From: Brevundimonas diminuta
GTDB lineage: Bacteria > Pseudomonadota > Alphaproteobacteria > Caulobacterales > Caulobacteraceae
Direction of reading: 5' to 3'
DNA: 64,000 bases
Assembly (NCBI RefSeq): GCF_022654015.1
Contig: NZ_CP073063.1
Span: forward strand, 1,736,001 to 1,800,000
In this document: one piece after another, positions 1 through 64,000 of the stretch
Numbering within the stretch: the first letter of the stretch is position 1
Layout: every line of letters starts with the position of its first letter
The notes under the pieces: generated by a model
The model's database searches: none
Told to the model about the DNA's origin: nothing
The model's input: the letters and a program-made list of their open reading frames with translations, nothing else
Position numbers and translations under genes: made by a program

Positions 1-1910
1 GCCTCGGCGGGACCGCCGGACGCCAAGCCAATGTTCTTGAAAGGCGCGCTGTCACTGAATCCCTACGCGCGGCAGCCTTCAGCCGGCTTGAGCCAAGACG
101 TGTCGACCCGGGCGTGTTCGACAATCAGTTAGCCGAACTGGAAACGGGTCTTGCAGATGTACGGCGCTCAGTGGGCGAAGTTCAGAGCGTGACCAATGCA
201 CCGGAGGGACGGTTTCCGATCCGCATCGGAAACGGCTTCGGTAAAAAGCCCGGCCACTACTTCTACGACCGCCTAGGCGATCAGCCATCCGGTGGCGTGG
301 ATTTTCGAGTCATGTGCATTCCTCCGGCGGTGGAAAGCGCAATTTTAGCCGTCAGGCACTTCTGTCGGGATTTCACTTTTTCCGGCTCCGCAGAATCGAG
401 CGTCAAAAAGACTAGCAACGATCGGCCCTACCGCTTTCTCGACCTTAGTCGGATAGCCAAAGTCGAGCCGGATACAACGGCCGTTGATAACAAGCGTCTC
501 AAGCGCGACGGGCTGGCGCGAAACGGATGGTTGGCGCCGCTCAGCTCAAGAGAACGACTTGAAGCTTTGGCAGCGTCGCGTACCGCCGAGCGTCGTGGTG
601 CCGTGCTGAAAACCATGGCGGACCGGACAAATCGGCTCGCTGCGGCGCTGGATCGCTGCGCTTCTACACTTGTCCGAACCGAGGCCGAACTGGCCAGGCG
701 CGGGGTTGGGCGTGATGCGCAGATGCCCACGGGCGTACGCTACAGCATGCACCCCGGCTATGCGTCCTGTCTGTCGGCCTTTCGAATGGTGGAAACGCTT
801 GCGCGCGGCGACGGGTTGGGGACGAGCGCTCTGGATGCGGTCGATCGGGTCGGCACGCTGCACGCAAGTGCGCTTTACGAACGGTGGTGCCTTGTAAAAA
901 TCCTCGCCGTCCTCGTGGACGACTATCGGTTCGAGGCTGAGCGCGACTGGAAGGAGCGGCTCATTTCCGCGGTGACGGGTGCGCCGGAACCGTTCGCGCT
1001 TAGGCTTTACCGACCCGATATCGAACTAGGCGCGGTCCTTGAAATCCAGCCGCTGTTGAAAAATGGGCGACGGCCGGACTTTCGTCTTCGGTTTGCACAC
1101 GTCGCACGCGACGCGCTGGGAGCGGATGATGGTGCTCGCGCTGAGTTCGACCTTTGCTTATTCGATGGGGTTACGGGGCTGGTTGCTGACGCCAAGTTTC
1201 GCACTCGGTGGCGCGCCGGGGAGCTTTCAGACATCGCCGCGGCGCTGGTCAGGGAGAAGCGCTACGACCAGGAAGGCGATCGCGTTTTCGTGCTTCATCC
1301 CGTGCCCACCGCAATGTCGCGGCCTACATCTCCGCTCGATTGGGGACCGCACTGCGACTATGGACATAATCGGGGAGAGAACCATCGCAGCGGCACGGTT
1401 CTCCTCGCGCCGGCCGCTGGTGAAGGCGATGCGCGCAAGCACCTTCGTCGATTGATCGGGTTAGAGCTTCAGGCGCGGTTTCCTAAACCAGAGCCAGTCG
1501 CTTGGGACGTCAGTCCAAGGCTGGAGTTCGAAATCGCGGCCACCGACCGCTCCGAGAGCTGTCCAAGAACCCGCGGCTCCGGTCGCGCCCAGGCGTCCGA
1601 AGACGCCTGCTCGTGCAGACAGACTGGATGGTCAAGCGCGAGCTTCTGCCTTGCATGCGGCGAGAAGCACGCGGTCGGTCGCATCACCGCGACATGCACC
1701 TCAGCAGGGCAGCGCTATTGGACCTTCAGCTGTGAGGCCTGTGGGTTTCAAACCAAGCGCACTCACTGTTACGGTTGTTCGGCCGTTCTATTTAAGAACT
1801 CTCTCGAATATACTTATCACCGAACAGCAGCGGATCAGATCACGAACGTGATTTGCCCAGACTGCGGCAAGTATTTTGATGAGGAGTGGGCTGCCGCTTC
1901 CCAGAGCTAG
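1..1910 (+). CDS. DUF2357-like PD-(D/E)XK nuclease with C-terminal zinc ribbons (5' partial)
   Basis: The frame is open from base 3 of the window with no stop before the GTG at 114, and the upstream codons read as plausible protein, so the gene probably starts outside the window. The middle carries ALYERWCLVKIL, a signature I associate with DUF2357/McrC-like proteins. It is followed by GRRPDF and GLVADAKFR, which fit the D...(D/E)xK core of a PD-(D/E)XK nuclease. The last ~100 residues hold several Cys pairs (CSC, CLAC, CEAC, CYGC, CPDC), consistent with two or three zinc ribbons. DUF2357 proteins often pair with McrB-like GTPases; a partner could lie to the left. The stop is TAG at 1908-1910 and repeat copy 1 follows 132 bp later. 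The fold assignment is inferred from motifs only. Confidence 0.7.
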   Translation, partial: LGGTAGRQANVLERRAVTESLRAAAFSRLEPRRVDPGVFDNQLAELETGLADVRRSVGEVQSVTNAPEGRFPIRIGNGFGKKPGHYFYDRLGDQPSGGVDFRVMCIPPAVESAILAVRHFCRDFTFSGSAESSVKKTSNDRPYRFLDLSRIAKVEPDTTAVDNKRLKRDGLARNGWLAPLSSRERLEALAASRTAERRGAVLKTMADRTNRLAAALDRCASTLVRTEAELARRGVGRDAQMPTGVRYSMHPGYASCLSAFRMVETLARGDGLGTSALDAVDRVGTLHASALYERWCLVKILAVLVDDYRFEAERDWKERLISAVTGAPEPFALRLYRPDIELGAVLEIQPLLKNGRRPDFRLRFAHVARDALGADDGARAEFDLCLFDGVTGLVADAKFRTRWRAGELSDIAAALVREKRYDQEGDRVFVLHPVPTAMSRPTSPLDWGPHCDYGHNRGENHRSGTVLLAPAAGEGDARKHLRRLIGLELQARFPKPEPVAWDVSPRLEFEIAATDRSESCPRTRGSGRAQASEDACSCRQTGWSSASFCLACGEKHAVGRITATCTSAGQRYWTFSCEACGFQTKRTHCYGCSAVLFKNSLEYTYHRTAADQITNVICPDCGKYFDEEWAAASQS

Positions 1911-2042
1911 GATCAGATTATGGATAGGAGATCCGCATCTGTCACTCACAGGTGGTTCCGAAGGTTCCCCTCGCTGATTTCCCCTGTGCAGGTCGCCGTG
2001 AGCGCGGCTTCCTCATTGGTACTTAAGGTCCGCATTGGGCGG

Positions 2043-2070
2043 TCAGTGCACATCAAGACAAAGACACTGA
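2043..2070 (+). repeat. Module-boundary palindrome, copy 1
   Basis: Left arm TCAGTGCA and right arm GACACTGA flank a 12-nt spacer containing GACAAA; the right flank extends the palindrome with GCG. It lies between the end of the plus-strand nuclease gene (1910) and the end of the minus-strand UDG-like gene (2136), so it is not promoter-proximal to either. Same orientation as the nine other copies. Confidence 0.85.
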
Positions 2071-2135
2071 GCGAAAAACGTTCTGTCTGTAGATCAAACC
2101 CACCTAATCGGCGGCAGACTCTGTCGGCGGCGGCC

Positions 2136-2804
2136 CTAGAGCACGCGCCGAGCTGTTTCGGCCACGTGGTCGCGTGCGATCGTTCGACCATTTCCGAAAA
2201 TCTTGAATCGGCTGAGGTGCGGCAACGACAGTACGACCTGACCAGCGTTGTTTCGGTAGGTGTCGATTGTCTGCGGCCCCCAGCCTGCGGCGGTCGAGCT
2301 CTCTAACGTCGCGCCGATCAGCTGAGCGATTTCTTCCCCAGCTCGCTTGCCGAGCGACACGAATACGCGTGCCCGCGACTGCGACAGAACCCACCGCCAT
2401 AGCTCTCGGCCAAACGCGAGCGCGCCCCGCCGGTCGGGCAACCGGTCCCAAGACGGGCTCCGAAAAGGCACCAGGTTGGCGGCGAAGACATCGCTCGCCG
2501 ACACACCGAGCGCTTCGAACAAGGACCGCACCTCGACCTGCAGATGGTGCTCGCCAGCTTCGAGACCACGCCAACTCTCATCGACGTAAGCGTTTTCGCC
2601 GTTTTGATAGTCCCACTCATTTGGCGGATCGAGCTGGCTGCCGCCGGGGTTCAAGCCAATCAGAACGACCTTGGCCGACGTCATTCGAGCTGCCGGCACG
2701 TACATGAATGACCATCCCCAACGCTGAGCTGGCGCGATGAGCTGTCTGCGCTCGTACTCAAGTTGAATGCGCTCGGCATCCATCGGCGTCTCCACTCTAG
2801 TCAT
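2136..2804 (-). CDS. Uracil-DNA glycosylase-superfamily-like protein
   Basis: 222 aa. The N-terminal part has VVLIGLNPGGS, which fits motif 1 of the UDG superfamily (GxNPG variants). The C-terminal part has LSLPHLSRFK, in the position of the HPS-type DNA-contact loop, and the spacing between them is right for a single alpha/beta UDG domain. It has no signal peptide, so it is cytoplasmic. The ATG lies 2 bp beyond the stop of the upstream exonuclease gene, so the two genes are cotranscribed leftward. The substrate base cannot be read from sequence. UDG-fold proteins in defence islands may act on modified or uracil-containing phage DNA, but this is an inference and the protein could be catalytically diverged. 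Confidence 0.65.
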   Translation of the reverse strand: MTRVETPMDAERIQLEYERRQLIAPAQRWGWSFMYVPAARMTSAKVVLIGLNPGGSQLDPPNEWDYQNGENAYVDESWRGLEAGEHHLQVEVRSLFEALGVSASDVFAANLVPFRSPSWDRLPDRRGALAFGRELWRWVLSQSRARVFVSLGKRAGEEIAQLIGATLESSTAAGWGPQTIDTYRNNAGQVVLSLPHLSRFKIFGNGRTIARDHVAETARRVL

Positions 2805-2806
2805 GA

Positions 2807-3742
2807 TCAGACCGCGCTCGCCATTCGGTCGAGCAGCTCGGCTTCCGTCAAGATGGCTATGGCCTGTCCATTCGCGATGAGTTCTTCGGCTTTCAGGTGT
2901 TTCGAGCTCTTGAGCTTTCCCGCGAACGTCGATGGCTCCTGAGCGCCCAATACCAACATCGTCGTGCGTCGATTAGGTGACGGCGACACGGCGCCGCCGG
3001 CCGCGGCGATGCGATCGGCCATTTCGCCGCGAGACACCGACAAGTCGCCCGTGATGGTGATGCACTCGCCGGCAAGCACGCCGACACCGGTGCGGTCTCT
3101 CTTGACTGAAGCGCTCGGCACGAGGGACCGTCGATCAAGCTCGCTGAACCAATCGTTGAGCTGAATTCCTGTGTGGTCGATCGCTTTGACAATGACCATG
3201 CCTGCCGCTCGCGCGTCGCTGAGCGCGTCGTGGTGCTTGAGCTCAAGGCCCAAATGCGAGGCGAGAACGTTAAGGCGATGGCTGGGAAGCTCGGGCCAAG
3301 CGCGTCGCGCGACCTTCACGCTGTCGAGCCAGCGCGCTTCGAGGTCCCGCTTGCGATGTAAGGCGCAAGCTACCGATAACGCGCCGCGGTCAAATGCCGA
3401 ATGCGCGACGGTGATGCGCCCGTCGAGATGGCTCGCCAGCGTGTCGTGCAGCGAGCCGAAGTGCGGTTTTCCGCGGACGTGGTGGCGGTCAATGCCGTGA
3501 ATGCCGACGTTAAAGTGGTAAAAGTCGTCGCGGGGATCGACCAACGTCTCGTATTCAAAACTGACAGCGCCCGCCGTAAAGCCTACGACGCCGATCTGGC
3601 AGATGCTGCTGGTGCGAGAGCATGACGTTTCGACGTCGATGACGACGAAATCAGGGGCGGACTGCGCCTGCTCGCGCGTCGTCGCGGCGCGTTGAGATGG
3701 CTCGGAGCGGTTGCCGCCGAGCACGCGATTGATCCAACTCAT
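2807..3742 (-). CDS. DnaQ-like DEDDh 3'-5' exonuclease with C-terminal BRCT domain
   Basis: 311 aa. I start at the ATG at 3742, preceded by GGGGGAAACGAA, rather than the longer upstream reading. Exo I is VIDVETS near residue 36, Exo II includes HSAFDRGAL, and Exo III is HDALSDARAAG, which together give the D-E-D-D-h catalytic set. The last ~90 residues, from GVLAGECITITG onward, resemble a BRCT domain like those in some DnaQ-family and ligase proteins. The protein would degrade or proofread DNA ends, and the BRCT part would target it. It is the first gene of a leftward pair with the UDG-like gene and is divergent from the 3938 gene, so the 195-bp gap should hold promoters for both directions. 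Confidence 0.85.
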   Translation of the reverse strand: MSWINRVLGGNRSEPSQRAATTREQAQSAPDFVVIDVETSCSRTSSICQIGVVGFTAGAVSFEYETLVDPRDDFYHFNVGIHGIDRHHVRGKPHFGSLHDTLASHLDGRITVAHSAFDRGALSVACALHRKRDLEARWLDSVKVARRAWPELPSHRLNVLASHLGLELKHHDALSDARAAGMVIVKAIDHTGIQLNDWFSELDRRSLVPSASVKRDRTGVGVLAGECITITGDLSVSRGEMADRIAAAGGAVSPSPNRRTTMLVLGAQEPSTFAGKLKSSKHLKAEELIANGQAIAILTEAELLDRMASAV

Positions 3743-3937
3743 TTCGTTTCCCCCCAAACCCGAGCAACGCCGCATTTTCTAGCCGCGCTATGTCAAACAC
3801 TGTCGCAAGCCCGACGACCGTCGCAATCAGCAGATGACAGACAAGCGCGATTCAGCGCTTGTGCACATCGCTTGGTTGAAGTTGGAAACTTCTCGATGGC
3901 TGAAGTGAATACGTGTGGCAGCGGGAGAGGGGGCGAG

Positions 3938-4465
3938 ATGCAAGTTTATGACGACTCGGCGATCGACGACGCGTTCGTCGAGGACGCCGGTGCTGTGTTG
4001 GACCCGGATGATCACTACAAACTGCTCGAAGTCGCGAGCGGCCGCACCGCCATACCCACTGAGAGCGATCTCCACTGGACGTCTAGCCAACACTATGTCG
4101 GGCGCTTCTGGGTCGTTCGCCCTCGTCACGGCCAGCCCGAAATCGTGAGTTTTCGCCGGGCCTTTAAGGATGCTGAGCTTCTCGACAACGAGTTTCTCGC
4201 CCTAGACCCCTACATGTCGTTCGACCGTTGCTGGGAAATGTTGGGCGACGACGAGCAGCACCTCACGCCGCATCAGCGTAGCTGCGTTGAAAGCGCGCGA
4301 AGCAACTATTGGCCGCGCGGCTACGTCGAGTACGTGCCTCGTCTTCGAACCTGGTTCATGTCGGTGCCTGCCGAACTTGTAGACGACGAAGCTACGCTGC
4401 TCGCCGTGCGCCAACGGTTCGTGATCGATCCAACATGCTGTCGCGTCGTCGCCACGAGCAACTAA
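3938..4465 (+). CDS. Unrecognised 175-aa cytoplasmic protein
   Basis: I do not recognise this family. I start at the ATG at 3938 because GGGAGAGGGGG lies a few bases upstream; another in-frame ATG at 3896 would add 14 residues. The protein is acidic and rich in Trp and Tyr (HWTSSQHYVGRFWVV, NYWPRGYVEYVPRLRTWF), and has no signal peptide or membrane segment. It is followed 46 bp later by a PD-(D/E)XK gene and then an MBL nuclease gene, and probably belongs to that operon. A role as a recognition or regulatory partner of the nucleases is only a contextual guess. Confidence 0.65.
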   Translation: MQVYDDSAIDDAFVEDAGAVLDPDDHYKLLEVASGRTAIPTESDLHWTSSQHYVGRFWVVRPRHGQPEIVSFRRAFKDAELLDNEFLALDPYMSFDRCWEMLGDDEQHLTPHQRSCVESARSNYWPRGYVEYVPRLRTWFMSVPAELVDDEATLLAVRQRFVIDPTCCRVVATSN

Positions 4466-4511
4466 TGCGCCCGTATTTCAACTTCGTAGCATTAAGACCG
4501 GAACGAGCCGC

Positions 4512-5501
4512 ATGAGTCAGTCGAAGCCAAAACCGTTCGCGCGCGGTCTCTCCGAGGTTCAGATGGCCGGACTCGCGCGTGCGATGGAGTTGCAGCGGCA
4601 CTGGTGGAGGGATCTACTCTATCTGTGGCGGCCAAGCGGTCATGAGACGGGCGACTACGGGCTGAGGCTTGCCGTTCGCGACGGGTATCTGAACTTCTAC
4701 CGAAGGGGGCAGTCGGTCGCGCGCGTTGCGTTCAGCAAGGGTGGTGAGCCGCATCTCTCGGTACACGCCAAATATGTCGTCAGCGACGCTGAGCGCAGCC
4801 TACCGAACCTGCGGTATGCGCGTCTGAAGACGACCGAAATCACGCACGCGAAATCGCCTTCGCGAAATTACGACGGGATCGATTCCCTGAAGGCCTGGAT
4901 CAAGGTGGTCGACGCCCACTTCACTAAAGAGGGTGACGAGAAATCGCTCGTAGATCAGCTGCTAAGCGTTTCCGAAAACAGCGGCGTGATCGATCTCGAG
5001 ATGGCACTGCCGGCATGGGAAGAAAATAAGTCCGCCCCGCGAATGGATCTAGTCGCCATAGAGGGATCCGCAGACGGGCTCGAGCTCGTTTTTGGCGAAG
5101 TCAAAGTCGTTGGAGATCCTCGGGTGCGTTGCTCGGGACAGAACCTGACGGTCAAGCCGGAAGTGATTAAGCAGCTCTCTCAATACCAAGCATATCTAGC
5201 GAAACCGGCGCACCGCGAGGCGATCAGCCAAGCCTATTTGAACACCGCCAAGACGCTTGTTGAACTGAACAAGATGGCAGGCACGCTACGCGCCGCGATG
5301 CCTCTTGGGTCGGCGATAGTGGAGGCGTCGGTGAGCGACCATCTCGCTGTCCCTCAGCATGCCATACTCATCGTGATGAGCTGCGGAGATTTCAGCGAGA
5401 CTCGTTGGGACCTGCATCGGCAGGTACTGAAGGCAGAGGTCGATCTGCGGATGGTCGAGCTGGGAGCACCAGGTCCAATGAACCTCGGAGTTCTTGTTTG
5501 A
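4512..5501 (+). CDS. Predicted PD-(D/E)XK nuclease-like protein
   Basis: 329 aa. The central region carries a glutamate in IDLEMALP, then PRMDLVAI, then LVFGEVKVV, which fits the E...D...ExK pattern of PD-(D/E)XK nucleases (about residues 160-200). The N-terminal ~100 residues form an unrecognised beta-rich region (LWRPSGHETGDYGLRLAV). The stop TGA overlaps the TTG start of the following MBL gene, so the two are translationally coupled. I cannot assign a known restriction family. The presence of another nuclease immediately downstream suggests a joint nucleic-acid-degrading system. Confidence 0.65.
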   Translation: MSQSKPKPFARGLSEVQMAGLARAMELQRHWWRDLLYLWRPSGHETGDYGLRLAVRDGYLNFYRRGQSVARVAFSKGGEPHLSVHAKYVVSDAERSLPNLRYARLKTTEITHAKSPSRNYDGIDSLKAWIKVVDAHFTKEGDEKSLVDQLLSVSENSGVIDLEMALPAWEENKSAPRMDLVAIEGSADGLELVFGEVKVVGDPRVRCSGQNLTVKPEVIKQLSQYQAYLAKPAHREAISQAYLNTAKTLVELNKMAGTLRAAMPLGSAIVEASVSDHLAVPQHAILIVMSCGDFSETRWDLHRQVLKAEVDLRMVELGAPGPMNLGVLV

Positions 5502-6736
5502 CAATTCGTCTCACCGTTCACCGCGCCACCGACCAAATCGGCGGCAACTGCATTGAGCTCTCGACCGACGAGGGACGGATCATTCTCGACGTCGGCCGAC
5601 CGCTCGACGCGCCCAACGATGCGGTTGGCTTGCTACCCGCGACGCTCGATCGCGAGCGACCGCTGGACGGCGTGCTGATCTCTCACCCTCACCAGGATCA
5701 CTACGGTCTGCTCGAGGAGACGCCGGCGCACTGGCCGATTTACAGCGGGGCGGCGACCGAGCGGTTGATGCAGCTGACGGCGGGGATCTTCGGCCAACCG
5801 ATGCAGCGCGACTTTCGGTCGTGGACGACCGGTCAGGCTAATCAGATTGGACCGTTCAAGGTCACGCCGTACCTGACCGACCACTCTGCATTCGACGCGC
5901 ACATGCTGCTGATCGAGGCAGCGGGCAAGCGGGTGCTCTACTCAGGGGATTTCCGAACACACGGTCGCAAGTCGAAGCTGGTCGAGCGTCTTATGGCGTC
6001 GCCGCCAGCGGATCTCGACGTGCTGCTGATGGAGGGGACCAACCTCGGCAGCGACAAACCATGCATGACCGAGTCCGATCTCGAAGACGACTACGTCGCT
6101 CTGTTTCGTGCGACCAAGGGGAGAGTGTTTGTCGCGTGGTCGGCACAAAACATCGACCGCACGGTAACGCTCTATCGCGCGTGCCTGAAGACCAAGCGCA
6201 CGCTGGTGATCGATCTCTATACGGCTGAAGTGCTCGATGCGTTGGCGGCGCATGGGCGACTACCGCAACCGGATTGGGCGTCGATCAAGGTCGTGATCAC
6301 CAGTGCGTTCTCGCGTCTGTACAAGCGCAAGGGCGACGAGGCGTTCGTGACGCGCATGGCGGCCAACGGGATCTCGGCCAAGGCTCTGGCGCAGTCGCCC
6401 GAGAAATGGGTGATCATGACGCGACCGTCGCTCATCAAAGACTACGAAGCGGCAGGCGTCACGCCGACGGCTGACGAGGCGTGGAGCTACGCGATGTGGC
6501 GCGGCTATCTCAAGAACGAGGATGGCCAACGGCTGCAAAACTGGTTCGACCAGGGCGGTGCGACCGCCAAGCATCTGCACACCAGTGGTCATGCGTCACC
6601 GTCTGATTTGCGGGCATTCGCCAACGCGATGAAACCGAAGACGATGGTGCCGATACACGGGGTGGCGTGGGACACCGACGCGAAGGGGTTTCCCCCGATC
6701 ACGCGACTGGTCGACGGTCAACCGCTCGAGCTGTGA
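5498..6736 (+). CDS. MBL-fold beta-CASP (RNase J-like) nuclease
   Basis: 412 aa from a TTG at 5498 that overlaps the TGA of the previous gene. This start places the beta-lactamase fold right at the N-terminus. The metal motif is SHPHQDHYG (HxHxDH, about residues 62-70), followed by DHSAFDAHM, then YSGDFRTHG with the bridging Asp. The C-terminus has HTSGHASPSDL and MVPIHG, the beta-CASP/RMMBL signature seen in RNase J-like enzymes. The expected activity is metal-dependent RNA or DNA cleavage. It is much shorter than housekeeping RNase J (~550 aa), lacking the extra C-terminal domain. It is the last gene of the module; repeat copy 2 starts 16 bp after its stop. Confidence 0.85.
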   Translation: MTIRLTVHRATDQIGGNCIELSTDEGRIILDVGRPLDAPNDAVGLLPATLDRERPLDGVLISHPHQDHYGLLEETPAHWPIYSGAATERLMQLTAGIFGQPMQRDFRSWTTGQANQIGPFKVTPYLTDHSAFDAHMLLIEAAGKRVLYSGDFRTHGRKSKLVERLMASPPADLDVLLMEGTNLGSDKPCMTESDLEDDYVALFRATKGRVFVAWSAQNIDRTVTLYRACLKTKRTLVIDLYTAEVLDALAAHGRLPQPDWASIKVVITSAFSRLYKRKGDEAFVTRMAANGISAKALAQSPEKWVIMTRPSLIKDYEAAGVTPTADEAWSYAMWRGYLKNEDGQRLQNWFDQGGATAKHLHTSGHASPSDLRAFANAMKPKTMVPIHGVAWDTDAKGFPPITRLVDGQPLEL

Positions 6737-6752
6737 GCGCCGAAACCAGCGC

Positions 6753-6780
6753 TCAGGGTACATTCAGTCAAACGCACTCG
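6753..6780 (+). repeat. Module-boundary palindrome, copy 2
   Basis: TCAGGGTA variant of the left arm, preceded by CGC; right arm CGCACTCG is diverged. The spacer contains GTCAAA. It starts 16 bp after the stop of the beta-CASP gene and ends ~90 bp before the next module. Confidence 0.75.
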
Positions 6781-6869
6781 ACCGCAGCGCAACGATACGT
6801 CCGATTCTGACGTATCTCTGATTTAGAGTGCGACCGTCGCTTGGCGACCGAGCAGGGGGATATAAGGGT

Positions 6870-7673
6870 ATGTTCGATGATCATGAAGCGCTGACGCGCG
6901 CGCGAAATGCCTATGCGTACGCGCCGCTGCGGCTCGTTCGCTCCGAAATTGCAGGCGCTCAGGCGGCTCTCTGGGACATGCCGGTCCAGTTCGCAGGGCC
7001 GCTCGAGTGCCAGGCGTCGGCGTTCGCCTCGTGGCCGTCGTGGGACCTGGATCAGCACCACGCTGGGCTGTTGCGATCGCAGAATGATGATGACGTGCTG
7101 CTTGGCGTGGCGTCTGTCACCTTCTGGGGGTTTGCGCAGGGGAGGGGCGGTCGGCTCACGACCGCGCGGGCGCTCGCCCGTGCAAAAAACATCGCTGGTC
7201 TCGGCCAGCGTAAGGCCGACGAGGCGAGCACCATCGTCGAAAAAGTGCGCATCTTCTCAGCTCATCTCGACCGAGGAGACCGACAGGCGGCCATCAACGA
7301 GGCGATGTCGCTGCAGCATCATGGTTTAGCGTTTGCTTCGAAATTGCTCGCGTTCGCGTCTCCTGAGACGGCGTGCGTCTACGACGAGGTGATCTCGCTG
7401 CGTCTCGGCGCTTCGGACGACAACCGGCTAAGGGCCCTGCATGTCTCCACTGCCGGCAAGCATAGGCTCGCCGAAAAAGCGTCGGCCTATGCAGGGTGGG
7501 CTCAACTCTGCGCTTCCAAAGCGAGCGATCTCAATCGAGACGGGCGCCTCTGGCTGGATTGGGATGGTTCAGAACGCAGCTGGCGCGCGGTCGACGTTGA
7601 GCGTGCGTACTTTGGACTTGGACGCCCCTCAGCACCATCGGGCGAACTTACAGTCGCCGAGCGACGCGCATGA
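6870..7673 (+). CDS. OGG-fold (HhH-type) DNA glycosylase-like protein
   Basis: 267 aa from the ATG at 6870 (purine-rich AGGGGGATATAAGGG upstream); a GTG at 6828 is an alternative. The segment HHGLAFASKLLAFASPE followed by VYDEVISLRL, and later YAGWAQLC and WRAVDVERAYFGL, resemble proteins annotated as 8-oxoguanine-DNA-glycosylase-fold, in which a helical HhH region is followed by a catalytic region. I see no clear GPD loop, so enzymatic activity is uncertain. Its stop overlaps the next ATG (ATGA), so it is coupled to the 291-aa gene and lies upstream of McrBC. It may recognise DNA for the module. Confidence 0.5.
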   Translation: MFDDHEALTRARNAYAYAPLRLVRSEIAGAQAALWDMPVQFAGPLECQASAFASWPSWDLDQHHAGLLRSQNDDDVLLGVASVTFWGFAQGRGGRLTTARALARAKNIAGLGQRKADEASTIVEKVRIFSAHLDRGDRQAAINEAMSLQHHGLAFASKLLAFASPETACVYDEVISLRLGASDDNRLRALHVSTAGKHRLAEKASAYAGWAQLCASKASDLNRDGRLWLDWDGSERSWRAVDVERAYFGLGRPSAPSGELTVAERRA

Positions 7674-8545
7674 AGACCGACACGTTCGAACTGAAAAGCG
7701 GGTGTTGGTACGGATGGATCGAGGTGCCAGCGCATGCGTCTCGTTGGCCGGTAGGGCCGATTCTTCTAATTGAGATCAAGCCACTGAAGACCGGGAACGG
7801 CTTACTTGAGCTGACGCTCATCAAACCTGTCAACCCCGGCGGTGCCGTCCGAACCAACCTGGTTTTGCAGGTGATGCAACGTGAAGCTGACCACCTTGTC
7901 GCGCGCTGGTCGACCAACGGCCAATCGGTGGCGGTCGTGATCTGCGAGGTCACGCTTGATTGGATGGGGAGCTACTGCGGTGAACACCTGCGCCGCAGAC
8001 CGGTCCAAGGGCCCCAACTTATCATCGAAGACCAAGCTCCGGTGGAGCAAAGCGCGGAAGAGCATTTTATGCGCGTATTCGGCGCTTCGCCTGAGGCCGT
8101 CCTGGCGGGGGCGACACCCACGAGTTTCCCTGCCAACGAGCCGACGTTGCCGTCGCAGTGTGAGAACTTCGACCTAAACCGCACTTACGACGAGCTAGAT
8201 TCCTGGTTCATCGGGCGGGGGTTCACACCGACTGCGATGGAAGAGAAATGGTTCATCTATCTCGCCGAAGGGGTGCTTACGTTTCGACGGAGTTGGACTG
8301 GCATTGTGATTTATGAAGTGGAAGCGGAGTGGCGAGGCGCGCAGCTTAGGCTCAGCCGAGCGAGGGTGAACCGCGATCCATCGCAGTACGGCGAAACGGA
8401 CACGGCATTCGATCACCACCTGCTGCTCTACATCATCGACGTCGTGCTGCTCGGCAAAGAAGCGATCTTCCCGACTAAGCCAGCCCTGGAGCCGGATGGA
8501 TCTGCGCTGCAGGCGTGGTCGATCGTCGGCAAAGCGTCGCTCTAA
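7670..8545 (+). CDS. Unrecognised 291-aa protein coupled to the glycosylase-like gene
   Basis: The start ATG overlaps the previous stop as ATGA. The C-terminal half has EEKWFIY and FRRSWTG, a pattern I have seen in small hypothetical proteins of defence loci but cannot tie to a fold. The N-terminal half is beta-rich with no catalytic motif that I can see. There is no signal peptide or membrane segment. The tight coupling to the OGG-like gene suggests a two-protein complex. A 186-bp gap separates it from McrB, so McrBC may have its own promoter. Confidence 0.6.
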   Translation: MKTDTFELKSGCWYGWIEVPAHASRWPVGPILLIEIKPLKTGNGLLELTLIKPVNPGGAVRTNLVLQVMQREADHLVARWSTNGQSVAVVICEVTLDWMGSYCGEHLRRRPVQGPQLIIEDQAPVEQSAEEHFMRVFGASPEAVLAGATPTSFPANEPTLPSQCENFDLNRTYDELDSWFIGRGFTPTAMEEKWFIYLAEGVLTFRRSWTGIVIYEVEAEWRGAQLRLSRARVNRDPSQYGETDTAFDHHLLLYIIDVVLLGKEAIFPTKPALEPDGSALQAWSIVGKASL

Positions 8546-8731
8546 TGATGCTCGATCGTTCAGCCGAGAGGGCCCACGGTGCCGGCCTTGGCGCATACCA
8601 TGAGAAGCTCAACACCTTTGTGAGCGCAGTTCCGCCCAGTATGGGCAGTGGACCTCCGGCGTTACGAGCCGTTGGACCCATTCTAAGCTCACGTTCGAAT
8701 CGCATTCAGACCGTAGGTTAAGGGGGCACAT

Positions 8732-10873
8732 TTGTCTCGGCACAATCCCTATCATCAGAACGCCCCCGCAACCCTCGACGCCGCTCGCCGCTGGCGCGAC
8801 CGCAGTCTGCTTTCCGACATCTCGGTGTTGGCGGAACGCCGCTTGTGGACTCATGAGCTATTGGTCGAGGTCGACGCGCACTTCAATGGGCGACCGGATG
8901 CGACCAAGGACCGCTTTCAGACCAAGCTTCAGCGGCAGTTCGCAGACGCTTCGCCTGACGCCTGTCAACTCGTCGCTGAGATGCTGTGGGTCATGAACTT
9001 GTTCCCTAGCAACATCGGTCCCGAGTCGAAGCGCGCTGCGATCATGGATGCTTGGGGGTGGTCGGGTGAGACGCTGGCGGATGACCATCCAATGCTGGAT
9101 CGGAGCTTGCTGAAGGGGATCGGTTCGGCAGGGCCGGGGTTCCTTGCGCATAGGCCGCGGGAGCTCAGGTTCTTCATCAACGCGATGCTGGCCTTTAAGG
9201 CGCTCTCCGAGACCGACCAGCGTGAGTTGCTGGCAGACGCTTGGCGTTTTGCCGAATGGCTCGATGGCGTACCGGATGAAGGCTACCGGCAGCTGAAGCA
9301 TATTTTGCCATTCTTGCTCTTCCCTGATGAGTTCGAGCGTATCGCCAGCCCAGGCGACATTCGCCGGATTCTGACCGGCCTTGGCGGACATGATCGTCGG
9401 GCGCTCAAGCAGCTGTCCAAAGTGGAATTGGACCGTGCCATGCTCGAGCTCCGCCAGAAGCTTGAGACCACCGCTGGGACGCCCATAGACTTTTACGAGG
9501 AAGTCTATCGTCAGGTCTGGTCGCCGGCGGAGGCGCTGCCTGAGCTAAAGGCGGAGTCCCGGAAGGTGGAGTGGGCTGCGCCGGATACTGTTTCGGACCA
9601 CCGCACGCCTCTGAACCAGATTCTGTATGGACCGCCTGGGACCGGAAAGACCTACCAGACGATCGACCACGCGCTTCAGATCCTCGATCCAGCATTCGCT
9701 AGCGCCAACGAGAGTGATCGTGAGGCGCTCAAAGCGCGCTTTGATGACCTCACCTCAGCCGGCCGCATCCGTTTCGTGACCTTTCATCAGAGCTTCAGCT
9801 ACGAGGATTTCGTTGAAGGCCTACGAGCTGAAGTGCGCGCCGACGGTTCGATTAATTACGTCGTCGCTGATGGGGTGCTGAAGTCGTTCTGCAGAGCGCT
9901 CGAGGATGTCCCCAAGATCGAGACCGGCACGAAGTTCGCCAGCGGATATGTCGTAACTCGTTCAACGGACGAAATCCTCTGGCTTGAGAAGCCGAATGGC
10001 TCGAGCTTGCCGCTGCCTTGGGCCATCATCGACGAGCTAAAATCGCTGGTGGACGAGGGGACGATCACGCTCGCAGACGTGAGAGAGAAGACGGTGTTCT
10101 CTCGCGTCGAGGATAGCCGGCTGGAGAAGTACATCGTCAACGGCTACAACAACGTTCTCCCCCACATCCTCGAAGCCATTCAGTCGAAGACGGCGGCGGG
10201 ACCACACCGGCCTGGCGTGCTCATCATCGATGAGATCAATAGAGGAAATGTTTCGAAAATCTTCGGCGAGCTGATCACGCTCGTTGAACACTCGAAGCGC
10301 GCTGGCGCGAGCGAGGCACTGAGCGCCGTGCTGCCCTATTCGAAACAGCCGTTTAGCCTCCCGAGCGGTCTCCATATCATCGGCACGATGAACACCGCGG
10401 ATCGCTCGTTGGCGACCGTCGACATCGCTCTTCGCCGACGCTTTGTGTTCGTCGAGGTTGAGCCAGACTCGCGCAGCTTAGAGGGTGTGGAGATAGCTGG
10501 CGTAGATGTCAGCAAGCTTTTGGACGTCATGAACGCACGGATCGAGGCGCTGCTCGATCGCGATCATCGCCTCGGCCACGCATATTTCATCGGGCTGACG
10601 GCGGACGATGATGTTCGGCAGCTAAAGCAGGTGTTCGCGACCCAGATCATCCCGCTGCTGCAAGAATACTTCTTCGATGATTGGCAGCGCATTCGACTGG
10701 TTCTGAACGACCATCGTAAGGCGGCGACGTCGGATCGCTTCATAATCGAACAGGAGGGAAGTGCGGCCGAGCTGTTCGGAGACGGCAACCTTGAAGTGCC
10801 GACGGCTCGTTCGTGGCGGGTCAACCCCGAAGCGTTCGACCGCCCGTCCGCCTATCAGTCCATCATCGGCTAG
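8732..10873 (+). CDS. mcrB: McrB-like AAA+ GTPase of a McrBC restriction system
   Basis: 713 aa from a TTG at 8732, chosen because AGGGGG sits 5 bp upstream and no ATG is near. Walker A GPPGTGKT is near residue 300, Walker B LIIDEINRGN near 498, the McrB-type sensor GTMNTADRS near 550, and an arginine finger region ALRRRF follows. McrB uses GTP hydrolysis to translocate DNA and activate the McrC nuclease on modified-cytosine sites. The N-terminal ~280 residues, which would recognise DNA, are unlike the short E. coli McrB N-terminal domain and are unassigned, so the modification specificity is open. McrC follows 10 bp later. Confidence 0.9.
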   Translation: MSRHNPYHQNAPATLDAARRWRDRSLLSDISVLAERRLWTHELLVEVDAHFNGRPDATKDRFQTKLQRQFADASPDACQLVAEMLWVMNLFPSNIGPESKRAAIMDAWGWSGETLADDHPMLDRSLLKGIGSAGPGFLAHRPRELRFFINAMLAFKALSETDQRELLADAWRFAEWLDGVPDEGYRQLKHILPFLLFPDEFERIASPGDIRRILTGLGGHDRRALKQLSKVELDRAMLELRQKLETTAGTPIDFYEEVYRQVWSPAEALPELKAESRKVEWAAPDTVSDHRTPLNQILYGPPGTGKTYQTIDHALQILDPAFASANESDREALKARFDDLTSAGRIRFVTFHQSFSYEDFVEGLRAEVRADGSINYVVADGVLKSFCRALEDVPKIETGTKFASGYVVTRSTDEILWLEKPNGSSLPLPWAIIDELKSLVDEGTITLADVREKTVFSRVEDSRLEKYIVNGYNNVLPHILEAIQSKTAAGPHRPGVLIIDEINRGNVSKIFGELITLVEHSKRAGASEALSAVLPYSKQPFSLPSGLHIIGTMNTADRSLATVDIALRRRFVFVEVEPDSRSLEGVEIAGVDVSKLLDVMNARIEALLDRDHRLGHAYFIGLTADDDVRQLKQVFATQIIPLLQEYFFDDWQRIRLVLNDHRKAATSDRFIIEQEGSAAELFGDGNLEVPTARSWRVNPEAFDRPSAYQSIIG

Positions 10874-10883
10874 TTGCACCCCC

Positions 10884-12149
10884 ATGCCGACAGTTCGTGA
10901 GTTTGCTCGACTGACGACCGATGTCGTTGCGCCTACGCTCGATCACGTCACGATAAGCCAGTCTGCGTTCTGTTGGCTTGCAGACCATGCGACGCAGGGC
11001 GCTGAGGGCGCCGGCCTGGTGAGCTTCGACAGCGCACGAACTCTGAAGGTCGCCAACTACGTAGGTGTGATCGACACCCCTTGCGGAACACGGCTGGAGA
11101 TACTGCCGAAGTACGCGGTTGATGAGGAGGATACTGCGGAGGCGCGCCGTTTGATGGTGCGCATGATCGCCGAGGCGCTCAAGTTGACGCCGCGGATCGG
11201 TTCGCTCGCCGAGATCGAGACCTTCAGCGTGCCTCTGCCCGAATGGCTGGCGTCGCGATTTCTCGATGAAGCATCGTTGTTGATCAAGCGGGGGCTGAGG
11301 CAGAGCTACTATCGCGTCGACGACCGAGGGCCATTCCTGCGCGGCGCGTTGGACGTGCCGAGACAAATTCGAGCTGGACCAGCGGGTGCGCACCTCGTCG
11401 CGCATAGACACGACGTCTATTCGTTCGATCGGCCCGAAAATCGTCTGATCCGGTCAGCGGTAGAACATGTGCTGCGTTCGACGCGTGTCAGCGACAATTG
11501 GCGTCGGGCGCATGAGCTCTCGATTCTGCTTAGCGATGTGTCCGTGAGCCGGTCAGTCTCTGCAGATCTTAGCGCCTGGTCGCCGGACCGATTGATGGCG
11601 GACTATGCGGGGATCAAACCGCTGTGCGAGCTCATCTTGCTCAGACAGACGCCGTTTGCGGTATCAGGACGCCACGAAGGGTTCAGCATGCTGTTTCCGA
11701 TGGAACGGCTGTTCGAGAACTACGTGCTGGCATCGCTGCGAAAGGGGGCGCCGCCAGGCATTCTGATCGAGTCGCAAAAAGCAGATCGTCATCTGTGCGA
11801 GCACAAGGCGAGAGGTCAGTTCAGGCTCAAGCCAGATATCCTCGCCTCCGATGGCCAGGAGACTTGGGTCATCGACGCTAAGTGGAAGCTTTTGGACGTC
11901 CAGGCGAAAAACTATCAGCTGAGCCAAGACGACTTCTACCAGCTGTTCGCCTACGGCCATGCGTACCTAGAGGGTCGGGGAGAAATGTTCCTCGTCTACC
12001 CGCGCACGGCCAGCTTCCCGGCGACTCTCGAGCCCTTTCATTTCTCATCCGAGCTCAGACTGCACGTGGTTCCGTTCGATCTCTTCGACCGCACCGTGTC
12101 GCTGCCCTTCCTAGCACCCGAACTCGCCGCCCACCCGGTACGCCACTGA
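10884..12149 (+). CDS. mcrC: McrC-like PD-(D/E)XK nuclease subunit
   Basis: 421 aa from the ATG at 10884, 10 bp after mcrB. The C-terminal half has FRLKPDILAS followed by WVIDAKWK, the D...DxK variant of the PD-(D/E)XK core typical of McrC. MERLFENYV and DDFYQLFAYGHAY, typical of the family, flank it. McrC binds the McrB hexamer and cleaves DNA after translocation. The length is close to other large McrC proteins and greater than the ~348 aa of E. coli McrC. An HNH gene follows after 114 bp and could be part of the same transcript. Confidence 0.9.
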   Translation: MPTVREFARLTTDVVAPTLDHVTISQSAFCWLADHATQGAEGAGLVSFDSARTLKVANYVGVIDTPCGTRLEILPKYAVDEEDTAEARRLMVRMIAEALKLTPRIGSLAEIETFSVPLPEWLASRFLDEASLLIKRGLRQSYYRVDDRGPFLRGALDVPRQIRAGPAGAHLVAHRHDVYSFDRPENRLIRSAVEHVLRSTRVSDNWRRAHELSILLSDVSVSRSVSADLSAWSPDRLMADYAGIKPLCELILLRQTPFAVSGRHEGFSMLFPMERLFENYVLASLRKGAPPGILIESQKADRHLCEHKARGQFRLKPDILASDGQETWVIDAKWKLLDVQAKNYQLSQDDFYQLFAYGHAYLEGRGEMFLVYPRTASFPATLEPFHFSSELRLHVVPFDLFDRTVSLPFLAPELAAHPVRH

Positions 12150-12263
12150 ACCTAGTAGGAAGCTCCGCTTTGCAGCAGCGTGTGCCGGTCCCGATTCGGC
12201 TCGCTACCGAGGTGCCCGTGTGCGCCTTCGTGCCGAAGGGGTGGGCGCTTGAGAGAGGTGAGT

Positions 12264-13151
12264 ATGACCGCGTACGTTCTACGTCGAGGCAAGGCAGAAG
12301 CATTCGGTTATCCGCTCTCGGATGATCTTCGACCAGACTTCGTGGTCACTGCTGGTTCGACTGCTCTGCGAGACGGGCCAGCGAACGTAAAGCGCGGCAG
12401 GGAGAAGCGAGACACCCTCGTCAGCCAAGGCGTCCTGGCACCTCATCCGACGGATGCTGATCTCTACATCTTCAGTCGCGATCATCGGTTCGATAGCCCG
12501 TCGGCGGCCGGCGATGTCATCAATGACGGCAACCTGAGCGCACCGAAGTTGTGGCGCAATACGGCGACACGGGCCTCGTTGAAGGACGACCTCGACCAAG
12601 GACGCGCCGTGGTGCTTGAAGAGGTTCGTCTAAGCGCGGCCTCCGCGGATCACCAGGGAGCGGCCGCGGATTCCCCCGCCAACGACGATCTGCAGCTACC
12701 TCCGTCTTCAACACTCTCAGGCGACCTGTTGGCTGAGTTGGAGACCAAGTACGGAGCGGCGGCTCCCGAGGTGAGAGAGAAGGTCAGTCGCTACATCGAG
12801 CGCGGACCGGTGGGCGATTGGGTGAAGAGAGCAAACGGTTATCGCTGTCAGGTTTGTGAAGCGCTGCAACTCGATCCGATCGGGTTTCGGAAGCGCTCAG
12901 GTGAACCTTATGTCGAGGCGCACCACGTCATGCCGGTATCGAAGGGTGAGATAGGTTCGCTCGCGGCATCGAACATCTTGACCGTCTGCGCCAACCATCA
13001 CCGTCAGCTGCACTTTGGTCAGGTCGACGTGCGTATCAGCGCGCAGACGTTCGAGATCACTCTCGACGGGCAGCTTCTGAGCATCACGCGGCCGGCGATC
13101 GACGTATCACCAGCTGAGTCGATAACCGCCGAAGAGTGCCGGCGCGCCTGA
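12264..13151 (+). CDS. DUF4357-HNH endonuclease
   Basis: 295 aa from the ATG at 12264 (GAGAGGTGAGT just upstream). The N-terminal part has DFVVTAGSTAL and FDSPSAAGDVI, which fit the small DUF4357 domain found in many restriction-associated proteins. The C-terminal ~110 residues are an HNH domain: CQVC, then VEAHHVMP near residue 218, then NILTVCANHHRQLH. The protein is likely a modification- or sequence-dependent DNA cutter accompanying McrBC, or an independent restriction enzyme. The stop TGA at 13149-13151 shares its last base with repeat copy 3. Confidence 0.8.
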   Translation: MTAYVLRRGKAEAFGYPLSDDLRPDFVVTAGSTALRDGPANVKRGREKRDTLVSQGVLAPHPTDADLYIFSRDHRFDSPSAAGDVINDGNLSAPKLWRNTATRASLKDDLDQGRAVVLEEVRLSAASADHQGAAADSPANDDLQLPPSSTLSGDLLAELETKYGAAAPEVREKVSRYIERGPVGDWVKRANGYRCQVCEALQLDPIGFRKRSGEPYVEAHHVMPVSKGEIGSLAASNILTVCANHHRQLHFGQVDVRISAQTFEITLDGQLLSITRPAIDVSPAESITAEECRRA

Positions 13152-13178
13152 TAGTGCACATCTAGACAATCGCACTGA
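13151..13178 (+). repeat. Module-boundary palindrome, copy 3
   Basis: Left arm ATAGTGCA, right arm CGCACTGA, spacer containing GACAAT. Its first base is the last base of the HNH gene stop codon. Confidence 0.85.
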
Positions 13179-13202
13179 GAGGTCACCTGGCCCAGCCCAT
13201 CG

Positions 13203-13251
13203 TTGGAACGCACTGTCTGTTTTGGAAAGAGAAGCAGACAGAGCGTTCCAA
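13203..13251. terminator. Long hairpin between convergent genes
   Basis: TTGGAACGC-A-CTGTCTG on the left pairs with CAGACAG-A-GCGTTCCAA on the right, giving a long stem with a single mismatch and a short purine-rich loop. It sits between the convergent ends of the HNH gene and the minus-strand secreted gene. A bidirectional terminator is the simplest reading; there is no clear T-run on the plus strand, so a small mobile or structural element is possible. Confidence 0.5.
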
Positions 13252-13277
13252 AATCGGATGACCGACGCTCAGCGGTG

Positions 13278-13832
13278 TCAGCAGACGTCGGCAAGTGCCG
13301 CGCTAGATCCTCGGCCTGTAAGTGGCAGCCAGCCCTCTGTTTCTGGCGGTACCGTGACGCTGATCGTACGCGCGTTGCTAATAGCTGCCACAACTGGACA
13401 CGAGTTTTCCCAAACGTCGGGCGAAGTCTCGTCCGAGGGGTCGTAGAAGGTCATTCTCACGAATAGGCCACCATCGTCGGCAGCCTCCATGATCGCACTC
13501 ATTGGGCGAAATGATTGGTCGTCGACGTTCAAGCTCACCTGAGCCGCAATGTTACGTCCGAAAAAGCGTCGATGCGCAGCGACGTACTCAGCATCATAAG
13601 TGCCGAACTCATAGACAAACTCGATCGCGTTCATCGTCGGCGATGACATGCGTCCAACCGTTAGACCTGCCCAACCGCCTTCACTGTCAGTGCGCGCACT
13701 GCCGCCAAGCCCCTCCTCAGAGGCAGCCCACCGTCCGTGACTGATGTACTCGTCATCTTCGGGAAAGGTCTGCGCATGCGCGCCGTTTGCAAAGAGGAGC
13801 GTCGCAGCGACGATTACCAGTCTCAGGATCAT
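13278..13832 (-). CDS. Secreted hypothetical protein (184 aa)
   Basis: I start at the ATG at 13832, which places a clean signal peptide at the N-terminus (MILRLVIVAATLLFANGAHAQ with cleavage after AHA). The mature protein (~165 aa) shows no family I recognise. It contains YVAAHRRFFGRNIAAQVSLNVD and two Cys near the C-terminus that could form a disulfide in the periplasm. It is divergent from a lipoprotein gene at 14260 across a 427-bp gap and convergent with the HNH gene. Its inclusion in the same repeat-bounded module as four other envelope proteins suggests a shared function there. Confidence 0.7.
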   Translation of the reverse strand: MILRLVIVAATLLFANGAHAQTFPEDDEYISHGRWAASEEGLGGSARTDSEGGWAGLTVGRMSSPTMNAIEFVYEFGTYDAEYVAAHRRFFGRNIAAQVSLNVDDQSFRPMSAIMEAADDGGLFVRMTFYDPSDETSPDVWENSCPVVAAISNARTISVTVPPETEGWLPLTGRGSSAALADVC

Positions 13833-14259
13833 TGATTGTCCCGCCTCATGACCAGAGCGGCGACCAGCCGCCCCTCCCAGTCTCCAGTGCCTGAAATCAA
13901 CGGCATACAAGTTAAAATGGAGTTCAGGAGGCGTGTCGTCCGCCCCGTGATGTCGGCAAACGTTGGTACGGTGGGCGCGTTCGATTGGACAGTCGCGGTT
14001 CTGCGGTATGATTTGCAGCAACAACACCACATTGCCGAACAGTCGACACGCTGCAGCTTGAGCTTAAAAAATCACAAACAAAACATCATCAGACGCGCAA
14101 TTTCTGACTTTATGTTTGTGTTTCTAGTACCAGCTTTAGGATGTTCAAAGCGAAGCTCAGTGCCGTTCGCATTGTAGCCCTTTTCGCGCTTGCGCATGTC
14201 GCTGCTTTCAACTTAGACATAGAGAACGGCGGTTCGGGGGAATCGCTTGAGGGGCGAGC
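13833..14259. promoter_or_regulatory. Divergent intergenic region with AT-rich core
   Basis: 427 bp between the minus-strand secreted gene and the plus-strand lipoprotein operon. An AT-rich stretch at about 14063-14120 (AAAAAATCACAAACAAAACA) is the likely place for a promoter of the four-gene operon. I see no convincing -35/-10 pair or operator, and no coding potential. Confidence 0.35.
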
Positions 14260-14811
14260 ATGTCATCAAAGGTTGTGCGTGGGCGGTCGGTGGCCATGCT
14301 GGTCGCGGTTGCGGTCTTGGCTGCGGTTGTCGGTTGTTCGAGAGAGAATGAGGCTTCGGAGCCGCAAGCCGTCGAGCAGCCAGAAGCCGATCTCGAGCGT
14401 ACCATCTCGAACATTCGAACGTCGCTCGCAGAGAAAAACTATGGCGAGGCGTCAACGCTCGCCAAGAGCGCGCAAGTCACGTTTCCAGCGTCTCCAGACA
14501 TCCACCTTCTTGCCGCGCAGGCGGAGGGGTATCTCGGCAACTCGGGCAATGCGGCGGCGGCGTTTCAGCGCGCAATCGACAATGGTCTGTCCGAGCCCGG
14601 CGTTGCACTGGCGAGCTCGGCGTTTGTGAGCGTTCGCACCAGCGACGCCTTTGCAGACCTTCGCTCGAAGCTCCAGCCAACAGCTGCGCGAACGAACTAC
14701 CGCGGAGCAAACAACGCGCGTGAAAGCATCCGCGCCGGTGACGTCGAGATCGTAGAAGATTCCTCGGGTGGCTACGTCCGCGCCGGCGACGTCGTGCTCG
14801 AACTCCAATAG
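14260..14811 (+). CDS. Lipoprotein with TPR-like repeat
   Basis: 183 aa, ATG preceded by GAGGGGCGAGC. The N-terminal hydrophobic segment ends in a lipobox AVVGC, giving a lipid-anchored Cys near residue 26. Residues ~45-105 (NYGEASTLAKSAQ, HLLAAQAEGYLGN, AAAFQRAIDNG) read as one or two tetratricopeptide helices. The C-terminus has two RAGDV repeats separated by an acidic stretch. It is the first gene of a four-gene rightward operon with three exported proteins, so it may act as an envelope assembly or scaffold factor. I do not recognise a named family. Confidence 0.7.
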   Translation: MSSKVVRGRSVAMLVAVAVLAAVVGCSRENEASEPQAVEQPEADLERTISNIRTSLAEKNYGEASTLAKSAQVTFPASPDIHLLAAQAEGYLGNSGNAAAAFQRAIDNGLSEPGVALASSAFVSVRTSDAFADLRSKLQPTAARTNYRGANNARESIRAGDVEIVEDSSGGYVRAGDVVLELQ

Positions 14812-14823
14812 ATCTGAGGTCCA

Positions 14824-16359
14824 ATGCGTAACACCTGCTTCACAGCATGCCTCGTGGCTGCTGGTCTGATCGCTACCCCCCTGATCGCCCAAGACAATGT
14901 CATAAGCGGTATTGGATCAGCACCGGTTACTCGTGACCTAGATGCGGTTCGCATGCATGCCGAAGACAGTGCGAAGGTCGAGCTTGTGCGCGCGATTGCG
15001 AGACAAGTTCTCGGCGATGAACGCATTGCAGAGCTGTCGCCTGACGTGCTTCGCCGTCTCGCCGCGCAGATAAGACCCGATATGATCGTCGATCGATCGT
15101 CGGTGAGAGTGGGGCAGGAGTTTAGGACGACGCTTTCTGCTCGCGTCGATCGAGCGTGGTTCCAACAGCTGCTCGACGACGAAGGGATCCAGTCCTCGCT
15201 CGACCGTGCGGGTGGACAGGAGCAGCGCATTATTGTGCTTCTCGATGAATCGATCGGGACGGCGCAAGATTTTGAGCGCCCTGTCGAGGTGGTGACCGAA
15301 TATGATCGCAGCACCGGTTCATCGTTTAACGACACATCAGTGCTGGCTGCTTCGGAGCGACGGCAGTCGGCATCGAGCGCGAGCGCGGCAAGTGGGAGTA
15401 CATACAGAGGGTCTTCTGCCGCGGGTTACAGCGACGGATATGGGTCGGCTGCTGTTAGAGGTTCGGCGAGTGGGGCAAGCGCGTCACGATCACGTAGTTC
15501 GTCGGCCTCTTCGGCATCGAGTTCGTTGATTGATCGAACCGACGTCCAGGCGAGCACGCACGATGATGTAAGATATCGTCAGCGTGTTACCTACCAGTCG
15601 GCAGCGTCGAGCCAAACAGGCGCTGCTGCGATGGCGTCGCTGACAGGAAGTCTGCAAAGGTACGGAGTGGCGACCAGCAATGCTGTCGGCACGCTCGCTG
15701 AATTCTCGCCAGGGCCGACGCCTCTTTACGGCGACCTTCGCCAGTCAGGCCGCCTTCGGGAGTTCTTCGCACACGCTTCACGTAGCGCCGACGCGCCGTT
15801 CTTCATGGGTGGGGAACTTTCCGTCCGCTACGAGGGACGAAACCCCGCGACTGGTGCCGCCAACTGCAGCGGTATGCTGACCGCAACGACATTCGCCACG
15901 GCCGATATGGCAGACGTCGCGTCCGCTAATGTCTCTGCACCAATGTCAGCGAGCAGCTACGAGCTCTGCGCGAGCCAACTGTCTTCGACATTGGCGAGAC
16001 AGGCTGCCGAAGAAATGGGCCCGCGCATTCAGAACTATTGGCGCCGCCAATCTAGAAATCAGGTCCAACGCGTTGCGGCAGCCACTGGCGCATCCGATTA
16101 CACGCTTACAGTTCGCGCTGCTGAACTCACGATGGCCGCACAAGCCGATTTCTTGGATGCCCTGACAGGCCTGCCAGGTGTCGAAAGCCAAGCGTTCCTC
16201 GGTCAAGCCGATGGCCAAATGGATATGCAGGTTCGATACGGCGGCTCCACGCCATTGCACCTCGCGCTCTACCAGCGTCTTCGCAACAATCCTGCCTTTT
16301 CCGCAATGGAAACCGAGTCCGTTGGCCAACAAGTGATCGTGTGTCTTTCGGGGTGCTGA
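14824..16359 (+). CDS. Exported protein with FlgT/LPP20-like N-terminal domain and Ser/Ala-rich linker
   Basis: 511 aa; GAGGTCCA precedes the ATG. The signal peptide ends near ATPLIAQ. The first ~100 mature residues (GIGSAPVTRDLDAVRMHAED, then SAKVELVRAIARQVLG) look like the N-terminal domain of FlgT/LPP20-type periplasmic proteins. Residues ~170-240 form a low-complexity linker dominated by Ser, Ala and Gly. The C-terminal half resembles an oligomerising envelope domain with two Cys near its centre and two at the very end (CLSGC). The assignment to the FlgT-like class is tentative. It overlaps the next gene by 19 bp. Confidence 0.6.
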   Translation: MRNTCFTACLVAAGLIATPLIAQDNVISGIGSAPVTRDLDAVRMHAEDSAKVELVRAIARQVLGDERIAELSPDVLRRLAAQIRPDMIVDRSSVRVGQEFRTTLSARVDRAWFQQLLDDEGIQSSLDRAGGQEQRIIVLLDESIGTAQDFERPVEVVTEYDRSTGSSFNDTSVLAASERRQSASSASAASGSTYRGSSAAGYSDGYGSAAVRGSASGASASRSRSSSASSASSSLIDRTDVQASTHDDVRYRQRVTYQSAASSQTGAAAMASLTGSLQRYGVATSNAVGTLAEFSPGPTPLYGDLRQSGRLREFFAHASRSADAPFFMGGELSVRYEGRNPATGAANCSGMLTATTFATADMADVASANVSAPMSASSYELCASQLSSTLARQAAEEMGPRIQNYWRRQSRNQVQRVAAATGASDYTLTVRAAELTMAAQADFLDALTGLPGVESQAFLGQADGQMDMQVRYGGSTPLHLALYQRLRNNPAFSAMETESVGQQVIVCLSGC

Positions 16360-18422
16360 GGCTTCAAGCTTGCGCGATCAGTGTCTTAGCGCTCAACGCT
16401 GTCATCGCGGGGCCTGCTAAAGCTCAAGACGCACTTCTTCGAATCCATCCAATCGCGGGCTTGTATGGTCCGGAACACTCTGCGTGTGATGTCGAAGCTG
16501 CAGCTTCAGCCGTTGACCCTACAACACCAACTGTTCGTATCGCCCCCGCCTTGTGCGATCAGTTTCAAAGCGTCGAGCAACGCGCGGCCTGGGGCAGGCA
16601 GTTCCAGTCACTGATGATCTCGCGGTTTGGCGAAGCCATTCGCCTACGTTTGGACGAACCACTACCAGCCGGCCTGACACGCGAAGCGATGCTGTCCCAA
16701 ACGGTCGTCGCATCATTTCATCTGTCGAGAGCTGATTTATGGACGGTGCCTAAGCGCAGCGTTCTCGATGTGCACATGCCAATTACCATCAGTCTGTTGT
16801 TGACCAACGTGCTGACTGGCGAAGTGATGATGGTCGAAAATCTGACCACGAATGTGCAAGGCGAAACGACAGCGGTGGGGTTTGAGGCGCGGGCTGCCGC
16901 GGAGTTTCCCGATCATTTCAATCGCGCCATCTCAACCCTAGTCGACGCCGCTGCCGCTCGATTTAGACCGAATGCAATCAGCGGTGTGGTGCGTAGACGG
17001 GTCGGCGATCACTATGTGCTCGATGTAGGCCGTCGTGGCGGACTTAAAGAAGGCGATCAGATTGGACCTGACGCTACTGTCGTCTTCGCCGATGCAAATT
17101 ACTCGATCGTCAAACCAGCTCTCGGCGAGCTGACAGTTGGCCAGACCTTGGTCCGACAGGTGGCGCAGCCTGTCGAAAACCTCGCTCGCCCATCTATGAT
17201 GGTCGTCGTCGCGGAAACGACGGAAGGCTTGGCACCTGACTACCTGACGACCCGAATGGAAGACGCATTAGGCAGCTCAGCAGGTTTTGCCGTCATGCCT
17301 GTGAACTCGAGCCTTCTCCAAATACGCGAGCCAGCACTAACAGAAGCTAGTGTCTCAGGTCGGCTACGCAGCCTGCCTGACTATTTTCTACGGCTGTCTG
17401 TTTCAGCGCTAGAGCCGATAGAGACAGACACAAATGTACGCGACATTCGTCGGCGCGTTCAGGAGGCGCGGGCGTTCGTCGAAGTGATCAACCACGAAGG
17501 CAGGGTGGTTTTTGCCGCTCAGGGGGTTGATCAGCAGATCGATGAAATCGTTGGAGGGATGGCACCGTCTAGCGCTCAACGACGTGATGCGGCGGTCAAC
17601 AACGCCATTGTCAGAGCGGCTGAGCAGCTATCGACGACATTCCGACCGTCACCATTGCGCTTGGACACGAGGCAAACCGGCAGTGACGTGCGCATCTCAG
17701 ATCCTGGCGGTGTGCTGAGCCCTGGTGTCTCACTTGATGTTATTCGTCGCGTTGGGCGCGTTTCCGAAATCGACGGAGACGTGTGGGTCCCGGTGACCAC
17801 TCTCGAAGTGGTTTCTAGCGATGGTGCTGATGCTGTGGCGCGCTATTCGGGAGTGGATACCCCGAGAATACAAGATGGAGATCAAGTCGCTTACGAAGCG
17901 GCTGGGAGAGGATCTCAGTCTCGTCGCATATTCTCTCAGTGCATGACTGACGGCAAACCGAGCTTCAGTGTGAGGGGGACGGTTACACAGCCGATGTTCG
18001 AGCTCATCGCTGTGAACAGCTTTGCGGGAGAGTTCAAAGGCGCGGTGCATATCGCGACCTTCGATCAAGAACTGCAGCGTTTCCAGCTAGAGAGGCAGTT
18101 CGCAGGCGTCTCAGAGTTAGGTGCCGTCGCACTCCCCCAAGCTGATGTGTGCTTCGAACCCGTTCACCAGGTCACGTTCAGTGGGGACCGGCCTGCCCGA
18201 GCGGGCAGCGTTGTTGGCGGTTACGATCTTACCGCAGGTTACACTCTGCGAGCAGGTGGCGCGCGTGTTGGCGGAGGCGGCCTACAAGCGGCGCTGACGG
18301 CCACTGGCGTACCGGCTGACGCGACCGCCGAGTACCGCGACCGGTCGCTCCAAATCGACCTCGCTGACGAAATCACAAAGCTCACGCGTGATGCGGCGCG
18401 CCAACTCGTTCCGCCGCAGTAG
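16341..18422 (+). CDS. Exported FlgT-like periplasmic protein (693 aa)
   Basis: A GTG at 16341 overlaps the previous stop; a GTG at 16353 is an alternative. The signal peptide ends at AGPAKAQ. Near residue 215, GVVRRRVGDHYVLDVGRRGG followed by LKEGDQIG resembles the C-terminal SH3-like part of FlgT. The rest is a series of beta-rich regions without motifs I can name, and the ~150 C-terminal residues include a second beta domain. Its size and place in the operon suggest the main structural partner of the 511-aa protein. A flagellar role is unlikely because no flagellar genes are near. Confidence 0.55.
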   Translation: MSFGVLRLQACAISVLALNAVIAGPAKAQDALLRIHPIAGLYGPEHSACDVEAAASAVDPTTPTVRIAPALCDQFQSVEQRAAWGRQFQSLMISRFGEAIRLRLDEPLPAGLTREAMLSQTVVASFHLSRADLWTVPKRSVLDVHMPITISLLLTNVLTGEVMMVENLTTNVQGETTAVGFEARAAAEFPDHFNRAISTLVDAAAARFRPNAISGVVRRRVGDHYVLDVGRRGGLKEGDQIGPDATVVFADANYSIVKPALGELTVGQTLVRQVAQPVENLARPSMMVVVAETTEGLAPDYLTTRMEDALGSSAGFAVMPVNSSLLQIREPALTEASVSGRLRSLPDYFLRLSVSALEPIETDTNVRDIRRRVQEARAFVEVINHEGRVVFAAQGVDQQIDEIVGGMAPSSAQRRDAAVNNAIVRAAEQLSTTFRPSPLRLDTRQTGSDVRISDPGGVLSPGVSLDVIRRVGRVSEIDGDVWVPVTTLEVVSSDGADAVARYSGVDTPRIQDGDQVAYEAAGRGSQSRRIFSQCMTDGKPSFSVRGTVTQPMFELIAVNSFAGEFKGAVHIATFDQELQRFQLERQFAGVSELGAVALPQADVCFEPVHQVTFSGDRPARAGSVVGGYDLTAGYTLRAGGARVGGGGLQAALTATGVPADATAEYRDRSLQIDLADEITKLTRDAARQLVPPQ

Positions 18423-18454
18423 GCGAACACAGACTAATAAGAGGGGACTATCTA

Positions 18455-19129
18455 ATGAAGAAAACAAATCTGGCCATTGCGCTACTGCTCGGGACGTCAG
18501 TGTTGGCCGCTTCTATGCCTGCATCGGCGCAGCTTGCGCAGATGCGCGGCATGTTGCCTGGTGGTGCGCGCACATCTGGGGCGGCGTCGGTCGATCCGGA
18601 CGCGTTTCTTGCGGAGACGATCGAAACCACAAAGTTCATGATGGTCGCAGCTTCGGTTTTGGCGAGTGCCGCGGACACGGATGCAGAGCGCGATGCTCGC
18701 CGGGCTGAAATCGCAGCCATTCAGGGTGCAAGCGACATCGGTGAACTCAATGCACAACGCGCTTCGTTTGCTGCCAACGCAGAGGCTGTCTCGCTCAACA
18801 TGGGTGATGCTCAGGCAGCGCAGGCGCAGTACGACTCTTTGACGCGTGACCAGCAACAGCAGATGCTATCTGCAGCCTACAACTTCGCGCTGGGCATGGC
18901 TCGCAACGTTCAGCTCGCCCAACAAGCACCGCAGCTCGTTAGCAGCATGCAATCCAATCCCATGCTCTTGCGTCGTGTCGGGAGCATTCGAACCGCTGGC
19001 GGATTGCTCACTCAACAAGCTCAACTCGCACGGTCTATGGCTGGACCGCTGAGAGCGTTGTTGAGCAGGGGCGGCGTCGAAGTGCCAGCTGATGCACATA
19101 CTGCAGAACCAAGACCGGTAGAGCTCTGA
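18455..19129 (+). CDS. Secreted alpha-helical protein
   Basis: 224 aa; GAGGGG is upstream of the ATG. The signal peptide MKKTNLAIALLLGTSVLAA is followed by SMPASAQ, with cleavage after ASA. The mature protein is almost all Ala- and Gln-rich helix (AQAQYDSLTRDQQQQML, QLAQQAPQLVSSM), suggesting a coiled bundle, with no catalytic motifs. It is the last gene of the four-gene envelope operon. Repeat copy 4 follows 163 bp later. Function unknown. Confidence 0.65.
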   Translation: MKKTNLAIALLLGTSVLAASMPASAQLAQMRGMLPGGARTSGAASVDPDAFLAETIETTKFMMVAASVLASAADTDAERDARRAEIAAIQGASDIGELNAQRASFAANAEAVSLNMGDAQAAQAQYDSLTRDQQQQMLSAAYNFALGMARNVQLAQQAPQLVSSMQSNPMLLRRVGSIRTAGGLLTQQAQLARSMAGPLRALLSRGGVEVPADAHTAEPRPVEL

Positions 19130-19292
19130 GTGCGGGCGAAAGCGACGGGACGAACACGTCCCGTCGCACCTCTAACGTTGGCCGAATTTAGTAAGATTTG
19201 GCATAGCGGCAGGTAGAGCGCTTGCTGCGCTAATCGCCGAACTTGGTCTGGATCAGCTATCTTGCACGACCCTGGCCCCGCGAGAGGGCCTT

Positions 19293-19320
19293 TCAGTGCA
19301 CATTCGGAAAATCGCACTGA
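19293..19320 (+). repeat. Module-boundary palindrome, copy 4
   Basis: Left arm TCAGTGCA, right arm CGCACTGA, spacer containing GGAAAA. It lies in a 363-bp gap between the envelope operon and the next UDG-like gene. Confidence 0.9.
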
Positions 19321-19492
19321 AGACGGAAATCCGTCCGAGCCTGTCAGCCCAACTGGGACGGCCAGGGTTGGCATAACGCCACCTTCCGACAGCGAGCAGA
19401 TCGACCTCGGAACAGATCATAAGCAAGCCGATGGGTGACCGCTACTGACGTATCTCTATGCGCAGTTGTCGAGGCTTAGTCAGGAGAAGACG

Positions 19493-20239
19493 TTGAACAG
19501 GATATCAGCTGCCGCCCTAGATTTTCGGCTTAGAGTCGAGGATGAAGCGCGTTTCCTCGAGACCTGTGAAGGGGGCGACCCTGGCACGCCTGAGCAGCCC
19601 TCAATCTGGGTGCTTGGGATAGAGCCGGGTTGGAGTTTGGCGGATGCGCTAGCTGACGAGCAGGGGGATCCCGAAAGGGAGGCCCAAATGAAGCAGTATG
19701 GCGTCGATCTTCAGATGCGGTGGAGATTTAACCGAGGGGTGTTCAAGCTGCTATCGGCGATCGAGGGATCGTCCGTGGAGGGCTATGTAGAGTTCGCTGA
19801 ACGCGCTCGGCCGTTCGAACGGGGATCGAAGGGCTATTTGAAAGCCAATTTGTTTCCGGAGCCCTTCAACAATGTGGGGGAGTGGGATGAGGCCGCCAGC
19901 GATGCCACGGGGTTCTCGGACAAGGCTGATTATCGGTCCTGGCTTCGAAAAGCCCGCTTTGCTGTGTTGCGCGGGTGGATAAAGCATTGTCGGCCGAAGC
20001 TAGTGATCGGGGCAGGTCTGACACATCTCCAGGACTTCTTGGATATTACAGGAACCTCAAAGTCGCCCCCGGCTCAGCGCTTTGAAGTAAACGGGCACGG
20101 CAAGCGGCTACATATTGGCATATCGGGAATCGTACCTGTCGCCACCGTCCCGCACTTCACCGGCGGGCCGCATGGATTGAACAGCGATGAATCTATTCGT
20201 GCGGCTGCCGACTACATTCGAGATGCTCTGCAGTTGTGA
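19493..20239 (+). CDS. Uracil-DNA glycosylase-superfamily-like protein (second copy type)
   Basis: 248 aa from a TTG at 19493, chosen because AGGAGA lies 6 bp upstream; an earlier in-frame TTG at 19466 has no good ribosome site. IWVLGIEPGW near residue 35 fits UDG motif 1, and the C-terminal VATVPHFTGGPHGLNSDE fits the position of motif 2 (HP/S loop). Between them, KLVIGAGLTHLQDF fits the strand before motif 2. It is unrelated in sequence to the 2136-2804 gene beyond these motifs. It is cytoplasmic. It shares a repeat-bounded module with two envelope proteins, an odd combination. Activity is unproven. Confidence 0.55.
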   Translation: MNRISAAALDFRLRVEDEARFLETCEGGDPGTPEQPSIWVLGIEPGWSLADALADEQGDPEREAQMKQYGVDLQMRWRFNRGVFKLLSAIEGSSVEGYVEFAERARPFERGSKGYLKANLFPEPFNNVGEWDEAASDATGFSDKADYRSWLRKARFAVLRGWIKHCRPKLVIGAGLTHLQDFLDITGTSKSPPAQRFEVNGHGKRLHIGISGIVPVATVPHFTGGPHGLNSDESIRAAADYIRDALQL

Positions 20240-20720
20240 CGCCTGCCATCTTAAACCCAAGCCGAGGCGGCCTCTGAGCCTTCGTGCGAACTGCCATCTA
20301 GTCGACTAACCAGGATGTATGGCGTCCCTTAGTCAGATCGTATCGACATAGCCTTTGCGACCTGCTGCACAGCCCGCCGTTGAACCTCGTCGTCACGCTT
20401 GCTCCACGCGCGCAGCACAGCGGCTGCTCACGAGCTTATCGGCGGCAGATCACTCGCCCGGTCGCTCGCTTGCTGACGTCTCCAGCACATCAGCGAATTG
20501 CGCTTGGCGGCATGCAGAGATGAGATTGCGACCCTGCTCGTCATTCTGATCTGTTGGACCGTCACTCCGATCCGCGCCTCGAGAGCAGAGTTATGCCCAC
20601 CATCTCGCGTTAGTCGCGGACGGCAGCACCGAGGCGGACATTGAAAATATCAAGCTCAGTCATAACGCTGGTTCGGATAACCCTGGCCAGGCTCAGCAAA
20701 CAACCCGTGTCGAAGGTTGG
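20240..20720. other. 481-bp gap without a recognisable gene
   Basis: Between two convergent genes. Short open readings here have no ribosome site, odd composition and no family resemblance. I see no tRNA, repeat copy or convincing terminator. It could be the decayed remnant of a former gene. Confidence 0.4.
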
Positions 20721-21521
20721 TTATGAAGGCCAGGGGAAGCGAGCGATCGCGCGGGCGACTGTGGCGCAATTGTCTGGAGACTGGCCGTTCTTCTGTTGCT
20801 GGGCGTGGTAGTGGCTCTGCTCCATAAGCATGGGAAGCAGGGTCACCTGCGCCTGTGATCCGCGGGGGGCGACGCGCTCCAACCAAGCCCCAACTTTAGC
20901 GGCAGGGGCGGAAGTATCGACGCCACAGGCTGCGCCGCGGCCAATAAGAACGGCATAGGTGCTGACTTTGTCGATATGGTCGTACATCGGGTCGCGAGCG
21001 GCTGAGTTGGCGTGGATCGGCGAGTAAGCTGCGTTTCCGTCTTGTGGAGCGTTTTCCCGTGCGATCGGCTGTCCGTCTCTCACCAGAGTAAGACCATCTG
21101 TGCAGCTTGCAGGCTCATTGGATAGGGTGTGTTCGATCGGGGCAGTTGACCAAACCACGATGGAGAACGAGTGGGCGCTGCCATCCCTCGAGATGGCTGT
21201 GCCGCAGTAGGTGGTCGCTTGGCTGCCAGAAATATCGACGGCTTCCGTCACCTCAAGCGGCATTCCGTTTCGCTTCGATAGAAACGCTTCGATCTGATGC
21301 TTTGTGTATGCGCTATCGGGAATGACGCCAGGAGGTGGCTCTTGGCCAATCTCAACAAGTTGGGGGTCCCGTACAATCTCACTGAGTTGGACCGTAACCT
21401 CGGGCGTCGGCGTGATCACCGGCGGGTGTTCGGCTGGTCTGGGCATAGCCATGACGGCGAATGCGCTCACGGCGAGAAACGTCCCGCCTCCGAAGATTGC
21501 TATCTCGCGCCACGCCGTCAT
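20721..21521 (-). CDS. Membrane-anchored periplasmic hypothetical protein
   Basis: 266 aa. Residues ~6-27 (IAIFGGGTFLAVSAFAVMAM) form a single N-terminal hydrophobic segment, either a signal anchor or an uncleaved signal. The following Pro-rich stretch leads to a soluble domain with four Cys, probably disulfide-bonded in the periplasm. No known family is recognisable. It is divergent from the lipoprotein gene at 21660 with a 138-bp gap holding both promoters. The two probably act together at the envelope. Confidence 0.6.
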   Translation of the reverse strand: MTAWREIAIFGGGTFLAVSAFAVMAMPRPAEHPPVITPTPEVTVQLSEIVRDPQLVEIGQEPPPGVIPDSAYTKHQIEAFLSKRNGMPLEVTEAVDISGSQATTYCGTAISRDGSAHSFSIVVWSTAPIEHTLSNEPASCTDGLTLVRDGQPIARENAPQDGNAAYSPIHANSAARDPMYDHIDKVSTYAVLIGRGAACGVDTSAPAAKVGAWLERVAPRGSQAQVTLLPMLMEQSHYHAQQQKNGQSPDNCATVARAIARFPWPS

Positions 21522-21659
21522 TTTCGTTCCTCACATGCTTTGAGTACATTGCAGGTTGTGGTCAGCCGACGAATATCCCGTCTACAAAGATGGTTAGAGC
21601 GCGGTGCATAGGACGCTGCTCGTCTAGCTCTACACAGTCATCCAGCCCAGGATCAGCTC

Positions 21660-22427
21660 ATGAAACCCATCCCCTTCATCGCGCTCGGTTGCCTTCTGCT
21701 GGTCAGCTGCGACCGATCGCCGAAACCAAAAGCGCCCGCGGACCCCGCTGGCGCTCAAGCTAGACCAGCAGCTGCTGCCGTCGCGCCAACGGCGGATCCG
21801 CTTACCTCTGATCAGCTCACTGCGCTCGCGTTCAGAACCGCGTGGGGCGGGCCGCCCCCGATTGAGCGTGAGGAAGGGACAGGTAACCAGACCGACACGC
21901 GGACCTATCGGTCCGGCAAGCTGATTGCGCTGGAGGCCGGCCGATACGCTCTCATCTCGGACGGGCAGGGTGGGGAGGGCCACGTCAATTCAGGCTCACT
22001 CTCCATCCACTATTTGCAGCGCACCGGAGACAGCTTCACGCGCATCGGCAGCTGGCCTGAGTTTCTTGTTTCGGGGACGTGGGGAGCCCCGCCGACGTGG
22101 AAGATAAGAACTGACCTGACGCCATCGCCGACTCTGGTCGCAGACGCTGGCGGCACCTGGCAGGGCTATACCTGCACCTGGGCACACGTGATTGAACTGA
22201 CCCCGGATAAGCCCGTCGTGCGGATCGATCAGATTCCGACCTCCTACAGCGACGGCGGCGCGCGTGAAGAGGGGGAGACCAAGAGCATGGAGGGGGTCTT
22301 GTTGCCCGGCCAGAAGGGCAAGTCGATGCGGGTTCGCTATACGGGCGACGTAGATGCGACGGTCGTCTACGCCAAGGTCGGCGAGAGCTATGACCCCGTC
22401 AATCTGCCCGAGCTGCTGACCTGCTGA
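21660..22427 (+). CDS. Predicted lipoprotein (255 aa)
   Basis: The N-terminus has a short hydrophobic segment with lipobox LLVSC, giving a lipid-anchored Cys at about residue 17. An Ala/Pro-rich linker follows, then a beta-rich domain with no motif I can name. Two Cys occur in the mature part (YTCTW and the C-terminal residue). Repeat copy 5 starts 17 bp after the stop. Function unknown. Confidence 0.65.
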   Translation: MKPIPFIALGCLLLVSCDRSPKPKAPADPAGAQARPAAAAVAPTADPLTSDQLTALAFRTAWGGPPPIEREEGTGNQTDTRTYRSGKLIALEAGRYALISDGQGGEGHVNSGSLSIHYLQRTGDSFTRIGSWPEFLVSGTWGAPPTWKIRTDLTPSPTLVADAGGTWQGYTCTWAHVIELTPDKPVVRIDQIPTSYSDGGAREEGETKSMEGVLLPGQKGKSMRVRYTGDVDATVVYAKVGESYDPVNLPELLTC

Positions 22428-22444
22428 ACTGCCAAAATGCTGTC

Positions 22445-22472
22445 TCAGGGTAGATGTGGAGAAGTGCACTGA
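22445..22472 (+). repeat. Module-boundary palindrome, copy 5
   Basis: TCAGGGTA left arm, GTGCACTGA right side followed by GCG; spacer GGAGAA. It sits 17 bp after the lipoprotein stop and 56 bp before the stop of a minus-strand gene. Confidence 0.85.
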
Positions 22473-22527
22473 GCGTGTGGGGAAGTGACGCTCGGCGGTC
22501 GATCATCGGCGCTCCGCAGCACCCCTG

Positions 22528-23349
22528 TCAGTCCCGCCTTATCAATCGGGGAACGTCGTATCGTCTGCCGTCGAAGGGTAGGCGGATCGTACGGGGCGGC
22601 TCGGGCCGATCCGTGGTTTCGCATTCCCCGTTCTTTCCCTCTTTGGAGATGCTGCGGGTCGTGCGCTCAAGAACCGAAATGTCTTGCCCGTGCGGGCCGG
22701 GAACCATTCGTAGAATTCGCTCTGTCGCGTCGGTGTTTCCGACGCAGGACAAATTCCATTCCCCAACACGACGATAGACAACCAGATTCTCAAGGACGGG
22801 CGAGATTGCACCCTTGCGCACTTCATAGAGGGACAGTGTCGTCTCAGAAAAAGGATTGGGGCGCGAACTCCCCGCCCAGTCACGTTTGACGCCGAAAGCC
22901 AGTCGATCCGGGCCGAGGCGGTAAGGGGCGGTGTCAAACGAAACGGCAGAGAGCCGAATGGCGTCGTCATTCATGGCATGGGGAAGACGAAGCCGTTGGC
23001 GGGGCGTCCCCGTGGCTTCGTCGACAATGAGCACATCCAGATCGCCCGACGTTCCATCCACGCGCACCTCGGCGATCAGCGGAACGGCGACCAGCACCAG
23101 CCCTGGCGGACCCCGCCAGCGTCGGCAGACCATGGCGTGAGGGTCGATCGATGACGGAGAGGGAAGGGTGAGGGTGCGATTACCTGTCCGTAGGCTACGC
23201 TCGCCTTCCACCACAGCGCCCGGATAGGCTTGACGCACAAGCTGGACGACGTCCCCGCACTCCTGATCCTGCGCGCTGGCTAGAGTGGGTGCGCACAATG
23301 CCAGCGTGAGAGCTAGCCCAGGGAGGATCGATTGATTGTGCGTTTTCAT
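22528..23349 (-). CDS. Secreted hypothetical protein (273 aa)
   Basis: I start at the ATG at 23349, where AGGAGATTGGG gives a strong ribosome site and a signal peptide follows (LALTLALCAPTLASAQ). The mature protein has Cys in ECGDVV, VCRRW, LSCVG and ECETTD, suggesting two disulfides. The remainder is beta-rich and unrecognised. It lies in the same repeat-bounded stretch as the ter cluster but points away from it, with a 671-bp gap between. Confidence 0.6.
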   Translation of the reverse strand: MKTHNQSILPGLALTLALCAPTLASAQDQECGDVVQLVRQAYPGAVVEGERSLRTGNRTLTLPSPSSIDPHAMVCRRWRGPPGLVLVAVPLIAEVRVDGTSGDLDVLIVDEATGTPRQRLRLPHAMNDDAIRLSAVSFDTAPYRLGPDRLAFGVKRDWAGSSRPNPFSETTLSLYEVRKGAISPVLENLVVYRRVGEWNLSCVGNTDATERILRMVPGPHGQDISVLERTTRSISKEGKNGECETTDRPEPPRTIRLPFDGRRYDVPRLIRRD

Positions 23350-24020
23350 CCCAATCTCCTTCCGACGCTGGCGGCTTGATTGTCCGCTTTTGAGCTCGTT
23401 GAGACGATCGCGAGCACGCTCGGCAAACCCCGAAACGCCGGTGAACCCCTGCGGCGTCGGAACTAGCAAACCGTTGTTTTGTGCGCGGCAGAGACTCACG
23501 GACGCGACCTCATTTAGGCCTTCTGATCTGTATGACCCAGCGGATGACAAGATCAAAATGCCATGAAGGGTTAAGGCGCCCAAGGCTTTGTCTGACTTAT
23601 AGCGGACGTTCTAAGCGTCCGCCGTGGCAGCGGACCAGCACAATCGATGCTGTCGCTGAGTAGCTGCACTTTATGCTCGCTTGTGGGGATAGAGAGCGCG
23701 GCGAGCCACAGCCACCAGCTCGAAACCGCGACATGAACGACCGGCACCTCCGGCCTCGAGCCGCGGGGATCTCGATCTGGAAAACGCAAGCAGTACGTTC
23801 GTGCATAGGCCAAGCGCGCCTGACTGCGGAGATACCAAAATCGCTCCGGTAGGGGTCGTAGGTCGAATCGGCTGCACGTTTCGGTTGCCGTTGTAAATGG
23901 TGCAGATTTTATTTTTTTCAATCCGTGGATGAAATTTAGGGGTGATTATCGGAGACGTTCCCGGCTAGGTTCAAGACAGGCAGCTTGAGCGTGTGTGCGG
24001 CTCATAGCGGGGGAACGGGA
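23350..24020. promoter_or_regulatory. 671-bp gap upstream of the ter cluster
   Basis: No gene with ribosome site or family resemblance is visible. It contains a perfect small palindrome at 23602-23622. An AT-rich stretch near 23895-23945 (TTTTATTTTTTTCAATCC) is a plausible promoter region for the ter operon. Confidence 0.4.
23602..23622. repeat. Small palindrome GCGGACG-N7-CGTCCGC
   Basis: A 7-bp perfect stem with a 7-nt loop. It resembles the palindrome at 43528-43551 (both built on GCGGAC/GTCCGC and preceded by a TGACT-like stretch), so the two may belong to one dispersed repeat family. Confidence 0.4.
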
Positions 24021-24596
24021 ATGGTTAGCCTTACCAAGGGGCAAACGGTCAATTTAACCAAGAACGGGGGCGCAGGACTCAATCGAGTCGTCATGGGCTT
24101 GGGTTGGGACGTGGCCATGAAGAAAGGTCTCTTCGGAACCCGGCCGGGTCCGCCAGTCGATCTGGACGCATCCTGTGCGATGTTTGACCGTCAGGGCGAG
24201 CTGATCGACACCATCTGGTTCGGCCAGCTCAAAAGCCGCGACGGCAGCGTGGTCCACACCGGCGACAACCGCACCGGCGACGGCGATGGTGACGACGAAC
24301 AGATCCTAGTTGACCTGAATCAGCTGCCCGCGTCGGTCTCGACCCTAGTTTTCACGGTGAACAGCTTCACGGGCATCACTTTCGAAAAGATCGAGAACGC
24401 CACCTGCCGGATCGTGGATCAGGATAATAATGAGGAACTGGCGCGCTACGAGCTGTCCGGCAGCGGGGGCCATACAGCTCAGATCATGGCCAAGATCAGC
24501 CGCGCCAGCGGTGCGTGGCAGATGACGGCAATCGGCGAGCGCACCAGCGGTCGTACGATGCATGACCTGATGCCTGCCATCAGAGCGCGGCTCTAG
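24021..24596 (+). CDS. TerD-family protein (TerX/TerZ type)
   Basis: 191 aa from the ATG at 24021 (GGGGGAACGGGA upstream). The N-terminus MVSLTKGQTVNLTK and the acidic GDNRTGDGDGDDEQ loop are the TerD calcium-binding signature; DLDASC is the variant of the DLDAS motif. TerD-domain proteins form cytoplasmic, Ca2+-binding complexes linked to tellurite, phage and other stress resistance. It is the first gene of a ten-gene rightward cluster. It differs from the canonical TerD at 27123 in lacking the usual FYNN after the second strand, having IWFGQ instead. Confidence 0.9.
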   Translation: MVSLTKGQTVNLTKNGGAGLNRVVMGLGWDVAMKKGLFGTRPGPPVDLDASCAMFDRQGELIDTIWFGQLKSRDGSVVHTGDNRTGDGDGDDEQILVDLNQLPASVSTLVFTVNSFTGITFEKIENATCRIVDQDNNEELARYELSGSGGHTAQIMAKISRASGAWQMTAIGERTSGRTMHDLMPAIRARL

Positions 24597-24685
24597 GGGC
24601 GCGGGCGCCTGACCGAATGAAGCAGTGACGCGCGGCCCACGGGAGGCCTTTTCGTCGTGCCCCAGACAATATCGATCGGATTGTA

Positions 24686-25903
24686 ATGACTGAACTCACA
24701 CAGGGCGCGAACGTCGCTCTCAACGCTGCGCAGGTCAGCGTTTCCATGACATGGCCTACGGGCGCCGGCTCTCTCGATGGATCAGCATACCTGCTGACGG
24801 CGTCGGGCAAGGTCCGCATGGACTCCGATATGGTGTTCTACAACCAGCCTTCCGGCGCAGACGGGGCAGTGACGGTTGCATCTCACAACGCGGGCCACAT
24901 CACCTTCGGCGTCGACTTCTCGAAGATGCCGGCCGTGATTGAGCGCATCGTCTTTTGTCTTACGGTTGACGCCGGCCAAGCCGCCAAGACCATGTCCGCC
25001 TTCACTGGCGCTGGTCTGAGCGCTTCGGCTGTGAACGGCGTCGTGCTGGGGGCTTTCAGGCCCGAGCTGGGTTCAGCGACGGAAGCGGCGATGATGATGG
25101 CCGAACTCTATCTCCGCAACGGTCAATGGAAGCTGCGCGCCGTTGGCCAGGGCTTCAATGGCGGGCTGGCCCCGCTCGCGCGCTCTTTCGGGATCGACGT
25201 GTCGGACGCAGAGGCGGCACCCCCGCCGCAGCCCAACCCAGCACCGAGCCTTAGCCCCTCTCCTGCGCCGCCAGTAACACCCCCGTCGGCGCCGATTAAC
25301 CTGTCCAAGATCACGCTGGACAAGGCCAAGCCAACGATCAGCCTCCAGAAGACGGGAGAGACGTTTGGCGAACTGTCGATCAATCTCAACTGGTCGGCGG
25401 CGAAACAGGGGGGCGGAGGCCTTTTTGGCGGCCGTCCGAAATCCATCGATCTAGACCTTGGCTGTCTCTACGAGCTGCAGGACGGGTTCAAGGGGATAGT
25501 CCAGGCGCTAGGGGACACCTTTGGCGACTTAAACAACGAACCATACATCGCCCTGTCGGGCGACGACCGAACGGGTGCTGTCTCGGCCGGCGAGACGCTG
25601 CGGGTGAACGGGCGTAAATGGTCCGAAATCAAACGCATCGCCCTGTTCGCCTACATCTATGAGGGCGTGCCGAACTGGCAGGCGACGGACGGAGTGGTGA
25701 CCATCACTATGCCCGGCCAGCCTCCGATCGAGATCAGGATGACCGAAGGTCAGAATGGCCGCGGCTTCTGCGGTCTGGCCGTAATCGAAAACGCCGGCGG
25801 AACGATGAAGTTCACGCGTCTCATCGAGTACTTCAACGGGCACCAAGATTTCGATCGCCGCGTCGGCTGGGGCATGCGTTGGCAGGCCGGCTCCAAGAAT
25901 TAA
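24686..25903 (+). CDS. terA: TerA-like protein with two TerD-type domains
   Basis: 405 aa. Residues 1-170 are a divergent TerD-like domain (VFYNQPSGADGAV). A Pro-rich linker at ~175-210 joins a second TerD-like domain with DLDLGCLYELQDG and GDDRTGAVSAGE, the arrangement and length expected for TerA. It probably acts as scaffold in the Ter complex with TerD and TerC. There is no convincing ribosome site directly before the ATG, so the exact start is less sure. Confidence 0.85.
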   Translation: MTELTQGANVALNAAQVSVSMTWPTGAGSLDGSAYLLTASGKVRMDSDMVFYNQPSGADGAVTVASHNAGHITFGVDFSKMPAVIERIVFCLTVDAGQAAKTMSAFTGAGLSASAVNGVVLGAFRPELGSATEAAMMMAELYLRNGQWKLRAVGQGFNGGLAPLARSFGIDVSDAEAAPPPQPNPAPSLSPSPAPPVTPPSAPINLSKITLDKAKPTISLQKTGETFGELSINLNWSAAKQGGGGLFGGRPKSIDLDLGCLYELQDGFKGIVQALGDTFGDLNNEPYIALSGDDRTGAVSAGETLRVNGRKWSEIKRIALFAYIYEGVPNWQATDGVVTITMPGQPPIEIRMTEGQNGRGFCGLAVIENAGGTMKFTRLIEYFNGHQDFDRRVGWGMRWQAGSKN

Positions 25904-25949
25904 GCAAACTAGGGACGCGTTTTTCGCCTTCCCTCGGATCAGCAGACAC

Positions 25950-27035
25950 ATGCAACTAAAACAGTTCTACGGTTCGATCGCCTTCACGGTGGTCTGCCTC
26001 GCGCTCGGTGCACTCTACGGTTATTCGTCGGGCGGAACCGCCGCTGCAGCGCTCGCTGCCCTCTGGATCTGCGTTATCCTCGGCATTCTCGAGACCTCCC
26101 TGTCTTTCGACAATGCTGTCGTGAACGCTTCGGTGCTCAAGGATATGGACCCGAAATGGCAGCAGCGGTTCCTGACTTGGGGGATTATCATCGCCGTATT
26201 TGGCATGCGTGTCGTTTTCCCGATCGCGATCGTGGCGATCGCCGGCAAGCTGGGTCCGATCGAGGCGATTAGGTTGTCCCTCAGCGAACCTGAGCAGTAC
26301 GCTGCGATCGTCTCGGGCGCCCACACCGGAATCATGGGGTTCGGCGGCGCCTTCCTGATGCTGGTCGGTCTGAAGTTCTTCTTCGACTCAGACAAAGAGC
26401 ATCACTGGATCGCCATATTCGAGCGGCCCCTTCAAAAGTTTGCCGACCTGACGGCGATCGAGATCATGATCACGCTGGGCCTGCTCTACGGCGTCTCCAC
26501 GCAGCTGCCTGGGCCGGATGCCTACACCTTCCTCACCAGCGGCGTTTTTGGGATCGCGACCTATTTCGCAGTCGATTGGGTTGGCGATGCGCTGGACGCG
26601 CCGGACGAAACCGTAGCGGGTGTTCAACGCGCCGGACTGGGTGCCTTCCTCTATCTCGAGGTTCTGGACGCATCCTTCTCCTTCGACGGTGTCATCGGCG
26701 CGTTTGCCTTGAGCAACAACCTCATCATCATCGCGCTCGGTCTGGGCATCGGGGCCATGTTCGTCAGGTCGATGACCATCGCTTTGGTGAAGGGCGGAAC
26801 ACTTTCCGAGTTCCGGTATCTCGAGCATGGGGCGTTTTGGGCGATCCTGGCGCTTGCGCTGATCATGATGTCGTCCGTGATCGTTCACATCCCTGAGACC
26901 GTGACCGGCCTAATCGGTGCCGTCCTGATCGGTTGGGCGCTGTGGTCCTCGATCCAGCACAATCGGAAATCTCCGCCGGACACCGCGGTGGAGACGCCGG
27001 TGGATACGACCGTGACATCGACGCCGCTGCGCTGA
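25950..27035 (+). CDS. TerC/DUF475-family integral membrane protein
   Basis: 361 aa with about eight membrane segments. ETSLSFDNAVVNASVL in the first third and EVLDASFSFDGVIGAFA in the last third are the paired acidic motifs of the TerC superfamily, closest to the DUF475 branch often found in ter operons. It is likely the membrane anchor or metal-related transporter of the Ter complex. The last ~25 residues form a polar Thr/Pro-rich tail. It lies 46 bp after terA. Confidence 0.85.
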   Translation: MQLKQFYGSIAFTVVCLALGALYGYSSGGTAAAALAALWICVILGILETSLSFDNAVVNASVLKDMDPKWQQRFLTWGIIIAVFGMRVVFPIAIVAIAGKLGPIEAIRLSLSEPEQYAAIVSGAHTGIMGFGGAFLMLVGLKFFFDSDKEHHWIAIFERPLQKFADLTAIEIMITLGLLYGVSTQLPGPDAYTFLTSGVFGIATYFAVDWVGDALDAPDETVAGVQRAGLGAFLYLEVLDASFSFDGVIGAFALSNNLIIIALGLGIGAMFVRSMTIALVKGGTLSEFRYLEHGAFWAILALALIMMSSVIVHIPETVTGLIGAVLIGWALWSSIQHNRKSPPDTAVETPVDTTVTSTPLR

Positions 27036-27122
27036 GGCCCCGGCGGCGACCAAATCTGCGCGCTGCTCCGCGGCCGCAGTTTCAACCGCCCCGCGAAGGG
27101 CATCTACAAGGAATAGTAAAAA

Positions 27123-27698
27123 ATGGCAGTTTCACTCTCGAAGGGCGGCAACGTTAGCCTTACCAAAGAAGCCCCGGGCCTGACCAACGTTACCGTCGGT
27201 CTTGGCTGGGATCCTCGGGTCACTGACGGTGCGGCCTTCGACTTGGACGCCAGCGTCTTCATGCTGGATTCTTCCGGCAAGGTCATCAGCGACGCGGGCT
27301 TCATCTTCTACAACAACAAGACTTCGGCCGACGGTTCGGTGGTCCACCAGGGCGACAACACCACGGGTGAGGGCGAAGGCGACGACGAACAGGTCAAGGT
27401 CAATCTCGGCTCGCTGCCTGCGAACGTCGACAAGCTGGTCTTTGCAGTGACGATCCACGATTTCGAATCGCGCAAGCAAAACTTCGGAATGGTCCAGAAG
27501 GCTTTCATCCGCGTGGTGAATGACGCCGACAACAAGGAGCTGGCGCGCTTCGACCTGTCGGAAGACGCCTCAACCGAGACCGCGATGGTCTTCGGTGAAA
27601 TCTATCGCAACGGCACTGAGTTTAAACTGAAGGCCATCGGGTCGGGCTTCGCAGGCGGCCTCGGTCCGCTCGCCAAAAGCTACGGCGTGTCGATCTAG
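27123..27698 (+). CDS. terD: Canonical TerD-family protein
   Basis: 191 aa; AAGGAA lies before the ATG. It is a textbook TerD/Ter[59 protein letters not shown] and a C-terminal [15 protein letters not shown]. The acidic loops bind Ca2+. The length matches the family (~190 aa). It is the third TerD-domain protein in the cluster. TerD and TerE cannot be told apart without alignment. Confidence 0.93.
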
Positions 27699-27775
27699 GC
27701 TGTGACATCCGACGGGGGCGGTCGTTGATCGACCCCCGACGGTATTGGGGCGGGGATTGCCCGCAGGAATAATCA

Positions 27776-28972
27776 ATGCGTGCTTTGGAGGTTGGCGAGC
27801 GTCTTGATCTTCAGCGTGGGATGCTCGAGCTCAAGGTTAGCTCGGGAAAAAGCGCCCTGGGATCGGACATCTCGGCGCAGCTCGTTGCTCTCAGCGACAT
27901 GGGCGGCCTTGCCCCACAGTTCCCACCGCTATGCTTCAAGGATCGAGAGCAGCGGCCCGGCGCTAGGTTTGACGAGGCGGGCTTGATCCATCTCGATCTG
28001 GCTTCGATGCCCCCTGACGTCCACCGTCTCCTCGTCGTTCTGTACTTGAACAATCGTGCGTCGCCCGGGACTACCCTCAGCAGTGCGTCAGATGGGGCCC
28101 TACGCGCCCGGATCGGGAACTTCGCCACTTTCAGCCTCGCAATGGACCGGCGGGACGATGCGGCGACCATTCTTATCGAAGTCTATCGGAGAGGCGCGAC
28201 CTGGCGGGTGTACGCGAATGGTCAAGGTTTCGCTTTCGGGCTCTCGGCTATCGCTCGCGCACTCAACGCCCAACTGCCGCTTGATGACGCCTATTCCGGG
28301 GCCCGCGTCTCCGACCCTGTGCGCGACCAAAACGAGCGGATCGGGCCGCGTCTCCGGGGCGCGGCGAGCGGATCAGCCTTCGCCATCGGGCCAAGGCTAC
28401 TACTCACTAATCACCACGTGATAGAAAGCGCCTCTCACATCTCGGTCGCCGGCGTGGCTGGTGGCGGACGGGCGGATCTGCTGCTGGCGGACCCCGTCAA
28501 CGATATCGCATTGCTCCGCATCCATCACGACGCAGCCGCCTTTGCCCGATTCCGATCCTCGGGCGATGTAGACCTTGGCGAGGACATCATCGTTGCCGGT
28601 TTTCCACTTCAGGGCTTGCTGGGCACTGGTCCACAGGTATCCGGCGGCAATGTCTCGGCTTTGACGGGTATCGCGAATAATAGCGGGGTTCTCCAATTCA
28701 CAGCACCGATCGGCTCGGGGAGCAGCGGCGGGCCCATTCTAGACGCGTCGGGCGCCGTTGTCGGCTTAGTGAAGGCCGTGCTGCGGAATGATCTCGAGCA
28801 CGCACCGATCGCCCAAAACATAAACTTCGGCGTGAAAGCCGGCCTATTGCGCAGCTTCCTCCACGCTGGCGGCGCCAGTCCGTCGATGACCGCCGAGCAT
28901 CTCACCCGTTCTCGCGCGGAAGTCGCGAAGGATGCGCGCGCCTATCTTTATCTCGTCAACGTCGAATTCTGA
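27776..28972 (+). CDS. TerD-like domain fused to a trypsin-like serine protease
   Basis: 398 aa; AGGAA before the ATG. Residues 1-170 form a diverged TerD-like domain ending in GQGFAFGLSAIARALN. Residues ~195-370 are a chymotrypsin-fold protease: TNHHV (His214), DPVNDIALL (Asp243) and GSGSSGGP (Ser317) form an intact catalytic triad. There is no signal peptide, so this is a cytoplasmic protease, unlike the periplasmic HtrA/Deg proteins. The acidic Ca2+-loop is poor in its TerD part. It lies between terD and a DUF4236 gene. A stress- or Ca2+-controlled protease is the inferred role. Confidence 0.85.
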   Translation: MRALEVGERLDLQRGMLELKVSSGKSALGSDISAQLVALSDMGGLAPQFPPLCFKDREQRPGARFDEAGLIHLDLASMPPDVHRLLVVLYLNNRASPGTTLSSASDGALRARIGNFATFSLAMDRRDDAATILIEVYRRGATWRVYANGQGFAFGLSAIARALNAQLPLDDAYSGARVSDPVRDQNERIGPRLRGAASGSAFAIGPRLLLTNHHVIESASHISVAGVAGGGRADLLLADPVNDIALLRIHHDAAAFARFRSSGDVDLGEDIIVAGFPLQGLLGTGPQVSGGNVSALTGIANNSGVLQFTAPIGSGSSGGPILDASGAVVGLVKAVLRNDLEHAPIAQNINFGVKAGLLRSFLHAGGASPSMTAEHLTRSRAEVAKDARAYLYLVNVEF

Positions 28973-28987
28973 CGGCGGAGGAAGACG

Positions 28988-30130
28988 ATGGGTTTCCGGT
29001 TTTCCAAAAGAATCCGCCTTATGCCAGGCGTTCGGCTCAATGTGGGCCTCCGCGGTCTCTCAGTTTCCGCAGGACCTCGTGGAGCATCCGTCACGGTGGG
29101 CCCCAGGGGCGTCCACGGCAACGTTGGGCTGCCGGGCACCGGGCTGAGCTACCGTACCCGCCTAGACGCGCCGCCAAGTCGGAAAGTGGCAGGCCGCCGC
29201 GAAGTTGCAGCGGTTTCAGGACCTGTCTCTGACACGCGATCCCGCGCACCCGAGCGGATTCAACTCAGCTTTGTTGGAGCGGAACTCAAATATCGAGATG
29301 AGCACGGCATGCCTCTCGATGGGGCTGTCATCCAGATGGCCAAATCTGCCTTCCGCGATCAGATTAGGTCGGCGCTGGACGGACGCGCCGCCGATCTGAA
29401 CGCGCCGATTGACCTGCTGCAGGGTTTCTATTGCGCTACACCCGCCCCATCGCCCCCCGGACCGTTTCCGATGTCGAATGGATCGCCCTTCGCTGTCCCC
29501 AAGCCGCAACCGTCTGTCGACCCCAATGACCCTCGCGACTACCCCACGCGCCTGAGCGATTGGCGGATTGCGCAAGCGGCCCATACAGGCGAGCCGAACG
29601 AGGTCGATCTGGAAGCCATCGCCGAGCCAGTCCTAGCTCGCCTTGGGGCGATCACCTGGCCACGAGAAACCAATATTTCCGTCGACCTGGATCCGACGGG
29701 GCAGATTCTGCTGCTCGCGGTCGATTTGCCCGAACCTGAAGACATGCCGCGTGAGGAGTATGCGGTGGTCGCCAGGTCACTGACCCTGAAACAGACTGCA
29801 CTCAGCGGGAGGGCCCTGAACCGTCTTTACGTATCTCACGTCCACGGTCTGCTTTTCCGCGTCATTGGTGAAGCGATGGCGGCTCACGGTGCGTTCTCCC
29901 AGGTGAGGGTAGGGGCCTATTGCCAACGAACCGCGCCCTCCACCGCCCGCAGGGAAGACGTATGGATCGCGGAGATTGCCGTCGATCGGTCGCGCTGGGC
30001 GGAAATCGATTTTCGGAACCTCGTAGATCTTGATCCTGAACAAGCGCTGAAGCGCTTTGAGCCCCGCATTCTTGTAACCGCGGCGGGTGTTTTTCGACCC
30101 ATAAAGGTCAGCCGTGATTTCAGTCTCTGA
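28988..30130 (+). CDS. DUF4236-domain protein
   Basis: 380 aa; GGAGGAAG before the ATG. The N-terminal ~55 residues (GFRFSKRIRLMPGVRLNVGL, GASVTVGPRG, VGLPGTGLSY) are the DUF4236 beta domain. The remaining ~320 residues are an unassigned domain with a Pro-rich insert near residue 155. It has no membrane segment. It lies 15 bp after the protease gene and its end overlaps the next gene by 17 bp, so it is part of the ter operon. The function of DUF4236 is unknown. Confidence 0.75.
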   Translation: MGFRFSKRIRLMPGVRLNVGLRGLSVSAGPRGASVTVGPRGVHGNVGLPGTGLSYRTRLDAPPSRKVAGRREVAAVSGPVSDTRSRAPERIQLSFVGAELKYRDEHGMPLDGAVIQMAKSAFRDQIRSALDGRAADLNAPIDLLQGFYCATPAPSPPGPFPMSNGSPFAVPKPQPSVDPNDPRDYPTRLSDWRIAQAAHTGEPNEVDLEAIAEPVLARLGAITWPRETNISVDLDPTGQILLLAVDLPEPEDMPREEYAVVARSLTLKQTALSGRALNRLYVSHVHGLLFRVIGEAMAAHGAFSQVRVGAYCQRTAPSTARREDVWIAEIAVDRSRWAEIDFRNLVDLDPEQALKRFEPRILVTAAGVFRPIKVSRDFSL

Positions 30131-31307
30131 GTACGATCTTGTCCCGCCGTCGGGCGTCAGAGCGGCTGACGCCAGCTTCAGCGTGCCGATGACGGGTGGT
30201 GTTTTGTCCGGTCGGGTGGACTGTTCTGACAGGCCGCTATCGGACCTGTGTGATTTCGCCGCCAGACGGAACACGAAGCGCGGTTTTCTTATCCTCTCAC
30301 ACGTTTTGGGGCGGCATCTGCCGTCGCGGCCGAGCGACATGGAGGCGGCTTCGTCGCAGCTCGCCAGAGCGCTTGTTAACGCTGAACCTCGGTTAGATGG
30401 GCCGCTCCTGTTCGTCGGTCTTGCTGAGACCGCCGTCTGTCTTGGGCAGTCGGTTTTTCACACCTTCGTCGATCACACCGGCCGCGCCGACGCACTTTTC
30501 AGCCATTCGACCCGGCAGCGGATCGATGCGGATGTGATGGCGCGGTTTGAGGAGCCGCATAGCCACGCCTCCGCGCACCTGATCTACTTACCTGACGATC
30601 CCGCCCATCAAGCCTTAGCGCGCTCCGCCCGCACGCTCGTTCTCGTAGACGACGAGATCACAACCGGAGCGACGCTGCGCAACCTGGCGCTGGAGGTGTT
30701 GAAGGTCAGTCCCGCGATCGAAAAGATCTTCATGCTTTCGTTCACGGATTGGTCTGGCGACACCGCAAATCTCAACCGGATGCCCGTTCCCACGCGGTCG
30801 ATCAGTCTATTAAGTGGTTCCTTGTCCTGGCGCCCGGATGCAGCGTTTCGCGAAGCTCACTCGGTTACGCCCGAGGCAGCGCGTAGCGCGCTCGGCCACC
30901 TAACGTCACACAAAAACTTTGGACGGTTGGGTACGCAAGGGCCGACACCAGATCTATCCACGCTTGCTCGCGCACTCTCGGGACCGGTACCAGAGAAATT
31001 CTTCATCGTGGGCACGGGCGAGTTCGCCCACACACCTTACCTGCTCGGGCTAGCCCTGGAGCGGTTGGGCCAAGACGTTATCATGCAGGCGACGACCCGA
31101 AGCCCGATCAGGGTCGGCGGACCGATAACGTCTTCGCTGATGTTTCGGGACAACTATCAGACGGGCGTTCCCAACTACCTATACAATATCGAGGCCTCTG
31201 CCGGCCGAAGGGTACTAATATGCCATGAGACTCCTCCGGGTTCGATCGACGAGCGGTTGGTTAGAGCCCTCCACGGCGAGTGCTTGTATTTTGGAGACCC
31301 GGCATGA
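30114..31307 (+). CDS. Phosphoribosyltransferase-TRSP protein of the ter cluster
   Basis: 397 aa from a GTG at 30114 (AAAGG upstream) inside the end of the previous gene. The PRPP-binding loop LVLVDDEITTGATL lies near residue 180, so the N-terminal half is a type I PRTase fold (PRTase_2 type). The C-terminal half (FFIVGTGEFAHTPYLLGLAL, then VLICHETPPGSID) matches the TRSP domain that accompanies it in ter-associated operons. Published comparative work proposes nucleotide-like product synthesis for this gene set, but the product is unknown. The stop overlaps the next ATG (ATGA). Confidence 0.8.
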   Translation: MISVSEYDLVPPSGVRAADASFSVPMTGGVLSGRVDCSDRPLSDLCDFAARRNTKRGFLILSHVLGRHLPSRPSDMEAASSQLARALVNAEPRLDGPLLFVGLAETAVCLGQSVFHTFVDHTGRADALFSHSTRQRIDADVMARFEEPHSHASAHLIYLPDDPAHQALARSARTLVLVDDEITTGATLRNLALEVLKVSPAIEKIFMLSFTDWSGDTANLNRMPVPTRSISLLSGSLSWRPDAAFREAHSVTPEAARSALGHLTSHKNFGRLGTQGPTPDLSTLARALSGPVPEKFFIVGTGEFAHTPYLLGLALERLGQDVIMQATTRSPIRVGGPITSSLMFRDNYQTGVPNYLYNIEASAGRRVLICHETPPGSIDERLVRALHGECLYFGDPA

Positions 31308-32083
31308 TTACCGCCGTCGCGCTGGTTGATCTCGACGACACGTTGTTTCAGACACGGCGTAAGTGCCCTGTGGGCTTGCCAGCGGAATCGTTGACGCCGT
31401 TTAGCTATACGGCAGAAGGTGAGGCCATCAGCTTCGCTACTCCGAAGCAGGTCTCCTTAATCCGGTGGCTAGAGAACCATACCTATTTGATAGTCGTGAC
31501 GGCGCGCAGCACCGACGCCCTGACCCGAACCCGCATTCGATACAGAAGAGCCGTCGTCGCCCATGGCGGGGGTATCGTGGATCATCATCCCGGTCTGACG
31601 GCTCCCGATCGTCGCTTTCGCGCGGCCTGGCGGCGGCGGATGTGCGAGACCCTGAATTTCGAAGCCGATCTCGACCAGATGGTCGTCCGTATCCAGAGCG
31701 AAGCTGAGCGGATTGGCGTTGGGGTGCGCGTTCGTGTGATTTCTGAAGACGGCGTAGCGCTTTACGTTGTCGCAAAACATGCGCTTGCCGATGGGAACGA
31801 TCTGGAGCTTCAGGCGGCGTGCGCCCCTTTGGTCGCCGACTGTCCGCCGGGCTGGACCGTCCATTCCAACGGCAACAATATCGCATTCCTACCCCCCGGC
31901 TTGGGCAAGGCGCTCGCTGTGGAATGGTTGTTGCCGCAGCTCCGTGATGAACTCGCCGACTTGCCGATCCTGGGCATCGGCGACAGTCTAACGGACGCGC
32001 CCTTCATGTCCCTATGCGATCTCGCAATTACCCCGACCGCATCGCAGCTCTGGGCGAAACTCGCGGGGGCCGGCTCTTCATGA
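31304..32083 (+). CDS. HAD-superfamily hydrolase of the ter cluster
   Basis: 259 aa, ATG overlapping the previous stop. Motif I is ALVDLDDTLF at the N-terminus (nucleophile Asp), motif II VVTARS, motif III a Lys in PGLGKALAVEWL, and motif IV LGIGDSLTDAPFM; the set is complete and typical of Cof-type HAD phosphatases. It probably dephosphorylates the product of the neighbouring PRTase. The stop overlaps the next start (ATGA). Substrate unknown. Confidence 0.88.
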   Translation: MITAVALVDLDDTLFQTRRKCPVGLPAESLTPFSYTAEGEAISFATPKQVSLIRWLENHTYLIVVTARSTDALTRTRIRYRRAVVAHGGGIVDHHPGLTAPDRRFRAAWRRRMCETLNFEADLDQMVVRIQSEAERIGVGVRVRVISEDGVALYVVAKHALADGNDLELQAACAPLVADCPPGWTVHSNGNNIAFLPPGLGKALAVEWLLPQLRDELADLPILGIGDSLTDAPFMSLCDLAITPTASQLWAKLAGAGSS

Positions 32084-33165
32084 ACCCCGCAGGACTGCAC
32101 GGCAGCTACGACGCAAACGACGTTCTGTTTCTGCTGAAGCCGCTCGATATCTCCTTCACGCCAGTAGCCGAGAAGGAGCGCTTGATCCAGACGCGAGCGA
32201 AACACTACTCCGAGATGATCTCTCCCGAGTTTGCGCCTGACCAAACCTATATGGACATCTACCGGCATGCGCTTCTGGAGAATGGTCCGAAGCTTGCTCA
32301 GCATATCAACACGCTGGCTGACGAGCTGGCGCAGCGGTCGGCTTCTGGCGCTAGGCTGGCAATCGTATCTCTCGTTCGCGCCGGAACGCCCATCGGGGTT
32401 TTGCTAAACCGCGCCCTGCGACGGCGCGGCAGGGCCGCGACCCATTATTCGGTCAGCATAATTAGGGGGCGAGGTATCGATCTGAACGCCATGCGTTCGA
32501 TCCTTCGGGATCACGCACCCTCCGACGTGATCTTCGTAGATGGCTGGACGGGCAAGGGCGCAATCGCGGGGGAGCTCCGCAGCTCCCGCGGCGCGATCGC
32601 GGCTGGCGTCGAACCGTTCCTCACCGTCGTGGCCGACCCCGCCGGGTGTGCCGATCTCGCTGCGACGGGCGAGGACTATCTAATCCCGTCCGGCATCCTC
32701 AACGGCATCGTCTCGGGGCTTGTCAGCCGCTCGATCCTGAATGACCAAATCGGAGACGGCGATTTCCACGGATGCAAACTGCTAACGCATCTGATTGACT
32801 CTGACGTGACGCGCGATTTTGTCGAGCAGATCGATGGCTTGGCGCGCGAGGTCGGTCCGCAGATGACCCGGCGATGGTCAACCGAGCTGGCATCTGACCT
32901 TCGCGACCAGAGCCGGATGTTGATCGAGGGCATCGCTAACCGCTATCAAGTGAGTGACCTTAATCGCCTGAAGCCAGGTATAGCGGAGTCGACGCGCGCC
33001 GTGTTGCGTCGTGTCCCCGAACGATTGCTGATCTCCGATCATGAGGACTCTGCCCTCAAGCCCCTATTGCATTTGGCAAATGAGCGTGGCGTTCTGGTTG
33101 AATTGATGGCAACTAGCTCGGTGTATAAGGCGATCGCGCTCATCACGTCGGGAAGCGACGCGTAG
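32080..33165 (+). CDS. StiP-family (PRTase-like) protein of the ter cluster
   Basis: 361 aa from the ATG at 32080, overlapping the HAD stop. GSYDANDVLFLLKPLDI at the N-terminus is the StiP-family signature; IVSLVRAGTPIGVLL, HYSVSIIRGRGID and VIFVDGWTGKGAI follow, the last resembling a PRPP loop. The family is annotated either as cysteine protease StiP or as a phosphoribosyltransferase; here the PRTase reading is favoured by the loop. It belongs to the conserved PRTase-HAD-StiP trio of ter operons. A 122-bp gap separates it from the last cluster gene. Confidence 0.75.
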   Translation: MNPAGLHGSYDANDVLFLLKPLDISFTPVAEKERLIQTRAKHYSEMISPEFAPDQTYMDIYRHALLENGPKLAQHINTLADELAQRSASGARLAIVSLVRAGTPIGVLLNRALRRRGRAATHYSVSIIRGRGIDLNAMRSILRDHAPSDVIFVDGWTGKGAIAGELRSSRGAIAAGVEPFLTVVADPAGCADLAATGEDYLIPSGILNGIVSGLVSRSILNDQIGDGDFHGCKLLTHLIDSDVTRDFVEQIDGLAREVGPQMTRRWSTELASDLRDQSRMLIEGIANRYQVSDLNRLKPGIAESTRAVLRRVPERLLISDHEDSALKPLLHLANERGVLVELMATSSVYKAIALITSGSDA

Positions 33166-33287
33166 GACTGAATCGGGGCGACCAACCTTAAGACCTAGGG
33201 TCGCTGACGAGTTGCTAAAAGATGGGCTCGACCCGGACATCAGCGTGAAAAGCACACCGCGATATCCGGCGTGCAGGGGGGACGTAA

Positions 33288-33779
33288 ATGGATTCAAATC
33301 GATACGGCTGGTATTACGGTAAGACCAACATGCCGATCTGGATATTTCTGACGCCTGGGCGCTGGTGGGCGGAATTGGAATTCCATCTTGCGGGCAATGG
33401 GCGGCTGTTCCTTTCGGGCCGGCGCCGGCGCTCAGTGGTTTGGCACCTGCTTTATACGCTTCTATTCTACGGTCTGCTGTTGGCAGGCATCGTCTACGTC
33501 GTTGGCGGAGCTTTCCGCTCGAGTGACCCGACGGCTGTGCCCGCCGCCTCGCGTGCAGCTGACGATTTGCCTAGGTCAGAACGGGTGGAAGACGCTTCCC
33601 CGAGTCCGGTGCCGGAGACTGTGCCGGTAGAGGCGACCTATGAGGAGGTCCTGGCACCTGCGGAGCCAGCCGCCCCTGAGCCGATCCTAACAAAGCCCGT
33701 CGACAATCCAAATTCGCCTTCTGAGCGGGAGCAAGCCGCTGAAGCCAGCGCGTCGGATTCTCTAGACGACCTCTATTGA
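33288..33779 (+). CDS. Small membrane protein at the end of the ter cluster
   Basis: 163 aa; GGGGGGACG before the ATG. One hydrophobic segment (LLYTLLFYGLLLAGIVYVVG) follows a basic RRRR cluster, so the N-terminus is likely cytoplasmic. The remaining ~90 residues are a Pro/Glu/Ala-rich acidic tail, probably unstructured and periplasmic. No family is recognised. It may be an envelope partner for the Ter complex or an independent gene. Confidence 0.6.
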   Translation: MDSNRYGWYYGKTNMPIWIFLTPGRWWAELEFHLAGNGRLFLSGRRRRSVVWHLLYTLLFYGLLLAGIVYVVGGAFRSSDPTAVPAASRAADDLPRSERVEDASPSPVPETVPVEATYEEVLAPAEPAAPEPILTKPVDNPNSPSEREQAAEASASDSLDDLY

Positions 33780-33916
33780 TGGCCTAAAGCACGCTCGTGG
33801 CGGACGCGTCTGGAGCACGAAGGCTATTCCCTGGTTCCGGAGGCGTCTCGCCAGCATCTTTACAATTGGCTTGGCGGCCGCGGTCGTCGCGCTGCTGAAG
33901 CCCGCGCAAGTCAGCC

Positions 33917-34132
33917 ATGACGGATCCCACCGAGGCGATTTCATCGCCGTCCACCGATCAGAGGGCAGGCGCGTTTTGGGGACGAGTCTTCGGCGTCACC
34001 GACGGCGATACGATCAAAGTCTTTGTCGACGGGACGCGGTCGGCGACGATCAGACCCGCGGAAATCGATGCGATGGAGCGGCGAAAAAGAGGCATCCCGG
34101 TCGCTCAGGGTAGATCGGGAAGAACACACTGA
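33917..34132 (+). pseudogene. Truncated thermonuclease (SNase-like) remnant
   Basis: A 71-codon reading contains GRVFGVTDGDTIKVF and IRPAEIDAMERR, the start of a staphylococcal-nuclease-like domain (DGDT and IDA motifs), but the other ~80 residues of the domain with the catalytic Arg/Glu are missing. Its TGA is the final three bases of repeat copy 6, so the coding sequence runs into the repeat and stops there. In another frame just upstream, LASIFTIGLAAAVVALL looks like the original signal segment, so the remnant also appears frameshifted. This is not a working enzyme. Confidence 0.65.
34105..34132 (+). repeat. Module-boundary palindrome, copy 6
   Basis: Flanked by CGC and GCG, giving perfect outer arms CGCTCAG and CTGAGCG; inner left arm GGTA, inner right CACA. 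It forms the 3' end of the truncated SNase reading. Confidence 0.85.
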
Positions 34133-34225
34133 GCGTTTCGTCGCTGGATGCTAGCTCCAGCGGACGTACGACCGATCCTGTCGTGGGCATGCTGCAGATT
34201 GAGTTCGCACAGGACGAGAGCTCAA

Positions 34226-34504
34226 ATGGACGACGCAAAAACGCTTGAGACGCTGGTTCTCGATCACAACGAGTGGCGTGGACTGAAGCAGCTGTCGAAC
34301 GCGATGAGCGAGTTTGAGCCGCTGGCCAAGCGAGCGCGCTTGGGGCCGGTTATTGCAGACAGGCTCGTGGCTATGACGCTCGCGGAAAAAGGCGACGTCT
34401 CTGAGCGATACGTCGGCATAGGATATGAGGTCGGTTACAAGCTCACCGAGCTGGGGTGGGCCGTACTCTATCGCGGACGACGGCCCCATTCCCGTCGAAC
34501 GTAG
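34226..34504 (+). CDS. Small 92-aa protein, sole gene of its module
   Basis: ATG at 34226 with GAGAG upstream. The protein is helical, with LDHNEWRGLKQLSNAMSEF at the front and GYEVGYKLTELGWAVLYR at the end, the latter resembling the last helix and wing of a winged-helix protein. That suggests DNA binding, but I do not recognise the family. It lies alone between repeat copies 6 and 7; copy 7 starts 5 bp after its stop. It could be a regulator or an antitoxin-like factor. Confidence 0.55.
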   Translation: MDDAKTLETLVLDHNEWRGLKQLSNAMSEFEPLAKRARLGPVIADRLVAMTLAEKGDVSERYVGIGYEVGYKLTELGWAVLYRGRRPHSRRT

Positions 34505-34509
34505 CTGTC

Positions 34510-34537
34510 TGGGTGTACAACTGGAAAAATGTACTGA
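34510..34537 (+). repeat. Module-boundary palindrome, copy 7
   Basis: Variant with left arm TGGGTGTA and right arm TGTACTGA; spacer GGAAAA. It begins 5 bp after the stop of the 92-aa gene. Confidence 0.75.
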
Positions 34538-34585
34538 GAAGGCTAAGCCTAGGGCGTCGGCTATTGGGCGGAACGCGAGGACGTG

Positions 34586-35308
34586 ATGGTAGCGAAAAGT
34601 CTCGATGAGGTCCGGGCGGCGTTTAAGGACGACAAACTGGCGGCTACTTTTGGACGTCGCTTCATGGAAGCCTACGCATCGAGCGCATTTGGGGTCCTAC
34701 CCAAAAGAGAGATCGATTTGGTGATCTTCTCGTTCCTCATTGAAAACGATGTCGTTGATGCCGACGGCTCAATGTATCGGCTCGCCAGGGCTCTCAACCT
34801 GACGCCAGCGCGAGCTCGTTCTTTGCTCTTCGAGCACCAGCTTCGGAACGTGTCTGAGGCCGACACTGATCACGCTGTGATGATGGCGCTAACCACCTCC
34901 AAATATTGGAAGGATGGTTCCAACGTAAGTTTCGGCGTAACGTCGCCGCTTATCAAGGCAGCGATCACTGGCAAGATGCAGGATCGTGGCGTCTTTGCCA
35001 ATGTCACTTTGAGTGGCGACATTCTGAAGATTGACCCCGGCCATTTTGCCGAGGTGTTGAACAGCCTTCTGCCGGCATCACGCGCGGAGCAGCTGGCAAA
35101 GCATCTCCAGAAGAAAGGGGTACTCACTCAAGGCGAGCTCCGTACCGCTCTAAATGCCGTGCTCACGACCGGTGCCAATGAGGTCGTTTCCAAGGGAGCT
35201 TCAGCGACGTTCGATGCGGCGCTCAAAGGGATCAAAGCGCTGACAACCGGCGAGGGCGACTTGTCAGAGCTAGCCGGCATGCTCGTTAGTGCGCTGGACG
35301 CAATATGA
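34586..35308 (+). CDS. Unrecognised 240-aa helical protein, sole gene of its module
   Basis: ATG at 34586 with GAGG 5 bp upstream; a GTG directly before it is an alternative. VLPKREIDLVIFSFLIEND followed by ARALNLTPARARSLLFEH near residue 75 suggests a helix-turn-helix or similar N-terminal domain. The C-terminal third is Ala/Leu-rich helix, possibly amphipathic (GELRTALNAVLTTGANEVV). No catalytic motif is visible. A single-gene module placed between two repeats in a defence-rich island makes a stand-alone immune or toxin role worth testing. Confidence 0.65.
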   Translation: MVAKSLDEVRAAFKDDKLAATFGRRFMEAYASSAFGVLPKREIDLVIFSFLIENDVVDADGSMYRLARALNLTPARARSLLFEHQLRNVSEADTDHAVMMALTTSKYWKDGSNVSFGVTSPLIKAAITGKMQDRGVFANVTLSGDILKIDPGHFAEVLNSLLPASRAEQLAKHLQKKGVLTQGELRTALNAVLTTGANEVVSKGASATFDAALKGIKALTTGEGDLSELAGMLVSALDAI

Positions 35309-35369
35309 TAGCCCGAGACTGAACTAAAGCCTTGGTGCCTACGAGCGCCGTACTAGCCAAGGTGGCGTC

Positions 35370-35394
35370 TGGGTGTCTATCCGGAAAACTGAGC
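35370..35394 (+). repeat. Module-boundary palindrome, copy 8 (degenerate)
   Basis: Same left part as copy 7 (TGGGTGT, spacer CCGGAAAA), then CTGAGC directly, as if about five bases of the right arm were deleted. It lies 61 bp after the 240-aa gene and 25 bp before hsdM. Confidence 0.5.
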
Positions 35395-35419
35395 TTAGCG
35401 GTTTGGCGCGTCTTGACCA

Positions 35420-36964
35420 ATGACGGAAGAGCAGGCTCCAACCGGTTTAATCTCGGGGGCATCAGTGGCTACGCTTACGCAGTCGGAACTTGAACGGCAT
35501 CTCTGGCAAGCGGCGGACATCCTGCGGGGCCACGTCGATGCGGGGAAGTTCAAGGACTACATCTTCGCCCTGCTGTTCTACCGGCGCCTCTGCGACGTGT
35601 GGGACGAAGAGTTCGCGGTTCTGCTGGCCGAGACCGGCGACCGGGAAGAGGCGGCCGATCCTGATGAGCACCGCTTCCACGTTCCGCCGCAGCATCACTG
35701 GAATGCGGTCAGGAAGCACGCCACCCAGATCGGCCAGCATCTGAACAACGCCTTCGCCGCCATCGAAGACGCCAACCTGCGTCTGCGCGGCGTCTTCGGC
35801 GATGTGGACTTCGCCAATCAGGAACGCTTCCCTGATGCGCGGCTGGAGAAGCTGCTCGCCCACTTCGAGAAGCACCGGCTGCGGAACAGCGACGTGCCGC
35901 CCGACATGCTGGGCGACGCCTACATGTATCTGATCGAGCAGTTCGCCGAGGGCGCGGGGAAAAAAGGCGGCGAGTTCTACACGCCTCGGCAGGTCGTAAA
36001 GCTGATCGTCGAATGCCTCGATCCCCAGCCGGGAATGTCGATCTACGACCCTACCTGCGGTTCGGGCGGCATGCTGTTGGAGGCGGCCCAGCACCTGAAG
36101 GGCAGGGGCCAAGACCCGCGCAGCCTGTCCCTCTACGGGCAGGAGAAGGAACTGGACACTTGGGCCATCGCCCAGATCAACCTGTTCCTCCACGACATCG
36201 ACGACGCCTTCATCGCCAAGGGCGACACAATCCTCGATCCAAAGCGATACGATCCGCGCGCGCATGAGTTCACGCCCGGCATCGGCGCCTATGACCGGGT
36301 GCTGGCCAATCCGCCCTTCTCACAAAAGGTCTGGGGTCACGAGGTCTGGACCAACGGCGATCCGTTCGGCCGCGACGTCTATGGCGTGCCGCCCAAGGGC
36401 TATGGCGATCTCGCCTTCGTCCAGCACATGGTCGCCTCGCTGAACGACGCCGGCATGCTTGGTGTGGTCGTGCCGCACGGCGTGCTGTTCCGGGGCGGCG
36501 CCGAGGGCCGTATCCGCGAGGCGATGCTGAAGGCCGACGTCATCGAGGCGGCGATCGGACTGGCACCCAACCTGTTCTATGGCGCGGGCATTCCGGCGGC
36601 GATCCTGATTATCCGCAAGGTCAAGTCCGCCGAGAGGAAGGGCAAGGTCTTGGTCGTCAACGGCGACGCCACCTTCACGCCGGGCAAAGCGCAGAACCAT
36701 CTCACCGAAGCCAACGTGCGGACTCTGGCCGACGCCTTCCATGGCTTCACCGACATCGAGAAGCTGGCGCGCGTCGTGCCGGTCGGTGAGATCGAAACCA
36801 ACGGCTTCAACCTGAACATCAGCCGCTACGTTCAGACCGGTGCGGACAGCGAGGCGGTGGATGTCGCCGCCGAGGTCGCCAAGCTCACAGACCTGATCGC
36901 CAAGCGCGATGAGGCCGAAGCAGTGATGCTCGGCCACCTAAAGAGGCTCGGCTATGTCGGGTGA
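35420..36964 (+). CDS. hsdM: Type I restriction-modification DNA methyltransferase subunit HsdM
   Basis: 514 aa. The N-terminal helical domain (LERHLWQAADILRGHVDAG) is typical of HsdM. The SAM-binding region has FYTPRQVV near 186 and DPTCGSGGM near 210, and the catalytic motif IV NPPF is near 297, indicating an N6-adenine methyltransferase. HsdM works with HsdS to methylate the recognition site. Codons are visibly richer in GC3 than in flanking modules. It overlaps hsdS by 11 bp. Confidence 0.96.
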   Translation: MTEEQAPTGLISGASVATLTQSELERHLWQAADILRGHVDAGKFKDYIFALLFYRRLCDVWDEEFAVLLAETGDREEAADPDEHRFHVPPQHHWNAVRKHATQIGQHLNNAFAAIEDANLRLRGVFGDVDFANQERFPDARLEKLLAHFEKHRLRNSDVPPDMLGDAYMYLIEQFAEGAGKKGGEFYTPRQVVKLIVECLDPQPGMSIYDPTCGSGGMLLEAAQHLKGRGQDPRSLSLYGQEKELDTWAIAQINLFLHDIDDAFIAKGDTILDPKRYDPRAHEFTPGIGAYDRVLANPPFSQKVWGHEVWTNGDPFGRDVYGVPPKGYGDLAFVQHMVASLNDAGMLGVVVPHGVLFRGGAEGRIREAMLKADVIEAAIGLAPNLFYGAGIPAAILIIRKVKSAERKGKVLVVNGDATFTPGKAQNHLTEANVRTLADAFHGFTDIEKLARVVPVGEIETNGFNLNISRYVQTGADSEAVDVAAEVAKLTDLIAKRDEAEAVMLGHLKRLGYVG

Positions 36965-38165
36965 GACGCCGGAGGGTTGGCGCGTCGCCAAACTCGGAGA
37001 GATAGCCGTTTTGTCTGGAGGGACTACGCCGCCGAAGTCCAACAACGCCTACTGGATGCAAGGCGATGTTCCTTGGGCGACTCCATCGGACATCACTTCG
37101 TTGCCGCTCGGACAGGCTCGCATTGCCGCCACTGAAGCGCATGTCGCCGAGCTTGCGCTGAAGGAGTGTTCGCTCAAGCTCAACCCGACCGGCACTGTGC
37201 TTATGACATCTCGTGCGACCATCGGCTTCGCTGTGATCAACGATGTGCCAATGGCGACAAATCAGGGTTTCCTGAACTTCACCTGTTTCGACGACTGCGA
37301 CCCACGGTTCTTGTGCCACTGGCTCAACGCCAACCGGGGGCTGCTAACGGCGGCAGCAGGTGGGAGCACCTTCAAGGAGTTGAGCAGAGGCACGGCAAAG
37401 CTTTTGCCCATTTCCCTCCCTACGCTCGACGAGCAGCGGAAGATCGCAGAGGTGTTGCGGTCGGCAGATGACGCCATCGCGGCCGCTTCTGAAGCTGCTC
37501 GACAAGCCGCGCGCACGTTCGACAGTGTGATTGCCTCGGTGCTTGGCCCGTATGCGGCCGCATCGGGTGCGCCAAATGCAGAGACGGCTCCGCTTGCGGA
37601 CTTTTGCCAGCGGGTAACCTACGGGTTCACCAATCCGATGCCCACAACGGACAACGGCCCGTGGATGGTCACTGCCTTAAACGTTAAGAACGGCAAGATC
37701 GACTACGCAACAGCGCGACACACGAGCGCATCAGCCTATGACGCGCTCACGGAAAAGAGTCGGCCTCCTATCGGCGCGGTGTTGGTAACGAAGGATGGCA
37801 CCCTTGGGCGGGTCGCTGTTGTTGATCAGCCAGACGTCTGCGTGAACCAATCGGTGGCCGTCTTGGAGCCTCGCAAAGGGGTCTTGAACCCGCTGTTCTT
37901 GAGCTACCTTCTCCAGTCCGAGATTGGACAGACTCGGATGCTAGCCGACTCTGGCGGCGGCAGCGTCAAACACATCTACATCACCAAGCTCGGGGCCATG
38001 CCGGTTTCTGTGCCGTCATTTGCGGAGCAGACAAAAATAGCTGATCAGGTGGCAAAATGTTCAGCGGCCGTTGAGTTGGCTGAACAGTCCCTTCGCCAAC
38101 TCCGTCAGCTTCGCATCTCCACTGCTGACGACCTCCTAACCGGCCGTGTGAGGGTGCCCGCATGA
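36954..38165 (+). CDS. hsdS: Type I restriction specificity subunit HsdS
   Basis: 403 aa. It has two target recognition domains: one beginning EGWRVAKLGEIAVLSGGTTP and the second near residue 215 (LADFCQRVTYGFTNPMP). Each ends in a conserved helix with LDEQRKIAEVL and FAEQTKIADQV. It defines the bipartite DNA target. The TRDs have codon use less GC3-biased than hsdM and hsdR, consistent with shuffling of specificity domains. The stop overlaps hsdR by 4 bp. Confidence 0.95.
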   Translation: MSGETPEGWRVAKLGEIAVLSGGTTPPKSNNAYWMQGDVPWATPSDITSLPLGQARIAATEAHVAELALKECSLKLNPTGTVLMTSRATIGFAVINDVPMATNQGFLNFTCFDDCDPRFLCHWLNANRGLLTAAAGGSTFKELSRGTAKLLPISLPTLDEQRKIAEVLRSADDAIAAASEAARQAARTFDSVIASVLGPYAAASGAPNAETAPLADFCQRVTYGFTNPMPTTDNGPWMVTALNVKNGKIDYATARHTSASAYDALTEKSRPPIGAVLVTKDGTLGRVAVVDQPDVCVNQSVAVLEPRKGVLNPLFLSYLLQSEIGQTRMLADSGGGSVKHIYITKLGAMPVSVPSFAEQTKIADQVAKCSAAVELAEQSLRQLRQLRISTADDLLTGRVRVPA

Positions 38166-41100
38166 GCGAATACCGCCTCGCCGAGAAGCCCGCGCTCGAT
38201 GCCATGACGGCCATGGGCTACGTCGCGCTTCATGACGACGCGGCGATGGTGATGCGGCAGGAGGCAAACCGCGTCCTGCTGAAGCCGGTGCTGATCGAGG
38301 CCCTTCAGGCTCTGAACGAAGGAATGGGCGGCGAGGACGCCGAGGCGATCTACAGCGACCTTTCTACCTTGTCCGACAACGAGGAATGGCAGCGTCGTCT
38401 GCGCGGCGCCTACTCCCGGCGGCTGAAGGGCGAGGCCAAGGACAGGCCGGTCGCGCTGATCGACTTCAAGCGGCCCGATAGAAACCGCTACCACGTCGTG
38501 CGCCAGTTCAAGGTTGAAGCGCAGCGGTCGCGCATCGCCGATCTGGTGGTGTTCGTGAACGGCATTCCGCTGGTCGTGATCGAGGCAAAATGCCCGCTGA
38601 AGGCGGCGGATCGTTCGGGTCAGGCGTTCGAGCAGATCAAGCAGTATGAGCGCGACATCCCGCGCTTGTTCTACCCCAACGCCTTTAACATCGTCACGGA
38701 TGGTATGGCGACTCTATATGGTGCGGCCGGCGCCCCAGCGAAGTTCTACGCCCCTTGGCCCGACCCGTGGCCGCGCACGCGCAACGAGTTCGCCGACGAA
38801 CTGACCAAAGACCTGTGGTGTCTGCTGGAGCCGTCGCGACTGCTGGACCTACTGGCTCATTTCATCCTCTTCGAGAGCGACCCTGACACCAGGCGGCGGA
38901 TCAAGAAGGTCTGTCGCTATCAGCAGTTCGGGGCGGTCAACAAGGCGGTGAACCGCGTCGCCGAGGGGACCAAGAAGAAGGGTCTGATCTGGCATACCCA
39001 AGGTTCGGGCAAGAGCCTGACGATGGTGTTCCTCGCCCTGAAGCTGAAGACCCACCTGACGCTGGATGCGCCGACGCTCCAGAATCCCAACATCCTCGTC
39101 CTGACCGACCGCATCGACTTGGACGATCAGATATCCAAGACCTTCGTCGCCTGTGGTCTGCCCAATCCGAAACAGGCGGCAGACGTGAAGGCGTTGCGCG
39201 AGGCTGTGGCGCGCGGTGGCTCTGGCCAAATCCTGCTCTCGACCATCTTCAAGTTCCAAGGATCGAAAGAGCCAATCCCGAATTCGGAGGATTGGATAGT
39301 GCTGGTGGACGAGTGCCATCGCACGCAGGAGAAAGACCTCGGCGCCTTCCTACAGGCAACACTGCCCGACGCTCGCTACTTCGGCTTCACCGGCACGCCC
39401 ATCAAGAAAGCCGACAAGGACACCTATGCCCGGTTCAGCGAGCCGGGTGAGACATACTTGGACAAATACGGGATCGACGACGCCGTGCGCGACGGCGCGA
39501 CCGTGCCGATCCTCTACGAAGGCCGGAAGACCGAATGGTCGATCAACGAGGCCGAGATCGACATCCTATTCGACCGCTGGTTCGTCGATCTGTCCGATGA
39601 GAAGCGCGAGAAGCTGAAGCAGAAGGGTGTCAGCCTCGCGCTGATCGCCAAGCACCCGGAGCGCATCCGGCTGATCGCGCGAGACATCTGGGAGCACTTC
39701 AAACAGACCTGTCGCCCGGACGGGTTCAAGGCCCAGATCGTCGCCATCGACCGTGAGTCAGTCGTGCTCTACCGGCTGGCATTAGCCGAGGTGATAGCCG
39801 CCGATCTGGTGAGGGATGGCATGGCCGAGGCAGACGCGGCGGCCAAGGCCGAGCGGATGATCAAGTGCGTCCTCTCCAAGAGCCAAGAGGACGACAAGCC
39901 GAGCGAAGACCCGGAAGTCCAAGCCGTCCGCGCAGAACTGGTTGCCCATTACCTCGACGCGGACGGAGAGAAGACAGCCAAGAAGGCGTTCAAGGGCAGC
40001 GGCGATGAGCCGAGCTTCCTGATTGTCTGCGACAAGCTGCTGACTGGCTTCGATGCGCCGAACGAGCACGTCATGTATCTGGATAAGCCTCTGCGTGAGC
40101 ACGGGCTGCTTCAGGCCATCGCGCGGACCAATCGGACCTGCTCGATCAAGAGACCGGACGGCTCGACTGTCGATAAGCCGCACGGCCGGATCGTGGACTA
40201 CATCGGCGTCACCCAGCACCTCGACGACGCCCTATCTTCCTACCGCGCCGACGATGTTCAGAACGCGCTGCGCGACCTCGACCTGCTGCGTCGTGACCTG
40301 CGGAAGACCCACGCCGAGTTCAAGCGTCAGCTTCGGCTGCTGGGCCTCGACGGCATGGACGAGAAGGCGGCCGCCTACGCCATAGAGAAGCTGGTGAGCG
40401 ATGGCCGTGAAGACGACTGGTTCGAGCTTCAGCGGCTAGGGCGCCACTTCGTGCGGACCTATGGCGACCTGTCGCCCGACCCGGCCATCCTCGACTTCAC
40501 CGAGGACGTGAAGTGGGCCGCGACCTTCCTGCGGCTGGCGCAACAAGCGATCACCAAGGACCAGAGCCTCGATCACCTGACCTACTCGGGCAAGATCAGG
40601 GAAATGCTGGAGGAGCATGTTCGCGCCACCGGCCTGACCACGACCGTCCGCCTCCGCAACATCACCGATCCCGACTTCAAGGATGACTTCCAGACCGAGG
40701 AGAAATCCGAGGAGGAGCTTCACGAGGCGTTCGTGCGCAAGGCCGCCGAACTGAAGCGCGTGACCCGCGAACTGGTCGATAAGAACCCGGCCCAATACGG
40801 CCGCTTCTCCGAGCGCGTGCTGGAGATCATCCGTCGCTTCGAGGAAGGCCAGATCGCCGCCGCCGATGGCCTGAAGGATTTCGAAGACCTGACCGGCGGC
40901 ATCGCCGCCGAGGCGAGTGCCCATGACGAACTGGGTATGGACGAACGCGCCTTCGCGATCCTGCGGATCATCGAGCCGCATGCGCCGGATGCGGAGCATA
41001 CGGTGCTTCAGGGCGTCGCAGTTAAGGTTGGCCATCTTTACGCCGGGACGCAGGCCAGCCAGCCGTCGTGGTTTTTCATGGATGGCTATAAAAAGGAGCT

Positions 41101-41209
41101 ACGACGCGAGGTCCGCAAACTGCTGCGTCCGCTCGAACTGGATGACGCCAATGCCGTCCGTGACGAGATCGAGGACTACGCCGTCCACGCTTACGCCGAG
41201 GGTCATTGA
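38162..41209 (+). CDS. hsdR: Type I restriction endonuclease and translocase subunit HsdR
   Basis: 1015 aa, normal length. The PD-(D/E)XK nuclease is at RIADLVVFVNG followed by LVVIEAKCP (ExK near residue 140). The SF2 helicase motor has motif I TQGSGKSLTM near 279, motif II VDECHR near 382, motif III FTGTPIK, and motif VI near 650 (QAIARTNRT). The C-terminal region (from ~850) is the helical HsdMS-binding part. Double-strand cleavage follows ATP-driven translocation on unmethylated DNA. The stop TGA overlaps the next ATG. Confidence 0.96.
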   Translation: MSEYRLAEKPALDAMTAMGYVALHDDAAMVMRQEANRVLLKPVLIEALQALNEGMGGEDAEAIYSDLSTLSDNEEWQRRLRGAYSRRLKGEAKDRPVALIDFKRPDRNRYHVVRQFKVEAQRSRIADLVVFVNGIPLVVIEAKCPLKAADRSGQAFEQIKQYERDIPRLFYPNAFNIVTDGMATLYGAAGAPAKFYAPWPDPWPRTRNEFADELTKDLWCLLEPSRLLDLLAHFILFESDPDTRRRIKKVCRYQQFGAVNKAVNRVAEGTKKKGLIWHTQGSGKSLTMVFLALKLKTHLTLDAPTLQNPNILVLTDRIDLDDQISKTFVACGLPNPKQAADVKALREAVARGGSGQILLSTIFKFQGSKEPIPNSEDWIVLVDECHRTQEKDLGAFLQATLPDARYFGFTGTPIKKADKDTYARFSEPGETYLDKYGIDDAVRDGATVPILYEGRKTEWSINEAEIDILFDRWFVDLSDEKREKLKQKGVSLALIAKHPERIRLIARDIWEHFKQTCRPDGFKAQIVAIDRESVVLYRLALAEVIAADLVRDGMAEADAAAKAERMIKCVLSKSQEDDKPSEDPEVQAVRAELVAHYLDADGEKTAKKAFKGSGDEPSFLIVCDKLLTGFDAPNEHVMYLDKPLREHGLLQAIARTNRTCSIKRPDGSTVDKPHGRIVDYIGVTQHLDDALSSYRADDVQNALRDLDLLRRDLRKTHAEFKRQLRLLGLDGMDEKAAAYAIEKLVSDGREDDWFELQRLGRHFVRTYGDLSPDPAILDFTEDVKWAATFLRLAQQAITKDQSLDHLTYSGKIREMLEEHVRATGLTTTVRLRNITDPDFKDDFQTEEKSEEELHEAFVRKAAELKRVTRELVDKNPAQYGRFSERVLEIIRRFEEGQIAAADGLKDFEDLTGGIAAEASAHDELGMDERAFAILRIIEPHAPDAEHTVLQGVAVKVGHLYAGTQASQPSWFFMDGYKKELRREVRKLLRPLELDDANAVRDEIEDYAVHAYAEGH

Positions 41210-41967
41210 TGGGCGTCGTCCGCATCGGTCAGACCGAAGTCCCCTACGAGCTTCGTCGATCCGCCGCCGCCTCTGAACGGCGGATCACGGTCACGCCCGG
41301 CCACGTCGAAGTGCTGGCCCTGACGACCGACGACGACGCCGAGATCGACGCCTTCCTCGACCGCAAACGGCAGTGGCTGTTCAACACCCTGCGAGAGCTT
41401 GAGACCAAGACATCGAAGCGCGCGGTTGTGCCCGTGTTCATGACCGGTTCCAAGATTCCCTATCGCGGACGGATGGCTCGGCTGACCGTGCGCCGACACG
41501 ACGGCGCGCACATCGAGATCGACTACCGCAACGGCTTTCTGGTCGATCTTCCATCATGGGTCCGCGAAGCGGATCAGGACGCCATCGTCGCCACCGAGAT
41601 CAAGCTGTGGCTGAAGCGTCGCGTGCGTCGGGACGTCATGGACATCGCCGCTGCCTATCACCGCCGGTTCGATTTGAAGCCGCGCACGATCCGCGTCGCA
41701 GACATGAAGACCGGCTGGGGCGCCTGTGGCCCGACCGGCTCCGTCCTGATCAACTGGACCCTCGTGTTCGCGCCGAAGGCGGTGCTGGAATACGTAGTCG
41801 CCCATGAACTGGCGCACCTGACCGTGCGCTCACACGGCCCCGACTTCTGGGCGCACATGGCGACGCTGATGCCTGACTATGATCGCCCGAAGGGTTGGCT
41901 CGACAGGCATCAGGGGGCGTTGGATGCGTCGTTCTTGAACACCGGTCCAACGCTCAGTGCAGATTGA
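41209..41967 (+). CDS. YgjP-like (DUF45) zinc metallopeptidase-domain protein
   Basis: 252 aa, ATG overlapping the hsdR stop. The catalytic motif is VVAHELAHLTVRSHGPDFW (HExxH plus third His), with WGACGPTGSVLINWTLVF just before, as in YgjP/SprT-like proteins. It is frequently found at the end of type I restriction operons; its role there is unknown, possibly proteolytic control of HsdR. The last five codons and the TGA stop lie inside repeat copy 9, so the natural C-terminus may have been altered by the junction. Confidence 0.9.
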   Translation: MGVVRIGQTEVPYELRRSAAASERRITVTPGHVEVLALTTDDDAEIDAFLDRKRQWLFNTLRELETKTSKRAVVPVFMTGSKIPYRGRMARLTVRRHDGAHIEIDYRNGFLVDLPSWVREADQDAIVATEIKLWLKRRVRRDVMDIAAAYHRRFDLKPRTIRVADMKTGWGACGPTGSVLINWTLVFAPKAVLEYVVAHELAHLTVRSHGPDFWAHMATLMPDYDRPKGWLDRHQGALDASFLNTGPTLSAD

Positions 41968-41981
41968 GACAAATGCACTGA
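41954..41981 (+). repeat. Module-boundary palindrome, copy 9 (best arms)
   Basis: Arms are perfect: TCAGTGCA and TGCACTGA with a 12-nt spacer containing GACAAA; preceded by CGC. The stop codon of the YgjP-like gene (41965-41967) lies inside it. Confidence 0.92.
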
Positions 41982-42054
41982 CCGTGACGCAGCCAACCCG
42001 CCGCTGAGGCAGACACCCCTGCGGCGGATATCGCTCAGTCTATCGTAGGAGAAT

Positions 42055-42672
42055 TCAACACCATGGCAGCGGTGTTGTGACTCCGGCGGCATTGCTCCAA
42101 TGATCATCTATGCGCTCTTTAGCGCGCTTAATGCGGCGCGTCAGTTTGCTGATAGCAACATTGAATGGAATGAGCGCCTCTACCGCCGTCGGTGCAGCAC
42201 ACGCGTAGCGGATGGAGAGATGCAGCAACGCGTATACCGTCCATTCCGAGACGATGCCATGCTTCTCGCGCCAGTCATCGACTAATTTCGTCAACTCGCG
42301 GACTTGAGCCGGCAGCGGCCCATAGGTGCGCTCGATTTCATCGTTCAACATGGCGCGGATTGCCTCGTATTCGTCAGTCCAATGTTTTTCCTGCCCATGC
42401 GCGTCAGCGGAAACTGCTACCGCGTGCCTTAAAGTCTTCACCAAACTGCTGGAGAGATCGAGTAAGTCATCCTTCGCGTTATGCCGCATGCGGTTCGGAT
42501 GCTTTCTGGGTTTGCGCTCAACGTGTAGCCTTTCAATCGTTGCCCTATTGCCTCCCTTTGTTGAGCCCTTCTTGGCTTTGAAGTTGATCGTAGGGCTGGC
42601 TCGGACTTGGTCTGGGGTCGAGTGGATAGTGGCGCGAGGTGGAAGTTTCGGCGGCTTGGTTGTGCGTGTCAT
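42055..42672 (-). CDS. Hypothetical protein with basic N-terminus (205 aa)
   Basis: The first ~65 residues are very basic and probably disordered (KAKKGSTKGGNRATIERLHV). The rest is helical (DLLDLSSSLVKTLRHAV, IERTYGPLPAQVRELTKLVD). No signal, membrane segment or catalytic motif is visible. It lies 58 bp downstream of a second minus-strand gene with a similar layout (basic disordered N-terminus, then a short folded part), so the two are likely a pair. Unknown function. Confidence 0.6.
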   Translation of the reverse strand: MTRTTKPPKLPPRATIHSTPDQVRASPTINFKAKKGSTKGGNRATIERLHVERKPRKHPNRMRHNAKDDLLDLSSSLVKTLRHAVAVSADAHGQEKHWTDEYEAIRAMLNDEIERTYGPLPAQVRELTKLVDDWREKHGIVSEWTVYALLHLSIRYACAAPTAVEALIPFNVAISKLTRRIKRAKERIDDHWSNAAGVTTPLPWC

Positions 42673-42730
42673 GATGCGTCTTTCGGCTTATTAATATGGT
42701 TGTCGTGGCTGCCCGGGGCTGTTGACTGGG

Positions 42731-43153
42731 TTACTCAACGGCAAACGACGAGAGATCAGTGCCGAAAGATCGCGGCTGCGATTTCTGGGCCGATTTCGTC
42801 GAAAGCCGGAGGGATTTTCGCCAGGTGGTGTTCTGCAGTTCGTAGATTGCCTCGATTGGAGGTTCACCAAGGCGGGTAATCGCATGATCGATTGCTCGGT
42901 AAGCAACAGAGACGATTGGAGCCCACCCTTCGTCACCTCCTATTTTTGCGATGTCAGACCTAACGTCGAAGAAACCGCCAAGGGAGTCTCGCGCTTCCAT
43001 CAATATGTAGAGGGCTCGTGCCTCAGACTTTTCTGTTTCGTGCGTCAATGTCGTAGTTGCTCCTGCTAGACGAGCACGGCCAGATTCTGGGCGTGACTCA
43101 TCGCTTGTTGAAAGTGGCTGGGAGCGCGGCGGTCGGCTTTTGCCTGTCTTCAT
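42731..43153 (-). CDS. Hypothetical protein with basic N-terminus (140 aa)
   Basis: I start at the ATG at 43153; a GTG at 43222 would add 23 residues of low-complexity sequence. The N-terminus is rich in Lys, Arg, Pro and Ser. The folded part (ARALYILMEARDSLGGFFDV, WAPIVSVAYRAIDHAITRLG) is helical. No motif is recognised. It is the upstream gene of the minus-strand pair; the AT-rich region to its right probably holds the promoter. Confidence 0.55.
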   Translation of the reverse strand: MKTGKSRPPRSQPLSTSDESRPESGRARLAGATTTLTHETEKSEARALYILMEARDSLGGFFDVRSDIAKIGGDEGWAPIVSVAYRAIDHAITRLGEPPIEAIYELQNTTWRKSLRLSTKSAQKSQPRSFGTDLSSFAVE

Positions 43154-43483
43154 TTTCCGAGGATTAGCCTTCCCCGGATTGGCCGCCGATGGTTTCCCCA
43201 AAGGGGAGAGGGCGGCCCTCACGCTGAGAGCAAGTTCACCCTGAGAGGTGTCTCAGTCAACGAATTACAGCAGCACTATGCGAGAAATTTGCGTAGTTTG
43301 AATAAAATTGCCTCAGCTAATACAGTATTCCAGGTCCGTCAGATTTTATAGGGGCGCATATCTACTAGGTAGAAATGTTTGCTCCGCAGGTTCCGGGTGT
43401 GATGTATATCTTAGCTATCCTAATGCGAAAATTATACGTTAGGTGTCAGAAGTATAAGCGCGATTCAATTGATGGCGCCGCTC

Positions 43484-43511
43484 TTAGTGCACATTAAGAG
43501 AAATGCACTGA
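43484..43511 (+). repeat. Module-boundary palindrome, copy 10 (last)
   Basis: Left arm TTAGTGCA, right arm TGCACTGA, spacer containing GAGAAA. It is the last copy in the window, at the presumed right end of the island. Confidence 0.88.
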
Positions 43512-43527
43512 AGGGCAGGGGAGGGGC

Positions 43528-43566
43528 GTCCGCTTCTGACTCAAAGCGGACCTTTAAAAGGTCTGC
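43528..43566. terminator. Two overlapping hairpins downstream of the sulfide operon
   Basis: GTCCGCTT-N8-AAGCGGAC (43528-43551) is a perfect 8-bp stem. It overlaps GCGGACCTTT-A-AAAGGTCTGC (43546-43566), with one mismatch. They lie just past the end of the leftward operon, so a transcription terminator is likely; the alternative stems could also mark a dispersed repeat. Confidence 0.5.
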
Positions 43567-43604
43567 CTTCGGACTGCGCTAATACATAGCCTGCCTTCGT
43601 GTGA

Positions 43605-44081
43605 TCACGACCTCATTCGACGCCCAAACCAGCGGCGCACCCGACTCCTGTACACGGACCAAGCCGCGCCGAAGAGGGCCGCCAGGTGTCGTTCCTCGCG
43701 CCGGATGGCGAGGCGGTCGGTGGCGAAGGCGGCGACGGGGGCGGCCACGAAGAACCAGGCGTTGTCGAACAGGCCGCCGAGGCCGAGCAGCAGCAAACAG
43801 TTGGCGAGATAGATCGGGTTGCGGCTCCAGGCGAACGGACCGGTCGTGACCAGAGCGGTCGCCGCCCGGTGCGGCAGGATGTTGGCGCGCCGCCGCCGCA
43901 TCTCCAGCATGGCCCAGAGGTCCAGACCAAGGGCGAGCCCTACCAGGAGGCCGCCAGCGGCGAAGGCGCCGGGGAAGAGGGCGGGCGGGGCCCATAGACG
44001 CGCCATGGTGAGCGCGACAAGGATGGCGCCGCCCGTGATGAGCGGCGGCCAGGGCCAGCGGTTCGGCGCCTGCGGTCTCAC
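43605..44081 (-). CDS. Isoprenylcysteine carboxyl methyltransferase-like membrane protein
   Basis: 158 aa from a GTG at 44081 that overlaps the stop of the DUF2474 gene; upstream codons in this frame overlap other genes. Three or four membrane segments are present. TTGPFAWSRNPIYLANCLL is the signature of the ICMT/PEMT-like SAM methyltransferase fold, and EERHLAALFGAAWSVYRSRVRRW completes it. The substrate is unknown in bacteria. It is the last gene of the sulfide operon and lies next to the island boundary. Confidence 0.8.
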   Translation of the reverse strand: MRPQAPNRWPWPPLITGGAILVALTMARLWAPPALFPGAFAAGGLLVGLALGLDLWAMLEMRRRRANILPHRAATALVTTGPFAWSRNPIYLANCLLLLGLGGLFDNAWFFVAAPVAAFATDRLAIRREERHLAALFGAAWSVYRSRVRRWFGRRMRS

Positions 44082-44206
44082 CCCCCGGCCAGCTTGAGAA
44101 CGCCGCGCAGAAGATAGGCGACCACGCCCAGGACGCCCACGCCCAGCCCCCAGAGCGCGACGAACCAGAGGGCCTGCCGGAGTCCGTTTGTGGGGCCGCG
44201 ACGCAT
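44078..44206 (-). CDS. DUF2474-family small subunit of bd oxidase (CydX-like)
   Basis: 42 aa: a short basic N-terminus, then one membrane helix (LWFVALWGLGVGVLGVVAYL). The ATG overlaps the cydB stop (TGATG) and its stop overlaps the next GTG, a typical position for the DUF2474/CydX-type subunit that stabilises the haem centres of cytochrome bd oxidase. Confidence 0.8.
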   Translation of the reverse strand: MRRGPTNGLRQALWFVALWGLGVGVLGVVAYLLRGVLKLAGG

Positions 44207-45207
44207 CAGTGGTAACCGTCGTCGCCGACCTTGCCGCGGAACACCCAGTAGGCATAGGCGGTGTAGGCGAGGATGATCGGGATCAGGATCAGGGCGCCGA
44301 CCAGCATGAACATCTGGCTGGAGGCTGGGGCGGCGGCCTGCCAGAGGGTGATCTCGTCGGGCACGGCGTAGGGGAAGACGCTCACACCCAGCCCTGCGAA
44401 GGTCACGGCGAACAGGCCGAGCGACAGCAGGAAGGGCCAGACCTCACGCTTCTGACGCATGGTCCAGAAGAAGGCGGCCGCGACGATCAGAACGAGCAAC
44501 GGCACCTGCGCCGTCAGAAGCACGCCGGGCCAGTCGAACCAGCGCCGGGCGTATTCGCCGTCGAGGAACGGGGTGGCCAGGCTGACCGCGCCAATCATCA
44601 GCAGGGTCGCCGGACCCAGCTTCCAGGCCTGGGTGCGGGCGTGAGCCTGAAGCGCGCCATCCGTCTTCATGTTCAGCCAGGTGGCGCCGAGAAGGGCGTA
44701 GCCGACGACAACGGCGGCGCCGGTCAGCAGGCTGAAGGGGCTGAGCCAGTCCCACCAGCCGCCGCCATAGGCGCGACCGGACACTTCGACCCCCTGCAGG
44801 ATGGCCCCCAGGGTGACGCCCTGCGAGAAGGCGGCCAGGAGGGAGCCGCTGAAGAAGGCGACATCCCAGACGGGCTTGGCCCGCACCGTGCGCCAGCGGT
44901 ATTCAAAGGCGACGCCCCGGAAGACCAGCCCCAGCAGCATGGCGATGATCGGCGTGTAGACCGCCGGCATCAGGACCGCATAGGCGAGGGGGAAGGCCGC
45001 GAACAGGCCGCCACCGCCCAGGATCAGCCAGGTCTCGTTGCCGTCCCACACCGGGGCGATCGAGTTCATCGCCTTGTCGCGCTGATCGCCGGCCTTCAGT
45101 GTCGGGAACAGGATGCCGACACCCAGGTCGAACCCGTCCATGACGATGTAGGCGAAGACCGCGAAGGCCAGCAGACCGGCCCAGACTAGGGTCAGATCAA
45201 CGCTCAT
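44206..45207 (-). CDS. cydB: Cytochrome bd-type (CioB) ubiquinol oxidase subunit II
   Basis: 333 aa from the ATG at 45207, overlapping the cydA end. MDGFDLGVGILFP near the N-terminus and WDGNETWLILGGGGLFAAFP are the classic subunit II signatures. About eight membrane helices are present. With CydA it reduces O2 to water using quinol. bd oxidases resist sulfide and cyanide, which explains its place in an operon that oxidises sulfide. Confidence 0.95.
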   Translation of the reverse strand: MSVDLTLVWAGLLAFAVFAYIVMDGFDLGVGILFPTLKAGDQRDKAMNSIAPVWDGNETWLILGGGGLFAAFPLAYAVLMPAVYTPIIAMLLGLVFRGVAFEYRWRTVRAKPVWDVAFFSGSLLAAFSQGVTLGAILQGVEVSGRAYGGGWWDWLSPFSLLTGAAVVVGYALLGATWLNMKTDGALQAHARTQAWKLGPATLLMIGAVSLATPFLDGEYARRWFDWPGVLLTAQVPLLVLIVAAAFFWTMRQKREVWPFLLSLGLFAVTFAGLGVSVFPYAVPDEITLWQAAAPASSQMFMLVGALILIPIILAYTAYAYWVFRGKVGDDGYH

Positions 45208-46624
45208 GATCGGTCTCCTCGCCGGTCGTGATGGGACGGTCGGGGTCGATGGCGGGGGCAGGCGTGATGCCCGCCGTGCGGATCGGCGTTTCCGCCACGC
45301 CCGGCTCGCCGCGATGAGGCGCATGGCTCATCAGACGCAGGATGTAGAAGACCCCGGCGCCGAAGACGGTGAAATAGACCACGGCGAAGGCGGCCAGGGA
45401 GCTCGCGACGGCAGGCGCCGCCAGAGGCGCGGCGCTGTCGGCGGTGCGCAGCAGGCCATAGACGGTCCAGGGCTGGCGGCCGACCTCCGTGGTGATCCAG
45501 CCCGCCAGCACGGCGACGAACCCCATCGGTCCCATGATCAGGGCGAAGCGGTGCAGCCAGGGGGCGTCATAGAGGCGGCTGCGCAGGCGGGCGTACAACC
45601 CCCATAGCCCCAGCAGCAGCATGGCCATGCCCAGTCCCACCATGACGCGGAAGGACCAGAAGACGATCTCCACCGGCGGCCAGTCGGCGCGGGCGATGGT
45701 GTCGAGACCGGCCAAGGGCGCGTTTGGATCATGCTTTAGGATCAGGGACGACAGCTTCGGAACCTCGACCGCGCCATGGACGGTGGCGGCCTCGCGATCG
45801 GGCAGGCCGAACAGGATCAGCGGCGCCCCGTCCGGGTGGCTTTCGAAGTGGCCTTCCATCGCCATGACCTTGGCGGGCTGATGCTCCAGGGTGTTCAGTC
45901 CGTGCGCGTCGCCGATGAAGATCTGAACCGGGGCGGCGACCAGGATCATGCCCATGGCCATGGCGAACATCTTGCGCGCGCCCTTGTTGGTCCGCTCCTT
46001 CATCAGGTGCCAGGCGCCGACCGCGCCGACCACCAGACCGGTCGTCAGATAGGCCGCCAGCAGCATATGGGCGAGGCGATAGGGGAAGGACGGGTTGAAG
46101 ACGATCTTGAACCAGTCGGCCGGGATGAACTGGCCGACCTCATTGATGGCGTAGCCTTGCGGCGTCTGCATCCAGCTGTTGACCGACAGGATCCAGAAGG
46201 CCGAGGCGAAGGTGCCGATGGCGACCATCAGGGTGGCCAGGAAGTGCAGCTTCTTGCCGACGCGGTTCAGGCCGAACAGCATCACGCCCAGGAAACCGGC
46301 CTCAAGGAAGAAGGCGCTGAGCACCTCATAGGCCATCAGGGGGCCGATGACCGGCCCGGCCTTGTCGGAGAAGACCGACCAGTTGGTGCCGAACTGATAG
46401 GACATCACCAGACCCGAGACGACGCCCATGCCGAAGGCGACGGCGAAGATCTTCAGCCAGTATTTGAACAGGTTCAGATAGAGCTCGCGCCCTGTCTTCA
46501 GCCACAGGGCCTCCAGTACAGCCAGATAGCTGGCCAGGCCGATGGAGAAGGCCGGGAAGACGATGTGGAAGGCGACGGTGAAGGCGAACTGCATCCGCGC
46601 CAGGATCAGGGCGTCAAGTTCCAT
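45197..46624 (-). CDS. cydA: Cytochrome bd-type (CioA) ubiquinol oxidase subunit I
   Basis: 475 aa, about nine membrane helices. ARMQFAFTVAFHIVFPAFSI carries the haem b595 His, RLAHMLLAAYLTTG the b558 His, and GRQPWTVYGLLRT is the conserved C-terminal loop. The quinol loop is short, as in CioA-type (cyanide-insensitive) oxidases. It is the seventh gene of the leftward sulfide operon, lying 9 bp after the TauE gene. Confidence 0.95.
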   Translation of the reverse strand: MELDALILARMQFAFTVAFHIVFPAFSIGLASYLAVLEALWLKTGRELYLNLFKYWLKIFAVAFGMGVVSGLVMSYQFGTNWSVFSDKAGPVIGPLMAYEVLSAFFLEAGFLGVMLFGLNRVGKKLHFLATLMVAIGTFASAFWILSVNSWMQTPQGYAINEVGQFIPADWFKIVFNPSFPYRLAHMLLAAYLTTGLVVGAVGAWHLMKERTNKGARKMFAMAMGMILVAAPVQIFIGDAHGLNTLEHQPAKVMAMEGHFESHPDGAPLILFGLPDREAATVHGAVEVPKLSSLILKHDPNAPLAGLDTIARADWPPVEIVFWSFRVMVGLGMAMLLLGLWGLYARLRSRLYDAPWLHRFALIMGPMGFVAVLAGWITTEVGRQPWTVYGLLRTADSAAPLAAPAVASSLAAFAVVYFTVFGAGVFYILRLMSHAPHRGEPGVAETPIRTAGITPAPAIDPDRPITTGEETDHER

Positions 46625-46633
46625 GGTGTGGTC

Positions 46634-47428
46634 TCACCCGATCAGGCCGAGCGCGTCGGCGCTGCGGTAAAGCATATAGAAGGCGACGACGAAGATCAGC
46701 CCGGCGAACACTGTGTTCAATAGGCCTTTTTGTCCTGACAGGGCTTTGGCCAGTCGCGCGCCGACCAAACCGCCCAGTACGCCGCCGCCAATGAACACCG
46801 CCGCCAGGGGCCAGTCGACCCAGCCGTCCAGGGCGTAGTTGAAGGCCGTGGTCAGGCCGAAGGCGGTGACGCCGACCAGCGACGAGCCGACGGCATAGTA
46901 GATCGGCATCCGGGTCGAGACTATCAGGCTGGGCACGATCAGGAAGCCGCCGCCGATGCCGAAGAAGCCCGACATCACGCCCGTGGCCAGGCCTGTGCCG
47001 ACGAGCTTGGGTGCATTGCGGCGATCAAGCTGAACGTTCGGGTCGCCGCCGGCGGAACGGCCCCGCAACATCAGTACGCCCACGATCAGCATCAGGACGG
47101 CGAACAGGGCCAGCAGCTTCTGACCGTCCACGGCCTTGCCCAGGCTCGAACCCAGAAAGGCCCCGAGCACCCCGGCGACCGCGAACAGACTGGCGATCTT
47201 CCATTTCACCGTGCCGTGGCGGGCATGATTGATCACATTGGCGAAGGCGTTGGCGGCCACGGCGAAGGCGCTGGTGCCGATCGCCAGATGCGGCTCCTTG
47301 ACCCCGACCAGATAGACGATCAGCGGCACGGCCAGGATGGACCCGCCGCCGCCGACCAGGCCCAGGGTGAAGCCGACGAGCGAGCCGGCGCCGGCGCCGA
47401 GGCCGTATTGCAGCGGAGACAGGTCCAT
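46634..47428 (-). CDS. TauE/SafE-family sulfite/organosulfonate exporter
   Basis: 264 aa from the ATG at 47428. Eight predicted helices occur as two repeated halves: FTLGLVGGGGSILAVPLIVY in the first and VMSGFFGIGGGFLIVPSLIV in the second, the Gly-rich TauE signature. It probably exports sulfite or thiosulfate formed by the persulfide dioxygenase. It lies between sqr (8 bp) and cydA (9 bp). Confidence 0.92.
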   Translation of the reverse strand: MDLSPLQYGLGAGAGSLVGFTLGLVGGGGSILAVPLIVYLVGVKEPHLAIGTSAFAVAANAFANVINHARHGTVKWKIASLFAVAGVLGAFLGSSLGKAVDGQKLLALFAVLMLIVGVLMLRGRSAGGDPNVQLDRRNAPKLVGTGLATGVMSGFFGIGGGFLIVPSLIVSTRMPIYYAVGSSLVGVTAFGLTTAFNYALDGWVDWPLAAVFIGGGVLGGLVGARLAKALSGQKGLLNTVFAGLIFVVAFYMLYRSADALGLIG

Positions 47429-47436
47429 GATCAGGC

Positions 47437-48714
47437 TCAGGCGACAGCAGGGCGAAGTTGGGGGGCGAGTTCGATGTGGTGGGGTCCGGCCAGCCATTCG
47501 CGACCGCGCAACATCCCAAGCCAGTAGATCTCGGGCAGGGCCTGGGCCTTCAGATGCCAGGCCAGACGGGTCGGCTTCGTGCCGTCGAGCATCCATTTCG
47601 GGAAGCTGGGCAGGAGCTTGCCCCCATAGCCGAACTCGGCCAGCACGATCTTGCCGCGCTCGACCGTGAGCGGACATGAGCCATAGCCGTCATAGACCGC
47701 CCGCATCGGCTGGCCGTCCAGCAGCGACAGCACGTTCTCGGCCACCACGGGCGCCTGTTTGCGGGCGGCCGCAGCGGTCTTGGCGTTGGGCGCCGAACAG
47801 GCGTCGCCCAGACCGAAGACGTTTTCGAACCGCTTGTGACGCAAGGTGGCGTCGTCCACCTCGATCCAGCCGCTTTCGGCGGCCAGCGGACTTTCGCGAA
47901 TGAAGTCCGGCGCGGTCTGCGGCGGGCAGACGTGCAGGAAGTCGAACTCTCGTCGAACCTGACTGACCTCGCCGTCCGCGTTCGTCACGGCGAAGGTCGC
48001 CGTCCTGGCAGGACCATCTACCGCGACCAGTTTCGATCCGAAGTTCAGGTCGATGCGGTATTTGCGGACATATTCCATCAGGGCCGGGACGTAGTCCTTG
48101 ACCCCGAACAGCACGGGCCCGGCGTTGTGGAATTCGATCTCGATGTCGTTTCGGCCGTGGTCGCGCCAGTGATCGGCCGACAGATACATGGCCTTCTGCG
48201 GGGCGCCGGCGCATTTGATCGGCATGGGCGGCTGGGTGAAGATCGCCCGGCCGCTCTGCATCGCCTGCACCAGCTTCCAGGTGTAGGGCGCGGTCTCATA
48301 GCCGTAGTTGGAGGTGACGTTGTTGCGCCCGAGCGTTTCCGCCAGGCCCGGAATGGCGCCCCAGTCCAGCTTCAGTCCCGGCGCCGCGACCAGCATGCGA
48401 TAGCCGATCCAGCGGCCGTCGGTCAGTTCGACGCGATCATGGATGGGGTCGAAAGCCGCGACCGAACCCCGCACCCACTGGGCGCCTTGGGGGATCAGGT
48501 CCTCGGTGCGGCGCCGGGTCCGCTCGGGCGTGAAGACGCCGGCGCCGACCATGGTCCAGCCGGGCTGATAGTAGTGATGTTCGGATGGCTCGACGATGCG
48601 GACGTCGAGACCCGGGCGACGGCGCAGGAGGCTGGCGGCTGTGGCGATGCCGGCGGATCCGCCGCCGACGATCAGGACGTCGCAGGAGTCCAGGGGGGCG
48701 TACTGGGCGCTCAT
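47437..48714 (-). CDS. sqr: Sulfide:quinone oxidoreductase (type II-like)
   Basis: 425 aa. The FAD-binding Rossmann motif is VLIVGGGSAGIATAASLLRR at the N-terminus. Redox Cys candidates are in MPIKCAGAPQKA and LHVCPPQTAPDF, and FGLGDACSAPNAKTAAA binds FAD near the C-terminus. It oxidises sulfide to persulfide and passes electrons to quinone, which CydAB reoxidises. It overlaps the sulfur-transferase gene by 4 bp. Confidence 0.92.
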   Translation of the reverse strand: MSAQYAPLDSCDVLIVGGGSAGIATAASLLRRRPGLDVRIVEPSEHHYYQPGWTMVGAGVFTPERTRRRTEDLIPQGAQWVRGSVAAFDPIHDRVELTDGRWIGYRMLVAAPGLKLDWGAIPGLAETLGRNNVTSNYGYETAPYTWKLVQAMQSGRAIFTQPPMPIKCAGAPQKAMYLSADHWRDHGRNDIEIEFHNAGPVLFGVKDYVPALMEYVRKYRIDLNFGSKLVAVDGPARTATFAVTNADGEVSQVRREFDFLHVCPPQTAPDFIRESPLAAESGWIEVDDATLRHKRFENVFGLGDACSAPNAKTAAAARKQAPVVAENVLSLLDGQPMRAVYDGYGSCPLTVERGKIVLAEFGYGGKLLPSFPKWMLDGTKPTRLAWHLKAQALPEIYWLGMLRGREWLAGPHHIELAPQLRPAVA

Positions 48715-49133
48715 GACGCGGCTCCTTCAAGACGAGAACGCAGGGCGCCGAGGTCGTAGCCGGCGCTCTTGGCGCGGGCGATCAGATGATCGGGGGTTTC
48801 GGCGGCGGCGTTCGCCAGCGCCCACAGGGTGGTGGTGCGCGTGCCGGTGCGGCAGAATCCGAACACGGGCTGGGGCAGGTTGGCCAGAGCCTCGCGGAAA
48901 TCCGCCACGTCCTGGTCGGAGATGGCGCCGCCGACCACGGGAACGTGGGTGAAGGCCAGGCCGGCGGCCTCGGCGGCCTGGCGCAGATCTTCGGCGCTGG
49001 GTTGGCCGGGCTCCTCGCCGTCGGGTCGGTTCGAGATCACCGACCGGAAACCCTGGGCCGCGATGGCGGGCAGGTCTTCCGGGGCGATCTGGGGCGAGGC
49101 GGATAGGGCCTCGTCCAGGGGGCGGATATCCAT
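48711..49133 (-). CDS. TIGR01244-family sulfur transferase / phosphatase-like protein
   Basis: 140 aa. The active-site loop FGFCRTGTRTTTLWA places a Cys-x5-Arg motif as in DSP-type phosphatases and the Blh N-terminal domain; GFRSVISNRPDGEEPGQP is the other family signature. In sulfide operons this domain is thought to move sulfane sulfur. It is coupled to sqr by a 4-bp overlap. Confidence 0.88.
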   Translation of the reverse strand: MDIRPLDEALSASPQIAPEDLPAIAAQGFRSVISNRPDGEEPGQPSAEDLRQAAEAAGLAFTHVPVVGGAISDQDVADFREALANLPQPVFGFCRTGTRTTTLWALANAAAETPDHLIARAKSAGYDLGALRSRLEGAAS

Positions 49134-49162
49134 GGCGTTGTCTCCCTAGAGTCTTTTCTGGT

Positions 49163-49582
49163 TCAGGCGTTTCGGTCGAGCGTCAGGCGGAACAGCGCCA
49201 TGCCGGCCACGAGGGCGCCGACGAAGACGAAGGCCTGCCAGGCGCCGGTCGTCAGGGCCGCCAGCGCCGGGCCGGGGCACAGGCCGACCAGCCCCCAGCC
49301 CAGGCCGAACAGGACGGCCCCGCCGACTAGAGGGGTGTCGATGGTCCGGCCCTCGGGCACATGGAAGGTGTCGGCCGCGACCGGAGCATCCATGCGCCGG
49401 CGGATCAGATAGGCGATGGCGGAGGGGATCAGCGCCCCGCCCATGACGAACGCTAGCGAGGGGTCCCAGGCGCCCGTCACATCCAGGAAGGCCAGGACGC
49501 GGGCCGGGTTGATCATATCCGACACCACCATGCCAGCGCCGAACAGCAGGCCGCACAGGACGGCGACGATCAGCCGGTTCAC
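49163..49582 (-). CDS. YeeE/YedE-family half transporter (DUF6691-like)
   Basis: 139 aa, four membrane helices. GAGMVVSDMINPARVLAFLD and GWGLVGLCPGPALAAL (with the conserved Cys) are typical of the second half of split YeeE/YedE sulfur transporters. The other half is encoded directly upstream with a 4-bp overlap. It is likely to import thiosulfate or related sulfur species. Confidence 0.9.
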   Translation of the reverse strand: MNRLIVAVLCGLLFGAGMVVSDMINPARVLAFLDVTGAWDPSLAFVMGGALIPSAIAYLIRRRMDAPVAADTFHVPEGRTIDTPLVGGAVLFGLGWGLVGLCPGPALAALTTGAWQAFVFVGALVAGMALFRLTLDRNA

Positions 49583-50013
49583 GCCAAGCCTCCCAACAGG
49601 TGGCGGGTGACGAAGACGGTCAGGGCCGCAACCGCCATGAAGACGCCGGTGGCGACGATGGAGCGGGGTGACAGGCGGGCCAGGCCGCAGACGCCGTGGC
49701 CGCTGGTGCAGCCCGAGCCCCAGCGGGTGCCGAAGCCGACGATCAGGCCGCCGAGCACCAGCAGCCAGACCTCCGAAGTGATCTGCACCTCGGGCCTGCG
49801 GATCAGCGCCGAGGCCAGGGCCGCGCCGCCCAGCAGGCCGGCGATGAAAAGCAGGCCCAGGGTGCGCGGCGCGCCTTTCGAAAGGCCGGTCGCAGCGGCG
49901 GTCAGGCCGGAGATCCCGGCCACGCGCCCATTCAGCAATAGGTAGAGACCGGCGGACAGGCCGACCAGCAGGCCGCCGGCCAGCGGCCAGATGAAGGGGA
50001 GGGGCTCAAGCAT
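49579..50013 (-). CDS. YeeE/YedE-family half transporter
   Basis: 144 aa, four membrane helices. GFGTRWGSGCTSGHGVCGLA carries the two conserved Cys of YeeE/YedE (TsuA-like) thiosulfate permeases. It pairs with the DUF6691-like half. It lies 12 bp downstream of the persulfide dioxygenase gene. Confidence 0.92.
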   Translation of the reverse strand: MLEPLPFIWPLAGGLLVGLSAGLYLLLNGRVAGISGLTAAATGLSKGAPRTLGLLFIAGLLGGAALASALIRRPEVQITSEVWLLVLGGLIVGFGTRWGSGCTSGHGVCGLARLSPRSIVATGVFMAVAALTVFVTRHLLGGLA

Positions 50014-50025
50014 CGGGGCCTCGCC

Positions 50026-50967
50026 TCACAGCGCGTTCAGCGGGACCTTGAGGTAGCGCACCCCATTGTCCTCGGGCTCGGGCGGGCGGCCGCCGTTCAT
50101 GTTCACCTGCACCGACGGCAGGATCAACTTGGGCATGGGCAGGGTGGCGTCGCGCTGGGTGCGCATGGCCACGAACTCATCCTCGCTGACGCCATCGCGG
50201 ATATGGATGTTGCCGGTGCGCTGGGCGCCGATGGTGGTCTCCCAGGCGAACTCGGTCCGGCCCGGCGGCGCCTTGTAGTCGTGGCACAGGAAGACCCGCG
50301 CCTCGTCCGGCAGGGAGGTCAGGCGATGGATCGAGCGATACAGGGTCCCGGCGTCGCCGCCGGGGAAGTCGCAGCGCGCCGTGCCGTAGTCGGGCATGAA
50401 CATGGTGTCGCCGGGAAAGACAGCGTCGCCGATGACATAGGCCAGACAGGCCGGGGTATGGCCGGGCACATGCAGCACCGTGGCCTTTAGCCCGCCGATC
50501 TCGAACTGGTCGCCGTCGTTGAACAACTGGTCGAACTGGCTGCCGTCGCGGCGGAAGTCGGTCCCCTCGTTGAAGATCTTGCCGAAGACGGCCTGGACGG
50601 TGAGGATCTCATGGCCAATCGCCAGCTGACCTCCGAGGTTTTCCTGGAGATAGGGCGCCGCCGACAGGTGATCGGCATGGGCGTGCGTCTCGAGCAGCCA
50701 CTGAACCGTGAGACCTTCGGATTTTACGTAATCAATGAGGGCGTCGGCCGAGGCGTGAGAGGTGCGGCCGGACGCCGGATCGTAGTCCAGCACGCTGTCG
50801 ATGATGGCGCACACTTCTGAACCAGGGTCGCGCACGACATGGCTGACGGTGAAGGTGGCCTCGTCGAAGAATGACCTGACGACGGGGCGCTGGCGAGGAT
50901 CGCCCAGCGCGGCGCGCACGATGTCGGCGGCGTGGTCCCGGGCGGGATCGAGGATGGGCGAGGACAT
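50026..50967 (-). CDS. MBL-fold persulfide dioxygenase (ETHE1/Blh-like)
   Basis: 313 aa from the ATG at 50967. The Fe-binding motif is THAHADHLSAAPYL; the others are HVPGHTPACLAYV and GDTMFMPDYGTARCDFPGGD, which identify ETHE1/Blh-type persulfide dioxygenases (glutathione persulfide to sulfite). It is the first gene of the leftward ten-gene operon. Its promoter lies in the divergent region with the peroxiredoxin gene. A paralogue is at 54874-55773. Confidence 0.92.
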   Translation of the reverse strand: MSSPILDPARDHAADIVRAALGDPRQRPVVRSFFDEATFTVSHVVRDPGSEVCAIIDSVLDYDPASGRTSHASADALIDYVKSEGLTVQWLLETHAHADHLSAAPYLQENLGGQLAIGHEILTVQAVFGKIFNEGTDFRRDGSQFDQLFNDGDQFEIGGLKATVLHVPGHTPACLAYVIGDAVFPGDTMFMPDYGTARCDFPGGDAGTLYRSIHRLTSLPDEARVFLCHDYKAPPGRTEFAWETTIGAQRTGNIHIRDGVSEDEFVAMRTQRDATLPMPKLILPSVQVNMNGGRPPEPEDNGVRYLKVPLNAL

Positions 50968-51007
50968 GGCGTGTCTCCGTTTCGGTGACCCAACACATAT
51001 ACCCATT

Positions 51008-51036
51008 CATAGTTCGTGCAAGTATGTATTTTAATG
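51008..51036 (+). promoter_or_regulatory. Candidate persulfide-sensor operator, site 1
   Basis: ATAGTTCGTGCAAGTATGTA and the bases after it match site 2 upstream of the other peroxiredoxin gene at about 22 of 28 positions, in the same orientation relative to the gene. It is in the divergent region between the sulfide operon and peroxiredoxin/arsR genes. The ArsR-type protein encoded at 51728 is the obvious candidate ligand. Confidence 0.55.
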
Positions 51037-51071
51037 TAGCGGAAACGGTGGGAAGCGCTTAGCTTGCGGCT

Positions 51072-51731
51072 ATGGAAACGATCGACACCGGGCCAGCCGT
51101 CTATCCCCCCGCAATGCGCGCCCTGCGCATCAACGACACGGCGCCGGATTTCAGCGCGCGCACGACCCAGGGCGAAAAGCGCCTGAGCGACTACCGTGGC
51201 CGCTGGCTGGTGCTGTTCTCGCATCCGGCGGATTTCACGCCGGTCTGCACCAGCGAGTTCGTGGCCCTGGCCCGGCAGGCCGAGGCCTTCGCGGCGATCA
51301 ACTGCGATCTGATGGCCCTGTCGGTGGACAGTCTGTATTCGCACCTGGCCTGGCTGAAGGACATTTACCGCCGCTTCGGCGTGAAGGTGCCGTTCCCGAT
51401 CATCGAGGATCCCTCCATGGCCATCGGCCAAGCCTTTGGCATGGTCGACGCCGGCTCGAGCGACAGCGCGACGGTGCGCGCCACCTTCGTGATCGACCCC
51501 GACGGCGTGGTGCGCGCCATCAGCTGGTATCCGATGAACATCGGCCGCTCGGTTGATGAACTGCTTCGCCTCGTCACCGCCTTGCAGACGTCTGACCGTG
51601 AGGCGGCCTCCACGCCAGCAGGCTGGACGCCCGGCGACGCCCTGCTGGAGCCGGCCGCCACCACCCTGGACGCCGCCATCGCCGATGGTGACGGCGATGC
51701 GCCCTGGTACTATCGCGAGCGCCGCGCATGA
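51072..51731 (+). CDS. Peroxiredoxin (1-Cys Prx6-like)
   Basis: 219 aa. FSHPADFTPVCTSEF holds the peroxidatic Cys in the PxxxT/SxxC motif; the C-terminal extension with WYPMNIGRSVDELLRL is Prx6-type. It reduces peroxides and possibly persulfides. The ATG at 51072 has no strong ribosome site; an ATG at 51114 matches the paralogue better and could be the true start. It overlaps arsR by 4 bp. Confidence 0.9.
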   Translation: METIDTGPAVYPPAMRALRINDTAPDFSARTTQGEKRLSDYRGRWLVLFSHPADFTPVCTSEFVALARQAEAFAAINCDLMALSVDSLYSHLAWLKDIYRRFGVKVPFPIIEDPSMAIGQAFGMVDAGSSDSATVRATFVIDPDGVVRAISWYPMNIGRSVDELLRLVTALQTSDREAASTPAGWTPGDALLEPAATTLDAAIADGDGDAPWYYRERRA

Positions 51732-52147
51732 CCGACGATCAAGCGGCCGCCACGGAGCGGTTGAAGGAAAAGGCGCCGGAGGCCGCAGAGCTGTTGCGCC
51801 AGCTGGCCAACGCCAACCGGCTGCTGATCCTGTGCCATATCGCCGAGGAGGAGCGCTCGGTGGGGCAGCTCGAGGCGGACCTGGGCATCAAACAGCCGGC
51901 CCTGTCCCAGCAGCTGGCTGAGCTGCGCCAGTATGGCCTGGTCAAGACCCGCCGTCAGTCCCGCTCGATCTTCTATTCGATCGCCGACGACCGGGCCCAG
52001 GCGGTGATGGGCATGCTCTACGAAATCTTCTGCGGCGATGCGAAGGCGGTCGGCGCGCGCGTCGCCGCCCCGGCGCCCCGCCCATCGACCCCGGCTCGCG
52101 GCGACACGGCTCAGTTCGCGCGCATCACCGCTGTCGCACGTCGCTGA
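51728..52147 (+). CDS. ArsR-family persulfide-responsive repressor (BigR/SqrR-like)
   Basis: 139 aa. The winged helix has LGIKQPALSQQLAELRQYGL as recognition helix. Cys36 (LLILCHIAEEE) and Cys102 (LYEIFCGD) sit exactly where BigR/SqrR proteins form a tetrasulfide bond with persulfides. This predicts derepression of the sulfide operon under sulfide. It is coupled to the peroxiredoxin gene. The C-terminal ~35 residues are an extra disordered tail. Confidence 0.88.
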   Translation: MTDDQAAATERLKEKAPEAAELLRQLANANRLLILCHIAEEERSVGQLEADLGIKQPALSQQLAELRQYGLVKTRRQSRSIFYSIADDRAQAVMGMLYEIFCGDAKAVGARVAAPAPRPSTPARGDTAQFARITAVARR

Positions 52148-52172
52148 CGGCCAACCCGTACAGGAGACTCTC

Positions 52173-52568
52173 GTGAAGGGCTTCATCGACAATATCGAAC
52201 GTCTGACGGAAGAAAACACAGACTTTCGCCGTGTTCTCTACACCGGCCACAATCTGCAGCTCGTGCTCATGGCCATTCCGTCCGGTCAGGAGATCGGCGA
52301 AGAGGTCCACGACGACCGCGACCAGTTCTTCCGCATCGAGGCGGGCGAGGGCGAAATCTGGATCGATGGCGTTCGTCACCCCGTGAAGGCGGACGACGGC
52401 GTCATCGTCCCCCAAGGCGCCCGGCACAATGTGGTCAGCACGGGTTCCCAGCCGCTTCGGCTCTACACCCTCTATGGCCCGCCGGAGCATCTCGACGGGA
52501 CGGTTCACGCCACGGTGGAAGAGGCCTCCGCCGACCACGAGCACTTCGACGGCCACACGACCGAATAA
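52173..52568 (+). CDS. Cupin-fold protein
   Basis: 131 aa from a GTG at 52173, preceded by AGGAGA. GEEVHDDRDQFFRIEAGEGE and VPQGARHNVV are the two cupin motifs with His and Glu ligands, so it probably binds a metal. Small cupins of this type are common next to stress genes. The substrate is unknown. It is the third gene of the peroxiredoxin-arsR transcript and converges with the L,D-transpeptidase gene. Confidence 0.85.
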   Translation: MKGFIDNIERLTEENTDFRRVLYTGHNLQLVLMAIPSGQEIGEEVHDDRDQFFRIEAGEGEIWIDGVRHPVKADDGVIVPQGARHNVVSTGSQPLRLYTLYGPPEHLDGTVHATVEEASADHEHFDGHTTE

Positions 52569-52571
52569 CCG

Positions 52572-54065
52572 TCAGGGGCCGACGTCGTCCGCATCGGCGC
52601 GCCGGTCGTCGGGCCGCGGCAGGTGCAGGGCGATACCCAACGCTTCCGCCAGACGGGTGTCGCGACGATAGATGTCATCGCGAAAGGCGACGCGGCCCTG
52701 GCCGTCCAGGAAGGCGGTCCAGTACAGCAGGCGCACGTCGATCGGCCGACCGGTCGCCACCCGGACGGTCTGGCCGCTGTCCAGCGCGGCGTCGAAGCGG
52801 GCGAGCCTTTCGGGGTCCGGCGCCAGCAGAAGGCGGGCGAAGCCGACCGCGTCCTGCACCCGCACGCAGCCGTGGCTGAGATGGCGGAAGCTTTGATTGA
52901 ACGCGCCCCGCGACGGGGTGTCGTGCAGGAAGATGGCGTAGCTGTCCTGAAGCTCGAACTTGACCTGGCCCAGGGCGGCGTTCGGGCCGGCGCGCTGAAC
53001 CACCATGCCGTTCTGGATCGTCATGTTGTTCGCCCGCATATAGGCGGCGCCGCGCGGCAGGATCTCGCGCTGGGCGATGGAGGTCGGGACCGTCCAGGGC
53101 GGATTGGCGACGACCGAGGCGAAGGGCCGTTCGAGGCTGGGCGTCGCATTGTCCGCGTCTCCCGTCACGACCCGCATCGAATGCACGGGCCGACCGTCCT
53201 TCCAGTAGACCATGATGGAGGCGGCGGTGTTCACCTCGATCCGCTCCGGGGCGACGTCCCGCTTCAGCCAACGGCGGCGTTCCAGATTGAGCGCGATCTG
53301 GCGCGCGCGGGCCTCGGCCGAAATCGACAGCGCCCGCTGGGTCGCCGGGCCGATGCGGGCGTCCGCTTCCAGGCCGTGGCGCACCTGGAACGCCCGAACG
53401 GCCTCTTGCAGAACGGAGCCGTATTCACCGCCAGACGGGCCGACCATCGCGGCGGCGGCGTCGCTCAGATCGCCTTCCACCCGAAGGCGCGGCAGGAGGG
53501 CGGGAAGGCGGGGATCGGACGCAAACGGTTCGATCGTCGCGCCCAGGGCAAAGGGCGGCCAACCGCCGCGGTCGGCGATGGCGCGATAGCGAAGGAAGCC
53601 GTCGCACAGGCCCTGATAGCCGCGGTCCTGAGGCGCAAGGCCCGCCATCGTCTCGGCCAACGTTCCGTCGTCGACCGCCGTCGCCAGCAGCGGCGGCGTA
53701 TCGACCTGGTTGCGACCCATCTCCCAAAGGGTCTCGACGGATGCCGGGTCGACCCGGCCATGAGCGAGCGCCTCGGCCAGGGTCAGGACGGCCTGGGTCA
53801 GTTCGGCTTCGCTCAGGGCGAGACCGTCGGGCGCCGACAGCCCGTGGCGGTCCGCCAGAGCCAGGGCGTCCATGGCTTGCCGGCGGGCTGGCCCCGCCCA
53901 GGCGGGGCGTCCGCCGCGGGCGGCGTAGAAGGCTATGGTCAGGGCAGTGATGTCAAAGGCGGCGGGCGCGGGTACTGCTCGCGCCGCCGTCGAAACCCAA
54001 AGCGGCGCCGCGGCCGCCGCGAGCAGGTGTCGGCGGTTCAGGGTGAAGGAGCGACGGTTGGCCAT
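52572..54065 (-). CDS. L,D-transpeptidase (YcbB-like)
   Basis: 497 aa. The N-terminus has a signal sequence with an RR pair (NRRHLLAAAAAPLWVSTAARA), perhaps Tat-type. A peptidoglycan-binding domain is near residues 230-270 (EAVRAFQVRHGLEADARIG). The YkuD catalytic domain follows, with LSHGCVRVQDAVGF (active-site Cys). It would make 3-3 peptidoglycan crosslinks in the periplasm. A PmrA-type box lies 23 bp upstream of the start, suggesting control by the two-component system at 62650. Confidence 0.9.
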   Translation of the reverse strand: MANRRSFTLNRRHLLAAAAAPLWVSTAARAVPAPAAFDITALTIAFYAARGGRPAWAGPARRQAMDALALADRHGLSAPDGLALSEAELTQAVLTLAEALAHGRVDPASVETLWEMGRNQVDTPPLLATAVDDGTLAETMAGLAPQDRGYQGLCDGFLRYRAIADRGGWPPFALGATIEPFASDPRLPALLPRLRVEGDLSDAAAAMVGPSGGEYGSVLQEAVRAFQVRHGLEADARIGPATQRALSISAEARARQIALNLERRRWLKRDVAPERIEVNTAASIMVYWKDGRPVHSMRVVTGDADNATPSLERPFASVVANPPWTVPTSIAQREILPRGAAYMRANNMTIQNGMVVQRAGPNAALGQVKFELQDSYAIFLHDTPSRGAFNQSFRHLSHGCVRVQDAVGFARLLLAPDPERLARFDAALDSGQTVRVATGRPIDVRLLYWTAFLDGQGRVAFRDDIYRRDTRLAEALGIALHLPRPDDRRADADDVGP

Positions 54066-54088
54066 GCCGCCGACACCGCAGGGTACAC

Positions 54089-54105
54089 CTTAAGGCAGGC
54101 TTAAG
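54089..54105. promoter_or_regulatory. PmrA-type box upstream of the L,D-transpeptidase gene
   Basis: CTTAAG-GCAGG-CTTAAG, the direct hexamer repeat with 5-bp spacing bound by PmrA/QseB-like regulators. It ends 23 bp before the transpeptidase start and overlaps the stop codon of the gene upstream. The same box is in the dsbD/response-regulator promoter. Confidence 0.7.
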
Positions 54106-54874
54106 GTTGGCCGGTCCGCCAGCCCCAACGCGCGAAGATGGCGGCCCCCTCGTCGGACTTCAAAAAGTCGAGGAAGGGCTGGGCGTCGGCGTCCTGGCGG
54201 CCGGTCTCGGTCACAACGGCACCAGCGTCGCGGTAGATGCGGTAGGGCTCTTCGACCTCGACCACATCAGCGAGGTCCGGATTGGCGACCTGCCAGATGC
54301 CCCAGATGATCCAGGCGTCCAGCGTCGGGTCGTCGATCCAGGCTTGTCGGGCCTCGGCGCTGTTGCGGGCGTAGACGACGATGTTGCGACGCAGGGCGCG
54401 CACCTTGGCGATGTCGCCGGTGCGACCGGCCATATCTTCCCACAGGCCGTTCTGGCCCGCGCCGTTGACGACCAGGACTCGGCGACCCGGCTGGAAAAGA
54501 TCCTCCAGGCCGCCGATGCCGTTCGGATTTCCCGGCCGCACGAGGATAGAGGACGTTCGCAGATAGAGCGGCTCGACCGCCTCGGCGCGGATGCGGCCCT
54601 CCAGAGCGCTGACGAAGTCGGTCATCATCGTCTCGGAGCCGGAGAAGATCAGGTCGCCGTCCGCCTTGGCCTGGTCCAGCCATTGGGGTGTGGGTCCGGC
54701 GACCACGGCCACAGCGCGACCGGTGCGCGCCTCATAGGCCTTCGCCGCTTCGCGCATGGCGGGGGCGGGGCCGCCGGGACCGTAGACATGAAGAGGATCG
54801 GCGGGCGTCTGGGCGTGGGTGGCCAGGGCCGTTGCGCTCAATAGGGCGGCCAACGCCAGTGTGGACAGACGCAT
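54101..54874 (-). CDS. Periplasmic solute-binding protein (molybdate/anion type)
   Basis: 257 aa from the ATG at 54874, which overlaps the previous stop and has AGGAGAA upstream. The signal peptide ends at ALATHAQ. LHVYGPGGPAPAMREAAKAY and the later VNGAGQNGLWEDMAG fit the ModA-like two-lobed anion-binding family. No ABC permease or ATPase is adjacent, so it may be an orphan binding protein; sulfur or molybdate oxyanions are plausible ligands. It is in one transcript with the second peroxiredoxin and dioxygenase. Confidence 0.8.
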   Translation of the reverse strand: MRLSTLALAALLSATALATHAQTPADPLHVYGPGGPAPAMREAAKAYEARTGRAVAVVAGPTPQWLDQAKADGDLIFSGSETMMTDFVSALEGRIRAEAVEPLYLRTSSILVRPGNPNGIGGLEDLFQPGRRVLVVNGAGQNGLWEDMAGRTGDIAKVRALRRNIVVYARNSAEARQAWIDDPTLDAWIIWGIWQVANPDLADVVEVEEPYRIYRDAGAVVTETGRQDADAQPFLDFLKSDEGAAIFARWGWRTGQP

Positions 54875-55773
54875 CAAGAGTTCTCCTGGGGCGTAGCGAA
54901 GTGATTGGCGGGGATCTTGAAATATACCCGCCCGTCCGGCGCGGCCGGCGGCAGCACCCCGCCGCGGATGTTCACCTGAAGTGCGTAGAGCATCAGGTTC
55001 GGCAAGGGCAGGGTGGCGTCCCGGCCGTCGCGAAGCCGCACGAAATCCGCCTCTCCGCGTCCGCCGCCGACATGGATGTTGTCCGCCTTCTGCTCTCTCA
55101 CGGTGCTGAAGCAGGCGGGCTCGCGGCCATCGGGACCGTAGTCGTGGCCGACGAAGACGCCGGTCTCCTGGGGCAGGGCCAGGATGTCCTGGATGCTTCG
55201 ATAGAGGGCCTTGGAGTCGCCGCCCGGAAAGTCGGCGCGCGAAGTGCCGGCATAGGGCATCATCAGGGTGTCGTGGACGAACGCGTTGCCGCCGATCACA
55301 TAGGTGATGGACGCCAGGGTGTGGCCTGGGGAGAAGATGACCCGCCCCGGCAGGTCGCCGACAGCAAACGTATCACCGGCCTTGAAGAGGCGGTCCCACT
55401 GGCGCCCGTCGGCCGGGAAGTCGTTGTCCAGGCCGTAGATGTCCTTCCACAGCTTTTGGACGCCGATGACTTTTTCGCCGATCGCAGTGGGGGCCTCCAG
55501 CTTCTCGTTGAGGTAGGGCGCGGCGGAGAAGTGGTCGGCGTGGGGATGGGTGTCCAGCAGCCATTCGACGGTCAGGCCTTCCGCCTTGACGTAGTCCAGG
55601 ATGGCGTCGGCGTTGCGGGTCGAGGTCGCCGCCGCCTTCTCGTCGAAATCCCAGACCGGATCGATGATCGCGCATTTGCGGCTGACCGGGTCGGAGACGA
55701 CATATTGCCAACTGCCGGTCTTCTTGTCGTGGAGCGCCGCGATGCGCGCTCCGCCGTGGTCGATGATCTGCAT
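54874..55773 (-). CDS. MBL-fold persulfide dioxygenase-like protein, second copy
   Basis: 299 aa from the ATG at 55773. THPHADHFSAAPYL, FSPGHTLASITYV and MPYAGTSRADFPGGD are the same motifs as in the 50026-50967 protein, though the N-terminus is shorter. It is presumed to oxidise persulfides or sulfane sulfur. It lies 64 bp after the second peroxiredoxin gene and overlaps the solute-binding gene. Confidence 0.9.
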   Translation of the reverse strand: MQIIDHGGARIAALHDKKTGSWQYVVSDPVSRKCAIIDPVWDFDEKAAATSTRNADAILDYVKAEGLTVEWLLDTHPHADHFSAAPYLNEKLEAPTAIGEKVIGVQKLWKDIYGLDNDFPADGRQWDRLFKAGDTFAVGDLPGRVIFSPGHTLASITYVIGGNAFVHDTLMMPYAGTSRADFPGGDSKALYRSIQDILALPQETGVFVGHDYGPDGREPACFSTVREQKADNIHVGGGRGEADFVRLRDGRDATLPLPNLMLYALQVNIRGGVLPPAAPDGRVYFKIPANHFATPQENS

Positions 55774-55837
55774 GAAGGCTCCGTTTGGTTTGCGAAGAAA
55801 AGGGCCGGACCGCTTGCGCGGCCCGGCCAGCGTCCGA

Positions 55838-56488
55838 TCAGGCGGCTTTCGGGGCGTCGGGGAGGTCGCGCGTCGAGAAATACCAGTCGGTGTAGACGTA
55901 ACCCTCGGAGGCGCGGGCCTCAGCCGCCTCGGCGGTCTTGGGTGGGGGGACAATGGCCGGTTGGCCAGGGCGCCAGTTCTCAGGCGTCGCGACCCCGTTG
56001 GCGTCGGACGCCTGGAGCGCGGTGAGCAGCCGAACGAACTCTTCGATGCTGCGGCCATTGCTCATGGGATAGTAGACCATGGCGCGCAGCTTGCCTTCCG
56101 GATCGATCAGGAAGGTGGCGCGAACAGCCGAGGTGTCGGCCGCCCCGGAGTGGATCATCCCGTAGGCCTGGGCCACCTCCATCTTCAGATCCTCGATGAT
56201 GGGGAAGGGGATTTCGACGCCGAACTTCTCCTTGATGTTCCGGGTCCAGGCCAGGTGCGAGAAGATGCTGTCGATCGAGAGCCCCAGGAGCTCGCAGTTC
56301 ATCGCAGCGAATTCATCCGCGTGCTTGGCGAAGCCGATGAACTCGGTCGTGCAGACCGGGGTGAAGTCCGACGGGTGGGAGAAGAGGATCAGCCATTTGC
56401 CGCGGTAATCGGCCAGGCTGCGATCCCCGTGCGTGGTGCGGGCGTGAAAGTCGGGGGCGGGTTCGTTGAGGCGGGGCAGTCCGGTCAT
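55838..56488 (-). CDS. Peroxiredoxin (1-Cys Prx6-like), second copy
   Basis: 216 aa from the ATG at 56488 (AAGGAGACATCGAC upstream). FSHPSDFTPVCTTEF holds the peroxidatic Cys; the C-terminal part (VYYPMSNGRSIEEFVRLL) is Prx6-like. It is similar throughout to the 51072 protein, so the prx-dioxygenase pairing occurs twice. The candidate operator site 2 is directly upstream. Confidence 0.93.
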   Translation of the reverse strand: MTGLPRLNEPAPDFHARTTHGDRSLADYRGKWLILFSHPSDFTPVCTTEFIGFAKHADEFAAMNCELLGLSIDSIFSHLAWTRNIKEKFGVEIPFPIIEDLKMEVAQAYGMIHSGAADTSAVRATFLIDPEGKLRAMVYYPMSNGRSIEEFVRLLTALQASDANGVATPENWRPGQPAIVPPPKTAEAAEARASEGYVYTDWYFSTRDLPDAPKAA

Positions 56489-56515
56489 GTCGATGTCTCC
56501 TTCAGACGCCCCATT

Positions 56516-56550
56516 GAACACTTACATACACACTTACACAAACTAATAGT
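56516..56550 (-). promoter_or_regulatory. Candidate persulfide-sensor operator, site 2
   Basis: On the minus strand TTAGTTTGTGTAAGTGTGTA and the bases after it match site 1 (51008-51036). It lies ~30-60 bp upstream of the second peroxiredoxin start, in the same orientation relative to the gene as site 1. Its ACTTACA direct repeat adds internal symmetry. Confidence 0.55.
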
Positions 56551-56587
56551 TCTTATGGCGAGGGAAGGTTCCGCCTATGCCGAGCCG

Positions 56588-57112
56588 TCAGTTCACAACC
56601 AGGGCATATCCGGCCTGTTGAAGGTGGATGACCGTCATCAGGGCGGCGAGATCAACGCTCACGCCCGGTGCGAGGTCGGCTTGCGCGATGCCGTTCCCCG
56701 CCATGGCCTGGCCGCACAGCCGAACCTGGACGCCGGCGGCGATGAGGCTGCGGATCAGGGCGCTGTTGGGATTGGCGTCGCCCTTGCCACGCGCGGCCCA
56801 GGCGGCGTCGGACAGGACCGCAGGGGTGGCGGCGCCGTGCAGGACGACCACGATCTGACGATGGTCGGCGTCCACGCCGCCCGCCGCCAGCATATTCGCC
56901 AGCCGCGCAACGCGATCCAGTCCCTTCAGCGGCCTGTCGTCCGGACCGCCCTGGGACACGTCGAAGATGACCCGATAGACGCGCGACGGATCCGGCTGTT
57001 CGCCGGCCTCGGGCAGGGGCTTGAAGCCGCCGAAGCCTGAAACAGCCTGGGCGAAGCTTGGGGAGGCCGCCAGGGAGGCGGCCAGGGACAGGGCGAGGAG
57101 GAGGGTTTTCAT
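56588..57112 (-). CDS. Exported DsrE/F-like protein
   Basis: 174 aa from the ATG at 57112. The signal peptide is MKTLLLALSLAASLAASPSF with cleavage near AQA. The mature part has VVVLHGAATPAVLSD and VQVRLCGQAMAGNGI, typical of DsrE-like sulfur-handling folds with a single conserved Cys. It is likely to bind or transfer sulfane sulfur in the periplasm. It is the last gene of the leftward dsbD operon. Confidence 0.85.
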   Translation of the reverse strand: MKTLLLALSLAASLAASPSFAQAVSGFGGFKPLPEAGEQPDPSRVYRVIFDVSQGGPDDRPLKGLDRVARLANMLAAGGVDADHRQIVVVLHGAATPAVLSDAAWAARGKGDANPNSALIRSLIAAGVQVRLCGQAMAGNGIAQADLAPGVSVDLAALMTVIHLQQAGYALVVN

Positions 57113-57141
57113 GGCGGGTTCCGGTGTGCGGGCGCTGGGGG

Positions 57142-57759
57142 TCAGGAACGGCGGGCGACGAGATCGATCAGGGCGGACCGGCCGCTGTGGCCGGCGCCTT
57201 CGGAGACGTCGCTGTCGTGGCTTTTCAGATGCAGGATGTCGAAGTCGGCGAAGGCGTCGCGGAGCAGCGCCTCGGTGTAGAGGTTCTCGACCTGCCCCGG
57301 ACCGCCCGTTCCATAGGGGATCTGTTCTGGCCGATAGCCCTGCATCAGGATCAGGCCGCCAGGCTTCACCGCCGCCTTCATACGCTCGAAAATTCGGTCG
57401 CGTCGGGCAGGCGGGGCGAACTGAATGAAGACGGCGACCACGACGTCGAACGCATCTTGCGGCCAGGCGCAGGTCTCGAGGTCCGCCAACTGGGCGTCCA
57501 GTGTGACGCCGCGTCGCTCGGCCAGGGCGCACGCCTTCTCGATCGCGCGTGGGGCTATGTCCGTGGTGGTGACAGTCAGGCCCTGTTCGGCCAGCCATAC
57601 GCCGTTTCGTCCCTCGCCGTCGGCGACCGCCAGAGCGGTCATGCCGGGCTGGAGTCGCGCGACCTGAGCAGCCAGGAAGGCGTTGGGCGCCTCGCCGAAC
57701 AGATAGTCCTGGCGATCGTAGCGGCTGTTCCAGAAGTCGCGGGCGGCGACGGAGTCCAT
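57142..57759 (-). CDS. Class I SAM-dependent methyltransferase
   Basis: 205 aa. DFWNSRYDRQDYLFGEAPN at the N-terminus and ALAVADGEGRNGVWLAEQG are typical of the TehB/thiopurine-type methyltransferases that act on chalcogen compounds. The SAM motif carries ADGEGRN and the acidic TTTDIAP. It is 11 bp after the 5'-nucleotidase-like gene and 29 bp before the DsrE-like gene. Methylation of sulfide or selenium/tellurium species is plausible but unproven. Confidence 0.85.
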   Translation of the reverse strand: MDSVAARDFWNSRYDRQDYLFGEAPNAFLAAQVARLQPGMTALAVADGEGRNGVWLAEQGLTVTTTDIAPRAIEKACALAERRGVTLDAQLADLETCAWPQDAFDVVVAVFIQFAPPARRDRIFERMKAAVKPGGLILMQGYRPEQIPYGTGGPGQVENLYTEALLRDAFADFDILHLKSHDSDVSEGAGHSGRSALIDLVARRS

Positions 57760-57770
57760 AAGGTGTTCCT

Positions 57771-59198
57771 TCAGATGATAAGGACGCTGGCGGGCAGTTC
57801 GGTCTCGCCAGGCGTATGCTCGGCGAACCAGGATTCAAGCGCGCCCACAGCGTCGATGTCGAGCGTCCGGCGGTCCCGCCCGTAATGTTCGGGCACGCCC
57901 TGGGCGGTGACGAAGGCCACCGGATAGTCCGCCTCCGGCTCGACAGGGCGGTCCCCGACCAGCAGACGATCAAGGCGCTGTCCCTTCGGATTCTCGAGCT
58001 TCACGAAGGCCGTCAGACCCCGGCAGCGCTTGATGTAGCCGCCCATCTGCGCGTAGGGGTCGGCGGCGAAGGTGCGCTCCAGATTCTCTTCCAGCATCGC
58101 TTTCAACTCGGCCCCGGTCAGCGTCGTGCGCGAGATCGGCGGATTCATCGGCGCCATATTGTAGAGGTCGCCCAGAGTGACCGGACCCGGCGCGACCGGC
58201 GCGCCGTAGCGCCAGCCGTTCGAGAAGGCGATGTCCACGCCCGCCGCCTGCGCTGCCGCCGCCAGCAGGACGTCGTCCATCGGCGCGCTGGCCATGGCGT
58301 AGCGGTGGAGAGGAATGGCGGTGCGGCCGACGATGCGCGCCAGACGCTCGCGCTCGGGTGCCAGGGCCGTCTCCACCAGGCCGGCGACTTGATCGTCTTG
58401 GGGGCCAGCGTCCACGGCTACGAGCCGATGGCGACGCAGGGACACGCGGCCCTCTGCAATCTCCAGATCCAGCCGGCCGATATAGGCGCCGTGGCAGCCG
58501 GACTGGATGATCAGGGTGTCGCCGACGCGGGCCGGTTCGTGCAGGCGGTTATGGGTATGACCGCTCAGGATCACGTCGATGCCCGGCGTTTCGGCGGCCA
58601 GCTTGAGATCCTGCGGAAAGCCCAGGTGCGACAGCAGGACGACCAGATCGACCTTTTCCTCGCGGAGCTGGTGCAGTTGCTCGCGGGCTTCGGCCACACC
58701 CATTTCAAACCGCACGCCTTCGGAGAAGGCGGGGGGCATGGTCTTGTCGACGATGGGGCAGGCCAGGCCGATCACGCCGATTTTCAGACCGCCGCGCTCG
58801 AACACCCATCGCCCGTCGAACACCGGCGCGCCGTCATCCTTGCGGAAGACATTGGCGGCCAGGACGGGATAATCCAGTCCCGCCGCCAACGCCTTGAACC
58901 CCGCCGGGCCATAGGCGAACTCCCAGTGCGCCGTCATGGCGTCGATCTTCAGGGCGTTCATGATCGGAACCAGCGCCTCGCCCCGGCTGCCCACGGCGAC
59001 CCGCGTGCCATGGAAGGTGTCGCCGTTGTCCAGGGTCAGGCATGGACCTTCGGCGCGCGCCTCTTCGAAGAGGCGCGCGATGCGGGCGACCCCGCCCAGC
59101 CGTTCGAACCGCCAGCCGCCTTCGGTGCGCACCAGTTCGGGATGCGGCTCGAGATAGCCGTGCAGGTCGTTCAGCTGGAGCAGGGTCAGGGTGGTCAT
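57771..59198 (-). CDS. 5'-nucleotidase/SoxB-like metallophosphoesterase
   Basis: 475 aa. Metal-binding motifs are LQLNDLHGYLEPH at the N-terminus, LDNGDTFHGT, VLLSHLGF and ILSGHTHNRLH; the C-terminal 5'-nucleotidase domain includes NGWRYG. SoxB is the closest functional analogue in sulfur gene sets, but no other sox gene is near and no signal peptide is visible, so a cytoplasmic nucleotidase is also possible. It lies between the DsbA-like and methyltransferase genes with 8- and 11-bp gaps. Confidence 0.85.
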   Translation of the reverse strand: MTTLTLLQLNDLHGYLEPHPELVRTEGGWRFERLGGVARIARLFEEARAEGPCLTLDNGDTFHGTRVAVGSRGEALVPIMNALKIDAMTAHWEFAYGPAGFKALAAGLDYPVLAANVFRKDDGAPVFDGRWVFERGGLKIGVIGLACPIVDKTMPPAFSEGVRFEMGVAEAREQLHQLREEKVDLVVLLSHLGFPQDLKLAAETPGIDVILSGHTHNRLHEPARVGDTLIIQSGCHGAYIGRLDLEIAEGRVSLRRHRLVAVDAGPQDDQVAGLVETALAPERERLARIVGRTAIPLHRYAMASAPMDDVLLAAAAQAAGVDIAFSNGWRYGAPVAPGPVTLGDLYNMAPMNPPISRTTLTGAELKAMLEENLERTFAADPYAQMGGYIKRCRGLTAFVKLENPKGQRLDRLLVGDRPVEPEADYPVAFVTAQGVPEHYGRDRRTLDIDAVGALESWFAEHTPGETELPASVLII

Positions 59199-59206
59199 GG
59201 TCGGCC

Positions 59207-59881
59207 TCAGCGCAGCGGTTGTCCGGAGCGGATACGACCGATCACCGCTTCGAGTTGCGCCTGGGGCATGCCGCCGGGGATCAGATTGCCGTTGATGATG
59301 AAGGCGGGCGTGCCCTGCAGGGCCAAGGCCGCCGCTTCTCGGCCGTTTCGGTCCAGCACCGCGTCGATGTCAGCGCGGTGATCGGCCAGGTCCTGATTCA
59401 GGCGCGCCATGTCCACGCCGGCCGACTGGACCAGACGGGTGATGTCCGCCTGGTCGCCGATGCGCGACGGCGACAGCATGAAGGCGTTATGGACGGCCTC
59501 GTACTTGCCTTGGTAACCGGCGGCGAGGGCGGTCCGGGCGGCGGTCTCCGAGACGTCGCCGAAGATCGGCCAGTCCTTGTACAGGACGCGCACCTTGGGG
59601 TCCGCCTTCAGCAGGCCGTCGATCTCCGGCTGCATCTTCTTGCAGTAGGGGCAGTTGTAATCGACGAAGCCGATGATGGTCACATCGGCATTCTCGGCGC
59701 CTATGAAGGGCGCGGCGGGATCGCGAAGCAGGTCGTTAAAGCCGACCTGGGCGATGGCCGGCATGTCTTGTCCAGAGGCGGCGGAAGGGCTGGCGGGCGC
59801 CGCGCCGTTGTCGGCGTCGGCGGGGCCGCAGGCGGCGAGCGCCAGGACGGCGGCGAGGGCAGGGGCGAAGGTGCGGTTCAT
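59207..59881 (-). CDS. DsbA-family thiol:disulfide oxidoreductase (lipoprotein)
   Basis: 224 aa. The lipobox is LALAAC at residues 14-19. The thioredoxin-fold motif FVDYNCPYCKKM (CPYC) is followed by a helical insert and the cis-Pro loop GTPAFI near the C-terminus. It belongs to the DsbA/DsbG-like branch. It would be kept reduced by DsbD encoded upstream. Confidence 0.92.
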   Translation of the reverse strand: MNRTFAPALAAVLALAACGPADADNGAAPASPSAASGQDMPAIAQVGFNDLLRDPAAPFIGAENADVTIIGFVDYNCPYCKKMQPEIDGLLKADPKVRVLYKDWPIFGDVSETAARTALAAGYQGKYEAVHNAFMLSPSRIGDQADITRLVQSAGVDMARLNQDLADHRADIDAVLDRNGREAAALALQGTPAFIINGNLIPGGMPQAQLEAVIGRIRSGQPLR

Positions 59882-59903
59882 GGAAGCTCCGTGAGGCGAG
59901 GGG

Positions 59904-60698
59904 TCAGTGCAGACGCGCGATTTCCGTCGCGATCTGTTCGGGGGCGATTTCCCCCATGTGGGCCTTGGCTAGACGGCCGTCGGCGTGGAGGAACAGGGTC
60001 ACCGGAATGCCGGCCGTGCCGTAGTGGCGCGGCACCGCCATGGCCTCGTCGAACAGCACATGGTCGAGGGCCAGCCCCTGGCTCTGAAGAAAGGCCCGAA
60101 CGCCGGCTTCGCCCTCGCCCTGGTTGACGAAGAGGAAGCGCACATTCGGATGGGCTTTTTCGGCCTGGGCCAAAGCCGGCATCTCGCGCCGGCAGGGCGG
60201 GCACCAGGTGGCCCAGAGATTGATCACCGTGGGCCGGTCGCCCGGAGCGGATAGATTGACGGGCGGGGCGTCCATCGCGGCCAGCGTCAGGGCGGGCGGC
60301 GCCATGGGCTGCGTCGCCGAGGCCAACTGATGGGCGGTGGTCCAAACCAGGGCGCTGGCCAGCACAGGCGCAATGGCCCAGGCGCGTTCGCGCGTCGTGC
60401 GCAACAGCAGGATCGTGGTCAGGATCACGACCGGCGCGACCCAGATCCAGCTGAACCCGCCCTGCCAGATCGCGAGCGCTCGCCACGGGTCGGCCCCCAA
60501 ATACTCCCAGTGCGTCGCCACGTGACCGAGGCGGGCGGCGGCCAGACCGCCGAAGACCAGAACCGTGCTCCACAGGTTGAAGCGCGGGCTGACCCGGCTG
60601 GCGAGCAGTCCGGCGCCGATCATGAAGACGAACACGCCGGCGATTATGGCGAACCGCTCTCCCGACAGGACGAGCGGGCCCAGGGTGATGGCGTTCAT
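59904..60698 (-). CDS. Membrane-anchored TlpA-like thioredoxin
   Basis: 264 aa. The first ~125 residues contain four membrane helices resembling prolipoprotein-diacylglyceryl-transferase-like or DsbD-like helices. The C-terminal domain has LWATWCPPCRREMP (CPPC) and TAGIPVTLFL (cis-Pro). The ATG overlaps the dsbD stop (ATGA). It is likely to reduce periplasmic substrates using electrons from DsbD. Confidence 0.9.
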   Translation of the reverse strand: MNAITLGPLVLSGERFAIIAGVFVFMIGAGLLASRVSPRFNLWSTVLVFGGLAAARLGHVATHWEYLGADPWRALAIWQGGFSWIWVAPVVILTTILLLRTTRERAWAIAPVLASALVWTTAHQLASATQPMAPPALTLAAMDAPPVNLSAPGDRPTVINLWATWCPPCRREMPALAQAEKAHPNVRFLFVNQGEGEAGVRAFLQSQGLALDHVLFDEAMAVPRHYGTAGIPVTLFLHADGRLAKAHMGEIAPEQIATEIARLH

Positions 60699-62587
60699 GC
60701 GGCGGCTCCGGCGCTCTGCAGGGCGGAGGCGACGTCTTGGGCCGACATCTCTCCGATCAGTCGGCTGCCCGGCGCCTCGGTGGCCGAGGGCGACAGGAAG
60801 ATCATTGTCGGCGGCCCGACCACCCCGTACCGCTCAAGAAGCGCGCGCGCCTCGGGCGTGCTGCGCGTGACGTCGACCTTGATCAGATCGGTGTTCGACA
60901 GGCCGGCGATGACGGCGGGGTCCTCGAACGCCGTCCGCTCAATCACCCTGCAGCTGACGCACCAATCAGCGGTGAAATAGACCAGGGCGGGACGTTCGCG
61001 CGCGCCGGCATCGGCGACGGCGCGGTCCAGCGCCGTCTGATCCAGCACGACCGCCGCGGTTTCGACCGGCGCGGCGGCTGCGACTCCGGCGGGACGCGCC
61101 AGAGGCTCAAGCGGGCGCCACGGGTCGTCCGCCCCGAGACTGAGTCCGACGAGCAGCAACAGGCCCCAGGTCGCGGCCGCCAGGCCGGCGACACGGGCGA
61201 CGCCGTTTCTCAGGTTCGGGCTCAGCGGCTGGAACAGGCCGAGGGCCGCCGCCAGACCGAGCGCCAGCGCCGCGCCGAGAGCCAGCGTCGCGGTCGGCGG
61301 CAGGATGCGGCTGGCCAGCCACCAGGCCATGCCCAGGAAGATGAAGCCGAACAGCATCTTCACCCGGTCCATCCACGGCCCGGCCTTGGGCAGGAAGCGC
61401 GCGCCGACCGTGCCGAACACGATCAAGGGCGCCCCCTTGCCCAGGCCCAGGAAGAACAGGGCCGCCGCGCCCAGCCCAACGTCGCCGGTCTGGGCGATAT
61501 AGAGCAGGGCGCCCGCCAGGGGCGCGGTCACGCAAGGGCCCACGATAAGGGCGGAGACGAAGCCCAGACCTGCGGCTGAGGGCAGGGACCGCCGGCCGTC
61601 GCCGCCGTCGCGGGAGAGGCGGCTGGTCCAGGTCGAGGGCAGTTGCAACTCGAAGCCCCCGAACATGGAGGCGGCGAGGATGACGAAGACGACAGCCAGA
61701 GCGCCCACGGCCCAAACCGACTGGAGCGCCATCTGCAGGTTCTGTCCGGACCAGGCGGCCGCGACGCCCAGGAGGGCGAAGGCGATGGAAAGGCCCAGCA
61801 CATAGGCGACCGAGAGCATCAGGCCTCGGCGCGTACCGCGCCCGTCCACCCCGCGTCCGATGACGCCGGCCAGGATCGGATACATGGGAAAGACGCAGGG
61901 CGTGAAGGCCAGCAGCACGCCGAAACCGAAGAAGGCGAGCAGGACCCAGGTCGCCCCGCCCTGTAGCGCCAGGCGATCGACGAAGCCCGGGTTGGCGTCC
62001 AGAGTGACCGCCGGCGATGACGCGACTGGCGAAGGCGCCGACGCGCCTTCCTCACTCGCGGGCGCGGGTGCAGCGTCCGGCGCGTGGATCGCCAGCATGG
62101 CCGCAGCCTGTGCGGTCTGCGCATCGGTCTCCCGCGCGGCCACGTCCGCCTGCGGCCGGGTCGGCACGTCGATGGTGCGCGTCATCGGCGGGTAGCAGAT
62201 CGAGTCCTCAAGGCAGCCCTGATAGGTGATGTTGACCGACGTCGGCTCGCCCGCCTGCGTCAACGTCCGCGCCGACAGGGTCGCGCGACCCGCGTCATGC
62301 CAGACGTCGACGACGCCGAAGCCCGGATCGTCCTTGGTTTCGCCAGCGGCCAGCTCCAGCGGCAGCGACTCCTTCCCGCCCGGCGTGCTGGCGACGGTGT
62401 GGTCACGGTAGAGATAATGGCCAGGCGCAATGTCCCAGGCGAAGGCCAGGTCGCCGTCAGCCTCACGCGTCACCGTCAGAGCGAAGGCCTTGTCGGGCGA
62501 AAGCGGAGCCTGACCCAGAGCCGAACCCGGCAGGGCGAAGGACAGGATTGCGAGAGCGGCGGGCAGCAGTCGGCGGAAAAACCTCAT
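60695..62587 (-). CDS. dsbD: Thiol:disulfide interchange protein DsbD
   Basis: 630 aa from the ATG at 62587; an ATG at 62593 is an alternative. The signal peptide ends at GSALGQ. The N-terminal alpha domain has the redox pair in GCLEDSICYPP. Eight helices follow, with PCVFPMYPIL and GPCVTAPLAGALL. The C-terminal thioredoxin domain has TADWCVSCRVIE. It moves reducing power from cytoplasm to periplasm. It is the first gene of the leftward operon; a PmrA-type box lies 22 bp upstream of the start. Confidence 0.95.
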   Translation of the reverse strand: MRFFRRLLPAALAILSFALPGSALGQAPLSPDKAFALTVTREADGDLAFAWDIAPGHYLYRDHTVASTPGGKESLPLELAAGETKDDPGFGVVDVWHDAGRATLSARTLTQAGEPTSVNITYQGCLEDSICYPPMTRTIDVPTRPQADVAARETDAQTAQAAAMLAIHAPDAAPAPASEEGASAPSPVASSPAVTLDANPGFVDRLALQGGATWVLLAFFGFGVLLAFTPCVFPMYPILAGVIGRGVDGRGTRRGLMLSVAYVLGLSIAFALLGVAAAWSGQNLQMALQSVWAVGALAVVFVILAASMFGGFELQLPSTWTSRLSRDGGDGRRSLPSAAGLGFVSALIVGPCVTAPLAGALLYIAQTGDVGLGAAALFFLGLGKGAPLIVFGTVGARFLPKAGPWMDRVKMLFGFIFLGMAWWLASRILPPTATLALGAALALGLAAALGLFQPLSPNLRNGVARVAGLAAATWGLLLLVGLSLGADDPWRPLEPLARPAGVAAAAPVETAAVVLDQTALDRAVADAGARERPALVYFTADWCVSCRVIERTAFEDPAVIAGLSNTDLIKVDVTRSTPEARALLERYGVVGPPTMIFLSPSATEAPGSRLIGEMSAQDVASALQSAGAAA

Positions 62588-62609
62588 GGCCATCTCGTCG
62601 GCAAGCGAG

Positions 62610-62626
62610 CTTAAGTCAGGCTTAAG
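62610..62626. promoter_or_regulatory. PmrA-type box between dsbD and the response regulator gene
   Basis: CTTAAG-TCAGG-CTTAAG. Because CTTAAG is self-complementary the site reads equally on both strands and could serve both divergent genes. It ends 22-23 bp from each start codon, the same spacing as at the L,D-transpeptidase gene. Confidence 0.75.
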
Positions 62627-62649
62627 CCGGAGCTTGCACGTCACACCGC

Positions 62650-63303
62650 ATGAGATTGCTCGCCATAGAAGACGATCCCGTCCTCGCCGACGGCCTCCAG
62701 GTCGGGCTCAGCGCCTGCGGCTGGACGGTCGAGGTCGTCGGGCGGGTCGAGGACGCCCTCGCGGCGCTGGAAAGCTCGGCGTTCGATGCGGTCGTGCTGG
62801 ACCTGGGTCTTCCGGACGGCGACGGCCTATCGGTGCTGCGTTTCGTTCGAGAGCGCGACATGGACGTCGGCGTGGTGGTCTTGTCGGCGCGCGACGACAG
62901 TCGGGACCGAATCGCGGGTCTGGACGCCGGCGCGGACGATTATGTCGGCAAACCGTTCGATCTCGACGAGCTGGCCGCGCGATTGCGCGCGGTGCGGCGT
63001 CGCCTGCTCGGACGTTCGACCCCCGCCTTGCGCCACGGCGGGGTGACCCTCGATCCCAAGTCGCGTCTGGCCTGGCGTGAAGAGGGGGACCTGCCCCTTT
63101 CGAGACGTGAGTTCGCCATCCTAGAGGCGCTGATGGAAAGGCCCGCACAGGTCCTCTCGCGCAGCCAGCTGGAAGAACGCCTGTACGGCTGGCAGGAGGA
63201 GATCGGCTCCAACGCCGTGGAAGTGCATATCCACTATCTGCGGGCCAAGTTGGGAGCCGGCTTCATCCGCACCGTGCGCGGCGTGGGATACACCCTGCAA
63301 TGA
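62650..63303 (+). CDS. OmpR-family response regulator (PmrA/QseB-like)
   Basis: 217 aa. The receiver domain has acidic IEDDP at the N-terminus, phospho-acceptor Asp51 in VVLDLGLPDGDG, and Lys in YVGKPFDL. The C-terminal winged helix has SRREFAILEALM and RTVRGVGYTL. It pairs with the histidine kinase by a 4-bp overlap. The PmrA-type box in its own promoter suggests autoregulation and control of dsbD and the L,D-transpeptidase. Confidence 0.95.
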   Translation: MRLLAIEDDPVLADGLQVGLSACGWTVEVVGRVEDALAALESSAFDAVVLDLGLPDGDGLSVLRFVRERDMDVGVVVLSARDDSRDRIAGLDAGADDYVGKPFDLDELAARLRAVRRRLLGRSTPALRHGGVTLDPKSRLAWREEGDLPLSRREFAILEALMERPAQVLSRSQLEERLYGWQEEIGSNAVEVHIHYLRAKLGAGFIRTVRGVGYTLQ

Positions 63304-64000
63304 GCTCCATTCGCCTGCGTCTGTTCGCCACCCTCGCGCTCGTGACCGCCCTGGTCTGGGGCGGCGCGGTCGTCTGGGTCGAAATCCAGACCCGGTCCGA
63401 AGTGCAACGGGTGCTGGACCGGCGCCTGATGGAATCGGCCCGCATGGTTTCGTCATTGATGCAGGCCGGCAGCGTGCGCCCGGCGATCCAGGCTCCGGAC
63501 ACCGGGGCCGCCGATGTCTACGACCGTCAGCTCTCCTGCCAGATCTGGTCGCTTGAAGGCGATCTGATCGGTCGGTCGCAAAGCGCGCCTGCCGAGCGGT
63601 TGTCGGAAAGGGGCGACGGATTTTCTGAGCGCACGATCCGGGGCGAGCGCTGGCGCGTCTATGCTGTGCATGATCGTGACGCCGGTTTCCGGGTCATGGT
63701 CGGGGACAATCTGGCCGTTCGCGAACATCTGGTCGGCAATGTCGTCACCGCCTTGATCGGTCCGGCGGTCCTCGGTCTGCTGGTGCTGGGCGTGCTGATC
63801 TGGTGGTCGGTTGGGCGGGGGCTGGCCCCTATTCGACAAATGACACGCAGCCTTGCGGTACGGGATGCGGAAGATCTGACGGCGTTGGACGTCTCCCCGG
63901 ACGCCCGCGAACTCCGTCCCTTTGCCCTGGCGCTGAACGACCTGATGTCACGCCTTGGTGCGGCGCGGCGTCGCGAGGCCGAGTTCACGGCCGCCGCCGC
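63300..64000 (+). CDS. Sensor histidine kinase (3' partial)
   Basis: The ATG at 63300 overlaps the response regulator stop. The visible 233 residues have a first membrane helix near residues 8-27 (FATLALVTALVWGGAVVW), a periplasmic domain of ~115 residues, a second helix near 145-165 (LIGPAVLGLLVLGVLIWW) and a HAMP-like linker (GLAPIRQM). The layout is QseC/PmrB-like. The sequence ends just as the phosphoacceptor domain should begin, so the catalytic part lies outside the window. Confidence 0.9.
   Translation, partial: MSSIRLRLFATLALVTALVWGGAVVWVEIQTRSEVQRVLDRRLMESARMVSSLMQAGSVRPAIQAPDTGAADVYDRQLSCQIWSLEGDLIGRSQSAPAERLSERGDGFSERTIRGERWRVYAVHDRDAGFRVMVGDNLAVREHLVGNVVTALIGPAVLGLLVLGVLIWWSVGRGLAPIRQMTRSLAVRDAEDLTALDVSPDARELRPFALALNDLMSRLGAARRREAEFTAAA

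Follow-up and report, generated by a model that had tools for sequence, protein, structure and literature searches.

Ordered 28-bp sites with near-unique spacers probably divide a tRNA-integrated island of Brevundimonas diminuta into exchangeable slots

The window, by which we mean the whole analysed stretch of 64,000 nucleotides of the Brevundimonas diminuta genome (G000; other G-numbers denote compared genomes), holds modules of genes separated by copies of a 28-bp sequence, and their positions are collected in Table 1. The ten copies reported by the first-pass annotation were all found in place, every copy on the + strand, and they comprise nine strong sites and a decayed one (35370). Six of the ten (6753, 13151, 22445, 34105, 34510 and 41954) lie at a plus-strand stop codon with offsets of -13 to +18 bp, as had been described. 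The open reading frame that ends near site 34105 is merely 80 aa long.

Table 1. Positions of the 28-bp sites and of the modules between them in the window
Feature	Position	Strand	Remarks
site	2043..2070	+	spacer CAAGAC
module	2071..6752		- strand: UDG-fold and RNase_T exonuclease genes; + strand: unknown genes, metallo-beta-lactamase-fold protein
site	6753..6780	+	spacer TCAGTC; spacer and left neighbour in common with G012 1536767
module	6781..13150	+	McrBC type IV restriction, OGG-like and DUF4357-like proteins
site	13151..13178	+	spacer CTAGAC
module	13179..19292	+	partly similar (73-74%) to a G012 module
site	19293..19320	+	spacer TCGGAA; same address in G324 and G012, flanks unrelated
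site	22445..22472	+	spacer GTGGAG; left neighbour common to 1723726 of this genome and G324 2347215
module	22473..34104		stress genes TerD, TerC/DUF475, trypsin-TerD, DUF4236, StiP-PELOTA
site	34105..34132	+	spacer CGGGAA
site	34510..34537	+	spacer CTGGAA; right neighbour common to G324 2330399
decayed site	35370..35397	+	spacer CCGGAA; position as expected from G324, G482, G012
module	35398..41953	+	type I restriction-modification HsdM, HsdS, HsdR
site	41954..41981	+	spacer TGAGAC; G324: right neighbour 98% identical, left neighbour unrelated
site	43484..43511	+	spacer TAAGAG
in-window part of 30-kb slot TAAGA-TGCGA filling	43512..64000		cytochrome bd oxidase, TauE, MBL-fold, YkuD, DsbD

The slots carry unrelated cargo, such as McrBC, type I restriction, Druantia and tellurite/StiP genes. 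In the module at 6781..13150, AAA_5 and McrC were recognized by Pfam, and PADLOC gave a weak REase_II hit and nothing else; none of the four genes tested from module 13179..19292 has a Pfam family. The slot TAAGA-TGCGA is closed by a right-hand site at genome position 1809673, 9.7 kb beyond the window, and in G324 and G482 it is filled by an unrelated 24-kb block instead. A comparison of window positions 1-20000 with plasmids gave one near-match of 73 bp.

A weight matrix made from the ten sites ranked the same ten at the top (23.6-40.4 bits), which is circular; the best score in five shuffled windows was 15.0. With one consensus and at most three mismatches, five sites fit against 0 expected from 100 dinucleotide shuffles. 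The arms of site 35370 are decayed, and the refined matrix gives it fewer than 15 bits, while its spacer CCGGA is retained, as expected at that place. Each site is read, from conservation and from the junctions described below, as an 11-bp arm, a 6-bp spacer and a second 11-bp arm. The arm consensus over 94 sites is TCAGTGYASAT / AAAYGCACTGA, with the outer eight bases common to both arms.

The search was extended to the whole genome and to other members of the genus. All 18 model matches of the 3.2-Mb genome fall within one 110-kb stretch in a single orientation, and at the sensitivity used no match was seen elsewhere in it. The island around this stretch measures 122 kb and is integrated at tRNA-Lys. 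The island had been given an extent of 41 kb; sites are indeed present there, but these limits are too small, as the sites continue on both sides (genome 1717217-1826995) and the array starts 18.8 kb before the window and ends 27 kb after it. In 1.25 Mb of fetched Brevundimonas loci, 94 sites reached at least 18 bits, and one shuffle of the same DNA gave a single match of at least 15 bits. The sites keep one orientation in G000 (19/19), G324 (17/17), G482 (14/14) and G012 (16/16), and one inverted site occurs in G017. Site matches are present in 17 genomes of the genus, eight of which have just one, and an exact-pattern scan of a viral contig collection returned 0 sites.

G000, G324 and G482 carry the island at tRNA-Lys and G012 beside tRNA-Ser, with a tyrosine integrase adjoining the tRNA gene. 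A direct repeat of the tRNA 3' end marks the far boundary with 100% identity over 50-51 bp in G482 and G324 and 84% over 50 bp in G000; it is just 15 bp long in G012, and none was found in the fetched stretch of G017. Three tyrosine recombinase genes belong to the island itself. The head of the array in G000 is occupied by a trio of a serine recombinase and two ParB/RepB-like partners. Recombinase genes, which were to be sought near an island end, are present at both ends, outside the window.

Pairs of sites that share only one homologous flank were compared for their spacers. Positions 12-14 of the site are all equal in 11/11 pairs homologous on the left flank alone and in 9/13 homologous on the right alone, while unrelated site pairs agree at positions 12, 13 and 14 in 35, 25 and 30%, respectively. 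The four right-only exceptions are three pairs with G319a:149 (positions 12 and 13) and one G260/G436 pair (14 and 15). In one left-only junction, that of the first site in G482 against G000 and G324, the match ends at position 14, and site 41954 is identical to its G324 counterpart from position 10 onward. Across one-sided pairs the spacer is mostly kept while the far arm and flank differ, which argues for exchange of modules at spacer-matched sites. Breakpoints between species do coincide with sites, 30 of 74 homology-block ends lying within 10 bp of one (null mean 0.68, maximum 13) and 44 lying away from them.

The same spacer was met in 2 of 564 pairs within one genome and in 127 of 3807 pairs between genomes, and in 98 of those 127 neither flank is homologous. 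For G324 and G482 the longest common subsequence of spacers takes in all shared types (12; 0/5000 shuffles), and for G324 and G012 all 7 shared types (1/5000 shuffles). The seven spacers shared by G482 and G012 are likewise all in order (0/5000 shuffles), with no homologous flanks and different tRNA genes. The short arrays of G449 and G397 are uninformative for such order tests, and G000 departs from the order in its TACCA and holds two of its addresses twice. When 11 slots were compared between G324 and G482, four were covered over their full length (best identities 99-100%), six had no homology and one was partly shared. The spacers look like ordered addresses, in which case modules would be swapped slot by slot and not freely added.

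Comparison of the islands shows that the sites cluster in a single orientation, that junctions fall at the spacer, which is identical in most one-sided pairs, and that near-unique spacers keep their order around unrelated cargo in each slot. The first-pass idea of cassette-like junctions gains support from the clustering in one island, the breakpoints at sites and the recombinase genes at the island ends, and we consider it likely that a site-specific recombination system of the tyrosine type uses the 28-bp sequences as core sites and divides a tRNA-integrated island into ordered slots. The two 11-bp arms would bind the recombinase on either side of the 6-bp spacer, and recombination would require matching spacers, so that two islands in one cell would exchange just the block between matching pairs of addresses. 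One crossover would give a cointegrate and a second would resolve it, with a module or a run of modules swapped. Since addresses are hardly ever repeated within an island, deletion and inversion should be rare and the order should persist. The reaction itself, its cointegrate route and the enzyme proposed below are what we infer from these patterns. The fuller picture is a natural Golden-Gate-like assembly in which a dedicated small tyrosine recombinase and fixed, near-unique 6-bp addresses would allow slot-by-slot swaps of defence and stress modules across species, with order kept and no DNA deleted; for this our confidence is evenly divided.

The candidate enzyme, TYR1831 (genome 1831842-1832426), is a small catalytic-domain tyrosine recombinase at the tRNA end of the island, 32 kb beyond the window. 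It matches PF00589 (E 5.5e-16) and its best solved relative is the XerC-like 4a8e. The catalytic motif of tyrosine recombinases consists of R, K, HxxR, H and Y, and these residues of TYR1831 are common to 9/9 homologues. In five islands with arrays the gene is found past the last site, and in another genus a relative with DUF3768 has a variant site about 120 bp away. It is present without detectable sites in 3/9 of its Brevundimonas genomes, and the scanned stretches of four plasmids with relatives gave no convincing site, DUF3768 adjoining in three; the best site score beside the relatives in these plasmids and site-free genomes was 12.3 bits (G104). TYR1831 is also absent from 11 of the 17 genus genomes with site matches. 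We place the chance that it acts on the sites slightly below even, and otherwise host XerCD or another recombinase would do so. A small tyrosine recombinase at 1805610 was rejected as a candidate, since G015, G023 and G036 carry it but have no model match and this genome has a 95% paralogue of it far off.

Among explanations with another enzyme the best is that the host's own XerC/XerD recombine the sites in the way known for Acinetobacter dif modules, with no need for a dedicated enzyme; we hold this to be unlikely but worth keeping in view. It would account for arrays without TYR1831, and the 28-bp 11-6-11 layout and the spacer identity rule agree with those given in the consulted part of PMC13141974; the arms, however, are unlike the XerC and XerD motifs printed there, which are from Acinetobacter and may not be the host's. 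A dif consensus picked up no host dif in the whole genome at up to three mismatches, and none in the regions fetched from G000, G324, G482 and G012. The serine recombinase of the left end with its two ParB/RepB-like partners could instead be the enzyme, in an integron-like manner, with the first site as its attachment site. The trio stands directly before the first site (gap about 220-235 bp) in G000, G324, G482 and G031, and sites are present in each of the four genus genomes whose serine recombinase is about 85% identical or closer (Fisher p 2e-4). For serine recombinases an overlap of just 2 bp is generally said to suffice, whereas most junctions keep more than 2 bp. G012 and G449 (13 and 6 model matches) moreover yielded no serine recombinase at E <=1e-90, nor did G012 at 1e-10; sites are also missing from nine trio loci that were fetched from the genus at 59-79% identity, and a de novo palindrome search beside diverged trios recovered the known arrays in G000, G324 and G012 and none in 11 other genomes. 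The spacer rule and the arrays without a trio are the reasons for which it was rejected as first choice, and we rate it quite improbable.

The sites could also be short anchors merely, with RecA-dependent or illegitimate recombination swapping modules between related islands, which appears improbable. Plain sequence matching would likewise favour equal spacers, so the junction comparison cannot separate anchors from a recombinase, and homologous exchange via flanking modules can hide later swaps. Against this, the dyad arms are conserved although they stand beside many kinds of spacer and next to unrelated DNA, a sign of recognition by a protein, and the breakpoints are confined to a short window within the 28-bp site. 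That the sites are terminators or else REP-like or boundary elements at gene ends, as the stop codons at six of them might suggest, is scarcely credible: the copies are not scattered at unrelated operon ends, matches are lacking in the rest of the genome at the sensitivity used, the consensus has no run of T, and the order of the spacers is conserved while the arms and flanks beside them recombine. This alternative of the first-pass annotation was not borne out.

The proposed recombination system resembles several known ones. Integrons hold many cassettes whose recombination sites share one orientation, in arrays with or without a recombinase at one end, and their attC/attI sites have the core GTTRRRY. 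The Brevundimonas arrays are alike in their same-orientation sites, with or without an end recombinase, and differ in having no attC-like core motif in the consensus of the 94 sites and in their large, multigene modules, whose slot order is set by spacers. In engineered recombinase-mediated cassette exchange a block between two heterospecific spacers swaps with any block having the same two; the present arrangement is similar, but natural and with many addresses in series. The integrase beside tRNA-Lys and the 50-bp tRNA-end repeat at the far side are as in tRNA-integrated genomic islands, whose ordinary members are unlike this one in that its interior is split into addressed slots. Acinetobacter dif modules, in the consulted parts of PMC13141974 and PMC12907356, are accessory modules lying between 28-bp sites of two 11-bp inverted arms and a 6-bp spacer, where recombination occurs between identical or near-identical spacers and a cointegrate model is given. 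The layout is shared by the Brevundimonas sites, and so, by sequence comparison and with four exceptions, is spacer identity at junctions. Unlike the sites in those parts, the Brevundimonas arms differ from the printed XerC/XerD motifs (TTATGTTAAAT type), four complete arrays run in one orientation where C and D modules alternate in Acinetobacter, and the array lies in a tRNA-integrated island with its own tyrosine recombinase genes. A conserved species-wide order of spacers was not met in the same parts of these two papers, and a term search of the accessible text of the Pseudomonas modular-hotspot paper PMC12629846 gave no occurrence. In the open-licence PMC literature nothing was found on this array or on such an ordered address code, an absence that is weak evidence.

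It is still an open question how defence islands come by entire systems, and exchange them, with clean boundaries. Slot exchange would be a concrete and testable mechanism, with junctions legible near the nucleotide level and a prediction of which module fits which slot. If the enzyme is confirmed, the heterospecific sites would be a ready multi-slot cassette-exchange tool. The addresses may also serve as a handle for new defence modules, for which any DNA between two addresses would qualify, and the near-unique spacers suggest a route by which an array can be exchangeable between cells and stable within one.

The first-pass annotation had placed its ten 28-bp palindromes in the window correctly, and all of them lie on the plus strand; five are within three mismatches of one consensus, against none in 100 shuffles. 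It had also looked to clustering as a check, and this was found: in a scan of the one-contig, 3.21 Mb genome holding the window at 1736001-1800000 (G000) with a site model, 18 of 18 places fell within 1717212-1827024 in a single orientation. Because scoring is confined to the top candidates of a first look (with fewer of them scored, 16 places were returned), weak copies may escape. With a refined matrix the G000 region gave 19 sites at >=18 bits, the decayed site at window position 35370 being left out, and all fetched loci, 1.25 Mb of sequence, gave 94; a single shuffle of these loci yielded one match at >=15 bits. In G017 one site is inverted. Among the species representatives compared, the model matched 17 of 131 genomes of the genus, eight of them with a single match (including the one-contig G270 and G388); one match fell outside the family (G056).

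Column counts over the 94 sites give the consensus TCAGTGYASAT - YNRGAM - AAAYGCACTGA, with a spacer of six bases. The two arms mirror each other in their outer eight bases and are unlike in the inner three, which gives the site a direction. Variation is greatest at positions 12-14, and G15 and A16 are mostly conserved. Spacer positions 12-16 were taken as the address of a site for the tests of order and repetition. The same address recurs within a genome in 2 of 564 pairs and in none of 78 neighbouring pairs, and between genomes in 127 of 3807 pairs. GTGGA and CGGGA are each present twice in G000 (genome 1723726-1770105), as might follow from duplication of a block in an unequal exchange.

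The common addresses stand in the same order in all 12 cases between G324 and G482 and in 7 of 7 between G482 and G012 (0 of 5000 shuffles each), and again in 7 of 7 between G324 and G012 (1 of 5000). For G000 the order is kept by 13 of 14 addresses shared with G324, 9 of 10 with G482 (0 of 5000 each) and 6 of 7 with G012 (35 of 5000); nine comparisons against the short arrays of G449 and G397 were not significant. When a flank was counted as non-homologous at <60% identity over 45 bp, neither flank was homologous in 98 of the 127 between-genome pairs with equal spacers, one was in 24 and both were in 5. None of the seven sites shared by G482 and G012 has a homologous flank; a partly related stretch was found within one slot between addresses, CACGA-GTAGA.

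Comparison of G324 with G482 showed full coverage, at best identities of 99-100%, for the slots TAAGA-TGCGA (24 kb), TACCA-CTTGA, CTTGA-GAAGA and GTAGA-CCAGA; CACGA-GTAGA is shared in part, and homology was not detectable in CGGGA-CTGGA, CTGGA-CCGGA, CCGGA-TGAGA, TGAGA-TAAGA, TGCGA-TACCA and GAAGA-CACGA. In G324 slot TAAGA-TGCGA is occupied by genes for type II secretion and TonB receptors, with the same block in G482; in G000 it is 30 kb long and carries cytochrome bd oxidase genes together with sulfur and redox genes. In line with the expectation that module breakpoints coincide with sites, 30 of 74 homologous-block ends were no more than 10 bp from a site; 1000 shifted controls gave 0.68 on average and 13 at most. 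The remaining 44 ends are inside modules or outside the array, as is to be expected where alignments fragment or modules are mosaic, and some may be real exceptions. The modules of the window comprise a UDG/exonuclease/MBL-fold set, McrBC, a set of unknown genes, tellurite-type TerD/TerC/StiP and type I restriction-modification. PADLOC recognised 3 of 10 window proteins and matched 8 of 10 from G012, some weakly, and 2 of 10 large proteins of G324 and G482, so that the cargo is not wholly recognised defence.

Coordinates of features of the island and of the G012 cargo (G000 positions are those of NZ_CP073063.1)
Feature	Genome	Coordinates	Strand
tRNA-Lys 3' end repeat	G000	1712644-1712693	
Serine recombinase trio	G000	1713666-1716993	
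Second small tyrosine recombinase	G000	1805610-1806182 (L013:5610-6182)	
DUF3768 partner of TYR1831	G000	1831273-1831605	
TYR1831, 194 aa	G000	1831842-1832426	-
Tyrosine integrase beside tRNA-Lys	G000	1833385-1834500	
tRNA-Lys gene	G000	1834509-1834584	
Type I methyltransferase and specificity genes	G012	slot 1550316-1555427	
Druantia III pair	G012	slot 1561510-1571275	
Mokosh-like gene	G012	slot next after 1561510-1571275	

Every pair among the 94 sites was compared by its flanks. The 11 pairs sharing only the left flank are equal at nearly every one of positions 1-14, with all of 12-14 kept in 11 of 11, and diverge further right. The 13 pairs sharing only the right flank differ frequently at positions 1, 2, 7, 8 and 9 and are mostly equal from 10 onward, with 12-14 all equal in nine; three of the four exceptions include site G319a:149, where the likeness of the flanks may reflect a short motif in common, and the fourth (G260 against G436) is unlike at positions 14 and 15. 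Unrelated pairs agree at positions 12, 13 and 14 in 35, 25 and 30%. The pairs are partly non-independent, and the events were counted as about seven left-only, all keeping 12-14, and eight right-only, six keeping them; in one of the left-only events, which sets the first site of G482 against those of G000 and G324, equality goes no further than position 14. A crossover simply to one side of the spacer should make one class of pairs lose it; since both mostly retain it, the recombining sites usually had equal spacers.

The enzyme acting on the sites could be TYR1831, a small tyrosine recombinase which we put forward tentatively, at somewhat under an even chance. Catalytic residues are present in 9 of 9 homologues, the nearest solved structures are XerC-like 4a8e and XerD 1a0p, and the gene lies with DUF3768 2.6-6.6 kb beyond the last site in G000, G324, G482, G012 and G017. 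It occurs in 9 of 131 genus genomes, six of them among the 17 with sites (Fisher p 1.3e-4), which leaves against it 11 site-bearing genomes without the gene. Also against it, the TYR1831/DUF3768 pair was met without detectable sites in three genus genomes and on three Paracoccus plasmids, as far as these were scanned, and the scanned stretch of a Bradyrhizobium plasmid has a TYR1831-type recombinase without DUF3768 or detectable sites. G241, of another genus of the family, encodes a 70% identical relative (truncated by the contig end) with DUF3768 about 120 bp from a variant site. On its contig C83 (L114/L115) there are three variant sites whose outer arms are of the ATAGTG type; this suggests that arms and recombinase co-vary. 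Host XerCD, which the 11-6-11 layout would suit, is a doubtful alternative; a scan of the genome for the host dif with a dif consensus gave no match at three mismatches or fewer. The serine recombinase, which stands with two ParB/RepB-like genes at the head of the array in four genomes, is an improbable one, being missing from G012 at E 1e-10 or better; serine recombinases generally have a 2-bp overlap, and this would leave positions 12-14 unpreserved.

Several observations accompany these genes. The trio (L011/L012, 19-22 kb before the window) consists of the serine recombinase, ParB_N-RepB and RepB, and is followed by a conserved noncoding stretch of ~110 bp in G000, G031 and G005. Relatives of the serine recombinase are encoded in at least 584 genome stretches, mostly of Alphaproteobacteria among the 80 matches listed, and a 47% relative lies as cargo between two sites in G260 (C20:8838-10681). 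The second small tyrosine recombinase recurs at 1995106 with 95% identity and has relatives dispersed through the genus; it looks like a mobile element in its own right. A TYR1831-like gene with DUF3768 was seen in Paracoccus plasmids (L303:12618-13606), and in P. marcusii pCP157_06 only a few genes separate the pair from a DUF262/helicase/methylase cluster which resembles a defence system.

The tRNA-Lys gene, its integrase and the repeat at the far end (84% identity in G000) place the array within an integrated island; the matching repeats are perfect in G482 (50 bp) and G324 (51 bp). The island measures ~122 kb in G000, where it extends 23.4 kb before and 34.6 kb after the window; G324 and G482 have shorter islands, of 89 and 80 kb. 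Proteins encoded by the flanking genes listed for G000 (1700252-1712556 and 1834743-1849265) are 92-100% identical in G324 and G482. The G017 array likewise ends at tRNA-Lys, and G031 contig C37 has the same conserved neighbours, as judged by neighbour genes. The G012 array ends near tRNA-Ser; the integrase there is another one (31% identity), and the candidate repeat has only 15 bp.

The dif modules of Acinetobacter have 28-bp XerCD sites and rearrange where spacers are the same or almost so; a single module can be replaced when the spacers on both sides match, for which a cointegrate is the explanation given (PMC13141974). Chromosomal dif islands of multiple modules are also on record (PMC12907356). 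The Brevundimonas arrays would resemble these modules in working. Because their arms are unlike the dif motifs printed there and their sites do not alternate, we do not class them as dif modules. The evidence for the arrays is comparative throughout, and the recombination reaction is our proposal. No description of such an address-ordered array was found in the open-licence literature; what is new, as read from the compared genomes, is that a set series of addresses, nearly all of them unique, persists in different species and at different integration places although the cargo is exchanged.
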